Source: Xiphophorus maculatus
Lineage: Eukaryota > Chordata > Actinopteri > Cyprinodontiformes > Poeciliidae
NCBI RefSeq assembly: GCF_002775205.1
Contig: NC_036456.1
Coordinates: forward strand, 22,626,968-22,690,967
Reading direction: 5' to 3'
DNA length: 64,000 bases
This document shows positions 1 to 64,000 of this stretch, piece after piece. Each line of letters starts with the position of its first letter. The first letter of the stretch is position 1. Under the pieces are notes generated by a model. The model made no database searches and was not told the DNA's origin. It saw nothing but the letters and a program-made list of their open reading frames with translations. A program made the translations under genes and the position numbers.

Positions 1-2160
1 GTTCTTTATCTTGCAGTTTGATTGTTTGTTTCCACCATGTGCTTTGAACTTCTTAAGTGCCCGTATTGTTTTTATACATTTCATCAAGTTGTCTGAATCA
101 AACTGCGATTTCCTCGCCTGTTGTGGTTGGAATAATTGTGCAGTCTTATTTATTTTTATTTATTTAATTTTGAAAATAAAGTTGTCTTAAAGGAATAACA
201 CAAAAGTTAACCAGTTTGAAAACCATTGCACCTCATGGTTAACTAGCTAGCTAAAACTAGCTTCTACCATGCTAGTTTTAGCTATTTTGGTTAAAACTAG
301 CTAGCTAACTAACATGGCAAACCAGCTAAAACTAGTTAGCTAGCTAATACTAGCTAGTTAACCATGGGTTAAACACTTACTACAGCTCACTGGATAGAAT
401 CGATGTTGTCAAGCCTTTAATTACAAGTACAACTCATTCAGTCTCTTTTAAATGCTAACTAGCTTGCGGCTCTTCAGTCCACTCACGCTAGATTTACTGT
501 AACCATCCAACAATTGCATGTTTGTCAGAATAAATAGATTAAAATTAGAGTTCTCATCAATCTGTTGTTTCTTTTTCTATTTTGTGCTGATTGTCAGTTT
601 GTGTAACTGGATTTTCTGATTGTTAGCAAACAAAAGTGCTGCTACGTCTGAGAGGTTTTTTGACTCTCATTGAGCTGGAATGAGTTTTTTTCTTGTCAGT
701 GGAGTTAAAATTAGGTTATTTCCTAATTTAATCCTTGTTTGCTGGATATTCAGCCTTATTATGTGTAAATAATGAATGTGGATAAAATGATTGAATTTCT
801 TTCATGAACTTGGTTTGAAATATCCTATAAAACGAATCAGGTCCGTAACAAAAATACCTTTGATAACGTCATAAAAGTGATTGTTTAGTTTCACAATGAA
901 AGCCCGGACTGTAACCAGCTTCATGTACTGTTATTGCCTGTTCTTACTCTCTGTAACTACTGTCTGTCATGGCTGTTCATGTTTAAGGCCCATATCTGGA
1001 TATTCACACACACTCAACACTGAAATAAAACATTGGTTCCTCTTGTTTTGGTTTATTTTATATATAACATATAATTTCAAGGGACTTTTTAAATTTTTTT
1101 TGCTATTTTCTTCTTTTCTTTGAATACCAAGTGTTTAATATATAACATTAAGATAAAAAGAGATTCAGAACTTGAACAACAAATATCAGTGTTATACATT
1201 TATGCATCTCTTCAGTCCATGTCCATGTGTATGTGGATATTTACTAAGGAGTTCATCCAATGATCACATTTTCTTGCTCTTGATCATTTGCCAACTAGAA
1301 GGCAATCTTCACAGCCTCTCATTCATTTTACTGACCTCCAGAAAAAACGTCTCCTGTTGACAAAGATCCTCTAATATCACCGAGAAAGGTCAAGGTAAAA
1401 AACCCACAAATGAACAACATAGTGTTAACAATGCAAATGTAAACATACTTATTAGTCTTTTGATTTGGTCATTTACATCAAACCAGACTATAAAAAGTGA
1501 TGTTATATTCATTAATATCAGATAACAATACACAAGATTTATTTTCCATTTGCATATTCAAAAGCTACAGCATGCAAACAGCAAAACTTCTCTGTGAAAG
1601 ACCTATTATTCTGCTTTGCATGTTTCATAAACATAAATGTATCTGGAACAAAGAAGATGATGGCCGACCTCTCATTTCAGCTGGGAGTCATTCTCATAGT
1701 CATTAATTATCTCAGTTTACTAAAAGGTCGGATGTTTTCTCACTTCCTGTCATTGACTTCAGGTTGACAGAAAAACTTACCAAACAGACTAGGGTGTTTT
1801 GGGTTTCCAGCAGTGGCTCTGTTTTGGTTTTTTTTTGCACCACTTTCTACTTTCTAAAGAGCAGAAACAGCTTCCTGTGGCAGATATTTTATTTGCCGAT
1901 TCCTTAGTTGTAATATTTTCAAACCAGGTGATGATTGAAAATGTGAAAATCGACACATCAAACGTCTACAACTTCCTAAGACAATGGATCAGCTGGTGAC
2001 TCTTATTAAGGATCATATTTACATTAGGATAAAGTTTTATCATGTCATCAGTGACTGCAACACAGACCTCTGCTATCATTTGAGCATTTCAAGGTTTCAG
2101 AGTTTTACTTTTTGAGATGATCAAAAACAGATCTGGTCCTTACAGATGAAGTGAGACCTA
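1..2160. other. Intergenic, no gene recognised
   Basis: AT-rich sequence. The short open frames here have no recognisable motifs, no splice context and no similarity to the neighbouring receptor family. The only structured element I see is the CTAG-rich palindrome at 234 to 366, listed separately. The right edge abuts the stop codon of GPCR-1, so its 3' UTR must lie within about the last few hundred bases, but I could not choose a poly(A) signal. Confidence 0.6.
234..366. repeat. CTAG-rich imperfect palindrome (hairpin-forming)
   Basis: The block opens with CATGGTTAACTAGCTAG and closes with CTAGTTAACCATG, which are reverse complements. Its interior is built from many copies of GCTAGCTAAAACTAG-like words in both orientations. 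It could fold into one long cruciform of about 130 bp. No transposase or clear target duplication is visible, so MITE and simple-sequence expansion are both possible. Confidence 0.6.
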
Positions 2161-3042
2161 CTATTTTGTGCTGCAGCATAATCTCCTGGCTTTGTATAGG
2201 TAAAGGAGAAGTGACACCAAAGAGCAAGGCAGACCAAGCCAGTTGATGCCTACCATCACCAAACACTCAACACTCCGGCTCACCAGAGCGGACCTGTTCA
2301 AAGAGTGGCAAGCAAGGAGGCTGACGAACCAGAGCCACACCACACTGGAGATGACTGTGATGGTGCAGAAAGCTCTGCGCCTTGAATGGTCCATTCTGTC
2401 TCTGTCCCCGCCCCCTTCTCTTGGTCCTGGACGAATCAGAATGCAGAGAACCGAGACGCTGCAGAACGTTATGACCGGGATGGAGAGAGCAAAAAAGCAG
2501 AAAACAATAATGGCTGAATGGTGTGATAGTAAACTTGTAAGCATGGTTGTCAATCCAAAGCAGAGCAGCCATGTGCATCCGATGCTAATGTTTCTGATTC
2601 TGATCCCACGGTAGCTTTTCAGTCTACGGTAGGTGAGGGGATGAACTACGGCCAAGTATCGATCTACACATGTTAGCAGGTTAAAGATCAACTCACCATA
2701 GAATGGTATGTAACAAAAGTACATTCCTACTGTCAGGATCAGTGCGTGATTTGTATGTAAGCCAGCAGTAAAGAAGAAACACCCAAAGACCCAGATGAGC
2801 TCCATGGCAGCCAGGTGGTAGCTGAAGATGTCAGAGTGGCTCGCTGCTTTCAAGGAATGCTTCTGCCGCCATTTTTGGTGACCGTGGTAGAGGACGAAGG
2901 AGGACAGAGGAAGGAGGAGGAGGACTTTAATCAGATTGTAGCCTGTAGAGATGAAGCTGTGGAGCTCATAGCCAGTGCAGCGGTAGACCTCATTGGTATA
3001 CCAGGAGACCGATGTGTTACCCAACATGTCTGCCACTTTCAT
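2161..3042 (-). CDS. GPCR-1: rhodopsin-like 7TM receptor, teleost-expanded family
   Basis: Single coding exon, 293 aa. N-glycosylation site N9-T-S and an N-terminal Cys (C22) precede TM1. The TM3 end reads CVDRYLAVVHP, so the DRY box is intact here. ICL1 is HQKWRQKHSLKAASHSD. TM4 has a Trp. ICL3 is short and carries RPGPREGGG followed by a basic SRRRAF. A Cys lies in ECL3 (VECLVM), TM7 ends SLLLYLYK, and the tail has a Cys pair (RRLCCSTK) that could be palmitoylated. A splice acceptor (CTCATCAG) lies 10 nt upstream of the ATG, which sets the start; a second in-frame ATG at codon 6 is an alternative. It is predicted to be a plasma-membrane receptor coupling to G proteins. The ligand and formal family name are unknown to me. 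Confidence 0.88.
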   Translation of the reverse strand: MKVADMLGNTSVSWYTNEVYRCTGYELHSFISTGYNLIKVLLLLPLSSFVLYHGHQKWRQKHSLKAASHSDIFSYHLAAMELIWVFGCFFFTAGLHTNHALILTVGMYFCYIPFYGELIFNLLTCVDRYLAVVHPLTYRRLKSYRGIRIRNISIGCTWLLCFGLTTMLTSLLSHHSAIIVFCFFALSIPVITFCSVSVLCILIRPGPREGGGDRDRMDHSRRRAFCTITVISSVVWLWFVSLLACHSLNRSALVSRSVECLVMVGINWLGLPCSLVSLLLYLYKARRLCCSTK

Positions 3043-3237
3043 CCGATCAGACCTGATGAGAAACCACTGGGGGGAAAATCAGGACAGAGAAAGTAAAACA
3101 TCTTCACCATAAAACACAACTTTTACAGGTGATACTGTTAATTGGCAAACCCTAACATCATTATCAAGTCAAAGGTTTGGTTCAGAAAAGTATTAATTAG
3201 CAGGTTTTACCTGAAAATGCCCAAGTTCAACACTCAC

Positions 3238-3330
3238 CTAGTTGGGGGTATTCAGTTCTTTTGAATCTTCGTTGATGCCTGAACTTTGCTCCCAGACAGC
3301 AGCAATGCTTCTGGTTCTGTTAGGGTGGAA
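3238..3330 (-). other. Probable non-coding first exon of GPCR-1 (5' UTR)
   Basis: On the minus strand the sequence ends ACTAG followed by GTGAGTG, a good splice donor. The donor lies about 185 nt upstream of the acceptor that precedes the GPCR-1 start codon. The 5' (right) boundary is a guess. It fits the two-exon layout seen across the cluster. Confidence 0.45.
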
Positions 3331-6235
3331 ATGATGCTTATGTTTCACAGTCAGAGCTTTGCATGATGCAAAACAAATAAAGGATTTATTTTGCAATCTA
3401 TCACTTCAAATCCCCAACAGCTAATTTTATTTTATTAGTTTTATGGACATAAATCAGACTGTATGGTAGAGCAGGGTGGAGCTGAACATGTGATTGTTTG
3501 AATCACTGCTACCAATAAAACCGACTCTTGAAAGGGACTAAACATTAAAAATGTGTGAAATTCAGCTTTGTAAAAATAAAGAAATAACATTTAATCCATA
3601 ATTTTAATCTCACTCTGGTTCTCCTTTGAGTGATTTAATGATGCATTCACACCAGCCTTCTTTAGTCAGCATTAATCAAACTAAAGTTTGCTTGCCTTGA
3701 AAGTCTGCTTTGTTTGGGGAGATCTGGATACGGACCAAACAAACCACTTTTGGTCCAACTGAAGACTTCGGTCTCAATCCTTGTGTGGTTTGAATGCATA
3801 TATGGATTAAAATGGTCAGAGACTGCAGCACAGGGCATTCTGGGTAAACTAGCGGGAGAAATGGTTGGTGATCTTTTACCAAAGACAAAAGAGAATTCCT
3901 ACACGGCTAAAATCTGACGCCCCTCCATGTATTTTTAGATTTCAAGAAGAAGGAAGTTGCGTTCAGTGTTTTCTTCAAAGTCTTTGGTCTTGTTTACTTC
4001 AGTAGTCCTTGGTGCAGCGCCCCCACAGGCGAGGAGGGGAACAGGTTGATCAATAAGTTTGGACCATTTGACATTGCAGTGTGAAATGTAACAAATGTTG
4101 TACTTTTGGTCCCAAATCAAACCGAGTCTACCAGACCACCAGGTGGAAAAACAACCGTAAAGTAAAAGTTTTGGGCCTAAATCTGTTTCAGATGTTGCCT
4201 TTTGACTTAAACACATCATTCTGGAAAGCCCTGCAATGATCCACTCTGGAAAACGTCTTGGGTCAAAGTTCATCAGTGGAGATCTTAAAGACTCATTGGC
4301 AGTTATCTCAAACTCTTGACATCTGTTGTTTCTGCTAAGTAGTTATAATGTTTATTCAAGTTATTTTATCTAATAACTTGTTAAAGTTATTAGATAAAAT
4401 ATTAAATTAGTTTGATTATCTGTTCAGGACGTGCACAACTGGAGTTGATTGGATTTCGAGAGTCGAAGCTAACTCATTAATAAAAAGAAGAACATTCTGT
4501 ATATCAAATACATAAATATAATAAGCATATAATAAATGTAGAGATCAGTGGGTCATTCTTTCATTTTTATGTTGTTTCTTCAGCTGAAACACACAATAAA
4601 AACATTATGGAAATACAGATAATTATTTTACATTTGCATGAACATAAGTGACTTCACTTATGGAAAACAACTTATTACTTTAGTTTTGCATTATTCATCA
4701 ACAGCTGGCACAGGCATGGACATGATGGCTAACCTGTCAGTTCAGGTTCCACTACCTCAGCATGGCAGGAGACAAAACACAATTTCTAATAGGACAGAGA
4801 AACACTTTTATATGTGGCTCAGAGTTTGCATAAAGCCTTTTTCTACATTTTAGATCAAACTTACATCTCACAATCGGCCTTTAAGCCTGAACTACTGACC
4901 ATATGAGTCACAAAGACTCAGTGGAAAAGAAAGACTCACCGTCTAATCAGGAAAATCTGAGGATTTCCACCAAGTCCAAACAAAATCCAATATGGCCGCC
5001 AAACACAAAAACAGAGATGAGAAAGTAGCAAAAACACAGATTTTTACAGTTTGTTGCTAACATCACATTTGCCTTTAGTTGATGGTTTCTTCACTTGGCC
5101 CCACAATTATCTGATCCCCTGACTTTCTATCTTGTAAACTGAAAACAGATGAAGTTGGTTCGACAATTTCTAAAACCAGGTTCCAAGTAAATAAATGTAC
5201 AGAAGAATTACATTTTGCTTTACTGATCACTCTTTTTGGAGAAACTTATATACAATATTCTTGCAACCAAAACAAACTAAAAAACAACATAAAACCCACC
5301 AGGAACCCAACAACACCCAAACATTTCAGTAAAAACAAGCGACCACAACAACCGCAACCCGACAACGGAGCAAATCTGGCTTCTTAACACAGGTGGTTGA
5401 TTCAGTTTCACTCCGGAGTTTATTTGTAGGCTGAGACTTACAATTTTACAAAATTGTTAGTTGCAGTACAAATGGTTTCTCATTTCTAAACCCCATTTCT
5501 GAATGAATTTTAATTTTGGAGTAAATAGAACCACAAACATCCTGCAACTTTTACTGAAAGTCAATTTTGGTGTCGGAGTTTCTGTGTCTTGCTTTCAACT
5601 TGACACTTAAAGATAATTGATTGACAAATAATACATTGTTTTTTTAAGTATATTTTCTTTTTGAATTATTTGAGTTATGAAATTTCTTGAATCAGTTCTG
5701 TGTATTATAATCTTAGCAAATAAGTACAACTCTGCACCATGGAAAATAAGCTTTTAGCTAATCTAATCCTCATATCTAGTGCAGATTGGTCAGCTAGACA
5801 GATTATCTGCTTATAGCAAATGAAGGTTATTGAAATAAATACATGTTCCTTTGTGACTTCATAAAAAAATATGAGTTCAAAGTTTTCTCTACTTTCTTGT
5901 CTGTTTTCGCTTGATATCCTTCAGCTGCTAGTTTTCTAGACGTGTATAAAAGAGTCTAAAGATTCACGGTTGTATCACCAGCGTCCAGCAACTTTTAGAT
6001 ATTATTTAGCTTCATTACACCAGAATGTAATGATCAGGTCATTGGTGAAGCTCTGTTAAGGTTGATGTCGAGCTGAGGAAATAATTCAACCTTTAGGTTC
6101 AGGTACAGCAAATAATATGAGCTGCTTGGATGATTAGGAGAAGCTGGATCCATCCCTTCTTGGGTGGAGCATCTCTTATTTTATAAGTTCTTTACCTCTG
6201 TAATGTTTGAGTTTAGTCAATCAATCAGAAAATAC
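3331..6235. other. Intergenic between GPCR-1 and GPCR-2
   Basis: No gene recognised. Roughly 3640 to 4180 looks like a degraded palindromic interspersed repeat: TCACACCAG-type sequence on the left is mirrored by CATTGCAGTGTGAAATG on the right. Its short open frames have no domain signature. A perfect hairpin at 4363 to 4400 is listed separately. The remainder is AT-rich unique-looking sequence. Confidence 0.5.
4363..4400. repeat. Perfect 15-bp inverted repeat with 8-nt loop
   Basis: ATTTTATCTAATAAC at 4363 to 4377 is exactly complementary to GTTATTAGATAAAAT at 4386 to 4400, with TTGTTAAA between. It lies in intergenic DNA. It is too short for a typical miRNA precursor and is more likely a transposon scar or a chance AT palindrome. 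Confidence 0.7.
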
Positions 6236-7162
6236 TCATTGAAACGTTTGCGTACATCGAGGTAGTTTTCCTGCTCTCTGCAGATACAGAATGGGTAACA
6301 CCAGATTGCATGGCAAACTGACCCAGGGAACAAATGCTGCCATCAGACATTTGTCCTCAAGATGCAGTAGTGGTACAGCGTAGAGAACATTACTGACCAA
6401 AACCCACACCAAGGTCAACAAAACAGTACTCATAATGGTTAGGATGGTGCAGAAAGCCCTCCTCTTGGTTTGATCAGTGTGCTTCCTGTCACATGCTGCC
6501 TGGCCTGGAGGTGGACGTTTCAGAGCCCAGAGGACAGAAACACAGCAGAAAAACATCACTATGAAGGAGAAGGACAAATGAGAAACAAAGACCATCATAT
6601 TGAGAAAATCACCCATAGAATGAGTTGAAACCACCCAGACAAGCAAGAGCAGCCAAGTGAAACCGATGACGGTGCTGCGGATCCGGCTGCCAGTCTCATT
6701 CTTCAGACCCAGGTACGTGACAGGATGAACAACCGCCAGGTAGCGCTCGATACAGGTCAGCGTGTGAAAGAACAACTTCACATACCAGCACACATAAAAG
6801 ATAAAAAATCCAATTTCTACTACTTCAAAGACAGCGGTGTACATGCCAGCTACGTCAAGGCCGCACGCCACGACTTCAATCAGTGCCATGGCGACCATGT
6901 TGTAGGTGAAGAGGTCAGACTGTCTTCTTGATGGTGCAGATGGTGGAGAACAGCATTTTCTGCACTGTTGAAAGCCCAAATGAAGGACGATGAAGTAAAG
7001 CGGGCCGATGAGGAGGACATTGGTGGCGAACAAGGATGATATCATGTGTCTAACAGCTGTGAAATTATAGCATCTGCCAAAAACATGCGGATCAGAGACA
7101 TTGGATGAAGCAAAATTAATGTGAAGTTTGAGATTTCCAATGGCAGAAGATTTGAGGGACAT
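6236..7162 (-). CDS. GPCR-2: divergent member of the 7TM receptor family
   Basis: Single coding exon, 308 aa, one of the longest members. Two N-glycosylation sites (N21-V-S, N33-F-T) flank the N-terminal Cys (C31). ICL1 is extended and Cys/Pro-rich (QQCRKCCSPPSAPSRRQSD), unlike any paralog. TM2 reads YNMVAMALIEV, so the family's acidic residue is displaced. TM3 ends CIERYLAVVHP. ICL3 contains RPPPGQAA and DQTKRRAF. The ECL3 Cys (DKCLMA) and the TM7 end (LPILYLQRAGKL) are conserved. The start is the first ATG, 18 nt after a CCTCAG splice acceptor. With its altered ICL1 and TM2 it is the most divergent minus-strand member; function and ligand are unknown. Confidence 0.87.
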   Translation of the reverse strand: MSLKSSAIGNLKLHINFASSNVSDPHVFGRCYNFTAVRHMISSLFATNVLLIGPLYFIVLHLGFQQCRKCCSPPSAPSRRQSDLFTYNMVAMALIEVVACGLDVAGMYTAVFEVVEIGFFIFYVCWYVKLFFHTLTCIERYLAVVHPVTYLGLKNETGSRIRSTVIGFTWLLLLVWVVSTHSMGDFLNMMVFVSHLSFSFIVMFFCCVSVLWALKRPPPGQAACDRKHTDQTKRRAFCTILTIMSTVLLTLVWVLVSNVLYAVPLLHLEDKCLMAAFVPWVSLPCNLVLPILYLQRAGKLPRCTQTFQ

Positions 7163-7818
7163 AATTGTTCACTTAGATACCTGAGGGAGCAGCAAGAAAG
7201 ACACAATTAAAGCAAAAGATGAGAAATTCTGACATTTCTAATGACAAAAAAAAACCAGAAAAAGGTTAACTTTTTCAACTTATAGTTTATGAAGAAATCA
7301 TGTTTTTTGGTTCCTTGAGCTAAAAAGTTAACCTTTGATTGACTAAGATCTAAATTCAATCATTATCTAATAAACTTAAATTATTTCTAGTCTCATAGTT
7401 TCACATTTTTGACAAAAAAAGACTTAAATGTTGGTAGATGACATTAACAATTAGAAAAATAAGTGAGACAACATGTAACATCAGCAAACCACAATTCAGT
7501 GTGAACTTGTTTTTCTTCTCACTAAATTTATTTTCGGACTTGTTTTATGCCTGAATAATTATTTAGTTAGTTAGATGGTGAAATATATGATCTGACCTCA
7601 TTTTAATAAAATAATTTTTGATTTACTTTGAAATAATGCTGAATTTTTAGTTTGTACATATAAATGAAAAGAAAAATGAAAAAAGAATAAAAAAAATCAG
7701 ATAAAGTAAAAGTGAAAATAGTTTGAGTAACAACAAACCACAGCATACATAAAAGATGCCTTTTAAATGCTGTGCTCACAAAGATGCGACATAAACCAGG
7801 TAAATATATTTAACTCAC

Positions 7819-7890
7819 CTGTGCAGAGCTGTTCTCTGTTTGTCTGGAACTGAAAGCCTGCAGGGCTCCAGTTTTAACGCTGGTGCGTCT
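7819..7890 (-). other. Probable non-coding first exon of GPCR-2
   Basis: On the minus strand CTGCACAG is followed by GTGAGTTA, a strong donor, about 640 nt upstream of the GPCR-2 acceptor. A TATA-like TTTAAAGA lies just upstream (near 7890), giving a plausible core promoter. The 5' boundary is approximate. Confidence 0.5.
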
Positions 7891-9827
7891 TTAAAGCCCA
7901 GATAGGAGCTGGACTTCAGGGTCTTTAACAGTCAAAACAGATTCACAGTCTCTGATTGCTTCACGGTTAATTTCTCCAGGCAAATATTTGTTTCCTAAAA
8001 TAATACAGGACCAGATGAGGACATTATGTTTCACCCTGTAGCTCACACTCATTTATTTAGAACATGTATTTTCTCTGTGCTGCATTCATGAACATTGTTG
8101 TGAAGACGACACAACAAAAACACCAATCAGCCACTTAACTCAAAATTACGTCAGTCGATGAACTTTACATTGCATCACCAATTGATTTGATTATTGGTTT
8201 TCAGATTCATCCATGATTTAGTATGAGCATCATGTCTTCTGTGTGATGTGTTTTTTCCTGTTCCTTCGCTGATTTTGACTTGAAAACAACAGTGACAACA
8301 AACATTAACATTTCATGAAACATTAGTTTTACAAGTTACTCATTTAAGTAATAATAATTAATACAATTTAAAATTTATTTAGAAAAATGTTTGTGTAGTC
8401 ACTAAGAAGGCTGAACTTTACTGAGTCAGCCGTATTATTTCCTGTCTGTTTCAAGCCATCGACTCCAAACGTTTCTGTGTTTCTGTTGGATGTGTCTCTG
8501 TGGTAAAAATGTTTGTCACATGAAACATTTTGCATGATGCAAATCAAATAATGACTTTTTAAAAATGTTATCTAACAACTCACATTATTTATTTAATAAA
8601 ATAAAAAAAAACTTTCAATATAAATCAAACAGAACCAGAAACAAACTATTAAATCAATGTCACCTCTAAAACGCGCTTTACTAAAACTTTACTATTTTAA
8701 AAACAGCTGACTGAAATAAAAGTGAATCGATTGGACTTTCTTCAACGTTATTACTTGCTGCTATTTCTTGCAAATGTTTGTGGCAAGAATGTAGACACAG
8801 CTCTTGCTTTGTCATTCTGAACTTTGTTTGAAATGTTGTTGTTAAAGGTCACAGATGTGAAACTAGACATGAACCAGACTGTATCGTATTTTTATATCCG
8901 CTGATGGAAAGTTTCTGCAGAGAAGTGTGAGTTGTGCACGTTACTGGGGTTATAAATTTATGTGCTTGTTTCTTCATTCTGGTTTTTCTCTGAGAATCTC
9001 AACGGCCTTTTCTTTGACCCTTGAATAAAACATCTCAAAGACAATCATTCTCTGAATGACTGATTCAGTGTTTCTACCTTTTAATAAGAGAACTTTTAAT
9101 ACATAGTCAATAAATTTTCACTGTGCTGATACAGATGTGTGATTTATAAAATTTTGACAACAAACTGATACTGTCATGAAGTGCGGTTGGTGAAGGGGTG
9201 AGGCAGAGGCAGCGGACCCAGGTATGATGAATGATGATGATTTAATGAAGAAAACCAGTCCAAACAACGAGTAGCAGGCACACGGAAACACTGAGGACGA
9301 CTAGACTGGACATTGACGAGGACCCGACAAGGAACAAAGAACACAGGTGGAGTTAAATACACAGGGGGTAATCACAGAACGAGACACACCTGGGAACAAT
9401 CAAGGGGAGGACAGGACAACGAAGAGACTTACGGACACAGAAACTCAAAATAAACATAGAAAAACACAGATCCTGACAGATACATTATATTTTCACAGTT
9501 TGATCTGTAAATATATATAATCAAACAAAAAACTGAACCTCTAGTATTTTTTTTTTAATTCAGCAGTGAATTTTGTTTTGAAACAAACTTTTAAATAGTT
9601 TAATCATCAACATTTTACCAAACTAAAGCAATTTATTCCTGCAGTGCTGAACATGTCATTCTGGACTGTTTTTTGTCTTTTAGATATTTTTGCATATGTA
9701 GGATTTTCAACATAAAATCATGTTGGTGTGCATACAAGTCAGCCAATAAAATATTTATTTGTGTATCACAAAAAGACCAAAGGAAAAAAAAAAACCATCT
9801 GTAATCTGTAAAAACAGTTACCCCATC
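7891..9827. other. Intergenic between GPCR-2 and GPCR-3
   Basis: No gene recognised. The segment is AT-rich and contains the solo LTR at 9172 to 9478. The last few hundred bases before 9828 should include the 3' UTR of GPCR-3. Confidence 0.55.
9172..9478 (-). mobile_element. Solo LTR (307 bp) with 5-bp target-site duplication
   Basis: The element has TG...CA ends with short inverted termini (TGTCA and TGACA). GATAC occurs immediately on both sides (9167 to 9171 and 9479 to 9483), a 5-bp target duplication typical of LTR-retrotransposon or retrovirus integrase. Read on the minus strand it has a TATTTAA box in the middle and ATTAAA near the 3' end, in the U3-R-U5 order. No internal gag/pol sequence adjoins it, so it is a solo LTR left by LTR-LTR recombination. 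The superfamily is not determinable. Confidence 0.8.
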
Positions 9828-10661
9828 TTACTGTTGATCATTAAAGTTGCATGCTAGTTTTCCTTCTTTATGGAGAAACAACAGTGGTAATACCAAACTG
9901 CTACACAGATTAAAGCCATTCAAAGCCATATCTACTAAACATTGGGCGGTGGAAGCAAACAGAAGTGATTTTCCCTCAATAACCCGTAGCAGAAGGAAAA
10001 CAAACCACAAACACTGTATGCTCCACAGACAAATGATGGTGTGAAAAGCTCTGCGCTTCGATGGGTCAATTTGGTCGCGTTTTTCAAGGCCAGGCGTTGG
10101 GCGAATCAGAGCACACAGAGCATAGAAGCTACAGAAAGACGTGGAAAGAATGGAGATGATCAAAATGCACAGCAAAGGCACAGAGTTATACTCAGAGTGA
10201 ACGGCTAAATTTATAAGCACGAGTCCAAAGCACAGCAGCCACACACCACCAATGCTGAGAACTTTGATCCTGAATCCACGAGCGCTTTTTAGATTATGGT
10301 AGATGATGGGGTGAACTACAGCCAGGTACCGTTCCACGCATGTCAGAACATGAAAGAAGATCTCTCCATAGAAAGCAACAAGAATTGCACAGTTTCCTAA
10401 TGATGTAAATACGGGACACTCGTGACAAATGAAGCAGAAGAACCCAAAGACCCAGAAGAGCTCCATGGCAGCAAGATGGAACGTGAACAAGTCGGAGTGG
10501 CTCCGGAAAAAGCGCTGCTGCCGCCATCGCCTGACGCCCAGGTAGAGAACGCAGGTGCAGAGAGGAAGGAGGATGACGACCTTGATCACACTGTTCCCCA
10601 AAACGATGAAATCACATGTGGAGAGCTGGACGTCACTGATGGTGTTTGTGGAATTGAACAT
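9828..10661 (-). CDS. GPCR-3: 7TM receptor family member
   Basis: Single coding exon, 277 aa from MFNSTN. The longer open frame upstream starts at a non-ATG codon and crosses a TTTGCAG splice acceptor located 5 nt before the chosen ATG. N3-S-T is a glycosylation site and C16 is the N-terminal Cys. ICL1 (RRWRQQRFFRSHSDLF) is slightly shorter than in paralogs. TM2 has LAAMELFWVFG with Glu at the usual Asp position. TM3 ends CVERYLAVVHP. ICL3 has RPTPGLEKRDQIDPSKRRAF. The ECL3 Cys is in AQCLVD. TM7 ends LPLLFLHKEGKL, with Phe for Tyr. Other Cys residues near TM3 do not fall at the canonical disulfide position. Confidence 0.88.
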   Translation of the reverse strand: MFNSTNTISDVQLSTCDFIVLGNSVIKVVILLPLCTCVLYLGVRRWRQQRFFRSHSDLFTFHLAAMELFWVFGFFCFICHECPVFTSLGNCAILVAFYGEIFFHVLTCVERYLAVVHPIIYHNLKSARGFRIKVLSIGGVWLLCFGLVLINLAVHSEYNSVPLLCILIISILSTSFCSFYALCALIRPTPGLEKRDQIDPSKRRAFHTIICLWSIQCLWFVFLLLRVIEGKSLLFASTAQCLVDMALNGFNLCSSLVLPLLFLHKEGKLACNFNDQQ

Positions 10662-10831
10662 ATCTGCTGCAAACAGGCAGAAAAACATCAGCAATCAGTC
10701 AAAGTGAAGGTACAAAAGGCAGAATATTTATTTAAACTCTAACAGAGTGTAACCTTTATTACCTGCTGCCAGAGCATAACGCTACATCAGCCGATTCAAA
10801 GTAAGAAAACACAAAAGAAAGAAAAACATGT

Positions 10832-10862
10832 AGGGTTAGGGTAGGTAACCATAACCCTAACC
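10832..10862. repeat. Telomere-like inverted repeat
   Basis: AGGGTTAGGGT and, after about ten bases, AACCCTAACC form a 9-bp stem of TTAGGG-type units in opposite orientations. It lies just left of an (AT)n tract. It is too short to be an interstitial telomere, and coincidence or repair-templated insertion are both possible. Confidence 0.5.
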
Positions 10863-10876
10863 AAGTTTCTTAGTTT

Positions 10877-10914
10877 TATATATATATATATATATATATA
10901 CTGTATATATATAT
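10877..10914. repeat. (TA)n microsatellite
   Basis: Alternating TA run interrupted once by CTG, about 38 bp. Confidence 0.9.
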
Positions 10915-12291
10915 TTAAAATTACAGACAAACTTTAAAAACATTGAAAGAAAGTCAAATTTTATAAAGTACATTCATTTTTCTAATCAGGATTTAATTTG
11001 GTTATAAGTTTCCAAACTTGTTTTTTTACAGGTCAAGACATTTCAAAGCTGGACAAAAATTTAATTTACAAAAAGCCAAAAATATATTTTACCTTCTTTT
11101 ACAATGCATTGTTTAATTTCTACAAAATAAAAATTTATCATTTAAGCAAGCCTCACCTTTTTGATGTAGCCTTTAATTTAATTAGATTTGGATTCATCCA
11201 AAGTCGGCGTTCATTGTTTGTCTCCAGTTTATTACTGAAGTTCACACTGTAGCAGTCACTGGTTTTCACACACATGACCAGTCAGGATTTCCTGGTAGGT
11301 GTGTCTAAAATGTCAAACATAATTTAAACCTCTCAGTACAGATTCCTGCTTTGCATTGTTTAAAACACCTTAAGTGTATAAATAGAAATGCATGATATCA
11401 CCATTAAACCAGCGTAGGCACAAAGAAAATGGTATTTTCACCATTTCTCCTTCAAACTATTAGATCGATGAAACTTTATTATCACGTTTCCATGAGATTC
11501 TTCTTAGATTTTATTAATCTTTTCCACATGACAAAATTCAAACGATCTGAACACAATGACAGGTGGTTTATTAAAATAATCAGATGTTTCACTGCATTTA
11601 AAACTAAACTAAAACTGAAGTTAGATAATATACACAAAAGCTAGAAAAGCTATTGAAGCAAAAGGTCAAAATTGGCATAGAATATGGTGGTTAATTAAAA
11701 GAAGTTTGATTTTATGAAGAATTAAAACCTGACCATACAGAAATGAATTTGAACAAAGACATGCAATACCCATATCTAACCAATAGGTGGCAAAACATTC
11801 CCATTAGCAGAACATCACAGGAAAAGAAAGAAGATTCTGAGCAAATTCTTAAAATTGTAGAAAATTCTTGCTCATGTTTTCATTGCCTTTATTTATTATG
11901 TTATTTTTATGTGTTTGTGTGATGATATATGACAAAATGTAATGTTTATCATTTGTTTCATAATTGGTGACTGCATGTTGTTTTTGTGTTTTTGCAGCTT
12001 TTCTCTGCACCACGTCTATGAAGTACAGCAAACCGAAGTTCAGTAAGGAGTTTATCAACTATTTACCTGTGCAAATGTTTAGAGATCCACCCCGAATAAC
12101 ACACCTGACAACAGACTGGAGGTAATGAAGGGAATATATTGACATTTGTTCACACAAAACAGATGAATTCAACAATTTGAAAATAGCTAAACTGAGCACA
12201 CTTGCTGAGTACAATAAAGCTGGGTTTTGGGATATACTACAGAGAATAGCACTTGAAATGTACCATACAAGTGGACTTGATTGGACATGTT

Positions 12292-13152
12292 CTACCAGCA
12301 ACAGAACCGTTTTTGTGATTTGTTGAGGTAGAGCAGAGGAGCTATCAGACTGATGGGAAGATTAAACCAATCTACACTCGCCAGGATAACACAGGTGGCA
12401 TTTTTACTCAGCAGGGATGAATTTCTCAGTGCATTCAAAACAATTACTGCAATAATCCACAACACCAGCACTCCCAGTATGGCTGTGATGGTGTTGAAAG
12501 CTCTCTGCTTTGACTGGGTGACCCTGAGTTTTTCTCCACCACCCTCTCCTGGTCCTGGATGCATCAGAATGCAGAGAACAGAGATGCTGCAGAAACCTAT
12601 GACTATGATTGCGAAAACCATAATACATATTACTGCTAAGGCTATGTGAGCACCTGACACATCAACATACAGGAATAAAAGTCCAAAGCACAGCATCCAG
12701 ACACAGCTGATGATGATTTTTCTTATCCTGAACCCGCGGGCGTTCCTGGACGTCCGGTAGATGACAGGGTGAACAACAGCCATGTATCGTTCCACACAAG
12801 TTAGGACATGAAACAGAACTTCTCCCATGAAAGTAGATGTAAAAGTACTAATTCCTACAATCATAATTGCCAGATTATTCATTTGCATCCCACAAAGGTA
12901 GAATATGGATCCAGGAGCCCAAAATAGTTCAATCAGAGACAGATTGTAGGTGAAGATGTCAGAGTGACTTGCTGTTTTAAAGGAGCGCTGCTGGCGCCAT
13001 TGTTGAAAGCCCAAGTAGAGGATGAACAGGCAGAGAGGGAGGATGAGGAAAAATTTTGTGGCAAGCATAGCAATGAAGACAAAAATACTACTTGAATCAG
13101 AGCAGTAGTATGCAAAATTATCACCAAGGCTGGAGGTGGAGTTAACCAACAT
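12292..13152 (-). CDS. GPCR-4: 7TM receptor, first copy of the tandem trio
   Basis: Single coding exon, 286 aa from MLVNST. The frame extends upstream only through a CTCCTCAG splice acceptor and has no earlier ATG. Layout: N4-S-T glycosylation site; C17; TM1 about 23 to 48; ICL1 QQWRQQRSFKTASHSD; TM2 with E75 at the usual Asp position; C87; TM3 ending C119-V-E-R-Y (121 to 123) and VHP (127 to 129); W152 in TM4; no TM5 or TM6 Pro; ICL3 HPGPG at 198 to 202; C254 in ECL3; PLLYL at 272 to 276; tail CC at 284 and 285. Differences from GPCR-5 total about 32 residues and sit almost wholly in extracellular and outer-TM segments. Confidence 0.9.
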   Translation of the reverse strand: MLVNSTSSLGDNFAYYCSDSSSIFVFIAMLATKFFLILPLCLFILYLGFQQWRQQRSFKTASHSDIFTYNLSLIELFWAPGSIFYLCGMQMNNLAIMIVGISTFTSTFMGEVLFHVLTCVERYMAVVHPVIYRTSRNARGFRIRKIIISCVWMLCFGLLFLYVDVSGAHIALAVICIMVFAIIVIGFCSISVLCILMHPGPGEGGGEKLRVTQSKQRAFNTITAILGVLVLWIIAVIVLNALRNSSLLSKNATCVILASVDWFNLPISLIAPLLYLNKSQKRFCCW

Positions 13153-13824
13153 GCTGACTGATGAATGTGGACCTGAGGAGACAGAAACACAAGGAAAGAG
13201 CAAAAGTTAGACACATATTTACCTGAACCATAAAACTAAAAGAGGTGACTTTTTTATTCTCCATTATATAAAAACGTGATTCTTGATTCTTAAATTCAAT
13301 CTTTAGAAAACAAAGTCATTAAACAAATAAAAATAATAATGCAACAAAAACAAAAATAAAAATTTTGAAAAATAAAATAAAGTAAAGCACTCAAAAAAAC
13401 TGAACATACCTTAGTGAAAATCTGTACATAATATATAAGTTAGAAATATCTGGATCATCAAGATAAACTTAATTTTCATTACAACACTTTGTGAATCTAT
13501 GGAATTTAACCAAAACCAAGAAAAATGCTCATATACAAATAGAGATATATATTAAAAATATCTTGTATCTTACTTATAAATGCACAGTTGTTCATTGTCG
13601 TCATGATTTAATAGCTTATAAACTACAAATCTGACAAACAGGATCATCCAGAATGAAGCAAACATTAAATCTGAAGGCTGATGAATCTGAACAACTGAAG
13701 CTCAATGATCTCAAACCAATTTTCTCAACATAAATCTGATCAGGTTAAAAAGGAAGCAACAACATCTAAATAAAGAAGGTAACATCCTATTTTCCTTTCT
13801 AAAAGTATTTTTATTAAAACGTAC

Positions 13825-13915
13825 CTTGCTGCTGCTGATGTTTGTTTTTCCTGGTGGCCTTTCTGTCCAAACCCAGTGTGTGTTGCTAATCTCCAAAATG
13901 CTGTGAAGCTGTGAT
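13825..13915 (-). other. Probable non-coding first exon of GPCR-4
   Basis: On the minus strand AGCAGCAGCAAG is followed by GTACGTTTT, a donor about 650 nt upstream of the GPCR-4 acceptor. The same exon and donor recur upstream of GPCR-5, and a diverged version upstream of GPCR-6. A GATAAAGGAAG motif about 40 bp further upstream could be a weak TATA box. The left boundary is set by the donor; the right boundary is approximate. Confidence 0.55.
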
Positions 13916-14897
13916 GGTTTTGACCTGAGTGCTGCTGAGGCTCCTTCCTTTATCAGTGTCAGAACTGACTAATAAATTCAACATGATGTAAATGATAATA
14001 AAAAATGATGCATTTATTCAAAGTGAGCAGCTTGGCACAAACTTAATGGGTTTGGTATATTCATAATCTATCAATCTAGTTAGCAATTTGCATAGAAAAA
14101 CATTTATAGTTAAACCAAACATGAAAGTTTATTTTAAAATATCAACCAATGCTGAACAACATGAATATGACAACTTTGATTTAGACATTTTAAAGAGTTG
14201 AATAAAAGATTCAGTTCAGAGTTTAGATAAATTATTTGGATTCAAACTAAAGCTGCAGAGAATCAACATTTTATTCTGAACTGGTGCAGGTCGTGTTTGA
14301 ACATTTGTGACATGATCAGGAAGTGAAAACACTAAAAGACAAGTGTGTAAATATTTATTAGCTTACAGAAAATCTTACATAAAACAGAAGTGACATTTTA
14401 TTACACAGCAATGCCACATTAGCAATTTCTGAGATCCACAAATTATAGTTTCTCTGTAGCAACACCTTCATACTAAAAGGAAATTTCCTTTTATTCTGTT
14501 GCACTTAAAACAGTCATACAGCAAATCTACCGTTTTGACATCAGAGTTATCCATCCATGGACTATATCTGCTTGTCTTTGCAGGATTTGAGGAGGGGTTT
14601 CTATCTCCAGCAGCCATTATGACAGGACCCCAGTCCACAACAACTAACACACAAAAAAAACACATCAACAAATCTATGCAAGAAATGAGCTAAAAAGGGT
14701 TAAATGTCAAAATTTAAACCTGAGTCTGCATACAAATAATAATTTGTAACAATAGACAAGCACTATATAAATTAAGAGAAAAGAGGAAATAAAACTTTTA
14801 CATCTTTGAAGGTTGTCTTGAATAGTCTAAATAACTTTTGATTTCATATGAAGTCATTCATATCTTTCTTATTTCTGTGTTTTGGCAGCTACATGTT
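13826..14897. repeat. Duplicated intergenic block, copy A (upstream GPCR-4 / downstream GPCR-5)
   Basis: This stretch is nearly identical to 16200 to 17279, offset 2374 bp at its start and 2382 bp at its end. It includes the first exon of GPCR-4, its upstream region and the 3' flank of GPCR-5. The pair defines the boundaries of the tandem duplication unit, about 2.4 kb. Short open frames inside (for example 14468 to 14671) exist in both copies but have no recognisable product. Confidence 0.85.
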
Positions 14898-15758
14898 CTA
14901 CCAGCAACAGAACCGTTTTCCTGACCTGCTCAGGTAGAGCAGAGGAGCTATCAGACTGATGGGAAGATTAAACCAGTTTGCACTCGCCAGGATAACACAG
15001 CTTGCATCTCTGCTCAGCAGGGATGAATTTTTCAGTGCATTTGAAACAATTACTGCAATAATCCACAACACCAGCACTCCCAGTATGGCTGTGATGGTGT
15101 TGAAAGCTCTCTGCTTTGACTGGGTGACCCTGAGTTTTTCTCCACCACCCTCTCCTGGTCCTGGATGCATCAGAATGCAGAGAACAGAGATGCTGCAGAA
15201 ACCTATGATCATGATTGCGAAAACCATAATACATATTACTGCTAAGGCTATGTAAGCACCAGATGCATCAGCATTCAGGAATAAAAGTCCAAAGCACAGC
15301 ATCCAGACACAGCTGATGATGATTTTTCTTATCCTGAACCCGCGGGCGTTCCTGGACGTCCGGTAGATGACAGGGTGAACAACAGCCATGTACCGTTCCA
15401 CACAAGTTAGGACATGAAGCAGAATTTCTCCGGTGAAAGTAAATGAAATACTACTAATTCCTACAATCATAATTGCCAGATTATTCATTTGCATCCCACA
15501 AAGGTAGAATATGGATCCAGGAGCCCAAAACAGTTCAATCAGAGACAGATTGTAGGTGAAGATGTCAGAGTGACTTGCTGTTTTAAAGGAGCGCTGCTGG
15601 CGCCATTGTTGAAAGCCCAAGTAGAGGATGAACAGGCAGAGAGGGAGGATGAGGAAAAATTTAGTGGCAAGCATAGCAATAGAGATGAAAATACTACTTG
15701 AATCATAGCAGAAGTATGTAAGATTATTATCATGACTGGAGGTGGAGTTAACCAACAT
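14898..15758 (-). CDS. GPCR-5: 7TM receptor, second copy of the tandem trio
   Basis: Single coding exon, 286 aa from MLVNST, about 89% identical to GPCR-4 by my count. Residues 27 to 102, 115 to 161 and 185 to 238 are unchanged from GPCR-4. From residue 187 to the C-terminus it differs from GPCR-6 at only one position. TM3 ends CVERYMAVVHP. The ECL3 Cys is in ASCVIL, and the tail ends GKRFCCW. The acceptor lies 20 nt upstream of the ATG, as in its two sisters. The 5' intron has been remodelled: relative to GPCR-4 it lacks roughly 390 bp and carries a unique insert of about 130 bp near 16050 to 16180. Confidence 0.9.
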   Translation of the reverse strand: MLVNSTSSHDNNLTYFCYDSSSIFISIAMLATKFFLILPLCLFILYLGFQQWRQQRSFKTASHSDIFTYNLSLIELFWAPGSIFYLCGMQMNNLAIMIVGISSISFTFTGEILLHVLTCVERYMAVVHPVIYRTSRNARGFRIRKIIISCVWMLCFGLLFLNADASGAYIALAVICIMVFAIMIIGFCSISVLCILMHPGPGEGGGEKLRVTQSKQRAFNTITAILGVLVLWIIAVIVSNALKNSSLLSRDASCVILASANWFNLPISLIAPLLYLSRSGKRFCCW

Positions 15759-16198
15759 GCTGACTGATGAATGTGGACCTGAGGAGACAGAAACACAAGG
15801 AAGGAGCAAAAGTTAGACACATATTTACCTGAACCATAAAACTAAAAGGGATGACTTTTTTTATTCTCCGTTATATAAAAATGTGATTCTTGATTCTTAA
15901 ATTCAATCTTTAGAAAACAATGTCATTAAACAAAAAATATTAAATGCCACATAAAAAACAATACAAGTTTTGAAAAATAAAATAAAAATAAAGCACTCAA
16001 AAAACAAAAGAAAATAAAGCAGGTAACATCCTATTTTCCTTTCTAAAACAGAAAAAAAATTTTAGACATTGATACATCTCAGCAGAGCGATGGGTCAACC
16101 CACTGTCCTTCTGCAACTGTAAGCTTGGGATGGGCAGTTTGGAGTGGAAGAAGAGCATATACTTCTTTGGGGTGAAAAGTATTTTTATTAAAACGTAC

Positions 16199-16290
16199 CT
16201 TGCTGCTGCTGATGTTTGTTTTTCCTGGTGGCCTTTCTGTCCAAACCCAGTGTGTGTTGCTAATCTCCAAAATGCTGTGAAGCTGTGATG
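16199..16290 (-). other. Probable non-coding first exon of GPCR-5
   Basis: Same sequence and same GTACGT donor as the first exon of GPCR-4, about 420 nt upstream of the coding-exon acceptor. Its retention in the duplicate argues that the promoter was copied with the gene. Confidence 0.55.
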
Positions 16291-17279
16291 GTTTTGACCT
16301 GAGTGCTGCTGAGGCTCCTTCCTTTATCAGTGTCAGAACTGACTAATAAATTCAACATGATGTAAATGATAATAAAAAATGATGCATTTATTCAAAGTGA
16401 ACAACTTTCCACAAACTTAATGGGTTTGGTATATTCATAATCTATCAATCTAGTTAGCAATTTGCATAGTAAACATTTATAGTTAAACCAAACATGAAAG
16501 TTTATTTTAAAATATCAACCAATGCTGAACAACATGAATATGACAACTTTGATTTAGACATTTTAAAGAGTTGAATAAAAGATTCAGTTCAGAGTTTAGA
16601 TAAATTAGTTGGATTCAAACTAAAGCTGCAGAGAATCAACATTTTATTCTGAACTGGTGCAGGTCGTGTTTGAACATTTGTGACATGATCAGGAAGTGAA
16701 AACACTAAAAGACAAGTGTGTAAATATTTATTAGCTTACAGAAAATCTTACATAAAACAGAAGTGACATTTTATTACACAGCAATGCCACATTAGGCTAC
16801 CAAGCAATTTCTGAGATTCAGAAATGTTAGTTTCTCAGTAGCAACAACTTCATACTAAAAGGAAATTTCCTTTTATTCTGTTGCACTTAAAACAGTCATA
16901 CAGCAAATCTACCGTTTTGACATCAGAGTTATCCATCCATGGACTATATCTGCTTGTCTTTGCAGGATTTGAGGAGGGGTTTCTATCTCCAGCAGCCATT
17001 ATGACAGGACCCCAGTCCACAACAACTAACACACACAAAAAACACATCAACAAATCTATGCAAGAAATGAGCTAAAAAGGGTTAAATGTCAAAATTTAAA
17101 CCTGAGTCTGCATACAAATAATAATTTGTAACAATAGACAAGCACTATATAAATTAAGACAAAAGAGGAAATAAAACATTTACATCTTTGAAGGTTGTCT
17201 TGAATAGTCTAAATAACATTTGATTTCATATGAAGTCATTCATATCTTTCTTATTTCTGTGTTTTGGCAGCTACATGTT
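16200..17279. repeat. Duplicated intergenic block, copy B (upstream GPCR-5 / downstream GPCR-6)
   Basis: Near-identical partner of 13826 to 14897. Small differences include an extra TAGGCTACCA-like insertion near 16795. An older, partial copy of the same sequence is recognisable at 19230 to 19390 and again, split by an insertion, at 19905 to 20012 plus 20656 to 21000. Confidence 0.85.
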
Positions 17280-18140
17280 CTACCAGCAACAGAACCGTTT
17301 TCCTGACCTGCTCAGGTAGAGCAGAGGAGCTATCAGACTGATGGGAAGATTAAACCAGTTTGCACTCGCCAGGATAACACAGCTTGCATCTCTGCTCAGC
17401 AGGGATGAATTTCTCAGTGCATTTGAAACAATTACTGCAATAATCCACAACACCAGCACTCCCAGTATGGCTGTGATGGTGTTGAAAGCTCTCTGCTTTG
17501 ACTGGGTGACCCTGAGTTTTTCTCCACCACCCTCTCCTGGTCCTGGATGCATCAGAATGCAGAGAACAGAGATGCTGCAGAAACTTATGATCATGATGGC
17601 AACAGCCAGAAGACATAACATTGCTGAGGTTCTGAAAGTGCCTTTTACATCTATAAGAAGGAATAAAAGTCCAAAGCACAGCATCCAGACACAGCTGATG
17701 ATGATTTTTCTTATCCTGAACCCGCGGGCGTTCCTGGATGTCCGGTAGATGACAGGGTGAACAACAGCCATGTACCGTTCCACACAAGTTAGGACATGAA
17801 ACAGAATTTCTCCGGTGAAAGTAAATGAAAAACCACAAATTCCTAAAATCAACATTGCCAGATTATTCCTATGCATCCCACAAAGGTAGATTATGGATCC
17901 AGGAGCCCAAAACAGTTCAATCAGAGACAGATTGTAGGTGAAGATGTCAGAGTGACTTGCTGTTTTAAAGGAGCGCTGCTGGCGCCATTGTTGAAAGCCC
18001 AAGTAGAGGATGAACAGGCAGAGAGGGAGGATGAGGAAAGATTTTGTTGCCATCATAGCAATAGAGATGAAAATAGTACTTAAAGTGGAGCAATAATGTG
18101 TAAAATTATCATCAAAGCTGGAGGTGGAGTTAACTAACAT
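17280..18140 (-). CDS. GPCR-6: 7TM receptor, third copy of the tandem trio
   Basis: Single coding exon, 286 aa from MLVNST. ICL1, TM2 start, ICL2, ICL3 and the whole C-terminal third match GPCR-5. The N-terminus, the ECL1/TM3 top and especially the TM4-ECL2-TM5 segment (about residues 162 to 186) differ at many positions, with about 16 changes in 25 residues. TM3 ends CVERYMAVVHP. The acceptor is again 20 nt before the ATG. The 5' intron contains a block of about 485 bp (18203 to 18687) not present in GPCR-4 or GPCR-5. The divergence pattern suggests a changed ligand pocket with an unchanged cytoplasmic face. Confidence 0.9.
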   Translation of the reverse strand: MLVNSTSSFDDNFTHYCSTLSTIFISIAMMATKSFLILPLCLFILYLGFQQWRQQRSFKTASHSDIFTYNLSLIELFWAPGSIIYLCGMHRNNLAMLILGICGFSFTFTGEILFHVLTCVERYMAVVHPVIYRTSRNARGFRIRKIIISCVWMLCFGLLFLLIDVKGTFRTSAMLCLLAVAIMIISFCSISVLCILMHPGPGEGGGEKLRVTQSKQRAFNTITAILGVLVLWIIAVIVSNALRNSSLLSRDASCVILASANWFNLPISLIAPLLYLSRSGKRFCCW

Positions 18141-18202
18141 GCTGACTGATGAATGTGGACCTGAGGAGACAGAAACACAAGGAAAGAGCAAAAGTTAGAC
18201 AT

Positions 18203-18687
18203 AAATAAATGGTTGTATTAATCATTGCAGCAATAATGCTGTGATGACCTCAGTGAGGAATGTTGGCCAACTGACAGACCTTCTGTTTGAAACCAGAATA
18301 AATCTCTAAAGTCCTCACATTTCCTAAACTGATTAGGAAGGCGACTCCTTAATGTCTGAGATTGAATTAATTTCTAATCAGTTCTTCTCTGAACTGATTC
18401 CTTAAATGTTTAGTGGATCAGGATAATCTCTAAGTTTTCCTCACGTCTTTCTATGCCTTTTCAGTCAACATTTTTGAAGCTGCCTGATATTTGAGCTTGA
18501 AAAATAAAACTGTTGTGTTACTGAAGTGAAACAGAAGTTGCCCAATGAAACACGGCCCTGCATATTGAGTGATTACATTGTTGTCTTTGCGTTCAAAACA
18601 TTTGTTTTCCACCAAGGACAAAATATCTGTTCTTCAGTAGATTAGAAATACATCGAAGCTTTCATTAATTAAAAAGATTATTATGCT
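18203..18687. other. Insertion in the 5' intron of GPCR-6
   Basis: In GPCR-4 and GPCR-5 the sequence AGTTAGACACATATTTACC continues directly to CTGAACCATAAAACTAAAA. Here the first part breaks at about 18203 and the second resumes at about 18687 (TTTTACCTGAACAGTG). The block between has no open frame, obvious termini or recognised repeat family. Confidence 0.5.
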
Positions 18688-19124
18688 TTTACCTGAACAG
18701 TGAAACTAAAAATGAGTGCCAGCTGTCAGTTCTACACTTAAAAAAAATCTAATCTGTAATAATAATAATAAAAAATTCAAACTGATCTCAAGAATACAAC
18801 GCTACATTTTTTGCCATCTATGTTTTCGGTATGAAAAGCCTTCAGTGTCAAAATGCGCTCAACTAATTTTATCTGTGGAGTTTAAGTTTTTCATATACTT
18901 AAATATTTATTTTTAAAGTTTGCATATTTATCTTACTTATAAATTCACAGTAATATTTTTTTACATAGCTGAACAACTTCAGCTCAATAACTTAAAACCC
19001 ATTTGCTTGACATAAATTTAATCTAATTAAAAAGGAATCAATGGCAAAACAAAGAACACCTAGCAAGAAAATAAAGCAAATTACAACTTAAATTTCAAAA
19101 AGTATTTTCATAAAACAAACTTAC

Positions 19125-19215
19125 CTTGTTACTGATTAAATTTTTTGCCTAATGGCCTTTTTCCCATTCATCCAAACTCAGTGTCTGTCCTTATATCTAA
19201 TATGCTGCGATGACT
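19125..19215 (-). other. Probable non-coding first exon of GPCR-6
   Basis: Diverged homologue of the GPCR-4 and GPCR-5 first exons. On the minus strand AGTAACAAG is followed by GTAAGTTTG. The intron to the coding exon is about 965 nt, lengthened by the insertion at 18203 to 18687. Confidence 0.5.
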
Positions 19216-19837
19216 TTGACCTCAGTGTTACTGCGATGATCATAAAAATGATGCATTTATTCAAAGTAAGCAACTTTACACAAACGTGTACATAATAGGT
19301 GGCTAACTAGAAAGATATTTTCATAATCTTTCTCGTTAGCCATTTGCAAAGTTTAACGCTTAAGGAAATGAGCCAGAACCCAACATGCAGCCACAAGGGA
19401 AGTGATTACCAAACGTTTGATCAGAAACCATGTGTGTTGATGGGGTCCTGTCCACTCAGTGTGGGAGGAGTTTGTCCACGGGAACAGAAAAGATTCCCAT
19501 CAAAAGCTGTATGAACACTTTCTGCTTTCTCGCAGTTTCCTACTGAAGTAAAGAGAAAAGTGAGAAAATGGGCTTGTGTGCGTGCATGTAGGCGTGTAGC
19601 GGTGTGGTGTGTGTGTGGTAAAATACACATAGCTGCAAGGAAACATATAGAATTGGACATTTTTAAAAATCTTTTATACCCTTTAACGTGACTGCCGAAC
19701 AGTCTCTATGTAAAAAGTAGACGCAGGGGGAGTTGCAAATGTGTAAAATAAATACATTTTCAATTTATATATAGAGTGCACCTATTAAGACAAATAGAAA
19801 AAATTTTATATACTTCCACCTATTTTAAAAAAGATTT

Positions 19838-19886
19838 TAAACTTTAAAACGGGTCAATTTGACCCGCAACATAACAGGAGGGTTAA
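19838..19886. mobile_element. Terminus of a piggyBac-like MITE
   Basis: Contains the palindrome GGGTCAATTTGACCC followed by GCAACATAACAGGAGGGTTAA, which ends in TTAA. This arrangement matches a terminus of TTAA-targeting non-autonomous elements common in fish, from memory. The opposite end may be near 19678 (CCCTTTAACG), which would make an element of about 210 bp. Confidence 0.45.
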
Positions 19887-20012
19887 GACTGCCTGCTAGT
19901 TTAAACATGATTCAAATAATCATAAAAAACGACTGCATTTATTCAAACTAAGCAGATTTGCACAAACATGTACTTAATGGGTTGGGTATATACATAATCT
20001 ATCAATTTGAAA

Positions 20013-20655
<643 letters not shown>

Positions 20656-21214
20656 AACTAGCTAGTTTGCTATTTGCAAAGTGAAACATTTATAATCAGC
20701 CCACACATGAAAGTTGATTTGGACATTTTAAGCAGTTGAATCAATAATTCAGTTCGGTTTAGATGAATTAGTTGGATTAGTTGTAGAGAATCTACGTTGT
20801 TTTTTGTTTTATGTGGCGTCAGGTTGAACTGGCGTTTGAACAGATGTGACGTCATTACTGCAGTAAAAACAATGTGGAATGAAAGACAAGTTTTCCTCTA
20901 TCTGAGATAGTTTACATACATTTATTAGCTTACGGAGAATGTCACAAAAATATAACAGAAGTGACATTTTATTACACAGCAAAGCCACATGAGGTCAATT
21001 CATGAGCACAAGCAGTCGGAGTATAAATGACTATAACTGACAATGATTACAAAGCAGAATTACAAAGATGTAAAATAGCTCAACTTTAGCTACAAGTTAA
21101 TGTTTTTAAATTGAGAACCTCTAAACTTTCACCTAATACACACCTACTGTACATATACAGCTACATATTTCAGCAGGATATTTTGGAATATGTAGCTCTA
21201 ATCTTTTTTCTGTA

Positions 21215-22036
21215 TTAGTTGGGAGACAGTTTTCCTGCTTTGTGAAGATACAACAGAGGCAACACCAAACAGCTAGGAAGATTAGAAAAGCCAAAGCTCA
21301 GCCCCACAATGCAGGCAACAGGAGAAGCTAACAAAGGAGAATCTGACAACACAGTTGTACCCAGTAAGCCTAAAAACCACAACCACTGCATGCCTGATAT
21401 GACTGTGATAGTGTGGAAAGCTCTTTGCTTTGATTGGTCAACCGGCCCTTTTTCTCCAGGCCCTGGATGAGTCAGAGCACAGAGAACTGACAAACTGCAG
21501 AAAGATGAAACTATTACAGCAAAAGACAAAAGACATAACAATAATGTGATTTTAATTGCATATGATGGAATTAGATTAAGGCTTGTGATTCCTAGGGACA
21601 GCAGCCAGACACACCCGATGCTGATGGTTCTGATCCTCACCCCACTGGTGTTCCTCATCCTGAGGTAGAGGATGGGATGAACCACAGCGATGTAGCGGTC
21701 TGCACAGGTCAGGGTGTGAAATAAAACTTCTCCATAAAAACTAGTCATAGTCATAAATATGGTTAAATTTTTGAAGACTGTGAGGTTATAGTAAGTAAAA
21801 TATATTTGAAGGACGTATCCAAGGACCCAAAAGAGCTCCATGGCAGCCAGGTGGTAGGTGATGATGTCAAAATGGCTCGCTGTGTTAAAGGAGCGATGCT
21901 GGCGCCACTTTTGGAGACCTAGATAAAGAACGAAGGTGGAAAGAGGAAGGAGCAGGAAGACTCTGATCCAGGAGATGGAAATGAAGATGTTGTTGCAGTG
22001 CTGGAATAGTAGAGAGTTTTCTGACATATTCATCAT
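21215..22036 (-). CDS. GPCR-7: short 7TM receptor family member
   Basis: Single coding exon, 273 aa, the shortest member. The start is the first ATG (MMNMSEN), 13 nt after a TTTGCAG acceptor; codons 2 and 4 are also ATG. N3-M-S is a glycosylation site and C14 is the N-terminal Cys. TM2 has LAAMELFWVLG. TM3 ends CADRYIAVVHP, with a true DRY. ICL3 is trimmed (HPGPGEKGPVDQSKQRAF). The ECL3 Cys is in VACIVG. TM7 ends LPLLYLHKAGKL with almost no tail (SPN). Its 3' flank (20656 to 21000) is homologous to the 3' flanks of GPCR-5 and GPCR-6, placing it in the same tandem series although its coding sequence is much more diverged. Confidence 0.89.
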   Translation of the reverse strand: MMNMSENSLLFQHCNNIFISISWIRVFLLLPLSTFVLYLGLQKWRQHRSFNTASHFDIITYHLAAMELFWVLGYVLQIYFTYYNLTVFKNLTIFMTMTSFYGEVLFHTLTCADRYIAVVHPILYLRMRNTSGVRIRTISIGCVWLLSLGITSLNLIPSYAIKITLLLCLLSFAVIVSSFCSLSVLCALTHPGPGEKGPVDQSKQRAFHTITVISGMQWLWFLGLLGTTVLSDSPLLASPVACIVGLSFGFSNLPSCLVLPLLYLHKAGKLSPN

Positions 22037-22837
22037 GTACGGTGCTGATCTGCAAACAAAAACGAGAACATGACGGATTTAGGAAAACACAAGAATATTG
22101 CTTTTAAAATACGCTAGAGCAGTGGTCTACACCTTCACAGTCCAAAGAGCCAATCATCAAACTTTGAATATCTACTGTAGAAAATTTATTTTTGTCAAGA
22201 GCTGACATTTGATTTCTATGTTTAGGTTTCAAAGAAGCAACAAAACAAGCAGTTTGGAAAAATACTATGGATACATTTTCTTCTTCGAGATGTTAATATT
22301 AGTGGAAAATGTAAAAACAAAAGCACATAGTTTCTGATAAAAGGAGAGGGAAGCTTTCACATTTTAAATACAGAACCTAGGTGGTGTTGATTTCATATCT
22401 GTATTTAAAGACATTACTTGTATTTTAATCATGTTAGCCAAACTTATGAAGAGCTTTAACATCATTTAGTCTAATCACAGCAGACTTTCAGAAATTTTCA
22501 ACATTTATGTCAAAATGTACAGAAGCTCATTAATTCTCTAAACTGAAAAAAACCATCCTGTATGTTGAAAACATAAAGGCATCATTTTGGTCAGCAAACA
22601 CCTTGACTACATTACAGTCACTTGATTTGATTTCAATTCTATCATTAAATGTTTGCACATGCAGGCAATCATGAATTTTCAACTCTCTTTTTAGCGAAGT
22701 TTGACATTGTGAAGAAGTTGTACAATAACATTTCTTTGCTACTTGCAAAGCAGCAATAAAGTTCAATGTATGAAAATTATTCATAGTTTTAACTACCACT
22801 ATAGAAATTTAAAGACAATTTTGAAAAACACACAAAC

Positions 22838-22890
22838 CTTGGCAGATTATTCTTGTTTCCAGGTGGCAGTCACTGAGTCTCTCTGCTCAC
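22838..22890 (-). other. Possible non-coding first exon of GPCR-7
   Basis: On the minus strand AATCTGCCAAG is followed by GTTTGTGTG, an acceptable donor, about 790 nt upstream of the coding-exon acceptor. The extent is approximate. Confidence 0.35.
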
Positions 22891-23299
22891 TCTCAATCCT
22901 GAATTTATGCTTCTTTATCAGAGCAACTGTGATACTTATTGGTCAGTCACAACTGGTCTGATTACATAATAAATTACATAATCTGTCAAGATTAAATATG
23001 GTCTTCATATTTGTTTATTTAGGTTGTTCCATCAAATATAATTCAAACATGTCACTTCATAAAATATGTCTGTTTCAATCATGAAAAATAAACAAACCAA
23101 AGTGAATCGAATATTGAATATTATTTCCATATCTCCAAAACAGCAACAATGATTCAACCTAAGTCTCCATTATATATGTCATAATTAAAATAACCTGTAA
23201 TTGTTTATTCAAATAAAAATATTCAAAAAAGTCATTCAATCATTTATATAGTCAGACATCTGTGACTTTACAACAACCATGTTTATTTTTTTGTCATAT

Positions 23300-23760
23300 T
23301 ACCAGGGACATGTTGATATGAAGCCTAGGCGCAAATTCAAACTGGAAGACTCTTTCATCCCCACCGGGACCCGTTAATTGAAGCGACCTGCCCACAATCG
23401 TCGACCTATCGACGCCGGACCAAGCCACGTCACGTCCAATCACCGACCAAGTCCCAGCTGATAAGGACCTTCATCCATGGTATCCTTCGCTCTCCAGCCG
23501 AGCTCAACCCACCACCACCCCTTCTCCTCCATTCGCCCGGTCCTGAGGCCCGCACCCTTCTTCAACCTCCACCACCAGTGCCGGGCCCTGGGGGATGACG
23601 TTCCTAACAGCATCGGGGATGCTCATCTGAAGCCTATCGCTAACGCTGCGATAACCGTTATCCCCAGCCGGGGCCCGAGCACCAAAGACTTTAAATTCTG
23701 TTTGTCAATAAACTCTTCTAATTGTCTTCTCATCTCCGTCTGAGTCTCTCCAGATTGATA
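23300..23760 (+). mobile_element. GC-rich insert with poly(A) signal, probable retroelement LTR or 3' end
   Basis: Base composition jumps from AT-rich to GC-rich between about 23330 and 23690, then AATAAACTC and a pyrimidine-rich CTGAGTCTCTCCAG follow. The order resembles an LTR (U3, AATAAA, U5). An 88-codon open frame inside is proline/serine-rich and has no recognised domain. TTGATAT occurs at both margins (near 23313 and 23755) but is not a clean target duplication. It could also be a processed transcript remnant. Confidence 0.4.
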
Positions 23761-24228
23761 TATAGCTGAACCATATATCAGGTAGAAACATTTTAGCAGT
23801 TGATGGTGTGAATGTTCAAAATGTTCTGAACTGGCATTATCTTAAGAAAGTATGAAATGTAGCTGAAGTAATTGGGAGGCAAAGGGTATTTAATTGGAGA
23901 TTAATCTTAAATGTTACATAAAAACAGGCAGAAGTCTAAGAAAAAAAGACAACTTAAATTGATGATCAGGTATCATAAGGGTTTTAAGCGCAATTATTTT
24001 TTGTACAAATCTGCAGGAAATCACACCATTGATTGTTCTCACACAGGGCTATAAAGAGGCAGTTCACACAATATTATCAGATATATTTAGAAGTCATAAC
24101 AAAATACAGAACTACATAAAAACTAGAAGTCAAGGCGCCGTGATATTTGAAAATGATCCCGGACGAGCCCCCATTTGTGTTAGAACATCAGCTTGTGACA
24201 CAGGGAGGTAAGATAAGAAACAACTACA

Positions 24229-24420
24229 TGGTGGCTCAGCAGGGAAGAGGTGTTTTCTAGCAATCTGAAGGTTGTGAGTTTGATTCTAGATCCTCCATCA
24301 TATGTCAAAGTGCCTTTGTGCAAGAAAATGAACCTCTAGCTGCCTACTAATCTGTGTGGATGTAAGGACTGCAGCTCAGTACCACGTTGTAGAAATGTAC
24401 GGATGTCTAACGCTGGTTAA
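24229..24420 (+). mobile_element. tRNA-derived SINE
   Basis: GGTGGCTCAGCAGG resembles an RNA polymerase III A box, and GTGAGTTTGATTCTAG, about 45 bases later, a B box (GGTTCGANTCC type). This is followed by CAAAGTGCCTTTGTGCAAG, matching the conserved body of common fish SINEs as I remember them. The copy is degraded and no clear tail or target duplication is seen. Confidence 0.7.
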
Positions 24421-24794
24421 ATGTTATAGTTTTAAAGATAAACTGAACATCACTTTTGAAGACAAAAGTGGAACAATTGTCTCTAAAGATAATATTAATT
24501 AAAAGTGGAATAATAAAGGCCCTCAGATCCTACACAAAACAGTAGAATGATTAAACAAAAAAATCTCCTTAACAGAGATCTTTCAACTAAAATTAATCTT
24601 TTTAACTAAAAATAAATAACCAAAATGCTTATAACTCAAACCTTACTTCAACAACCAAATACATAAAGAAAAAATACACAAGACAATTTAAGATAAATTG
24701 GGAAATGAAATAATGCTTAGGCCCTCTAATAGGAAATCTAAGTAGTAAACCTATGTGACATTACTGATACATCTCATATAAGTAAAATGTCTTA

Positions 24795-24900
24795 ATCACT
24801 GCAAAAACACAAACTTACCAAGTATTTTGTCTCGTTTCTAGACTAAACACAATGCCTAAACCAAGTTAAAACATCTGTCTTGTTTCTATATTTGTCCAAC
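24795..24900. mobile_element. Partial palindromic MITE
   Basis: CTGCAAAAACACAAACTTACCAAGTATTTTGTCTCGTTTCTAG-type sequence corresponds to one arm of the same palindromic element found at 29593 to 29957. Only one arm is recognisable. Confidence 0.45.
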
Positions 24901-25673
24901 TAAGCCTGCCAGGGTTTTCCCCCAAGGTGAGGTCATCATTTCATCAGGATCACACCTGATTTATGGAACATGTCAGCGTCTCTGAGGACGCAAATCAACG
25001 GAAAACTTCTGTTCATGTAAACTATTTACATACATGTTCTATAATGATGATTTATTAATACAGAGACATGTTTTTGCGTCTTAGCAGTGATGACACATCC
25101 AGCTGTTAGTGTGTCATATTTGAAACCACAATTAATAATATCTGCTGACCAGAGTTTTTGTGAGGTTAATAAAAACAGATGCAGTATTGACATGTTTACA
25201 TAAACCAGGCTATGATTTACTTTCAAAGTCCATTACATCTGACAGCATGTAAATAATCTTTAGGAAAAGACTGATATGTATTCAAATTCAGCAAAGCAAG
25301 AACAGATTAAAATAATTGATTGTTTGATTCTTTGATTGTTGATTAAAATAATAATAGTAACAACTTTTAGCAAAATCATATTGAAAAATAAAGTAGAAAA
25401 CCATAAGAATAAAAACTGTACCATATATAAATCATTTGAAGCTCTACAGTTTACAGCATTTGTAAAGACGAGACTTTAGTTCAACTTAAACTCTTACTTT
25501 GATATTTTCAAGGCATCTTAATGTCAAACACATCAAATAGTTTGTAAAAAAGAGTAATATATAATTAGAATTGTGCTCATCCAGTATTATGTTTTGTTTT
25601 ATTTATGAAATGAGCTTTTGAACCAGACAGACCTTTGTGCTTTACTAGTTTAAACCAAACATCGTCTGCATCC

Positions 25674-26546
25674 TCAGTTGGGTTTGTAACAGTTACAGAA
25701 AGTTGTTTTTGTCCCGTGTAGATAGAGCAGAGGTGAGACTAAAAAGGTGGGCAGGTCCAACCAGCCAATGCCTGCGATCATTATGCAGCCATAACTTTCC
25801 GTAAACAGCGAGGACACAATTAAAGAATATGAAACACAAAGACCCCCAAACCACAGCCACAGCACACACGATATGGCCGTGATGGTGTGGAAAGCTCTCA
25901 ACTTTGATTGGCTGATCCGTTTTCTCTTACCATCGTTTGTCCCAGTTTGTGGACGAATGAGGACACAGAGAACGGAGATGCTGCAAAAGGTTATGAATCC
26001 AATAGAGACAATGGAAACACTAAGAACTACAATCAGGACTTTTTTACCTCGATTGTTTACATGTAAGAAATTCAGCGCCAAGCTGATCAACCAAACAGAA
26101 CCGATGCTGATGTTCCTGATCCGGACTCCACGGGCGTTTCTTAACCTCAGATAGGTGATGGGATGAACGACAGCCAGATACCATTCTGCACAGGTCAGGA
26201 AGTGGAACAGCACCTCACCAAAGAAGGTGGTGGAAAAACAACAGTGTGATCCAACTATTATTGCTATGTTGTTACTGTAATGTCCAAGAAAATACAAGAT
26301 AAAACCAGGGCACCAGATAAGCTCCAGAGCTGCCAGATGGTAAGCGAAGAGGTCGGCGTGTGTTGCTGCTTTGCTGGAGTGGCTCTGCTGCCGCTGCTGA
26401 TAGCCCAGGTAAAGGACGACGGTGGACAGGAGGAGGACGAGCATCGCTTTCACTGTGATCATGCTGCCTGAGATGAAGAAAGCTTCCTGTGACTGGGAGC
26501 AGTAATAGTTGACCTGCTGAGAGACGGATGAGGCGTTCACCAACAT
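25674..26546 (-). CDS. GPCR-8: 7TM receptor with Trp replacing the DRY arginine
   Basis: Single coding exon, 290 aa from MLVNASS, which lies 10 nt after a TCTCCACAG acceptor; the upstream extension of the frame has no ATG. N4-A-S is a glycosylation site and C16 is the N-terminal Cys. ICL1 is QQRQQSHSSKAATHADLF. TM3 ends CAEWYLAVVHP: the codon for the normally invariant Arg of the D/ERY box is TGG. ICL3 (RPQTGTNDGKRKRISQSKLR) lacks the usual PGPG. The ECL3 Cys is in YGCIMI and TM7 ends SPLLYLHG. The frame is otherwise intact. Loss of this Arg usually alters G-protein activation, so constitutive, decoy or biased behaviour is possible (inference). Confidence 0.88.
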   Translation of the reverse strand: MLVNASSVSQQVNYYCSQSQEAFFISGSMITVKAMLVLLLSTVVLYLGYQQRQQSHSSKAATHADLFAYHLAALELIWCPGFILYFLGHYSNNIAIIVGSHCCFSTTFFGEVLFHFLTCAEWYLAVVHPITYLRLRNARGVRIRNISIGSVWLISLALNFLHVNNRGKKVLIVVLSVSIVSIGFITFCSISVLCVLIRPQTGTNDGKRKRISQSKLRAFHTITAISCVLWLWFGGLCVSYSLIVSSLFTESYGCIMIAGIGWLDLPTFLVSPLLYLHGTKTTFCNCYKPN

Positions 26547-27348
26547 GTTGAACAAACTGTGGAGACGAGGAGGAGGAGGGCTAAGAAAAGGACACAAAAT
26601 ACAGGAGATCAAGAAACAAGTAACTTTATGGTTTGCAAGAAGTTTAATTCAGACGATTCAGTGATTTTAAAGGAGCCTTATAAGATCTTAACAGATCATA
26701 TTTTTCCACAAACAAAGATAACAAACATTTTGCAGTCAGGTTTCAGCTACTTTGAGTAGGTCTGCTGTAATCATTTGGTTTGTCTGATCCAAACCTTCCT
26801 GTATGTTCACTATCAGAACTTAACTGAAGTTTTAGATCAGTTTCTCCTGATTCTCCTATGATTTTAATCTTTTAATGAGAGTAATCATTAAAATGTAAAC
26901 TTTTATTTCAGACTCCACTGATCTTATTTAATGTTAATACAAACCTACTCACTCTTATTATACTCAGGATCTTCTGCACTTTAACTTCATCCAAATAGAT
27001 TTCATGATCTTTTAAAAATGAACGTCTCTTTTTAACATGCCATTTAACCAGCAAAATATATTTCCACATATATATTATCCCTTTTCACAAATCGTTTCTG
27101 TTTCTAAAACCATTTGAGAACTTTTCAGTCCTTTGACTCTTTATCTGGATACTTATTTTAAAGAATACGTATCCATCTTCTATTTGTACACAACCTTATA
27201 ATTCCTAAAGGTTTACATTAACCTTATGAGGCAAAAGTGATTTTAAAAAAAATTACTTCCTAAAATTTTCTTATTGAATAGAAAAATAACTGTAGTACTT
27301 TGATAAAAGTAGCATGCAGGTTAGATATTACTGTTCAAAATCACTCAC

Positions 27349-27440
27349 CTTTTCATTGATCTTTATTAATCTGTAATCTATAAACTGTCCAATCGCAGCT
27401 CACCGCTGAAGAGTGTTTTTGTTCTGCTCAGGTTCATGTG
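27349..27440 (-). other. Probable non-coding first exon of GPCR-8
   Basis: On the minus strand CAATGAAAAG is followed by GTGAGTGATT, a strong donor, about 790 nt upstream of the coding-exon acceptor. A GATTGG (inverted CCAAT) motif lies inside or just upstream of the exon. Confidence 0.45.
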
Positions 27441-29592
27441 GTCATGTTCATATTTATAACACCTGGATGTGCTTTGATGAATGATGCTCACTTTAAATAA
27501 TTTATTTTATGGAGGCTGAGCCTTCAAAACCCTGAGGAACAACTTTCCTGCTCAACGCAATAAAACATTAAACACTGAAATGTTCTTTGCATTTTAAGCC
27601 TAATTAACAGTAGATTTATTATATTGTGTTATTTTGCTGCAGGACTGCATCAAAGATACAAGTTTAATTTTTTTTTTATTCTTAAAGCCACAAACTATGA
27701 GAATTATTCACCTATTTATATTAATCAGATCAGATCTAAAGATCCACTCAGATCAGGCCCGAGCCCGATCCAACCCGACTAATTAACTCTTATTTATAGC
27801 AGCTTTTTGTCATTTTTTCTGAGCAATAATTATTATTGATTTATTAAAAACGTGCTGAAGGAGCATGACCTGGACCCGTCCAGCAGGCAAATCCTTCTGG
27901 TTCTGGATCAAATTTCAGGTCAGGTTCGGTTCCAGATGTAGATCTAAACTCTGACATGAACTAATAACTAACAAGAAGACTGACGGCTTTTGTTTCTTTC
28001 TCAATTTGTCTAAGATTCACCTTATAAAAAATACATTTATAATCTGAAACATCCCTTCAATTACCAAAACTTTTTACATGAAAAGTTGACGCAGATTTTT
28101 CTTTTTAAAGAAGTGATTTTATTCTCTTCCCAGTATATTTCTTTTCCAAAAAGGAGGTAAGCAAAATTTTTTATCACCGCATTGCTTTTCTGAAGCAGAA
28201 AAAAAACAACATTTTTAATAATTCAGAGAATTTTACACATCAGTTCTGTTTTAAAACGGTGCAGCCACAGGACGCTACCAACAGAACCACTTTCAATGCT
28301 TTTACTGCCAAGTGCAACCAAACTAGTCATGAGAACTTAAATTAGCGCCAACTAAATACTTGTTACTCAAAATTACATTCAGTAAAAGCAAAAACATGAG
28401 ATAAAGAGAAAACCTGCAAGAAAGGCGCAAAATAGTCGGCTTGTCAGAAAATTTCAGGGTTTTATGATTTGCATTGAATTGCTATTGTTATACAGTAACA
28501 TAGTGATAAAACAGCTCAGTGTGATACAACATGATTTTACCTGCAACATTCAAACAGCAGAATAATTAATCTGCAAAAAAACAACATGAACAGAATGACT
28601 TTATCCTGCCTGGTGGTGAAAGTGTGAGACATTTTTCCATTCCAAAGTAAATGTAGATCGCTCTCTGAGAAATGCTTTACACATCTGTGGCCAAAATGAT
28701 TTATGAAATTATGATGGCAGTTTATCATATTAAACAACATTAAAATGAGCTGCAAAGAAAGGATGATGTTTATGCTTAGCAATGAAATTATACAGCAAAG
28801 AATAATCTGTTTGCATCCTGTATTATAAATGCTGTATAAAAAAAAAGTTATAGAAAACCTGCAGCAAAACCAGGTATAATATAACATGGAAATTCTGTTG
28901 ATTTAATCATATCTGTAGAAATCATAATAATATCCAGACTCAAATGTTTGAGTCTGAAGCAGAGGCTTGAAGTAAAAACAAATAAACATAAATATTTTCA
29001 CATTTCTTGAATATAGTTCATGTTTATTGATGTGTTAATGAGTCACAAACAGATTCAGGACGGAAAATCTTGAAAATCAGGAGCTGAACATAGAAATGCA
29101 GCCAAAACATCTAATTCAATGTGGTTCATTATTTTAGAGACTAATTTAACAACTGAGACACGTTAGATTATTTACATGTGGATGTTTGAAAGCCGTTATT
29201 TCTGTTAATTACAATAATTTTCCATTTACAGCTAATAAAAACATTTATAATTAGATTATCACATCAGACCAACAAAAAATCAGTTTGTAAAAACAGAAAT
29301 GTGTTTTTTCAATGCCTGCTAAAATGTTGTTTTCAAAAGGAATATATTCCATATGACTAAGTGTCATCATAATAAGCAAATCCAAATTTTATTGAATAGA
29401 AAACTTAGAAATTATCAGCCATGTTCCTTTAACTCTTTTTACACAATTTTTTGTATTGTTTTTCAGGTTAAATCGAAGCAAATCCTTTTGAAGACATTTT
29501 AAGGCAAGTGGCAACAAAGAGAAAATTAATTATGTAAAGTAGGGAAGATCACATACAACATATACATTTATGGATCAACAGAAACAGCAACT
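27441..29592. other. Intergenic, nothing recognised
   Basis: AT-rich sequence upstream of GPCR-8 and downstream of the GPCR-9 MITE. The longest open frame (28537 to 28887, minus) is a low-complexity hydrophobic artefact with no motif or splice support. Confidence 0.55.
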
Positions 29593-29957
29593 ACACTGTA
29601 AAAAACACCAAATATTATCAGGTGTTCCTGGTCTAGTTTCTTGGGCAAACATCTTAATCCACTCAAAATAACACAAAACTAACTTACAAATAACTTTCCA
29701 GGAAGATATAGGAACTTATTTGCATCAATAATTCTAATTAATAAAAGTTATAATTGTTTTAAGTCAATAATATTGATAAAAAGCACAACTTCCACTGGCA
29801 GATTGGATTTAATTTATAACTAGAACTTTTTCATCAATATTAAGGAATTATTGACTTAAAACAAACTTTTTATTGCTGAAAGGTTATTTTAAGTTAGTTT
29901 TGTCTTATTTCAAATGTACTAGGATCTTTGCACCAGAAATACTTGGTAAGATTTTAT
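29593..29957. mobile_element. Long palindromic MITE abutting GPCR-9
   Basis: The left arm (GGTCTAGTTTCTTGGGCAAA, TAACTTACAAATAACTTTCC, TTTTAAGTCAATAATATTGA) is mirrored in the right arm (TCAATATTAAGGAATTATTG, ACTTAAAACAAAC, AAGTTAGTTTTGTCTTATTTC). The whole folds on itself around 29790. This is a widespread fish foldback element as I recall it. It ends about 25 bp beyond the GPCR-9 stop codon. Confidence 0.75.
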
Positions 29958-29981
29958 GTTTTATCCATTTAAATTCCTCAT

Positions 29982-30824
29982 TCAGCAACGTGACAGTTTT
30001 CCAGCCCTGAGAAGAAACAGCAGAGGCATCACCAGGTTACTGGGCAAGTTGCAAAACCCGAAACTTGTTTCTATAAAACATGCATCGCTTGAACTCAGCA
30101 CAGACGTTTTGGTCAAAGCTGTGGACATAAGGAGACCAACAAACCAAAACCACTGCATGCCAGAAATGGCTGTTATGGTGAGGAAAGCTCTCCGCTTTGA
30201 CCGGTCCAGCCGCTCCCTCTCTGCGCCGCCGAACCCAGGACCCGGATGGACCAGAGCGCAGAGAACAGAGGCGCTGCAGCAAGATGTGACTGTTAGGGTG
30301 ACAACCAACAGGCAGTACAATGGGACGGTTCTGGTTCTGTTGGTTAACGCTCCGCTCAGGCCGATCAGAATCAGACACAGCAGCCAAACAGACGCGATGC
30401 TGATGTTTCTGATCCGGACCCCGCAGCTGCCTTTGGCCCTCAGGTAAACTACAGGGTGAACAGCTGCAACGTGGCGCTCCGCACAGGTCAGGATGTGGAA
30501 CAGCATCTCTCCGTAAAACGTGAAAGAAGCCGCCCAGAACCCCACGGTTTTCATTTCCAAGATGCTCAAGTGTTCGGCACAAATACCACAGAAGAAGCCA
30601 AACACCCAGAGCAGCTCCATGGCAGCCAGGTGGAAGGTGAAGAGGTCAGCGTGGGCCGCGGGTTGAAAGGCGCGCTGCTGGCGCCGCGTCTGCAGACCCA
30701 GAAACAGGATGAAGCAGGACAGAGGGAGGAGGAGGACGGCCCTGGTCGACCGCACGGCGACGCTGAGGCTGTAGCAGCGGTACCACAGCAGGTCAGCCGG
30801 TACGGAGGTGGCGTTCACTGACAT
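29982..30824 (-). CDS. GPCR-9: GC-rich 7TM receptor with ERH box
   Basis: Single coding exon, 280 aa from MSVNATS, 14 nt after a TTTTCAG acceptor. N4-A-T is a glycosylation site and C17 is the N-terminal Cys. ICL1 is TRRQQRAFQPAAHADLF. TM2 has LAAMELLWVFG. TM3 ends CAERHVAAVHP, so the Tyr of the ERY box is His. ICL3 has HPGPGFGGAERERLDRSKRR. The ECL3 Cys is in DACFIE. TM7 ends MPLLFLLRAGKL. Codon third positions are noticeably richer in G and C than in neighbours, which also opens long spurious frames on other frames and strands. The 3' UTR must be short or MITE-derived, because the palindromic MITE begins about 25 bp past the stop. Confidence 0.89.
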   Translation of the reverse strand: MSVNATSVPADLLWYRCYSLSVAVRSTRAVLLLPLSCFILFLGLQTRRQQRAFQPAAHADLFTFHLAAMELLWVFGFFCGICAEHLSILEMKTVGFWAASFTFYGEMLFHILTCAERHVAAVHPVVYLRAKGSCGVRIRNISIASVWLLCLILIGLSGALTNRTRTVPLYCLLVVTLTVTSCCSASVLCALVHPGPGFGGAERERLDRSKRRAFLTITAISGMQWFWFVGLLMSTALTKTSVLSSSDACFIETSFGFCNLPSNLVMPLLFLLRAGKLSRC

Positions 30825-31367
30825 GGTTAAGTGTTAACCTGAAAACAAAAGACACAATGTCAGGAAAAAAAGCAGCAGAAGACACTTTAGTTCATTCACC
30901 AACTTCTTATAAAATCTCATCAGCTCGTCAAGCAGCAGCTACTCAACAAAACACAAAACATTATGATAATATTAGTAAATAATTAGCATCACTGGCTATA
31001 AGTTCAGGAAAAACATTTCCTTTTACTTACTTTTTGTGCCTATTTCTAATCTGAACTACTGACCTGCTGAGGCTCCCTGATGTGTAGAAAAACTTTTTCC
31101 TGTGTGAATTTTTTCATAACTGGATTGTTTTTATGCATCATTCAAATCAAACAAAGATCAACCTACACACCACATGAAGTATTAAACACAGTTGTTTCTC
31201 AGACATGTAGATATTTTATGCATTGTGTCGGTTTATCAGTTTATTCTTAACCCCTGATGTTTGCTAACCATGTTGCTGGTTCCTGACTTATTCTAGTACC
31301 GCTGATGTAAAATGTAAAATCTGCTGTGTAAAATAAAATTAGAAGAACATAAAAAAATAAGACTCAC

Positions 31368-31420
31368 CAACATATATTCCCAATTTCTCTGTTTCAGAAG
31401 CAACTCAGAGAAACTCTTCT
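31368..31420 (-). other. Possible non-coding first exon of GPCR-9
   Basis: On the minus strand ATATATGTTG is followed by GTGAGTCTT, a good donor, about 530 nt upstream of the coding exon. Another possible donor (GTAAGTAAAAGG) is at about 31025. Neither is proven. Confidence 0.35.
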
Positions 31421-34400
31421 GTAACTTTGACAGGATTCAAATCACCTGTAATGATTCAGCGGGAGGCTAGAAACCTGGAATTCAAACTACATGTAAAATT
31501 TAATTGATGTGTTTTATCATTTCTGTGTTTATGACAACAGCTGCCAGAATCAGTCCAGGAAATGTCGTGGGTGATTTTAATAATTCATTTCTCTGGATTA
31601 ACTCTGAACTTTTTCTTTATTAAACAACATTCAACAAATCATCTGAGAAACTTACATTAAAACTGAAAGAACCTCTATTGACAATACTTGAGAATATTTG
31701 TAAGATGTTTTATAAAAGCATTAAAATGGGATTGGAAATGATGTTTCAATTAAAATAATAATAATAAAAAATTTGCCTTTGGTTATTTATTTATTAAATT
31801 TTGTTAATTTACTTTGTTGTTTTGTTTCCTTCCAGTTTTGAAGCACATGTGAATTTAAGCCAGGATTATTAATTTATTTTTTTAATCTTAATAAGGTTTA
31901 ATTAAGCTCTTCCATCTTTACACATTCAGAGAAACATTTGATTTCACCTTGTTGTGCTATATTACAAAAACATGCTGCAAAAATCTTAAATAAATAAAAA
32001 CTTTACTTTTTTCTGCTTTTAGTTTCATTGTAAATGCAGCAGGATGAAACCTGTCCTCCAGGTGAGAACACCTGGCATCCAATTAACTCAGGCATGTGGA
32101 GCATAAGGAGGATCTTTCCCAGACATGGCCACGCTTCAGCATGAATGTTGCTTGATTGGGTTGCAGTGGTCGTGACTCGATTGTTTCTCCTGTATGAGAT
32201 CTGAGATGGCAGTCGTTTAATTCAAACTGTTTGTGGATTTAGAAACTGCGTGGAGTTTCCTGCTTGCACTGCGGTGTGGCTGTAATTTCACCTCCGCTGT
32301 TGATCACAGCAACATAAGAACGGTAAATACAGTTTACTGCATCCATACTGTTCAATAGTAAATAAAACATGACCACTTGGCAAGCTGATGATCCTCCTGC
32401 TGCTGTTGGGCCAGAAGGAGTTCTCTGGTTGGGGTGTAAATGGCTTCTTCCTCTATGCCACCATTTACCTAAACCACGTATTAAACTGTCACCTCTTTTC
32501 AGACTGGAAGCTGCTGCAGCTTGGTGGAGGCCCTGCTGCTCTTTCCCCTGTTTTGTGCTTTTGTTTTTTTGCTTGTTTGCTTCGGGTTATTTTCAGTTTG
32601 GGATTGTTCTGTGTGGCCTCCGGCCTTGCTGCTGGTAGCAGCTTTGGTTTTTAGATCATTAATTAAAGCCTTAATTGGTTTTTAACAGATGGACATGTCT
32701 GAGGTTGGGATGACCTCATTGTAGTTCTTGTCCATGTCTAAATTGTAGCAGTACTCATTTTCTGTAGTTGCTTTGTATGACCCCACCATTATTTCTTGTG
32801 TCCAGGCTGAGAGCTGAAGGTGGTGGGGGGCCTCCAGGGGGCGCTGGAGTTCATCTGTAACTGTGTCAAATTCTATTTGCTTACAGTGTAGCAATGGATG
32901 AAGATCATTGCTAATACTGCAGGAATTAAACAGTATCGACAACTATTTTCATGTCATTTGGACTGATGAGATACAAACGTTTCCAAAAAAATCAATAAAT
33001 GCAAAACAATGACAAACATTTATGCAGGTTTTGGTTTCTTTAATGAGTTTAACAGTTTTTAAAACTAAAATAGGTTCATTTTTTCTTCAATAACCAGAAA
33101 AACATGAGTAACAATCTGATCAGACATTTATTTTCTAGTTGTGACAGTGGATATTGCTAACAGCTGTTTTATTTATCCAGAAACAAGATATTCTCACAGT
33201 TTAGCTTGTATAATAACTATAATCCCCTAATAATCCGGAGCTGAGTGAAAAATACCTTATCTTCATCCAAGATTAATATTTTTATCTTACACTTATACAT
33301 TTTAAACTTTCAGTTAACGTCTAAGTATGAAGAGTAAAATGAAAAAAATCACTTCTCTAGAAAAGTTTCATTTAATAGCATCATGAAATATTCTTGGTGG
33401 CATAGAAATAAATTCAGATTGTTAATATTTGAACAGTGATTATTGAATTAAAAAGGCTCATATTTGATGATGCAAAACGTCTTTGTTTAATTTGATGTAA
33501 CATCTTCAGTGAAAAACGTAACGATGTATTTAATGACATACTTTAGCATCTGCTAACATCTTTTCACTTTTTCCAGATGTTGCTATAAAATTTACAGAGC
33601 ACTTCTGTCCAATTCAAAACTTTGAAAACCAAATTGTAATTTTGAAGTTTTACATACATTTTTAAACATGTATTTTAGATTTTAATTTCAACAGTGAAAG
33701 AAAATATATGTGCTCTTCCTACTTTATTTATTACAGCAGATATTTAATGTTCTTAAAATAATTCTTCTTTTTATAGCTTTATCTAAGCCTTTAAAAGTGT
33801 TAAAATTAAAATTAACAGCAACATTTTGCTTAACTGCAATAGAGAAAATTTTTCTGTCATTTTCATGTTAAATTTGTGGCAACCAGAAGCTACATTAATT
33901 AGTTTGACCATTTTTTTTAAAAGTATTTTTTGTTTTTAAACTTCTTATATTCCAGATTTTGACTGTTTTTAATTATTGAACTTTTTATTTCCTTCGTATA
34001 TTTATTAAAAGTGTGATTATTTTTAAGTTATTAGGATATTAATTGTTGTATTATGTGACTTTGGTTTCATTATTTTTGTGCAGCTCTTTGGTCTTGCTGG
34101 AGTTTAAAGTTTTCTAGGACTAAATCAGGAAAAGTAACTCCAGAGCTGCAGAGTTTAGATGCTGCATGTTCATTTCTGCTGTAAAATAAAGACAAAAACT
34201 GAATAAATGAATCTGGTGTTCCTCTTCATGTGATTTAAAACTCATGTCACATTTTTAGACTCAGTTCAGGGAAAATATCAACAAACTGAACCATGAATGT
34301 AAAGACGATCAGACAGGAAATGTTTCTTTTTCATTCCTTTATTTATTTTTCATGTTTGATTCAGACGAAGCTCCAGGTCAGGTGATTAATTTATCATAAT

Positions 34401-34476
34401 TCTGCAAACTACAAACTGATGAAGATACAGATATAAAATTATATCTGAGAGGAAATTTGATGAGAATTTTGTTTCA
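31421..34476. other. Intergenic between GPCR-9 and the serine protease
   Basis: No gene recognised. About 32036 to 32690 is GC-richer, begins near GAGAACACCTGGCATCC and ends with AATTAAAGCC; it could be a retroelement LTR, but I cannot define ends. The 33000 to 34400 stretch is strongly AT-rich with no structure I can name. Confidence 0.5.
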
Positions 34477-36031
34477 TTATAGTTTAAGCCCAGTTATTTG
34501 TTTTATCCAGCCCATGTATTCACACACATCCATGATTCTAACTGGCACCTGACATGCATATCCTCCTGAACATTCAGTAATCACACCATAAGTCCTGTAG
34601 TTGAACTCCACCGTTGAACCAGAGTCGCCCTGTAGAAAAAATTACATCAGTATATTAATTTATGTTGTAAAAGAGAAAAGTCTAATAATCACTGCAGAGA
34701 AATATTGAAGAAACAAACTTACATGACATATATCCTTGTCCCGTTCTTTGGCGAGGAATATATTCCCACATGTCGACTCGAAGTGGGTAACAGCAGAAAC
34801 CTCCATGTCGACACACTGAAGGTTTGTTGAAATAGGAGCATTGGGGACTAAAGAGAAACATGAAAATCATAAACATGTTCTTCACTCCACCTTCTCAGTA
34901 GAGACAGAGACAAAGATTTTATTCTCATAACTTCAATATTTCTCTCACTTCGCTTATTAAAGGGGCCGGTTGTTGTTCCTCCCTCTCCTACCAGCTGAAC
35001 AGTACTGCCTCTAAAACACAAGAATAAAATGTAAAAACACAAGATAACAGTGTAAAGAATTATTGTTATAAAGAACAATGAAAGAACAGAAAGTAAATCC
35101 ATGAAGGACTTCATCCTCTGGCACAGGAGTGTCCACCTCCAGTCCTCAGTGACAGTGTCCTCCGTCCTTTACATGTGTCTCTGGTCCAACACACCTGAGC
35201 TAAATGGGTTCTGGTTCTGCTGGTGGCCTGATTACCTGACTCAGGTGTGTTGAAGCAGAGGCAGCAGGACTGGAGACAGAAACTCTGTCATGGTTTTGAT
35301 CAGAAAAAGACTTACTTTTTAGGGCGTTTCTTGCAATTTGGTAGCAGAGCAAGTGGGACGTCTGTTACTGGTCTCCGAAGCTTCAGCAACATGATGTCAT
35401 GCTTCTGGCCGCGGTGAGTATAAATCACAGGATCGTTTTGGATCACCTGAGTCTCCTGGGTAGCAGTCCGTGGATGAACTTTAAATATCGCTTTGTTAGT
35501 CCTGCAGAAAAGGTTAGATTGTAATGAACACACAGAAAACCTGACCATCTGCAGATAAAACTGTCTTAATGTCTCTCTCCTACCATCCTGCCTCTGACTC
35601 CCAGCAGTGAGCTGCAGTCAAGATCCACTCTGAGTCGATCAGAGTTCCTCCACACAGGGTCGATGCAGTACCGTTTGTGCTCAACAGCCGAACATGATAA
35701 AGACGGTCGGTGACATCACAGTCACGACCTCCAATGATTCTCTTCTGCAGAGAGACAGCTGAGTTCACTGAAACACCTGAAGAAGAAAAAGGAGGACTGT
35801 ACTCAATAAATTTGGTGCAAACATGACTGCTGGAACAAAAAGGACAAAAAAGCATCACAGTTTATATGCAAAGAAGTTTCTGTCTGAAACAGAATCAGAG
35901 GGAAGCTTGAGAGTCACAGAGAGCAGCAGCCTCTCTGGAACCAGTGGAAGTGTCTCCAGTGTCTCCAGTCTGCCCAGTCTGTCTGACTCACCCAGACCCA
36001 GCAGCAGCAGCAGAACCTTCAGCAGAGCCAT
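34477..36031 (-). CDS. Trypsin-like serine protease (S1 family), six exons, complete
   Basis: The coding exons I joined by GT/AG and phase are 36031-35992, 35776-35584, 35501-35316, 35010-34949, 34847-34723 and 34629-34477, giving 252 aa. A hydrophobic signal peptide (MALLKVLLLLLGLG) is followed by a short propeptide ending QKR and the mature start IIGG at residue 27. The triad is present: H70 in TAAHC, D113 in KHDIMLL, S205 in GDSG. D199 sits six residues before the Ser, predicting cleavage after Arg or Lys. The usual GDSGG is GDSGS. C54 and C71 form the His-loop disulfide. The six-exon layout and length fit secreted or granule trypsin/granzyme-like enzymes; I cannot say which subfamily. Intron 3 contains a MITE. 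The core promoter abuts a CCAAT-bearing minisatellite. Confidence 0.88.
35120..35290. mobile_element. Palindromic MITE in protease intron 3
   Basis: CTCCAGTCCT (35137 to 35146) is the reverse complement of AGGACTGGAG (35266 to 35275), and CCAACACACCTGAG internally mirrors CTCAGGTGTGTTG. This matches a very common fish non-autonomous hAT-type element, from memory. It lies between exons 3 and 4 and does not disturb the splice sites. Confidence 0.7.
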
Positions 36032-36073
36032 TGCTGGTCCAGCTTCTTGTGAATGTCTGCAGTCCTGCAGCAG

Positions 36074-36081
36074 CTTTTAAA
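36074..36081 (-). promoter_or_regulatory. TATA-like box of the serine protease
   Basis: TTTAAAAG on the minus strand lies about 43 nt upstream of the ATG. It would place the transcription start roughly 10 to 20 nt before the start codon, giving a very short leader. Confidence 0.5.
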
Positions 36082-36104
36082 CTCCTGCTGGACAGGAGGC
36101 CAAC

Positions 36105-36635
36105 AATCACAGGATGGACACTGACCGGTCCAATCAAAGGACGGACACTGACCTGTCCAATCACAGGACAGACACTGACCGGTCCAATCACAAGACGGAC
36201 ACTGACCGGTCCAATCACAAGACGGACACTGACCGGTCCAGTCACAGGACAGACACTGACCGGTCCAATCGCAGGACGGACACTGACTGGTCCAATCACA
36301 GGACGGACACTGACCGGTCCAATCAGAAGACGGACACTGACCTGTCCAATCACAGGACGGACACTAACCGGTCCAATCAGAAGACGGACACTGACCTGTC
36401 CAATCACAGGACGGACACTGACCTGTCCAATCACAGGACAGACACTGACTGGTCCAATCACAAGACGGACACTGACCGGTCCAATCACAGGACGGACACT
36501 GACCGGTGCAATCACAAGACGGACACTGACCGGTGCAATCACAGGACGGACACTGACCGGTCCAATCACAAGACGGACACTGACCGGTCCAATCACAAGA
36601 CGGACACTGACCTGTCCAATCACAGGACGGACACT
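36105..36635. repeat. 27-bp minisatellite, about 19.7 units, carrying CCAAT motifs
   Basis: The unit is of the form GGACACTGACCGGTCCAATC followed by ACAGGAC. I count 19 unit junctions, of which 16 keep CCAATC; one has CCAGTC and two have GCAATC. Units vary mainly at ACCGGTCC/ACCTGTCC/ACTGGTCC and CACAGG/CACAAG/CAGAAG. Because 27 is divisible by three, long repetitive open frames appear on both strands; these are not genes. The array starts about 24 bp upstream of the protease TATA-like box. Confidence 0.95.
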
Positions 36636-37348
36636 GTTCTGCACTTGCATACAAAGGAACTTTAACAGTTCATGGTTATAAAGAAATTTGAAAAATGTTC
36701 TTGTTCTATTGACATATTATTTCACTAATAACAAAAGATTTTCTCCTCTTGTTACTTAAATAATCAGCCAATGAAACAAGAAGTTTTTCATCAAGAAAAA
36801 ACTGTTTTGTTTAAAATTCAGATCTGCCTTTGTTCCCAAAAGTTGAATCATTTTGTTTATTGATGAGCTGTGAAAATGACCCTCAACACAAACAGAAAAG
36901 GGTTTGCTTCTTTTTTGAAAAAAATAACAAAATTACAATGCTGGGTAGTAAAGAGCATTGGCATTTGTTGTAAATGCAAAATTACAAAACAAAACAAAAA
37001 CAAACTCACAGAAAGTCGTCCAATTAAAAGAAAACAATTCTGATTTTTAAAACACATTTGACACAAACATATGGTAACATTTTAACTGATGACATAGATC
37101 TCTTTTATCACCCATGATTCTTTGCTTTTGCTATTTTGTAAATGCACACAGACCATTAAAGTGGTCACTAGTGCATCATCCCTCCTTCTACTGTAGAAAA
37201 CTCTAGCAAGTAAAAAAATATATTGTGACATCAAGCAGCTCCTAAAGACTAATACCACTGATGTAGATTCCAAATAACAACCTTGTATTTGGAGAAATTA
37301 CAAATGATCACCTGTCTACTAAAGTGGACGGCCTGCATCAGTGGCAAC

Positions 37349-37634
37349 GGTAAAGTGGAGCTAATGTGCTAGCAAACATCAAGTTAAGGACAACGATCAA
37401 TACAAAAATAGAACAAAAGCCCTGATGTTACATTGTGAAAACCAAAAAGACAACTGGAACTAAAATGTACTTCGTAAAAGAAACTATGAATCTTGTGTTT
37501 TTATAGACAAGAAATGTTACAAGAAATTCATAAGGAACATTCTGTAATGGACAAAAGGACTGTTTGTCTTTTGTCTGTCTGTTTTATCTGCTCACACGCA
37601 CACGGCTGTACGCTGACATAACCATAACATTTAA
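37349..37634 (+). repeat. Dispersed direct repeat, copy 1
   Basis: About 96% identical by eye to 40044 to 40328, in the same orientation, from GGTAAAGTGGAGCTAATG to CATAACCATAACATTTA. After the repeat this copy continues into LTR-like sequence with a poly(A) signal, whereas copy 2 diverges at once. Most likely both are fragments of one retroelement family. Confidence 0.85.
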
Positions 37635-38134
37635 GACTGGCGACAGTCACACAAAAACAAAAGGCGATACTGAAATCTTTACAGAGGGAGCAGAATGAGA
37701 GGAAGATGAAGCTGAACTCGCTCTACAATCTTTGCTTCAGTTGGTGTCAGCAGTAAGGTGAGCTGAGTGGAGCCCAGCGCTGGACGGTGAATGTCCCTCT
37801 GTCTCTGTTCCATTTGTATAACCTGTAACATTTCATCATTTTAGGCATTAAAGCCTGTTTTATATTTAACCAGAGTTCCTTATTTCTCCATGTTACGACA
37901 CTAGGGTCTCAGTCGGGTCCTGAACCTGTAAACGGACCTGGGTGCTGCCAAGCTTTCTTCACTCAGCACATCTTCATCAACACCAAGATGTGAAATTGGT
38001 CATTTTAAAATGGTGTTTTGTTACACTTTGTATTCAGCTGCCTGTTTTATCAAGATTTGAGATAAATACAGATTTTAAAAAGAACATGTGATCTATTATT
38101 TACATTTAACACATAATAGCCACATTGTTTTAAA

Positions 38135-38245
38135 AAAAGGACTCGAAAGGACTTGAAATTCCAAGTTTCAGACTTGAGACTTGACTCGGGATGTAAGGAT
38201 AAAGACTTGAGACTTGTAAAACACTGACTTGGTCCCACTGCTGTA
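38135..38245. repeat. GACTTG-rich interspersed repeat
   Basis: Repeated GACTTGAGACTTG-type words ending ACTTGGTCCCACTGCTG. I recall this as a common fish interspersed repeat; no coding capacity. Confidence 0.5.
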
Positions 38246-38584
38246 TTAAAATGATCTTAAACATGTTGTTCTAGTCCTTGACCTGTAGTGGGCTTCTGCA
38301 TGAATGTGACTTAAACATCAAACCCTTTTATTTGTTTTGCTGCCTGCAGCCTCGCTGTAGGACTCATTACAATGTGCCACATGACATCATTTAAACATTT
38401 TGCTTTAAAAATATTTCAAATATGTCCTGAACTCTCACATTTTGTCTGACAAAAACTCACAGGAACTAAGTTCACTCTGTGTCTCCCAGGAAGGATCTTG
38501 ACTTCACAAACTTCTGCACAACTGAGGCTCCAAATATATTTCATGACTGAGAAACAGCCCTGTTAGTATCTCAGACCATGGATT

Positions 38585-39503
38585 ATACACTGCTCAAAAA
38601 AATAAAGGGAACACTTAAACAACACAATATAACTCCAAGTAAATCAAACTTCTGTGAAATCAAACTGTCCACTTAGGAAGCAACACTGATTGACAATCAA
38701 TTTCACCTGCTGTTGTGCAAATGGAATAGACAACAGGTGGAAATGATTGGCAATTAGCAAGACACACTCAATAAAGGAGTGGTTCTGCAGTTGGGACCAC
38801 AGACCACTTCTCAGTACCTATGCTGTCTGGCTGATGTTTTGGTCAGTTTTGAATGTTGGTGGTGCTTTCACACTCGTGGTAGCATGAGACGGACTACACA
38901 ACCCACACAAGTGGCTCAGGTAGTGCAGCTCATCCAGGATGGCACATCAATGCGAGCTGTGGCAAGAAGGTTTGCTGTGTCTGTCAGCGTAGTGTCCAGA
39001 GGCTGGAGGCGCTACCAGGAGACAGGCCAGTACACCAGGAGACGTGGAGGAGGCCGTAGGAGGGCAACAACCCAGCAGCAGGACCGCTACCTCTGCCTTT
39101 GTGCAAGAAGGAACAGGAGGAGCACTGCCAGAGCCCTGCAAAATGACCTCCAGCAGGCCACAAATGTGCATGTGTCTGCACAAACGGTTAGAAACCGACT
39201 CCATGAGGATGGTATGAGGGCCCGACGTCCACAGATGGGGGTTGTGCTCACAGCCCAACACCGTGCAGGACGCTTGACATTTGCCAGAGAACACCAGGAT
39301 TGGCAAATTCACCACTGGCGCCTTGTGCTCTTCACAGATGCAAGCAGGTTCACACTGAGCACATGTGACAGACGTGACAGAGTCTGGAGACGCCGTGGAG
39401 AGCGGTCTGCTGCCTGCAACATCCTTCAGCATGACCGGTTTGGCAGTGGGTCAGTAATGGTGTGGGGTGGCATTTCTTTGGAGGGCTGCACAGCCCTATA
39501 GAT
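38585..39503 (+). mobile_element. Truncated Tc1/mariner element
   Basis: The left end TACACTGCTCAAAAAAATAA followed by AGGGAACACTT matches the terminal repeat of a common fish Tc1-like family. About 300 bp of non-coding sequence precedes the transposase. The element stops abruptly at about 39503 (GGGCTGCACAGCCCTATAG), so the 3' part of the transposase and the right terminal repeat are missing. Confidence 0.88.
38884..39501 (+). pseudogene. Tc1-like transposase, 3'-truncated and inactive
   Basis: The frame from MRRTTQ runs 206 codons and covers the paired helix-turn-helix DNA-binding region ([33 protein letters not shown]) and the start of the catalytic domain. The first catalytic Asp is present in LFTDASRF, although the usual following Glu is Ala here. 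The frame ends in [11 protein letters not shown], before the second Asp and the final Glu of the DDE triad. It cannot make an active transposase; its DNA-binding part could still be translated in principle. Confidence 0.88.
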
Positions 39504-41969
39504 CTACAATATGCACCATTTCCAGCAAATATTTTGGCTGTAAAAACATTCTTATATTTTAGTTCTTAACTTGAAGATTTAAGGAAAAAAAGTCAATTTT
39601 TGCCAATTTATTTTGTAACAAGGTTAGGCTTTATTGTGGTTCTTAAAAAATATATTTTTATTTATATTTAGATGTTTATATTACATATATTCATTCCAAA
39701 CTGACCATGATGGACTGAGTGGCTTTAAAGTCCAAAGCATTACCACCGTCTGTCATGATGTGTGTGGTTGAATTGTGGACACAAATGCAACAGGCAGGAA
39801 ACGGAAAAGTTCTGTTTTAGATTTAACTAAAAGCCAAACTTACAAAAAAAAAAAACTAAACCCAAACCAGAGACTTGAAGAGACCAAGAGGAAAACAGGG
39901 AGAAGGACCAGCAGCAGTGACATGGAGTAACAAGATGAACCGACGATTACCAGTCTGTGATTTGACTAATTAGAGATGTGATTACATATTCATCTGCTAA
40001 TAGAATAAAAGCATCTGTTTTATGTGGCTAAAAGTTAGTTAAGGGTAAAGTGGAGCTAATGTGCTAGCAAACATCAAGTTAAGGACAACCATAAATACAA
40101 AAATAGAAAAAAAGCCCTGATGTTACATTGTGAAAACCAGAAAGACAACTGGAACTAAAATGTCCTTCATAAAAGAAACTATGAATCTTGTGTTTTTATA
40201 GACAAGAAATGTTACAAGAAATTCATAAGGAACATTCTGTAATGGACAAAAGGACTGTTTGTCTTTTCTCTGTCTGTTTTATCTGCTCACACGCACACGG
40301 CCGTACGCTGACATAACCATAACATTTATCCCTGGTGTGAGACTATCGGTGTCTATCAGACCCTGCTTGGCATAACGCTGCCTGTTGGAAAGATGTTATG
40401 GGAGGTAATTTTGCTGTTGAAGGCAGAAAATGAAAAATTGAGATGGGAACAGCTTTCTGTTGCACCTGGTCCAAGTACTGAGCCTCCCTCTCTTCAATCC
40501 ACATCTTCTTCCAATGCTGGTGCCCAACAGGTGGAGAGGTTGGTGTTTGGTGGAGCGGTTGGAGGAAGTGCAGGTGTTACACGCACCAGGACTGGTGTCA
40601 GTCTAACAGATGCTGACCTTCCTGTAAACAGGAGAGAACAAATCCTCCTGGAATCTGTTCTGTTGTCAGTGATACAGAATCTGGAGCGATTACGACGCTG
40701 CCTCCTACTGGTAGCTTTCTGCTACTACAGTAAAATTCATTACAATAGATGCCGACTCTCGAAATTAGAAATATGCATAAAAACATATCAATTAATTCAA
40801 TATCGAAGGAAGAAAAATAAAATAATAATAATCACGTAACAGAATTTTTTCTTGAGTTTAATGGCAGCTGCTAAGCAGGAAGTGACATTCTGAATGCTGA
40901 ATGTTACCAATTTGTTGAGCATGTTATTGATGGTTCACTACGTCTTGCCATATCAATGACTTTGCAGAAATATGACCCAGGTGATGCTTTTTCCAATTCT
41001 TCAACAATATATTTTGCATACAAGTCCAGAAACACCACAGAGACTTTGAAGGCAGAGTTCGAACATGGACCCACGTTTTGAATGGTGAGTAGGGATTAGA
41101 ATGGTGCTTTTTCATTACATGAAGTGAATGTTAGCCAAACATTTAAAGCACTAACAGACCCAGCCTAAGATTTTACTTTTGTTAGTTCACTTATCTTTGA
41201 AGCATATTTAACATTGAATGTTTAACAGTTGCTTTTTCATCTTCAAAAAACTCTGCATTGAAAATGTACAGATTTATAAATGAAATCTGTAGTAATGTAT
41301 TAAAATTAATGCATGTGTTATTATTGTTTTGATTTTAAATAATAAAGGTGTAATACACCAGTAATATGCACTATATTAAAGGTTTTTAGCTGCATCTAAA
41401 TTTAATTAAAAGAATTTCTTTCATATCAACTGAGAAGTTTCAAGTTTTTACAATCACAAGTGGCATTTTTTCTGTTTTTTATGGATCTTTCACTTTAATT
41501 TTAGGATTTTTATTCCATTTACTACTGACAAGCACATATTATATGTTCACTCTCAAGTTAGACTAAAGCTTATTGCAGGTAAGCATGCTTATGTTTGCCT
41601 TTTTGGGACCCAAATTGACATACTTTGTTGACTTTGTTGACCTGAAGACCCTGTACTGTTTTTTCTTTGGATTAGTGATTTAGTTTGTTTAGTGTTAGTA
41701 AGTGTGAACAACAGACTCTGTGAGGAACAATTGAAAATTTAGATCCTTTCCTTAATTATGATTCCCAAGTGCTTCCAACATTTCCAAGTCTAACAGATTA
41801 AGTGACAGAAAGAAGCATGCAGCTCAGGAGACTAAAGCAAAGCATTACTGCTGTAATTTATTCAGTCTTACTGGGATCTGGTACTAACCCAGTAGCTAAC
41901 CTGAACCTTATTACTTGTGTTTCTTTTCATGTTTTCTTCTGTGTTTCTTATAGCCTCAGCTGTGGGAAC
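39504..41969. other. Intergenic between Tc1 copy and GPCR-10
   Basis: No gene recognised apart from the second dispersed-repeat copy (40044 to 40328). The 41200 to 41800 stretch immediately upstream of GPCR-10 should hold its promoter and first exon; a possible donor (GTTA followed by GTAAGTGTG) is near 41698, unproven. Confidence 0.45.
40044..40328 (+). repeat. Dispersed direct repeat, copy 2
   Basis: Partner of 37349 to 37634. It ends at CATAACATTTA and then diverges into an unrelated open stretch. Confidence 0.85.
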
Positions 41970-42884
41970 ATGACTGACTCCTCGCTTACCAATGACTCCC
42001 TCCCTCCTTTGGTTGACTCTCCCAGCTTTAGGTCTTTTGAAATATGCTTCGACTCCATCACTGCCGTGTACATTTACTTTGGCTACACCTTTCTCCATAT
42101 CATTCTCCTGCTCCCACTCTCCACCTCAGTTCTCTACTGGGGTTATCAGCAAAGGAAACAACAACGTTCCTCAGCATCAGTCATGAGCCACTTTGACTAC
42201 TACACCTACATCATGGCTGCCACGGAGCTGACTGGAATATTTGGAACCATCCTTCACATTTTCAGCACTTTTCTCCACCACGTAGAGTTGATGTTTTGGG
42301 GTATTGTTATTTTTTCGTTTACCTGGGGCTCACAGATGTTTTTACCGGTCATGATCTGCCTGGATCGCTACCAGGCTGTTGTTTTTCCCATCACCTACGT
42401 AAGGCTAAGGCAGAGAGCTGGACTCCGTATCAGAAACATTTGCACTGCGGTGATTTTGCTGCTCTGCACTGCAAACATGCTGTCAGTAAAAACTCTGATC
42501 ACAATCCCTGAGCTCAGCATTGTGCAAGCCTGTGCATCAGTGTTCTGTGTAATTACAGTATGTTTCTGCAGCGTGTCGGTTCTGTGCGTTCTGATCCGGC
42601 CAGCGCCCGGGGCCGGAGGTGTTGATAGAGCTCAGGTTGACCCCTTAAAGAGAAAGGCTTTCAACATTATTGTCATCATTATGGGGGTCCTGCTGTTTAA
42701 GTTTGCAGGAAATCTGGCTTGCCTAACAGTGAGCTCCTCGCTACAGGCTGCTGACAGTCTTCAGTGTGTAATACGAGCTTCACAGATGATTTTCCACCTG
42801 CCCGGCTCTTTGGTGTTACCGCTTCTATTTCTGCACAGAAACGGGAAACTACCAGGATGTAAACACACATCGGAGTCCGGCTGA
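41970..42884 (+). CDS. GPCR-10: plus-strand, divergent 7TM receptor
   Basis: Single coding exon, 304 aa from MTDSSL. The open frame extends 56 codons further upstream but without an ATG and across a CTTATAG splice acceptor 16 nt before the chosen start. N-terminal Cys is in FEICFD. ICL1 is YQQRKQQRSSASVMSHFDYY, two or more residues longer than in paralogs. TM2 has IMAATELTGIFG. TM3 ends CLDRYQAVVFP, where other members have AVVHP. ICL3 has RPAPGAGGVDRAQVDPLKRK. The ECL3 Cys is in LQCVIR. TM7 ends LPLLFLHRNGKL and the tail is HTSESG. Family membership is clear from ICL3, ECL3 Cys and TM7, but it is among the most distant members and is oppositely oriented. Confidence 0.87.
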   Translation: MTDSSLTNDSLPPLVDSPSFRSFEICFDSITAVYIYFGYTFLHIILLLPLSTSVLYWGYQQRKQQRSSASVMSHFDYYTYIMAATELTGIFGTILHIFSTFLHHVELMFWGIVIFSFTWGSQMFLPVMICLDRYQAVVFPITYVRLRQRAGLRIRNICTAVILLLCTANMLSVKTLITIPELSIVQACASVFCVITVCFCSVSVLCVLIRPAPGAGGVDRAQVDPLKRKAFNIIVIIMGVLLFKFAGNLACLTVSSSLQAADSLQCVIRASQMIFHLPGSLVLPLLFLHRNGKLPGCKHTSESG

Positions 42885-44206
42885 GGATCACATGACTCTA
42901 CGATCTCTGCTAACTGTAACACTGAATAATCAGCAAAACTATCATCTTAAAATGTTACATGTTTTATCTTTCCATATTAAATGTTTGTAGTATTTATTGC
43001 AATAACAGTTTAAGTTACAGTAACATTTGTTTTAAACATCAGAGCTAAAAAAAACACAATCTAAAAATTAAAACTTACCATTTATAAAATAATTTAGTTT
43101 TAGTCTTGTGTTATATAATTTTAATCATGTTTCAGTTTTCTCAGTCATAATCTAGTTTCCATTTACTTTTTATGCCACATTTAAGTTGATTGTTGTTTTA
43201 ACTTTGTGAGAAATTTGGTTTGCTACATGGGGAACTCATTTTGTGTCTACTGAATCTACTTCTATTTGTCGATATCTAAACACTTAATATAGTACATAAA
43301 TGAATAATAACTGTAGCTTTAATTATTATTACATGCACTATTATTTGTGTGATTATTTGTGAACTTTTCCTACATCCAACCATGATTTATTCAAGATTAG
43401 AACAATTTACCTATGCATGACGTTTAACTGTGGAAAGTAACAAACAGCAAATAAAATACTCTAAAACAATTTTGTTGTCTTTGTTTCTCTTTTCTGACAA
43501 ACAGAATAAATTTAACTATGTCTAAAAAACCTAACAACTTTCTGACATGAAAGTTTTCTTTCCATATTGTTTCCACGTCTAGATATAATAACGCAAACAT
43601 TTGGGTTCACCTCAGACAGGGTCTAAATGCACATAACAGATGATAAACATTAAATGGATTATTAAACAATTTTGAAAATGAAGTAAGACTTTATTTTTAC
43701 AGTTTTTTGAAGAAGCAGTTTAAACCTGTTGCAAAGTTATGTTTAGTACAGCAATATTCACAAATATAAACACATTCAATGGATGTGACTTGACAAAAAT
43801 AAAAGAAAATCCAGCAATGGAAATTAATGGTAATATGACTTTTTCTCCTTCTCTTCTTTAAACATCTAAACTAATAATGTTAGTAAATGCAAAAATATTC
43901 TCCACACACTGAATTCACAACTACATAAAATCAATGGAAAACATTTATGAACAATCTAAATGATGTTAACTGCTGTCATCAAATAATTTACAAAAAACAG
44001 TAAAATCATGTTTTTCATTAAACATAAGAATCAAGTTATTTTCAAAGACTTCAAAATAAATGAGAAAGTTTTAAAACATGTTAGGAATAGCTAAAGAGTT
44101 TCTTTAGAGTCATCTCTAAAGTTTGAACTGAACTGTTGAAAAACTTACTGTAATGACTGGAGTTTGTACATTTGACTTGATTTAACTAATTATCCTCACT
44201 AATTAT

Positions 44207-44292
<86 letters not shown>

Positions 44293-44413
44293 CCCTTGTT
44301 TGTTGCACCTACTTCTGGTCACCCTGATTCAAATAAATCCCATTTAGTGTGACTAGTCCACCAGTTCATGGAAATTTGCCCACTTTTTGAAATTCTCTGT
44401 CACAGAAATTTAG
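42885..44413. other. Intergenic between GPCR-10 and GPCR-11 (convergent)
   Basis: The two genes converge here, so both 3' UTRs lie in this stretch. No further gene is seen. An (AT)n tract at 44203 to 44291 lies about 120 bp from the GPCR-11 stop. Confidence 0.6.
44203..44291. repeat. (TA)n microsatellite
   Basis: Nearly perfect alternating TA run of about 89 bp with one AA interruption near 44220. Confidence 0.95.
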
Positions 44414-45289
44414 TCACTTATGGCCAGAAAAACAACATGGCAACTTTCCTGCTCTATGGAGGTACAGCAGAGGTAAAACCAAATTGTTGGGTAAATTAAA
44501 CCAGATTACAGTTATAAAGAAAATACAGCTAAAGCTTTTATCTATCAGGGGAGACATTTCAAAGACATTGGCGAGAATATATCCAGTGAACCACAGCCAC
44601 TGCATGCTGGATATGGCCATGACGGTTTGTAAAGCTCTCTGCTTTGATTGGTCAACCTGCTTCTTTACTCTACCTCCATCGCCAGGTCCTGGACGGATCA
44701 GAGCCCAAAGAACGGAGACGCTGCAGAAAGATGTGAGAAGAGTGGAAACAGGCAAAACGGCGAACACAGTAAACGTGGCGTTGTAATTTTCTACAGTTCC
44801 ATAAATGGACATTGCTGCAAAGCAAAGCATCCAAACACACAAAATGCTGATGTTTCTCACCCTGAGTCCATAAGAACTCCTCAGGCCCACATAGGTGACG
44901 GGGTGAACAACAGCAAGGTACCACTCCATACAGGTGAGGATGTGAAAGCTTATCTCTCCCCATAGAGTGAGGATGGAAGCACACAGCCCTGCTTTCATCA
45001 GAGCTACATTTTTAATCTTTTCTCCTAAAAAGTAGCAAGCCAACCCAAAGGCCCAGATGAGCTCCATGGCAGCCAGGTGGTACGTGAAGAGGTCAGAGTG
45101 GCTGGATGCTGAAAACGAGCGGTGCTGGCGCCATCGCTGATACCCCAGGTAGAGGATGAAGGTGCAGAGAGGGAGGATGAGGATGGCCTTTGTTGAAGTC
45201 AAAACAGTGCTGACCAGAACTCCTACTTCTGTGAAGGCACAACCGACAACCAGGAGACTGTGGTTGGAGGCAGATGAGTCAACTGACAT
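44414..45289 (-). CDS. GPCR-11: 7TM receptor with EWY instead of ERY
   Basis: Single coding exon, 291 aa from MSVDSS, 14 nt after a TTTAACAG acceptor. N9-H-S is a glycosylation site and C17 is the N-terminal Cys. ICL1 is YQRWRQHRSFSASSHSDLF. TM2 has LAAMELIWAFG. TM3 ends CMEWYLAVVHP: the Arg codon of the box is TGG, as in GPCR-8. ICL3 has RPGPGDGGRVKKQVDQSKQR. The ECL3 Cys is in FSCIFF. TM7 ends LPLLYLHRAGKL and the tail has CCF. It otherwise keeps all family hallmarks and an open frame, so it is not an obvious pseudogene. Confidence 0.89.
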   Translation of the reverse strand: MSVDSSASNHSLLVVGCAFTEVGVLVSTVLTSTKAILILPLCTFILYLGYQRWRQHRSFSASSHSDLFTYHLAAMELIWAFGLACYFLGEKIKNVALMKAGLCASILTLWGEISFHILTCMEWYLAVVHPVTYVGLRSSYGLRVRNISILCVWMLCFAAMSIYGTVENYNATFTVFAVLPVSTLLTSFCSVSVLWALIRPGPGDGGRVKKQVDQSKQRALQTVMAISSMQWLWFTGYILANVFEMSPLIDKSFSCIFFITVIWFNLPNNLVLPLLYLHRAGKLPCCFSGHK

Positions 45290-45562
45290 AGTTACTGTGT
45301 TTTCTGTTAAAGTGAATGATGAAAACCCTCAGAGAGAGGAAGAAAGGACACAAAAATCAGAAATTAACTCAGAAATATCTAATATTATTAACTGTAATCT
45401 GTCTGTGTCTGTCTATCTATCTAAGTTTTTTGGTCAGTACTGGTAGTTTCATACAACTTACGTTTATAAAAATGTATCAGCCAGAGTTAATATGAATCTT
45501 AGTAATTCCTTTTTGTATATAAAAAATACATAAAATGACCAAATCATTTTTAGAGAACTCAC

Positions 45563-45610
45563 CCTGTGAGTAGCGCTGTGCTCCAGGTGTGCTCCAGGTG
45601 TGTGAACAGA
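45563..45610 (-). other. Possible non-coding first exon of GPCR-11
   Basis: On the minus strand CTACTCACAGG is followed by GTGAGTTCTC, a strong donor, about 260 nt upstream of the coding-exon acceptor. The exon includes a short tandem CACACCTGGAG duplication. Confidence 0.45.
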
Positions 45611-46129
45611 CTCACCTGCTACCTCCGTTGAGTTCACGTCACTTGATTTTTTTGCATGTTGCATCACAAAAACATGATTTACTGAGAATACAATCTACAG
45701 ATTCTTTTTCAACATTTTCCTCACCAAATAAGTCAAACTCGCTACACACCATGTTGATGCAGAGTAGCTTCGGTACGTCAAGTAATGTGTAAATGAACAC
45801 CTAGCAGAAAGTATTCTACATCTAATACCTCAACAGCTGTTGTTGTTTGGCTACTTTTTGACCAATATTCTAGCTTATGGCACCAAAAGAGCAAAATATC
45901 TGGCTGAAACACATAAAATTAATTCATCAGTATATAAATGTGTTTTTAAACTAATGAAGTCCACTAATATGTTTCTATATTTACTGAAATATAAATGTTG
46001 TTTTAGGAGCATATTAGTTTTAAATGACTTGCAGACATTGAAAGATGTTTATTCAAACTAAAGTGTTTTGTTGCAGAGGGAAAACATGAGACATGTAAAT
46101 GCAGCTGGATTATGATTTATATTACATTA

Positions 46130-46330
46130 TTTTTTATGGATATGAACTGAGTTTGACCTGCAAATGATCTAAAATACTTAAATGAGACCTAGAACTGAAC
46201 CCTGAGGGACACCATACAGCTGAAATCTGTCTTTCAGCCAATAACTGATTGGTTATTTCTGTAGGATTATTATATTGATTGATCAAGTTGAATGGTAACA
46301 TCCTGGTGTTTTCAGAATTGCATTGTAGTA
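46130..46330 (-). mobile_element. Degenerate LINE reverse-transcriptase fragment
   Basis: On the minus strand one frame reads FQLYGVPQGSVLGLI and then a stop. GVPQGSVLG is the classic reverse-transcriptase motif of non-LTR retrotransposons. Flanking frames are broken. The limits are approximate. Confidence 0.6.
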
Positions 46331-46619
46331 ATTATTACATTTCAAAATGTTCCCTTGTTGAAATACAGTATATATATATTATTTCTTTTACATTTGTAAG
46401 GACTCAGTTTATTGTGGTTGCCATAGTAATCTCTCTGTGGTTGTAACAAAAGCATTAAGTAGATGAAGGCATAAACCTGGTTAAAGTTGTTTAGCTCAAA
46501 ATAGGCGTAGTGAGAAATTAAAATATAGAATGTGACAACATGAACATGTGACAATACAGCATCTGTACAGATTATTAATAATTGTTCATATTTTATTTTT
46601 ATTTTTATTTTGTCTACAA

Positions 46620-46710
46620 TTGCTACTCAGTGGTGGTTGTTGTGTGTCTTGTCTCTATGCTGCTGTAACTGCGAAATAATTTCCCTGCTGGGATGAATAA
46701 AGTAATTATA
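46620..46710 (+). mobile_element. Retroposon 3' tail
   Basis: GCTGCTGTAACTGCGAAATAATTTCCCTGCTGGGATGAATAAAGTA-type sequence is a common fish retroposon 3' end as I remember it. It runs directly into a (TTCTA)n array, as such tails often do. Confidence 0.55.
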
Positions 46711-46770
46711 TTCTATTCTATTCTATTCTATTCTATTCTATTCTATTCTATTCTATTCTATTCTATTCTA
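46711..46770. repeat. (TTCTA)n microsatellite, 12 copies
   Basis: Perfect pentanucleotide array, 60 bp, continuous with the retroposon tail on its left. Confidence 0.95.
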
Positions 46771-49489
46771 ATGTTCTACTCCTGAGATGAATTTTGGTTC
46801 TCTGTCAGAATTTATAATTTTTGGTATTTTAATGTTTTTTTTTTTTGCTTTGATCTTAAATAGCTAATGTTAGTTGATAATTTCTGTGTGTCAAATATAT
46901 TCTGTTTTTTTAACGTTTTTAATGTACTTTTTTATTCTTGGCTGTATGAAAAGTGCATCATAGATGAAAATAAAATCGATAAAAAATGTGTTTAATATCT
47001 ACTTAGTGATTGTTACGTCCAATATGACAATATATTATGTTTGCTTAACATCTTTATTAGTCTTGCTGAAATATGATGGCACACAATCTTACATTTTATT
47101 ACATCTTTAAGTGTGAACAATTAATTTTAGATACACTTAGAAGTCTTAATAATCTAAACAGAATTAGATATAAACAAAGAAAAAAACATGTTTTTACATT
47201 CTTATCCATGTGATCATATTTTAAATAGTTTGTTACTGCAATGTTTTTTATTTCTGTCAAATTTATTATTTTCACTGCTCTAAAGACGATGTTTAGGTTT
47301 TGCTTACATAGGTAAATAAATTAACAAACTAAATATGAATTTGTGCGAGTTATTACATGTTTTCATCATTATTTGTTTTGCAGAACTAAATTCTGCATCC
47401 AGCTGACTCGCCTGTTTTTTATTCCTGGTTTTTACTGATTGGTTAAAGCAGATCTATTCTGCTATTTATCATCTCTGTGGTTATATTCAAAGTTCACTAA
47501 ATGAAAATTCTCTGCCAATAAAGTTGCTTTACATGTTTCCACAACAAACATTATGACTCATTTTGAAAGTCCACAAGGTTTGACACAATTCAAATGTTCT
47601 GCAGGTTTTTCTAATGAACAGCGAATCTGCACTTATAGCAGCATTTGAGACAGAACTGAGAAGTGAAGGCGCTTCACACACACAGCGGCAGAATCAACAG
47701 CACACACACACACACTGCATGCTGCTTTTTCTTATTGTACATTTTTTATCAAAGTGATAATAATAATAAAGTCTAATATGTCAACAACTGGATCTGAATA
47801 ATGACAAAATAATCTAAAACAGAACAGAAAAGAGTTTAGGTCACCAGCTCTTAAATCACATTCATGTAAAATTATAGCAAATAATTTGAATTAAGGATGG
47901 TTACAGGTTTAAATTGAAAAAAGTCACAACAATAAATATAGGGAATAAACTTTCTATTATCTTGGCGTATTTCCAGCTATAGTTGTGTATAATATTGGCC
48001 GCTGAAATGATGAACTGTTCTCTCTGTAAGGAAGGCATTTAGTAGGATTTCTTTGTAATCTGTTCCTGTTTGTATTGTAAATTTTAACACTTAAGACATG
48101 GCTAATTTCTAAAGAAAATGATTAAATTTTACTGAAAAATAACTTCAGAAATAAATCAAGATCTCTTGACAAACACATGCAAATAGATAAATGTATTTTA
48201 GAAACTGCCTCCAGCCTCTGTTTATGACTAATTTGAATTGTGTTGGACATTAACAATGAACAGCCTCATTATAAAAAAAATATTTCAGTAATTCACAGTT
48301 TAAGCAGCAGAAAAAATGTTTTATTGCACTTTAATACGTAACTAAAAGCTCAGATAATATAAGTTGAAAAGATTTTCAGTTTCTTTTAAAATGCAACCTG
48401 CAATGAGGTGAAACAAAGTTTGTCGTTTATATTCTGATAAATGTCTTTTTGCTTTGACAGCAGGATTTGTTTTCATGCAAAAACATTTCTATCTTTGTTT
48501 TTTATTCCCTGTCAGTGCTGGTGGGAAGCAGTTCATCTGCAGCTCCACAAGACACACGGTGGGTCATTTATGTTGTTTCCTGTTATATTCACTTTTAAAA
48601 ATGACTGTATAATTCTGACTGCAGGTCAGACCATGTGGGTTTGTTTTGGTGACCTCAGCTGCCATTTTACTGCTGTTCTCCACACATGCGGTTCCACAGT
48701 GTGACTGCATATTGTTGTCCACTGTTTATAACATTTATCTATTTTCTGAGGGTTGAAATAACATTTATCTCCAGTACAGACATTTTGTGAAATTAAAATA
48801 ATGAGAAAAGTCTCATTTTGTTCAATTAGTTAAAATGTAATGGTGTTTCTTTAGTCTGCAGCCTTGTAAAGTATTTTATAGATCTTATCACTTGTTTTTC
48901 ACAGAAAAAATACATCAAATAATAATTTACTAAAAATTTAAGGAGAGATAGAAATAAATCAGGAAGCAGAGTCTAAGCCGTCTTTGTCCAGTTCACTTCT
49001 TTAGAAATAAAGTGCAGCTTCGTCACATCCTCACTTATTTTCCTTTTCATGTAGTGAGAAAAATATATTCTATATAATATAATACATAAGGGGTAGCAAT
49101 TTTAGAAAATATCTTTTCATTTAAATATTAACACAACATGTCAAATATTTCTATCCTTCTCAACAATTAGTAGAAAGTGTTTTTTTATGACAACATTCCT
49201 CACAGTTGCTAAAATGTTTTTTGCATGTTTCCACTTTTGTCCATTTATATTTTGTGATGAGCTACAAATCTTTATGGTCGGAAGGCCTCACTGCCATCAC
49301 CCTAATCTTATCTGCCTCCATAAATTCTCTCTTACTAATGTTCAAAGTAAAACCTGGTAAAATCAAACGATGACTTCAGCTCTAAATCTCAGTGGATTCA
49401 TGACTTTTTGACTTTAACTGTAGTTATATTCTGCCATCTCATACTTTTCCTATGTTTTCTGTTTTAAGCTCAAAGACTTGAAAACCAAA

Positions 49490-50323
49490 ATGTCCAACAA
49501 CGCGTCGGACGGATACTTCAACCTAATGTACAGCTGTGGTTCTTATAAAAGTGCAGAGTTATTCTCCACAGTCTTCATGATCGTCCGGTTTCTGTGTGTC
49601 GTTCCGGTCTCCATCGTCGTGCTCTGCTTGGGTTTCCGACGGCGCTCCACTAAAACCAGCCACTCTGATCTGTTCACCTACAACTCTGCCGCCTTGCAAC
49701 TCATCTTTGGACTTGCAGCTGTTTTGTACCTCTGTGGCCAATACGCTCACATCTTTAGTGTTTTTATTTTGGGGGTTTATGCAGCCAGCATTGCTTTTCC
49801 TGGAGAAATAGTTTTTCACATCTTGACATGCGTGGATCGCTATCTGGCCGTTGTTCATCCCGTCACCTACAGGGGGCTGACTCAGTCCGATGGGATCCGG
49901 ATCAGGAACATCAGCATCGTCTGTGGTTGGCTGATCTCTTTCGGATGGCTTGGGATAGTCGCTGTTGTTTTCCCTGAGCTGCCTTATGTTGCATATTTCT
50001 GCTTCTTTGCTACCTCAATAATAAGCATTTCTTTCTGCAGCGTCTCTGTTCTTTATGTTCTGATTCATCCAGGACCGGGTCAAACTGGCAGGAAAAAAGA
50101 GAAGGCAGCTAAAGCAAAGAGGAAAGCTTTCCAGACCATCATGGCCATCCTTGCAGCGCTCCTCGTGTATTTTGTGGCCTGCATTGTTGTTCTTGCTGTG
50201 AAAAACCTAAATCTGCTCATTGATGAGAATGCATGTCTGATTCTAACGTCTGCCCAGTGGTGTGGTATTCCATGCAACGTAGCTTTACCTCTGTTGTTTC
50301 TACGCAAAGCAAAGAAGCTTTAG
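49490..50323 (+). CDS. GPCR-12: plus-strand 7TM receptor, short ICL1 and basic ICL3
   Basis: Single coding exon, 277 aa from MSNNAS; the frame opens four codons earlier only at TTG, and a TTTTAAG acceptor lies about 21 nt upstream of the ATG. N4-A-S is a glycosylation site and C16 is the N-terminal Cys. ICL1 is shortened (FRRRSTKTSHSDLF). TM2 has SAALQLIFGLA, so the family Glu is Gln. TM3 ends CVDRYLAVVHP. ICL3 is strongly basic (HPGPGQTGRKKEKAAKAKRK). The ECL3 Cys is in NACLIL. TM7 ends LPLLFLRKAKKL and the protein stops there, with no cytoplasmic tail. It is the last receptor before the oxidase genes. Confidence 0.88.
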   Translation: MSNNASDGYFNLMYSCGSYKSAELFSTVFMIVRFLCVVPVSIVVLCLGFRRRSTKTSHSDLFTYNSAALQLIFGLAAVLYLCGQYAHIFSVFILGVYAASIAFPGEIVFHILTCVDRYLAVVHPVTYRGLTQSDGIRIRNISIVCGWLISFGWLGIVAVVFPELPYVAYFCFFATSIISISFCSVSVLYVLIHPGPGQTGRKKEKAAKAKRKAFQTIMAILAALLVYFVACIVVLAVKNLNLLIDENACLILTSAQWCGIPCNVALPLLFLRKAKKL

Positions 50324-53297
50324 TCCCAACCTGCTAATTAGTAACTAACTAACTAACTTAGCAAAGCATTTGCTGAATGGATCCTTTGGAAACACAAATC
50401 CTGTGGAAAAAAAAAAACACGTGTAACTCAAACTTTTTCTGTGTGACTTTTTTTCTAAGGTCTCATGAAATTGATACAAATTGTGTTTAAGAATCCAAGT
50501 AATCCACACAGACACCAAATCCAGAAATAATTTAACCACAAATTATAAGTATTTATAAAGTGAAATAACTCAGGGAAATAGGAACAGGAAACGATTTCTG
50601 CTTTTTGTGTCGAGAACACAGATGGCATTGGTTTAGACATGTTTCTAAATGTCTGAATGTTTCATTTTGCTCATAATTTCAAAATGTAAATTCAATTTAC
50701 TTCATTTAATTTCAGCATAAGTTGGGTGTGCAGCCTTCTGGTTGTGACTTTATGTTCAGACTTTGGTTATGCAGCAGCAGAATAATCTGGATTCCTCCAC
50801 CACGTCCATTTCTGAATGACTTTAAAGTAAAAACAATCTAAACTTTTACTTGTGTCCAAGTGAAATGTTGGGCCATGACCTAAATTCATCCATTCATACC
50901 AGTGAAATTATTTTTAATAACTATTTGTAAGACATCCAGTGATCTTTCTCTGATATAAAATTTTGGCTAATCTGAATTAATTGTATTCATTAAATCAGAA
51001 AATATTCTTTGATGAGACTCGCTTTTCAGAATAAAAGTACAGTTTTAAAAATAAGAAACTAGGCATTAAGGATACTTTCTGTATGAACCTTTTCAGTTGT
51101 TTGATATCCTAATAATCTAATCTTAAATGTGTTTCTATCAGATGTAAGCAGAAAATGATCAGAATTTAGAGAAATAAAAGTTTGAAAACATCAGTGTGAA
51201 TAATTAGTGATGATTTTTGTTGCAGTCGGTTCAATATGTGAACTTTAAAATAATTGTAATGAATTACATTGACTGTGTGAGGAAATGTTTACAAATAGAA
51301 AACATCTTTAAATACTGTTGCATTTAAATGATCAGTAGTTATTACTGCAAAGCTAACAGCTCATTTAGCTCAACTCTGCTGTTAATACAGGGGAAGAGAC
51401 CAAGTAGATAATTTAATTTAACTTAATTTTTTATATTTTTGCACCAAATATAACTTTGAACAGTTTTGTCTTTAAACCAGGATGCAGGTTGCTTGCAGTT
51501 CTTGATGACTTTTAATCTTTATAAATCTGTATTTCTGCTCATAATTTGGGTCAGCTTGTCTTGTTTTAGTTTTTCTGATGATAAATAAATAATAATGGAT
51601 TAATATTAGAAACATTTTTACATATTATTTCTCAGTTTTCTGATCCTCTGGACTTTGTGTTTTATAGATAAAAACATATATAATTAAAACAAAACACAGT
51701 TTAAGGATCATTTTCATTTTTAACCCTTTGACCTTCCCTGCTTTCTCTTGGACAATTGTTGCTGTTTGCATTTGTTCTACAGAACATTTTAATTCAGAAA
51801 AATATGATATACATTTAATGTATTATAATTTTCAGATTTAGAAATCTCTGTGGTCATTTTTTTTTTTGGTATAGTTCATTTTGAATATTTAGATGATGCC
51901 TCACTTCCCACTTAGCACAAAGTAACAATATTTACTTTGTGCTAAGTGATATGAAACTTAAGGAAACACAATAACTGTTGAACACTAAAACCAAAGGAAG
52001 CAGCTGGGATTCACTGAAGTTATTTCTTTAATTTTCTCTCTGCCCTGATGATGGAGCGTCTGTTTCAGATCGACACACAGAGATCATATGAATTAAAATG
52101 TATTTTACAATTTAAAACACAAACTTAAATACGGTGCTTTATTTGCAAATTCAACATGTATAAAGAAAATAAAGAATGTCAATTTTTATACAGTCAATCG
52201 TATTCAATCCAAAGGTTTTGGTCAATGCCACAAGTAAATCCAGCAGGTATGTGTAACGCTCTGAAATACAAAGTTTTAAGTCAGCTTTTTCCCCGTATAA
52301 AATACATTTCCCATTACCAGTTATGTTTAATAAATACAGACTGGTTAACATGACTAGCTTGTAGTCACAAAAAAGAACAAAAACAAACTTGCAGACAAGT
52401 ATCTATGATATCTGCTGGCTGTTCTTGTAATCCTGTTTAAAAGTCTATAATATATTGTTTAAAATATTTCAGGCATTCCATGTAAAACAAATATTTAACA
52501 ATATTTCCTCATTAACATGCACAAACCTTTGAGTTTTACTTCAGTTTTGGATGTAATTGTGAACAAAAGTCTTTTTGTTGTGTAACATTACATTCATCAG
52601 AGTCAAATAAAACTTTTTCACTGCAGCCTGAAAAACTATAAAATCCAGATACATGTCAGAGTCGGATCACAGTCACTTTGCATACAGTCTGATTTATGGA
52701 TTGTAACTGAGGCTGCACTATATGAGACAACAGGGATATTAAAGACAAATAGTGAAACTTATTAACCAATATTTTCTAAATGTCTCCAACATTTTGTTTT
52801 GTTTATGAAGATATCTGGACTGAACTTCTGTTACTAGAAGACATTTTGACCAACTTTATATTTATACAACTGGCTTTATGTGATCATATATTTATGCAGA
52901 TGAATCGGATCTGATTCTGTTAAATTAATCTAAAATATTTGTTGTGAGCTGGGACTTTAAAATGAACTGAACCAAACTCTAAATGTATACAGGGAATAAA
53001 ATGAGGTGGATGACTATCAAACTGGCCAAATATATCGTTTGAAATTGTGATTTCTTCAAATTAAACAAAATTGGTGTCAAATGTTTGTGCAAAAAAAAAA
53101 AGAAAAAGAAGTTTATCATTTTAAAGATTAAAAAATGTTTCCAGAGGTCATCCAAGGTCAACCAGTCCCCCACATTTACAAAGTTAAACACATTTTGTGT
53201 AAATCAACTGTGTTGCAAACGTACTACCTGCACACATTTGACATCATTTTGTTAAATGTGAAGGAGGTGAGAGGTTGACCCAGCATCACTTGGTGTC
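50324..53297. other. Intergenic between GPCR-12 and L-amino-acid oxidase 1 (convergent)
   Basis: No gene recognised. The genes converge, so both 3' UTRs lie here. A near-perfect hairpin at 51909 to 51948 is listed separately. The remainder is AT-rich with no motif-bearing open frame. Confidence 0.6.
51909..51948. repeat. Perfect 17-bp inverted repeat with 6-nt loop
   Basis: CACTTAGCACAAAGTAA (51909 to 51925) pairs exactly with TTACTTTGTGCTAAGTG (51932 to 51948) around CAATAT. The stem is shorter than a miRNA precursor. It may be a foldback scar or a structured 3' element. Confidence 0.8.
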
Positions 53298-56200
53298 TCA
53301 CAGCTCAGTTTTGCAGGAATCTTTGTGGACGGCGTTATTAATATTCTGAGCTGCCCTGATCGCAGATTTCATGGACGTTTCAATCCAAGCGTGAGGAAAA
53401 GCCATGTGTTCTCCTGCAAAGTGAATGTGTCCTTCATGCCTGAAGAGCTCTGCAGAATACTCGATGTGTTGGTACGGAGTGAACAGAGCGAACGCACCCA
53501 GGCTGTACGGATCCAGCTCCCACTTCTTCACGATCACACCGGTGCAGAGATCACGGATGTTCTTGCCGTGGATGTGCATCAGGTCCCTGAGGGCCAGCTC
53601 CTTCAGCTCCTCGTCACTGGCTCCCTGGAAGAGGCGCGAGTCGTCGCCCCAGGTGTAGGAGGCCAGGAGGACGCCGATTCTGTCGTTTCCTGGAAAACTG
53701 TGGCTGGGGTAGTAGGTGTAGCGAATGGGTCTGTCTGTGATGCTCTTCCCTCCTATGATGCCGTCCTTCGTCCAGAACTTCTCCTTAAAAGTGAGGATGA
53801 TTTTGGTAGAGCTTTCATAGTGAACGGCGCGCATTGCCTCCATCTTTCTGGTGGAGAGAGGCGGATCGAACTCTATGAAGAGGGCAGCTTTGGCCGTCGT
53901 GGTTACCAGCACAGCGTCGGCCTGGAGACTTTCTAAAGACGGATCATTTTCCCTCTGGTACCACACAGTCACACCCTTACGTGACCGATGGATCCGCCTC
54001 ACCCGGGAGTCCAGGAGGATGGGAGCGTCCAGGACAGTCAGGAAGGCTTTAGCCAGAAGATCCGTCCCTCCAGTTATTTCATCGTACCTTCACACAAAAC
54101 GGATCAGAATGAGTTCATCTTTCTTTATAATGACTCTGGGACATTTGTTGCTTGGATATATTGATGTAGGCAAGAAAACAACAAAAGGTTGTTAGAGAAG
54201 GATAAACAAAACGTAAAAGCTGATCATAAAATTATGAGAAAAAAAGTACAATTTCAACAAGAAGACTTATAAGAATAAACTAATAACTTTAGAAAATTGT
54301 TCTGGGTCATTTTTCTCCCTGCATTACTATTTTGTCCCTTTGAATCATCATTTCATAACAACAGACATAATATATAATTTCACATAAATCAAAGTTAGGG
54401 TGGAAAAAAGGCAGGGATGAAACAGCAGGAATACAGGATATGACATAAATATGAAACATTAACTTGGCAGGTATCAAATTACACAATTTTATCACTGAAA
54501 ATATGAAATCATCAAAATGGGTGAAAGAAAATTAATGATAAAAACACAACATGCAAGAAAAAGCAATGAAAAATTGACACTAATGAATCAGAAAACTGAA
54601 TAAGGCAAACACAAAACTCATGCAAAAATAGTTTCTATAATGTTTTTTTTCTTTTTTTATTTAGTATCTAAGTTTTTTTGTTCAGTTTATTTTCACTTGA
54701 ATAGTTTGGCATCAATCCCACAGATAAATCCATCTAATTCTGGTCATGGTGACTGGAGACACAAAGCTTCTCCCAGTTGGCTGTACTGGTTTACAAAAAC
54801 TAAACTGTAAATTAGAAAAAGCATCAGAAATGTCCTGTTCTCACGTTGTGGCGTCGCTGACGTCGTTCTCGATGTAGAGCATCTCAGTCAGAGCCAGATG
54901 CATGAGGCTGTTCTCGTTTAGCAAATCCCCGATCATCCTCACTGCCTCTGCGCTCAGATTGCCTTCAGTGAGCAAATATTCCTGCAACAAAACAAAAAAA
55001 CAAACTGGTTTAACTGCTGGGTTTCAGCTGGTTAGTTTTACTTCCTGCAAGTTATTGATTTCATCACTTTTTACAATAACTATTATTTGACTGCTTGTCC
55101 ACTTAATAATCTATGTTTTATTTATGAGTTTTGTGGTACGTCCTGTTTGATCAGCTCTAAGTTAAAGTTCAAGCTAAAATGTTCAAATTCCCAAATGATA
55201 ATTGATTAAATATCAAAAAGTTCAGATTCTGTTATTTTTTTGCGATTTCATGAGTCTTTGTAATCAGATCAGCCACCAAACTGAACATTAAACTCGTTAA
55301 AAATAAAAATGTTCAATGCAGAATATGCTTAAGTTGACAAATACTCTAGTATAAATAGTGAAAATGTTTGTTTGGTCCAGATCCTAACATTTGCTGTAAA
55401 TCCATCAAACCAGTCAGAATATTGCAATTTGCTCAGTGCAACAGTTAAAACAGGAATCTGGTAACAGTAAAAAAAATTAAAAAGCTTTAATGTCTTATCA
55501 GAAACTCTGACGGCGTGAAATGAAAATAAAATCAGACAAATTAACGACTTGAATGTGGAAATGGACACTGACCTGGAAAAACGGAGGGCTGAGGCCCTCT
55601 AGTGTTTACTACAAGAATTACAATGACATTTCTCCATTTTAAATCCATTCATAAATTTACCTGTTTGAAGCTCTATATTACATGCATTATATATGCATGT
55701 ATACCAAAATGTTTATTTTGTGTAATTTTTACTATAAAATCAAAAGTTGCTACTTATGGTTATCAACTGTTTCACTTTTATGCAGGGTTATGAAGTTAGA
55801 AGTAAATTTACTAATAAATGAGTTTATAATGCAGCCCAGATGTTTTTACTGACTTCCCTCGTTGTGTATGGTCAGGATTTATAGACATATTCTCACTTTT
55901 CTCTATTTTAATGTCAAAATCCTCATTATAACCTAAAAACCTGAATATCTAAACAACAATATTCCTCACTTTCTAACTGGATCTGGTGGAAATACTTTCT
56001 ATTCTTCATCTTCAGTTTTCTGCTTTTTGAGTTTATTTTTGGTCTTTATATAAGAGGAAGACGCGTTGCACCACTGAGAGACCTGGTGCCTCGTTTTTAA
56101 CATTTTCTAATGATTTTTTTTTAATTTGCTGAGAAAACGTACCTACAGCATGTTTTTGTTGCTTCATTGAGTTTCTGAACTAAGTTAGATCCCTGGTTGT

Positions 56201-58414
56201 GATGTCAGCAGTGGTTTACCTTAACAGAATAATGGTCGTATTTCTTGAGCATAGCTCTGCAGCCGTGAGCCTTGACCTCTTCTTTGACCTACAGAAACAA
56301 AAATAATGAAAATTTAAAACATTGTCAAGTAATGCAGGGAATAAAAGACAGAAAGGATTGCTTTTTAAGTTTTCAGTAGATGGTTCCGTGTTTCCTTTGC
56401 GTACCTTTCGCAGAGCCATCTCCAGCAGCTTTAGCGGCGCTATGTGGCGTTCTCGTTTTGGCAGGTTGTACTTCAGAACGTCGGGGTCTTGCATCACAGA
56501 GTACGTTTTGTTCCGCAGGCCGTGAATGTAGTAGAAGGTGTTCATGTCAACCATGCGAAATTTATTCATCTTCAAACCAAATTCTTGGATTAATGATCGG
56601 ATGATGCTGTTGGAAGATATGTTCATGAGTTTTTGTCTGAATTATTTTACGTTCCACATCCCATACTGGTGACCAATAGAGACGTTGATTCAGTTTCATT
56701 CTTCAGTTTTAGTGAAGTAGCTCTGATGAAACAACTCGTCAGTTTTCCTCACTTCTTTTGGAGTTGAGGTCTTGAAATATCATTTCTAACCTCACATGTA
56801 AACTAGGTTTTGATTTGATTTGTAATCTTGACTCACTAGTGATAACTGGGGATCCTCATGGCGCCCAGATCGGCGTACCAGCCTTCGTTTTCATTCCTGT
56901 GGGTTTGCACACGACCTCCGACCCGACCACTGGCCTCCACTATGGTCACCTTTTATAAACACATGAATGAAACAGAGACCAAGTAGAAAAGAGTGTGTTG
57001 TTATTATTTTACTAAGTATTGACTCTTATAGGTAATAAATAACACAGTAGATTTATTCATATAGACAACAGAAATGTGGTTTATTGAATCACTAAGTGAT
57101 CAGTGCATTTAAAATTTTGAGTTTTGTTTGACAGAAAAATCAGCAAATATGTGAATCTACAAAAACTAAACCACAAATAGGTTTCATTGTGTTTTTATTA
57201 TTACAGTTACATATTAAAGTTAAAATAATTATTAGTTAACATATAAATGATTATTTTTAATTGTTAATCAATTCAGGCAAATTAGGGTCTTTAGAGTTTT
57301 AAACTCTGAGTTTTAGTATTGATGGTTTCTTCAAGTTTTCTGAAGAAATTTGACTTTTTTGGACGACTCCTGCTTAAATCAGTGAGATATAAATAAAACC
57401 CTGGTGATTCATCAGAATCCAGATAAAATACCAAAATACCAAATTAGAAGGCAGCTGGATACTTTTGATTAATTGTAGTCACAGTAATCACACTAAGGGC
57501 CATTTAAACGTCTAGCTTAAACAGAATGATAAAGATAAGATTATGTTTAAGCTACGTGCTTAAACACAATGATAAACATGTGAGATATTTTTTATCTGCT
57601 GCTGCCATCCAACAAAACTTCAAAGCGTGAGCGATGTTTGCATTTCTAACCCGGTGTCCTGCTTTCTCCAGCAGCTTGGCGGCCGTCAGTCCAGCCATGC
57701 CGGCTCCGACTATGACAACATGATGAGGCGTTTGGATGGCGGGGAGGCCGTGCGTCATCGTGTTCATCAGGTCATTGTAGTCGGTGTCGTTCAGGCACTT
57801 GGCCAGGTCTTCCTTAACGCTGATCGCAGCGGCGGTTCTGCACTCGCTGAGCAGCAGCAAAGGAACTGCAGACACACAAAAACAAACATTTTCAGCTTTA
57901 TTTTAAAATATAATAGAAAGAGACATATCCAGGCATTTTAAAGCAATTTTACGTTGTTCATTTAAAGATTTAAGCATAAAACTCAAATTGCATTTAGTGC
58001 ATTTTCTTTTTTTTATTTCAGAAAACAACCAGATTATTCAAAGTCATATTTCTATAAACTATTACACCCGGATCAATCTGTAACTTTCAAACTATGTTGC
58101 TAAAAAAACAGGGACAAATTCCTGTAAATATAGGTTGGATATTCAGAAATTAGTCATATTTAATAAATTAGAATATTTGCTCAGATGACGTTCATTTGTC
58201 AGAATAAAAGTACTTTCTGAAATAAGTTCATAAATAAAGGCTTTTGCAGAGCTATGAAAGAAACGGACTTTTCAATAATACTCAGATTTATTGACTGTGT
58301 CTAAACTATTCATATAGAGAAAACAACAGCTCTGCGATTTTAATTCCCAACTTTCAGGAAGGTCATGAAATACTTACATAAGGCCCACAGCAGCACATGA
58401 GGCCCCATCTTCAT
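53298..58414 (-). CDS. L-amino-acid oxidase 1 (FAD flavoenzyme), seven coding exons, complete
   Basis: Exons joined by GT/AG and phase: 58414-58378, 57865-57651, 56949-56837, 56606-56405, 56288-56220, 54981-54845 and 54087-53298, giving 520 aa, the usual length for this family. It oxidatively deaminates L-amino acids to 2-oxo acids, ammonia and hydrogen peroxide. Residues 1 to about 28 form a signal peptide. The FAD dinucleotide motif is [10 protein letters not shown] with G54, G56 and G59; GRVGGR follows at 80 to 85. R104 in GAMRIP matches the substrate-carboxylate Arg of characterised family members. HFAGEH near 480 to 485 and the Trp at 492 are the C-terminal FAD-binding motif. The last residues are CKTEL, resembling an ER-retrieval signal. 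IL4I1-type, venom-type and fish antibacterial oxidases all belong here; I cannot assign an orthologue. Confidence 0.9.
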
Positions 58415-58677
58415 GTTTCTTTACATTGAGAAAAATGAGGAAAATAGTCAGCAGGTGAAGCAGGAAACACACCTTTAAACTAAAAGCATAAATATAAATA
58501 TAAATATGTTTAGCATTTTTTGGTCATGTTTAGTTACATTTTAAGAGAATAAATCCAAGAAAATGACTTGTAAGATGAGTTTGATGTTTGTTTAACACGA
58601 GGTTCAGGTTATCCATTTTTGACACATATTTCTTTTCTCATTTCACTTTTATAAGAGGACAAATTAAAGAAACTTAC

Positions 58678-58765
58678 CTGAAGAGGAGCTGATCTGCTGT
58701 AGGAGAAACGTGCGCTCCGGTGGAGACGGCGTCTCTTTTCTATCGTTCTTCACCTTCCAAACCCT
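58678..58765 (-). other. Non-coding first exon of L-amino-acid oxidase 1
   Basis: On the minus strand CTCCTCTTCAG is followed by GTAAGTTTC, a strong donor. The next acceptor (ATGTAAAG) lies 4 nt before the start codon. The right end is estimated from the TATA box. Confidence 0.55.
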
Positions 58766-58784
58766 CCCAGAAGAGACGCCTTCC

Positions 58785-58792
58785 TTTAAATA
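58785..58792 (-). promoter_or_regulatory. TATA box of L-amino-acid oxidase 1
   Basis: TATTTAAA followed by GG on the minus strand, about 25 to 30 bp upstream of the inferred first exon. A G/A-rich GGGAGGG motif lies just downstream. Confidence 0.55.
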
Positions 58793-59569
58793 CATAGAGA
58801 AACCGTTGGTTTGATTTTGGTTTCACTTTTAATCAGGTCATGCAAACAGTTGATCAACCACTCAAGTCTCATGATCATCCGGTAAAAGTTCATTAATGCA
58901 GCAACGTTTTTTTAGCTTGTGCCAACCGCCCTGATTCTCTGTATCCTCATATTTTAATAGCTTAATGTTGTCTTCAACAAAACCACAAAGCTGAAGTTAG
59001 TTACTGTATAATTTCACATCTGCTGCTGTGGTTTATTGCTCATCTCTCTCAGTGTAGGAAGTTTCTCCAACACATCATTCAATCAGCTGACAGCAGTGAA
59101 ATCTGCCTGATGATGTGTAAAACACAAACAAGGAAATGGTTCCAAAGATTAATTTTTAATCTTCTTTTATGTGGTAACCAAACATTTTCTTCTCCGTGTC
59201 ACATGCATGAAGTGACCTCTGCAAGCAGGAAGGTTGTCTGTAGGGAGTCAAAAACAGAAGTAAGAAAAATTCTTTCGATTTCAGAAAACCACTTGACTAC
59301 TGATTAGTAAACTTTAATGTTTTAGATTTCTCAAGTTTTAAATCACGATGACCATTTCCCAATCATCAAAGTCCCACTTAAAACATTAAAAAAGGAGTAA
59401 TTAAAAACAAAAAATATGTTACACTTGTGTGAGGAATCTAATAATATTTCCAAAGAATGTCTAATAGATAAACTTCACCGCTTTAGGATCAAATGAAGAG
59501 CTTTACATTAAAGTCATGAGCTAGCCAAATCCTAAATCATGTTTTTTGCAGATAAGTTGTATAAATTGG

Positions 59570-59765
59570 GCTGGTGTTGGTCAGAGGGCCCGGTGGCGCC
59601 GCTACAATGCAGCCTCACCTCCGTCAGTCTACCTATTGTAGCTGTGGCTGCTATCCAGCAGCTCCCCACCATCAGTGTGTGAACGAGTGAATGAGTGAAT
59701 GTAGCGTGAAGCACTTTGGGGCCTTCTGATCTTGATAAAGAGCTCTACAAGTACAGACATTTACC
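59570..59765 (+). mobile_element. Retroposon remnant (SINE or LINE 3' end)
   Basis: GAGGGCCCGGTGGCGCCGCT, then AGTGTGTGAACGAGTGAATG, then GAAGCACTTTGGGG and a terminal CATTTACCATT. I recall this order as a widespread fish retroposon 3' region. The copy is diverged. Confidence 0.6.
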
Positions 59766-60049
59766 ATTTTGGATCGTTTCTGCAGAGCAATCAGTGCTTC
59801 TTCAGTAATTTAGAAAACAGTTTCCAGGTTTTTGGGGAAATAAAAGGCAGTAGAGGGGCCTATTTGTCTGGGAGCGGCGTTAGTTCCACTTTAATATGAT
59901 ACATTTCCAACCAAGAACAGATGAATCATTCTTGTACTTTAAATAAACTTTCTGGATTCAGATATTAAGTCAAAGTTTTACTCTCTTCAGGACCAGGAAG
60001 TTGGAATCAGAGATTCTGGAGTGATTCAGATATTTAACTTAACAGGCCA

Positions 60050-60290
60050 AAGTTTTTCTAACCTTGTATTTTCCTCCATTTCACTCTTGTGAGGCGTTCC
60101 ACAGGGCTTCATGTTAGGCCCCTAATTCTCATTACTTTTTATTTATTCCCGGTTGGTTCCAGTCTTTGCATATGAGGCTTTCTTTGAAGATCACAGTCTA
60201 ATTTCAGCTGCCCTAATTGATCAGTGTCATAGCCTGCATGGCCTAAAGTTTGTAAAAATACTTGAAAATAAACCAATGTTTCATTTTTTC
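60050..60290 (+). mobile_element. Degenerate LINE reverse-transcriptase fragment
   Basis: One plus-strand frame reads GVPQGFMLGP, a stop, then FSLLFIYS, and further on DHSLISAALIDQCHS and GLKFVK. The GVPQG...LGP box is the reverse-transcriptase motif of non-LTR elements. Stops and frame breaks show that it is dead. Confidence 0.6.
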
Positions 60291-61257
60291 CATCCATATG
60301 TATTAAATATAAAAACGTAACACCCAGTTTTTTGCTTTCTTCCTGGCTCGTCCTTCCTCTCTCTGCACCAACCGGCTTTCTGAGGAACGTTCCTAAAATG
60401 AAGCAGGACGGGTTTGTCTGACATTTTTCTTCTCTTCTGTTGAAAGCTTGACCTTCCCAGAGCTGCTGGTTGATCTTTGTTTTCTGATTTCAGTTTTATG
60501 CTGTTTTTGTTCTGTGGTTCTTCTTGTTTAATGTCTTATTTCTATTTTTTGTTTTTGAATTTTCTTCTTTGCAGTTCAGTTTGAGTTTGATGCTAAAACA
60601 CAGTGGCTGACTGCATCTTTTATATTTTATAATGTATTTTGAAATAATCTTTTGCAGTTTATTTGCATTGCGTGCATATATTTATAAAACTCTTGTGTTT
60701 TTTATTTGTTGCTCTTGATGTTGCTCTGTGGTGGACAGACTGAACACGACTTAATCAGATTGTGACAATGAACAGGTGGAAAAATGAAATGTGTGTATAT
60801 CTGAATTTAATTCATGAATAAATGAAATTAATCTGCCAAATTTATAATTGTAAAGTCTTTTATGCTAACATTTGAGAAGGTAAGACATGCAGAATAAATT
60901 AATTTAATACAAAATGATTAAAAAAACATTGTTTTTATTTGCAGAGTTTTACAGAAGATGATCAGGGCCACTGAGAAAAAAAAGAAAAAAGAATCCTGAC
61001 TATTTTCTCTGAATTTTAACTTTAATCTGTTCTGACATTTTTTCTCAGAATATTTACATTTTTCTCTCTTTAATCACAGAATTCTTTTTTTTCTGTGGCA
61101 CTAATCATCTTCCATACACAGACAATGAATTTTACTCCAGCGCACAATGTGTCCCTGTTAAATCGCCATTAGATGCAACTAGACAAAAACCCAAATAAAA
61201 CAAATTACAAAAATGTTTCTCATTTACAAATGAACAGAATTAGATTCTTCTTTGGTT

Positions 61258-63419
61258 TCAGAGCTCATCTCTCCCTCTGCATCTGTCTGAAAACAATATG
61301 GCCTCCGTGTTGATGTTGGCGGCGGCCCTGATGGCCGACTTCATGGCCGTCTCGATCCAGGCGTGCGAGAAGGCCGTGTGCTCTCCAGCAAAGTGAACTC
61401 TGCCTTCGCTCCTGAAGAGCTCCGCTGCGTACTCCAGGTGCTGGTAAGGCGTGAAAAGAGCGAAGGCGCCGTGGCTGAATGGATCCTGACTCCACTTCTT
61501 CACCAGAACACCGGTGCAGAGCGACCTCACCCTGTCACCGTGCAACAGGGCCAGATCTCTGAGAGCCAGCTCCTTCAGCTCTTCGTCGCTGGCGCCGAGG
61601 AAGAGGAGGGAGTCGTCAGACCAGGTGTAGGAGGCCAGGAGGACGCCAATGGAGTCGTTGCCTGGGAAACCGTGGCTCGGGTAGTAGATGAATCGTGTTG
61701 GCCGGTCGGTGATGCTCTTTCCCCCTCTGATGCCGTCTTTCTCCCAGAACCTTTGGCTGAAGGTCAGGAGGATTTTGGTGGAGCTGTCGTAATGGACTGA
61801 CCTCAGAGCGTCCATCTTCTGGATGGACAGCGGCGGGTCGAAGTCCATGTAAAGAGCTGCTTTTGTGGTGGTCGTCACCAGGACGGCGTCGGCGTCGATG
61901 TGGCGCAGAGAGGATTCCTGGTCCGCCTGGTAGGAGACGGTGACGCCTGTGTTTGACCGGCTGATGCGCTGAACCTTGGAGTTCAGGAGAATCGGACCAT
62001 GAAGCAACGTGAGAAAAGCTCTGGGCAGGAGGTCCGACCCACCAATCACCTCATAGTACCTTCAAACAACAAGGAAACACTGAGATCAGCAACAAGATTC
62101 ATCCTAAAATGTTGTTTTGTGATGATAAATACAGATTCGGTTAATAAGGGAGTAAAACATCCAACTATTCATATTTTGCATTGAACTTAGTAGATATAGA
62201 ATGACTTTATTGTTAATTAATTTTGATATTGCACTAAGAAAATTGTGATTGTCTGGATTTGGCTGAATTTCAGTGTTTAAGACAACAACAGTTTCCCAAA
62301 GTGAGGGGCTGTAAATATTATATCTATGTTTATTCTTTATTTCTACTCATAAGATCTTAAAACTGAATAATATCTTATAGGACAAAACCTAATTAAAAAC
62401 TTAGATGTAAATCAGTCAATTAACTTTTCTTTGTCTAGGTGAATCAACAGTACATATGTTTTACTGCTGCGTATTTCAAGGAAAATTAATTTGAATTGAA
62501 TACAAAAGACGTGGTAAAACACTTGCTTTGTGTTTTTTATTCGTTTCTGCAGGCTATACATCTCACACACAAGTTCAGGCATGTCTAGAGTCTCCAGCCA
62601 TGAATCATTTTGTTTTGCTGCAGCTTCGTTCTGGCAACTTACCCAACAGAGAGAATGTCGGCTTAAACCAGACGCACTATTCAGCATGGAAAAGAAAACC
62701 TAAAATCATATTCTATATATTATATTCTGAAACTTTTATGTGAAGCCAGGTTAAAAAAATATCCTGTGCAACAGAAGATGGTTACTTTAAATGTAATTTG
62801 TGTTCTGAGGAATATTTTTGTTTATGACTAAAGTCAGTAAAATACAGAATCATTTTGATTTGGAAGATTCTGAAAGTGAAACAATAAACTGTACATAATG
62901 TAAACATTTAAATATTCTGCCCTCCTGTTCTGGTGGTATTCGGCTGCCTGGTCTTACGTGACGTTGTCGCTGACGTCTGTCTGGTCGTAGATCATCTCGG
63001 TCAGGGCCGTGTACATCATGCTCTGTTCGTTAAGAAGTTCTCCAATCATCCTGATGGCCTCAAGGCTCAGATTCCCTTCTTCTTTCAAATATTCCTGTTA
63101 AAAACAAAGAAAGAAATATTAATGTTATGCCATTTTTCCTTATTTCCAAACCTACAGAGCCATACAGTAAAATGAAAACCACAGAGTCATGCAGAAGTAA
63201 ATGTTCGTTAAATAAGGAAATGTTAGATTTAATCCCAAAGTAATGTTTTAGGTTCAAGCTCAAGGTTTCAGCTGTATTTGCTGCTTTCATCCTTTCTTTA
63301 CCAGTTTAAAGTAATAAACCAGTTTGTGTTGAAGCGCCGCTGTGCTTTACCTTCACAGAGTAATGATCGTACTTTTTCAGTGCAGCTTTGCAGCCGTGAG
63401 TTTCCACTTCATCTCTGAC
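61258..63419 (-). CDS. L-amino-acid oxidase 2, partial (last three exons in the window)
   Basis: Visible exons: 63419-63351 (23 codons, matching exon 5 of oxidase 1), 63094-62958 and 62059-61258. Exon lengths 69 and 137 nt and all phases equal those of oxidase 1, proving tandem duplication. The 5' exons with the signal peptide and FAD motif lie past the right edge; the 580 bp beyond 63419 are intron with no exon-4 homologue. The visible part includes the [13 protein letters not shown] motif of the C-terminal FAD-binding region and [20 protein letters not shown]. The protein ends GRDEL; RDEL fits the ER-retrieval consensus. Coding GC content is clearly higher than in oxidase 1. Confidence 0.88.
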
Positions 63420-64000
63420 CTACGAGAAAGAAAGAAAAACTTCATCAGGATTAGTGAAGTGAAAAAACTCTGAGGTTTTATGTTTGCTGTCGCTGCAACC
63501 ATTGATGTTTTAGTTCTTTCTGGGTTTTTGAAAGAAATACAGATTACAAGAACATGGAAATTTGCTCCACCACATATTAGCTGATATAGGTAGTTTAAAA
63601 TATTAAATTCTTCTCTCCAGTGGATATTTACACAAATCTTTACTTCCTGAAGTTTTTAGTTTAACATTAACGTTAAACAATCAGCTCTGTTCAGGGGAAA
63701 TGACCTTTTATGAATCATGAACAACATGAACTTGCTGCTTGACTCCAGCTCATTATTTGTGCTGCGTGTTATAACATGACATCATTATCTTGCTTTACAT
63801 TTGCAGGAATGTAACTCCAACCCTCCTCTATCTATGTGGCCCTGCCCTGCCTGGCTGGGGCTCCAGGTGTTACGGGCGCCACAAAACAGGGCAAGAACAA
63901 ATAAAACTTTCACTATTTTTGTTAAAACTAGTAGGTAATTATGTGGTTTCCTACTATGGAAACATTTGCACTAATGAAACTGCATAGAAAAATATTAAAT
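63420..64000. other. Intron of L-amino-acid oxidase 2 (runs off the window)
   Basis: Follows the acceptor of the 63351-63419 exon on the minus strand. No exon-4-like sequence is present, so this intron is at least 580 bp, against about 116 bp in oxidase 1. A short GC-rich patch (63820 to 63890) is unrecognised. Confidence 0.6.

Follow-up and report, generated by a model that had tools for sequence, protein, structure and literature searches.

Vertebrate odorant receptors are encoded in large intronless tandem arrays, expanded GPCR families often vary in their extracellular parts, and patchy divergence between copies is typical of arrays concerned with host-microbe interaction. According to PMC10207261, two acids at positions 2.50 and 3.39 are carried by 93% of human odorant receptors, and Glu2.50 has been reported for GPR132 (PMC7948426). 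Fish-specific class A clades, such as GPR206, FFAR2# and unassigned sets, have also been described (PMC6504862); like the receptors presented here they have no human orthologue, and several are large duplicated fish sets. Our family may equal one of those clades.

Here we describe twelve receptor genes of Xiphophorus maculatus, which belong to a larger set, numbering at least 61 genes in that genome. They resemble odorant receptors in forming large intronless tandem arrays and, in about half of 122 aligned rows, in having two acids at 2.50 and 3.39, but differ in an extra Lys or Arg at 1.42 or 6.47 and in lacking Cys3.25. Less derived relatives have their best PDB matches in the GPR4/GPR65/GPR68/GPR132 group, with which the family shares a buried acid at 2.50, whereas it has neither Glu4.53 and Asp7.49 nor Cys3.25, and its ECL2 is about 20 residues shorter. 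Profile searches and the tree indicate a delta-branch affinity with LPAR4/5/6, GPR35, GPR55, GPR183 and P2Y-type receptors, and the fold is shared with them; unlike the family, the three complete genes of this kind in the tree (L046-L048) keep Cys3.25, Asp2.50, Ser3.39, Pro5.50 and Pro6.50. With MRGPRX receptors (PMC10286997) the family shares the absence of a TM3-ECL2 disulfide and of Trp6.48 and a good structural overlap, but not the C4.64-C5.32 pair; our trees were built without MRGPRX sequences.

Sequence sets and numbering

The principal alignment has 122 rows, the twelve proteins and 110 relatives, the latter retained from the 120 listed of 245 matches after ten were dropped by length. 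Set A2 comprises the twelve and 103 of the 110 rows. The other-teleost set consists of 29 full units, used out of 39 found in 35 proteins, and residues were read from 33 of the 61 genome copies. The terms 'spiny-rayed type' and 'other-teleost type' denote clades and do not imply a species assignment for every row (for example, P0009, P0010, P0231, P0235 and P0237). TM1, TM5 and TM6 were numbered by alignment with GPR68, SSTR5 and CCR8-like sequences. One tree took 55 of the 110 relatives and a later one 27 other-teleost units.

A cluster of twelve receptor genes

The window, by which we mean the whole 64-kb stretch of DNA analysed, contains twelve open, single-exon seven-transmembrane (7TM) frames at 2161-50323, as seen from the ORF listing and alignment. 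The ORFs at 41817-42884 and 49490-50323 are on the plus strand, the other ten being on the minus strand, and tblastn with the twelve proteins as queries (E<1e-3) found no extra copy or fragment in the window. The first-pass annotation had recognised twelve intact receptors in one cluster, and this is borne out, all twelve ORFs being present and open. Mobile DNA is also present.

Gene 1 (2161..3042, minus strand) encodes 293 aa with K1.42, E2.50, E3.39, W6.47 and DRY, lacks Pro7.50 and scores 42 bits against 7tm_1, and gene 2 (6236..7162, minus; 308 aa) has a divergent core with A2.50 and K3.39. Gene 3 (9828..10688, minus), with K1.42, E2.50 and E3.39, encodes 286 aa from its first ATG at 10688, the listed start being a CTG at 10691. 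Genes 4 (12292..13152), 5 (14898..15758) and 6 (17280..18140), each of 286 aa on the minus strand, are recent tandem copies of one another; gene 5 has 89% protein identity to gene 4, and gene 6 differs from gene 5 mainly in the N-terminus, TM3 and ECL2/TM5. Gene 7 (21215..22036, minus; 273 aa) encodes the protein that was modelled with AlphaFold2. In genes 8 (25674..26546, minus; 290 aa) and 11 (44414..45289, minus; 291 aa) Arg3.50 is replaced by Trp (EWY), while gene 9 (29982..30824, minus; 280 aa) has ERH and AAVHP and no Pfam 7tm_1 match at E<=1. The ORF of gene 10 (41970..42884, plus) opens at 41817, its true start being probably 51 codons on, at 41970; from this likely ATG it encodes 304 aa with E2.50, Q3.39 and K6.47. 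Gene 12 (49490..50323, plus; 277 aa) is 96% identical to Xiphophorus hellerii LOC116733295.

Three motifs that had been ascribed to all twelve proteins proved to have exceptions. The HSD-like core of ICL1 is present as H[S/A/F]D in eleven and replaced by RQSD in gene 2; AVVHP occurs in ten and, as stated previously, AVVFP in gene 10, with the AAVHP of gene 9 having been missed; and PLL[YF]L, given earlier as PLLYL/PLLFL, is found in ten, gene 1 being without the Pro and gene 2 having PILYL. Other features agree with the initial description: exact PGPG (7/12) and the basic KxRAF motif of ICL3 (K-x-[RK]-A-F in 10/12, with RRRAF in gene 1 and KQRAL in gene 11) in most, the ECL3 Cys in all, Glu for the TM2 Asp in most (Glu2.50 in ten, Ala in gene 2, Gln in gene 12), and Pro5.50 and Pro6.50 in none. 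Some of the twelve have a proline elsewhere in TM5. The absence of Cys3.25 from all twelve, the N-terminal Cys present in all twelve and the Trp3.50 of genes 8 and 11 had gone unnoticed. An N-glycosylation motif, likewise unremarked, lies near every N-terminus (behind the likely start in gene 10, judging from the translation).

An inconsistently named class A family

Arg3.50 (10/12), W4.50 (11/12) and P7.50 (11/12) agree with the D/E-R-Y, W4.50 and P7.50 expected of class A, while N1.50, D2.50, Cys3.25, P5.50, P6.50 and N/D7.49, which are usual rather than universal class A residues, are each absent from all twelve. The AlphaFold2 model of gene 7 (pLDDT 93.3, pTM 0.89) predicts a 7TM fold with seven helices and a TM4-TM5 loop of five residues, and Foldseek and VIA-align placed class A receptors as its neighbours, no single family being singled out by the structural search. 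Matches to Pfam 7tm_1 were obtained for 93 of 115 members at E<=0.01. The gathering score is reached or passed by three of the twelve (genes 1, 6 and 12, the last at 30.5, the cut-off itself) and the other nine fall below it, so that most of the twelve would escape a census based on it. Five other Pfam families gave one weak match each among the 115 members (E<=0.01), none of them an odorant-receptor profile. The proposed class A 7TM identity is therefore upheld by the fold, modelled with high confidence, and by weak 7tm_1 homology, and is qualified by the several usual residues found in none of the twelve; since MRGPRX1 likewise lacks the TM3-ECL2 disulfide (PMC10286997), such absences do not exclude class A.

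In the tree, the family and sister rows (58 of 58) group as a single clade (support 100/100). At 97/96 this clade is united with GPR68, with LPAR4/6-like genes (our own reading) and with two more receptors encoded in this genome; somatostatin, CCR8-like, amine-like and allatostatin receptors stand apart. Among the receptors outside the 97/96 group are L001 and L003, which we read as amine-type receptors of this genome, in a tree without a certified TAAR. The sister set consists of three genes, which keep Asp2.50, Asn1.50 and Pro6.50. The family is thus of class A and delta-branch-like, and its clade is separate from every canonical receptor included in the trees; placement inside a named family was not found there. 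Related proteins from spiny-rayed fishes, cyprinids, characins, Dallia, salmonids and one elopomorph bear automatic database names that contradict one another. Fold, weak 7tm_1 homology, separate clade and contradictory names together agree with the original suggestion that this family is non-canonical within class A and not recognised by name.

These affinities could also mean that the genes have diverged from within the GPR4/GPR65/GPR68/GPR132 group, which senses protons or lysolipids. Profile A3, made from 17 of the 35 other-teleost proteins, has its best PDB match in GPR4 (6.5e-18), followed by GPR17 (1.7e-14); the best PDB match of the sister gene L045 is also GPR4 (6e-11), some members carry GPR4 as their database name, and the family has buried acids. 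We nevertheless consider this origin improbable. Of the buried triad of proton-sensing GPR4/65/68 (D2.50, E4.53, D7.49), Glu4.53 and Asp7.49 are each found in 0/122 and 0/29 rows, while both are present in 5/5 GPR68 rows, and GPR68 falls outside the clade in trees built without GPR132, GPR65 and GPR4.

An altered core

The membrane core has mostly Glu2.50 (108/122 rows) with Glu, Gln, Lys or Arg at 3.39; Asp2.50 occurs in 3 of the 33 members read from this genome, Glu2.50 and Glu3.39 together in 63/122 rows, and Arg3.39 in 28 of 29 other-teleost rows. Lys or Arg stands at 1.42, 3.39 or 6.47 in 144 of 151 members and in all 33 read from this genome, as against none of the two complete sister genes and none of ten outgroups. 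These columns were chosen after inspecting the alignment; no other triple of membrane-core columns covers as many rows (144/151, the next triple reaching 120), with Lys or Arg in 62, 56 and 40 rows singly and in 13/151 in the next core column. We propose from this pattern that a built-in Lys/Arg cation may replace sodium. The exchange between Lys/Arg at 1.42 and at 6.47 maps to one switch on the tree and so is not independent proof of compensation, and positions 2.50 and 3.39 do not stand out as a pair in mutual information (rank 6327 of 34453).

The pair of acids recalls odorant receptors, and a consensus odorant receptor ranked 20 in the structural search; both observations favour descent from a named chemosensory family (odorant receptors, TAAR or V1R/ora). 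We give this hardly any credence. Glu3.39 is listed also for CCR1, CCR3 and CCRL2 (PMC6037435), and, with Arg3.39 in other-teleost members, the Glu pair has the look of a derived trait and not of an odorant-receptor legacy. The lack of Cys3.25 argues against an odorant receptor, TAAR or V1R branch (the trees contained no OR, TAAR or ora sequences), and the only match to any other chemoreceptor family among the 115 members was one weak nematode Srbc.

A reduced ECL2 and a variable extracellular half

Cys3.25 is absent from all 122 rows and hence there is no TM3-ECL2 disulfide. ECL2 has been cut to about 5 residues, the median distance from W4.50 to a fixed TM5 column being 35 residues (37 in other teleosts) versus 57-59 in outgroups. 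The N-terminal and ECL3 Cys are both present in 110/122 rows, the ECL3 column being Cys in only 5/29 other-teleost rows; Cys3.25, and with it the TM3-ECL2 disulfide of chemokine receptors, is missing from all 122.

With the extracellular and cytoplasmic halves divided at the helix midpoints of one model, column entropy is 2.58 bits in the former versus 1.22 in the latter, and genes 4-6 vary at 44/125 extracellular-half sites versus 9/144 in the other half. dN/dS is 0.68-0.92 among genes 4-6 and 0.67-1.16 among four dispersed copies. Because dS, too, is higher in the codons for the extracellular half in genes 4-6, simple positive selection does not explain their pattern.

Such ratios, together with the mobile DNA of the window, would suit a neutral expansion by local duplication and gene conversion, with some segmental or transposon-linked moves and little distinct function. 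This seems very improbable, given that this genome holds at least 61 uninterrupted members against two broken full-length copies (one query, our own count), nearly all of the 61 on one chromosome in three clusters. Moreover, columns of the cytoplasmic half are conserved, other teleosts keep the ICL3 motifs, and gene 12 is nearly unchanged in X. hellerii.

The missing TM3-ECL2 disulfide and the patchy divergence of the recent copies (genes 4-6) also bear on the main rival, in which the receptors sit on leukocytes or barrier cells and detect microbial or tissue-damage products, as formyl-peptide or MRGPRX receptors do. MRGPRX1, which lacks that disulfide and has a wide-open pocket (PMC10286997), gave the best TM-scores (0.71/0.80) among the 50 structural matches listed, and there is sequence similarity to GPR35, LPAR5, GPR183 and CX3CR1. 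The MRGPRX cysteines C4.64 and C5.32 are not kept, however (Cys in 2/122 and 1/122 rows, in a loop where alignment is loose), which speaks against MRGPRX membership, and we regard immune sensing as unlikely, though a serious competitor.

Discussion

Common descent and loss of the TM3-ECL2 cysteine pair and most of ECL2 mark the family, whose cytoplasmic face is conserved and whose extracellular half varies greatly. We suggest that its members would sit at the cell surface and have a pocket that is open and without a lid; in spiny-rayed fishes a disulfide between N-terminus and ECL3 would brace it instead. Lys or Arg would pair with Glu2.50, and with Glu3.39 where present, performing the task of the free sodium ion in ordinary class A receptors, that of holding the off state. 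A ligand bound in the variable upper half would break this pair and so, by way of the conserved D/ERY-ICL2-ICL3 face, activate a G protein; signalling may differ in genes 8 and 11, which have Trp3.50. The arrays would then be repertoires for many external chemicals, chemosensory in a broad sense. That the twelve genes belong to one large, inconsistently named, delta-branch-like teleost family acting in this way has, in our estimation, about an even chance.

The receptors may detect external chemicals or microbial ones. We infer a chemosensory or immune role from the way the genes are arrayed, from the variability of the extracellular half and from the patchy divergence of recent duplicates, with chemosensory use our first choice. 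More tentatively, and with odds that we judge to be against it, the residue patterns suggest a teleost-wide chemoreceptor repertoire in which the built-in Lys or Arg took the place of sodium, at 3.39 in the other-teleost branches and then at 6.47 or 1.42 in spiny-rayed fishes, with Glu2.50 the usual partner; signalling would be salt-independent, and suited to cells facing both fresh and sea water.

With at least 61 uninterrupted copies in this genome, the family is as large as a sensory or immune repertoire. The altered sodium pocket would amount to an experiment done by nature at a site by which many class A receptors are controlled, testable by changing one residue, and the sister genes, with the ancestral pocket, would provide ready-made controls.

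The receptor array and its dispersed copies

Twelve intact seven-transmembrane (7TM) receptors in a single cluster had been proposed by the first-pass annotation, and the ORF listing bears this out, with 12 open frames at 2161-50323, ten on the minus strand and two on the plus strand. All 12 can be aligned end to end, are 32-45% identical to gene 1 (genes are numbered by start position) and have an N-glycosylation motif close to the N-terminus. The Pfam 7tm_1 cut-off is reached by three, one of them exactly, and six fall under it; for the genes starting at 29982, 41817 and 44414 no 7tm_1 match was found at the thresholds used, 41817 instead matching a nematode chemoreceptor profile weakly. No further copies were found by tblastn in the window or within 30 kb to each side. 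Gene 12 (49490) and Xiphophorus hellerii LOC116733295 share 96% identity. The receptors at 25674-26546 and 44414-45289, otherwise intact, have Trp where the DRY motif has its arginine; among 122 rows of the spiny-rayed type (the 12 plus 110 database proteins) this column holds Trp in 5, His in 6, Cys in 3 and Gln in 1.

A Tc1/Tc3-type transposase frame (HTH_Tnp_Tc3_2) lies within the array at 38785-39501, and 35935-36681 is not a gene; it is a minisatellite with a 27-bp period (from offsets of self-matches), open on both strands and giving a 9-residue repeat. Adjoining the array are two flavin amine oxidase exons (PF01593; 53298-54056 and 61258-62028), 73% identical, which probably belong to tandem L-amino-acid oxidase-like genes; a further such exon was identified by eye at locus L013.

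Searching the 704-Mb genome with gene 7 gave at least 61 copies with a frame uninterrupted over almost the entire receptor, a lower bound taken from one protein query with rows counted by hand. They comprise the 12 in the window (C14:22626968-22690967), 15 at C14 22.22-22.29 Mb, 31 at C14 24.81-24.98 Mb, and one each at C14 22.73 Mb, C14 6.09 Mb and C7 22.09 Mb; gene 12 was listed with a stop, which is its own end. Two broken copies lie at C14 22.26 and 22.29 Mb. Four loci, L030 (C7:22.09 Mb), L038 (C14:6.09 Mb), L040 (C14:22.73 Mb) and L036 (C14:24.85 Mb), are copies of one receptor, 96-97% identical across two chromosomes including some 2.3-2.5 kb of surroundings, the C-terminus of L040 being longer and altered relative to the other three. 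At C7:22.10-22.17 Mb, eight 276-bp fragments about 10 kb apart match late TM5 to TM7 only, and a ninth lies at C14:24849744, near L036; every fragment is inside a 101-codon open frame, as if a 10-kb tandem array had captured a piece of a receptor.

Distribution among fishes and phylogenetic position

A profile of the 12 matched 245 proteins; among the 120 matches listed, nearly all are named 'uncharacterized' or 'hypothetical', one is 'mu-type opioid receptor-like', and those named to species come from what we take to be spiny-rayed fishes. Long fused proteins used as queries move the search's length window, and two such searches exposed relatives outside that group, in cyprinids, loaches, characins, Dallia, Oncorhynchus and the elopomorph Aldrovandia. 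Automatic names there include GPR4, LPAR5-like, somatostatin receptor 1-like, allatostatin-A receptor-like, GPR17-type, CCR2-like, CCR8-like, HCA2-like and P2Y6-like, which contradict one another. True SSTR5 and GPR68 appear only from E 0.65 up in the fused-protein search, a range that family fragments also reach, so there is no clean score gap. Four partial-length matches, P0202, P0203, P0205 and P0210 (named TAAR1-like in Sparus, GRB2-associated-binding protein 1 in Channa, B30.2/SPRY domain protein in Mugilogobius and SCAN domain-containing protein 3 in Anabarilius), are probably fused gene models through which wrong names spread. NCBI 'isoform X' labels usually denote RNA evidence, and the 'isoform X1/X2' labels on several members are the sole hint of transcription.

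In a 106-row tree a 100/100 split sets the family apart from its ten outgroups (GPR68, SSTR5, CCR8-like, allatostatin receptor), and the spiny-rayed type is a clade (100/99). In a 74-row tree, three loci of the same genome, L045 (C8:15231501-15233000), L049 (C16) and the partial L051 (C5), formed one clade with the family (100/100); the placement of these sister genes outside the family is weakly supported (80/81). A 97/96 node unites this joint clade with GPR68, two LPAR4/6-like genes (our own reading) and two other receptors. Searched with profiles, the PDB returned LPAR5 and CX3CR1 for the 12, GPR35 and LPAR5 for 115 members, and GPR4 both for 17 other-teleost members (6.5e-18) and for L045 (6e-11), matches that point to the delta branch. 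Filing under the GPR4 group was rejected, since its defining acidic triad is absent, and the family is accordingly not filed under GPR4, LPAR5, GPR35 or CX3CR1.

The literature searched for the family or its hallmarks, with incomplete coverage, yielded no paper on it. PMC6504862 describes, under Ensembl identifiers, 142 vertebrate class A clades that lack a human orthologue and include some large fish sets, and the family may be among these; for both reasons we do not present it as wholly new to science.

Stepwise loss of class A hallmarks

Judged by residue counts, class A hallmarks are lost stepwise from the outgroups through the sister genes and the other-teleost type to the spiny-rayed type. 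N1.50, D2.50, C3.25, P5.50 and P6.50 occur in all ten outgroups, and S3.39 in nine. The two complete sister genes have N1.50, D2.50, S or G3.39 and P6.50, and lack C3.25 and P5.50; with an ancestral core, yet a short ECL2 and no Cys3.25, the sister genes are useful controls. The 29 other-teleost rows hold N1.50 in 13, E2.50 in 26, R3.39 in 28 and P6.50 in 21. In the spiny-rayed type N1.50 survives in 1/122 rows and E2.50 is found in 108, while position 3.39 is Glu in 72, Gln in 36 and Lys in 11. The TM5 and TM6 prolines, reported missing from the window's receptors, are indeed nearly gone from this type (P5.50 in 1/122, P6.50 in 0/122), and the Glu noted there for the TM2 Asp prevails in both types. 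D/ERY, W4.50, P7.50 and the ICL3 motifs G-P-G and K-x-R-A-F, the last two also remarked upon earlier, are retained in most rows of both.

Cys3.25 is found in none of the 122 spiny-rayed rows and none of 37 countable other-teleost units, and the standard disulfide is therefore impossible. An N-terminal Cys and an ECL3 Cys are jointly kept in 110/122 spiny-rayed rows, which suggests a substitute disulfide. The confident AlphaFold2 model of gene 7 has seven helices (pLDDT 93.3, pTM 0.89) and a TM4-TM5 loop of 5 residues, against 4 in an overall weaker model of an other-teleost member. Alignment distances agree with this short loop: measured from W4.50 to a fixed TM5 column, the spiny-rayed type and the three sister genes both have a median of 35 residues and the other-teleost type one of 37, compared with 52-64 in the canonical receptors used.

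A candidate built-in cation

Lys or Arg occupies 1.42 only in 53 of the 151 family rows, 6.47 only in 48, 3.39 only in 29, two of the three in 14 and none in 7; none of the ten outgroups has either residue at these sites. The columns were chosen after inspection, with Lys/Arg counts over every membrane-core column as control: the three chosen columns hold 62, 56 and 40 of 151, no further column exceeds 13, and any other triple covers at most 120 rows. All 33 X. maculatus members read carry the residue (1.42 in 14, 6.47 in 14, both in 4, 3.39 in 1); the two complete sister genes, with Asp2.50, have it at none of the three sites. The basic residue may thus take over the place of sodium. Over-reading of this idea is checked by the tree, on which one single switch separates carriers at 1.42 from carriers at 6.47, and by precedents elsewhere, for Glu2.50 in NK1R (PMC6367319) and GPR132 (PMC7948426), and for Glu3.39 in odorant receptors (PMC10207261) and in CCR1, CCR3 and CCRL2 (PMC6037435).

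Variation and putative function

Alignment columns of the extracellular half average 2.58 bits of entropy, those of the cytoplasmic half 1.22 bits. Among genes 4-6, 44/125 residues differ in the extracellular half vs 9/144 in the cytoplasmic half (odds ratio 8.1, p 1.6e-9), and synonymous divergence is 0.11-0.24 vs 0.01-0.05; plain amino-acid selection leaves these synonymous sites unexplained. Genes 5 and 6 differ at 59/861 coding bases, 24 of these inside 60 bases at ECL2/TM5, and at 16/1096 bases downstream vs 27/114 upstream. The simplest reading is a mosaic with homogenised cytoplasmic parts, which could arise by patchy exchange with other copies or by retention of old differences in ligand-facing parts.

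From this anatomy and evolution we infer surface receptors with an open pocket, whose ligands would be diverse small molecules or peptides, whose off state would be locked by the cation, and whose G-protein face would be ordinary. Immune sensing is a less likely second choice; our first is that these fishes may use the family in chemosensation, a role to which we give about an even chance.
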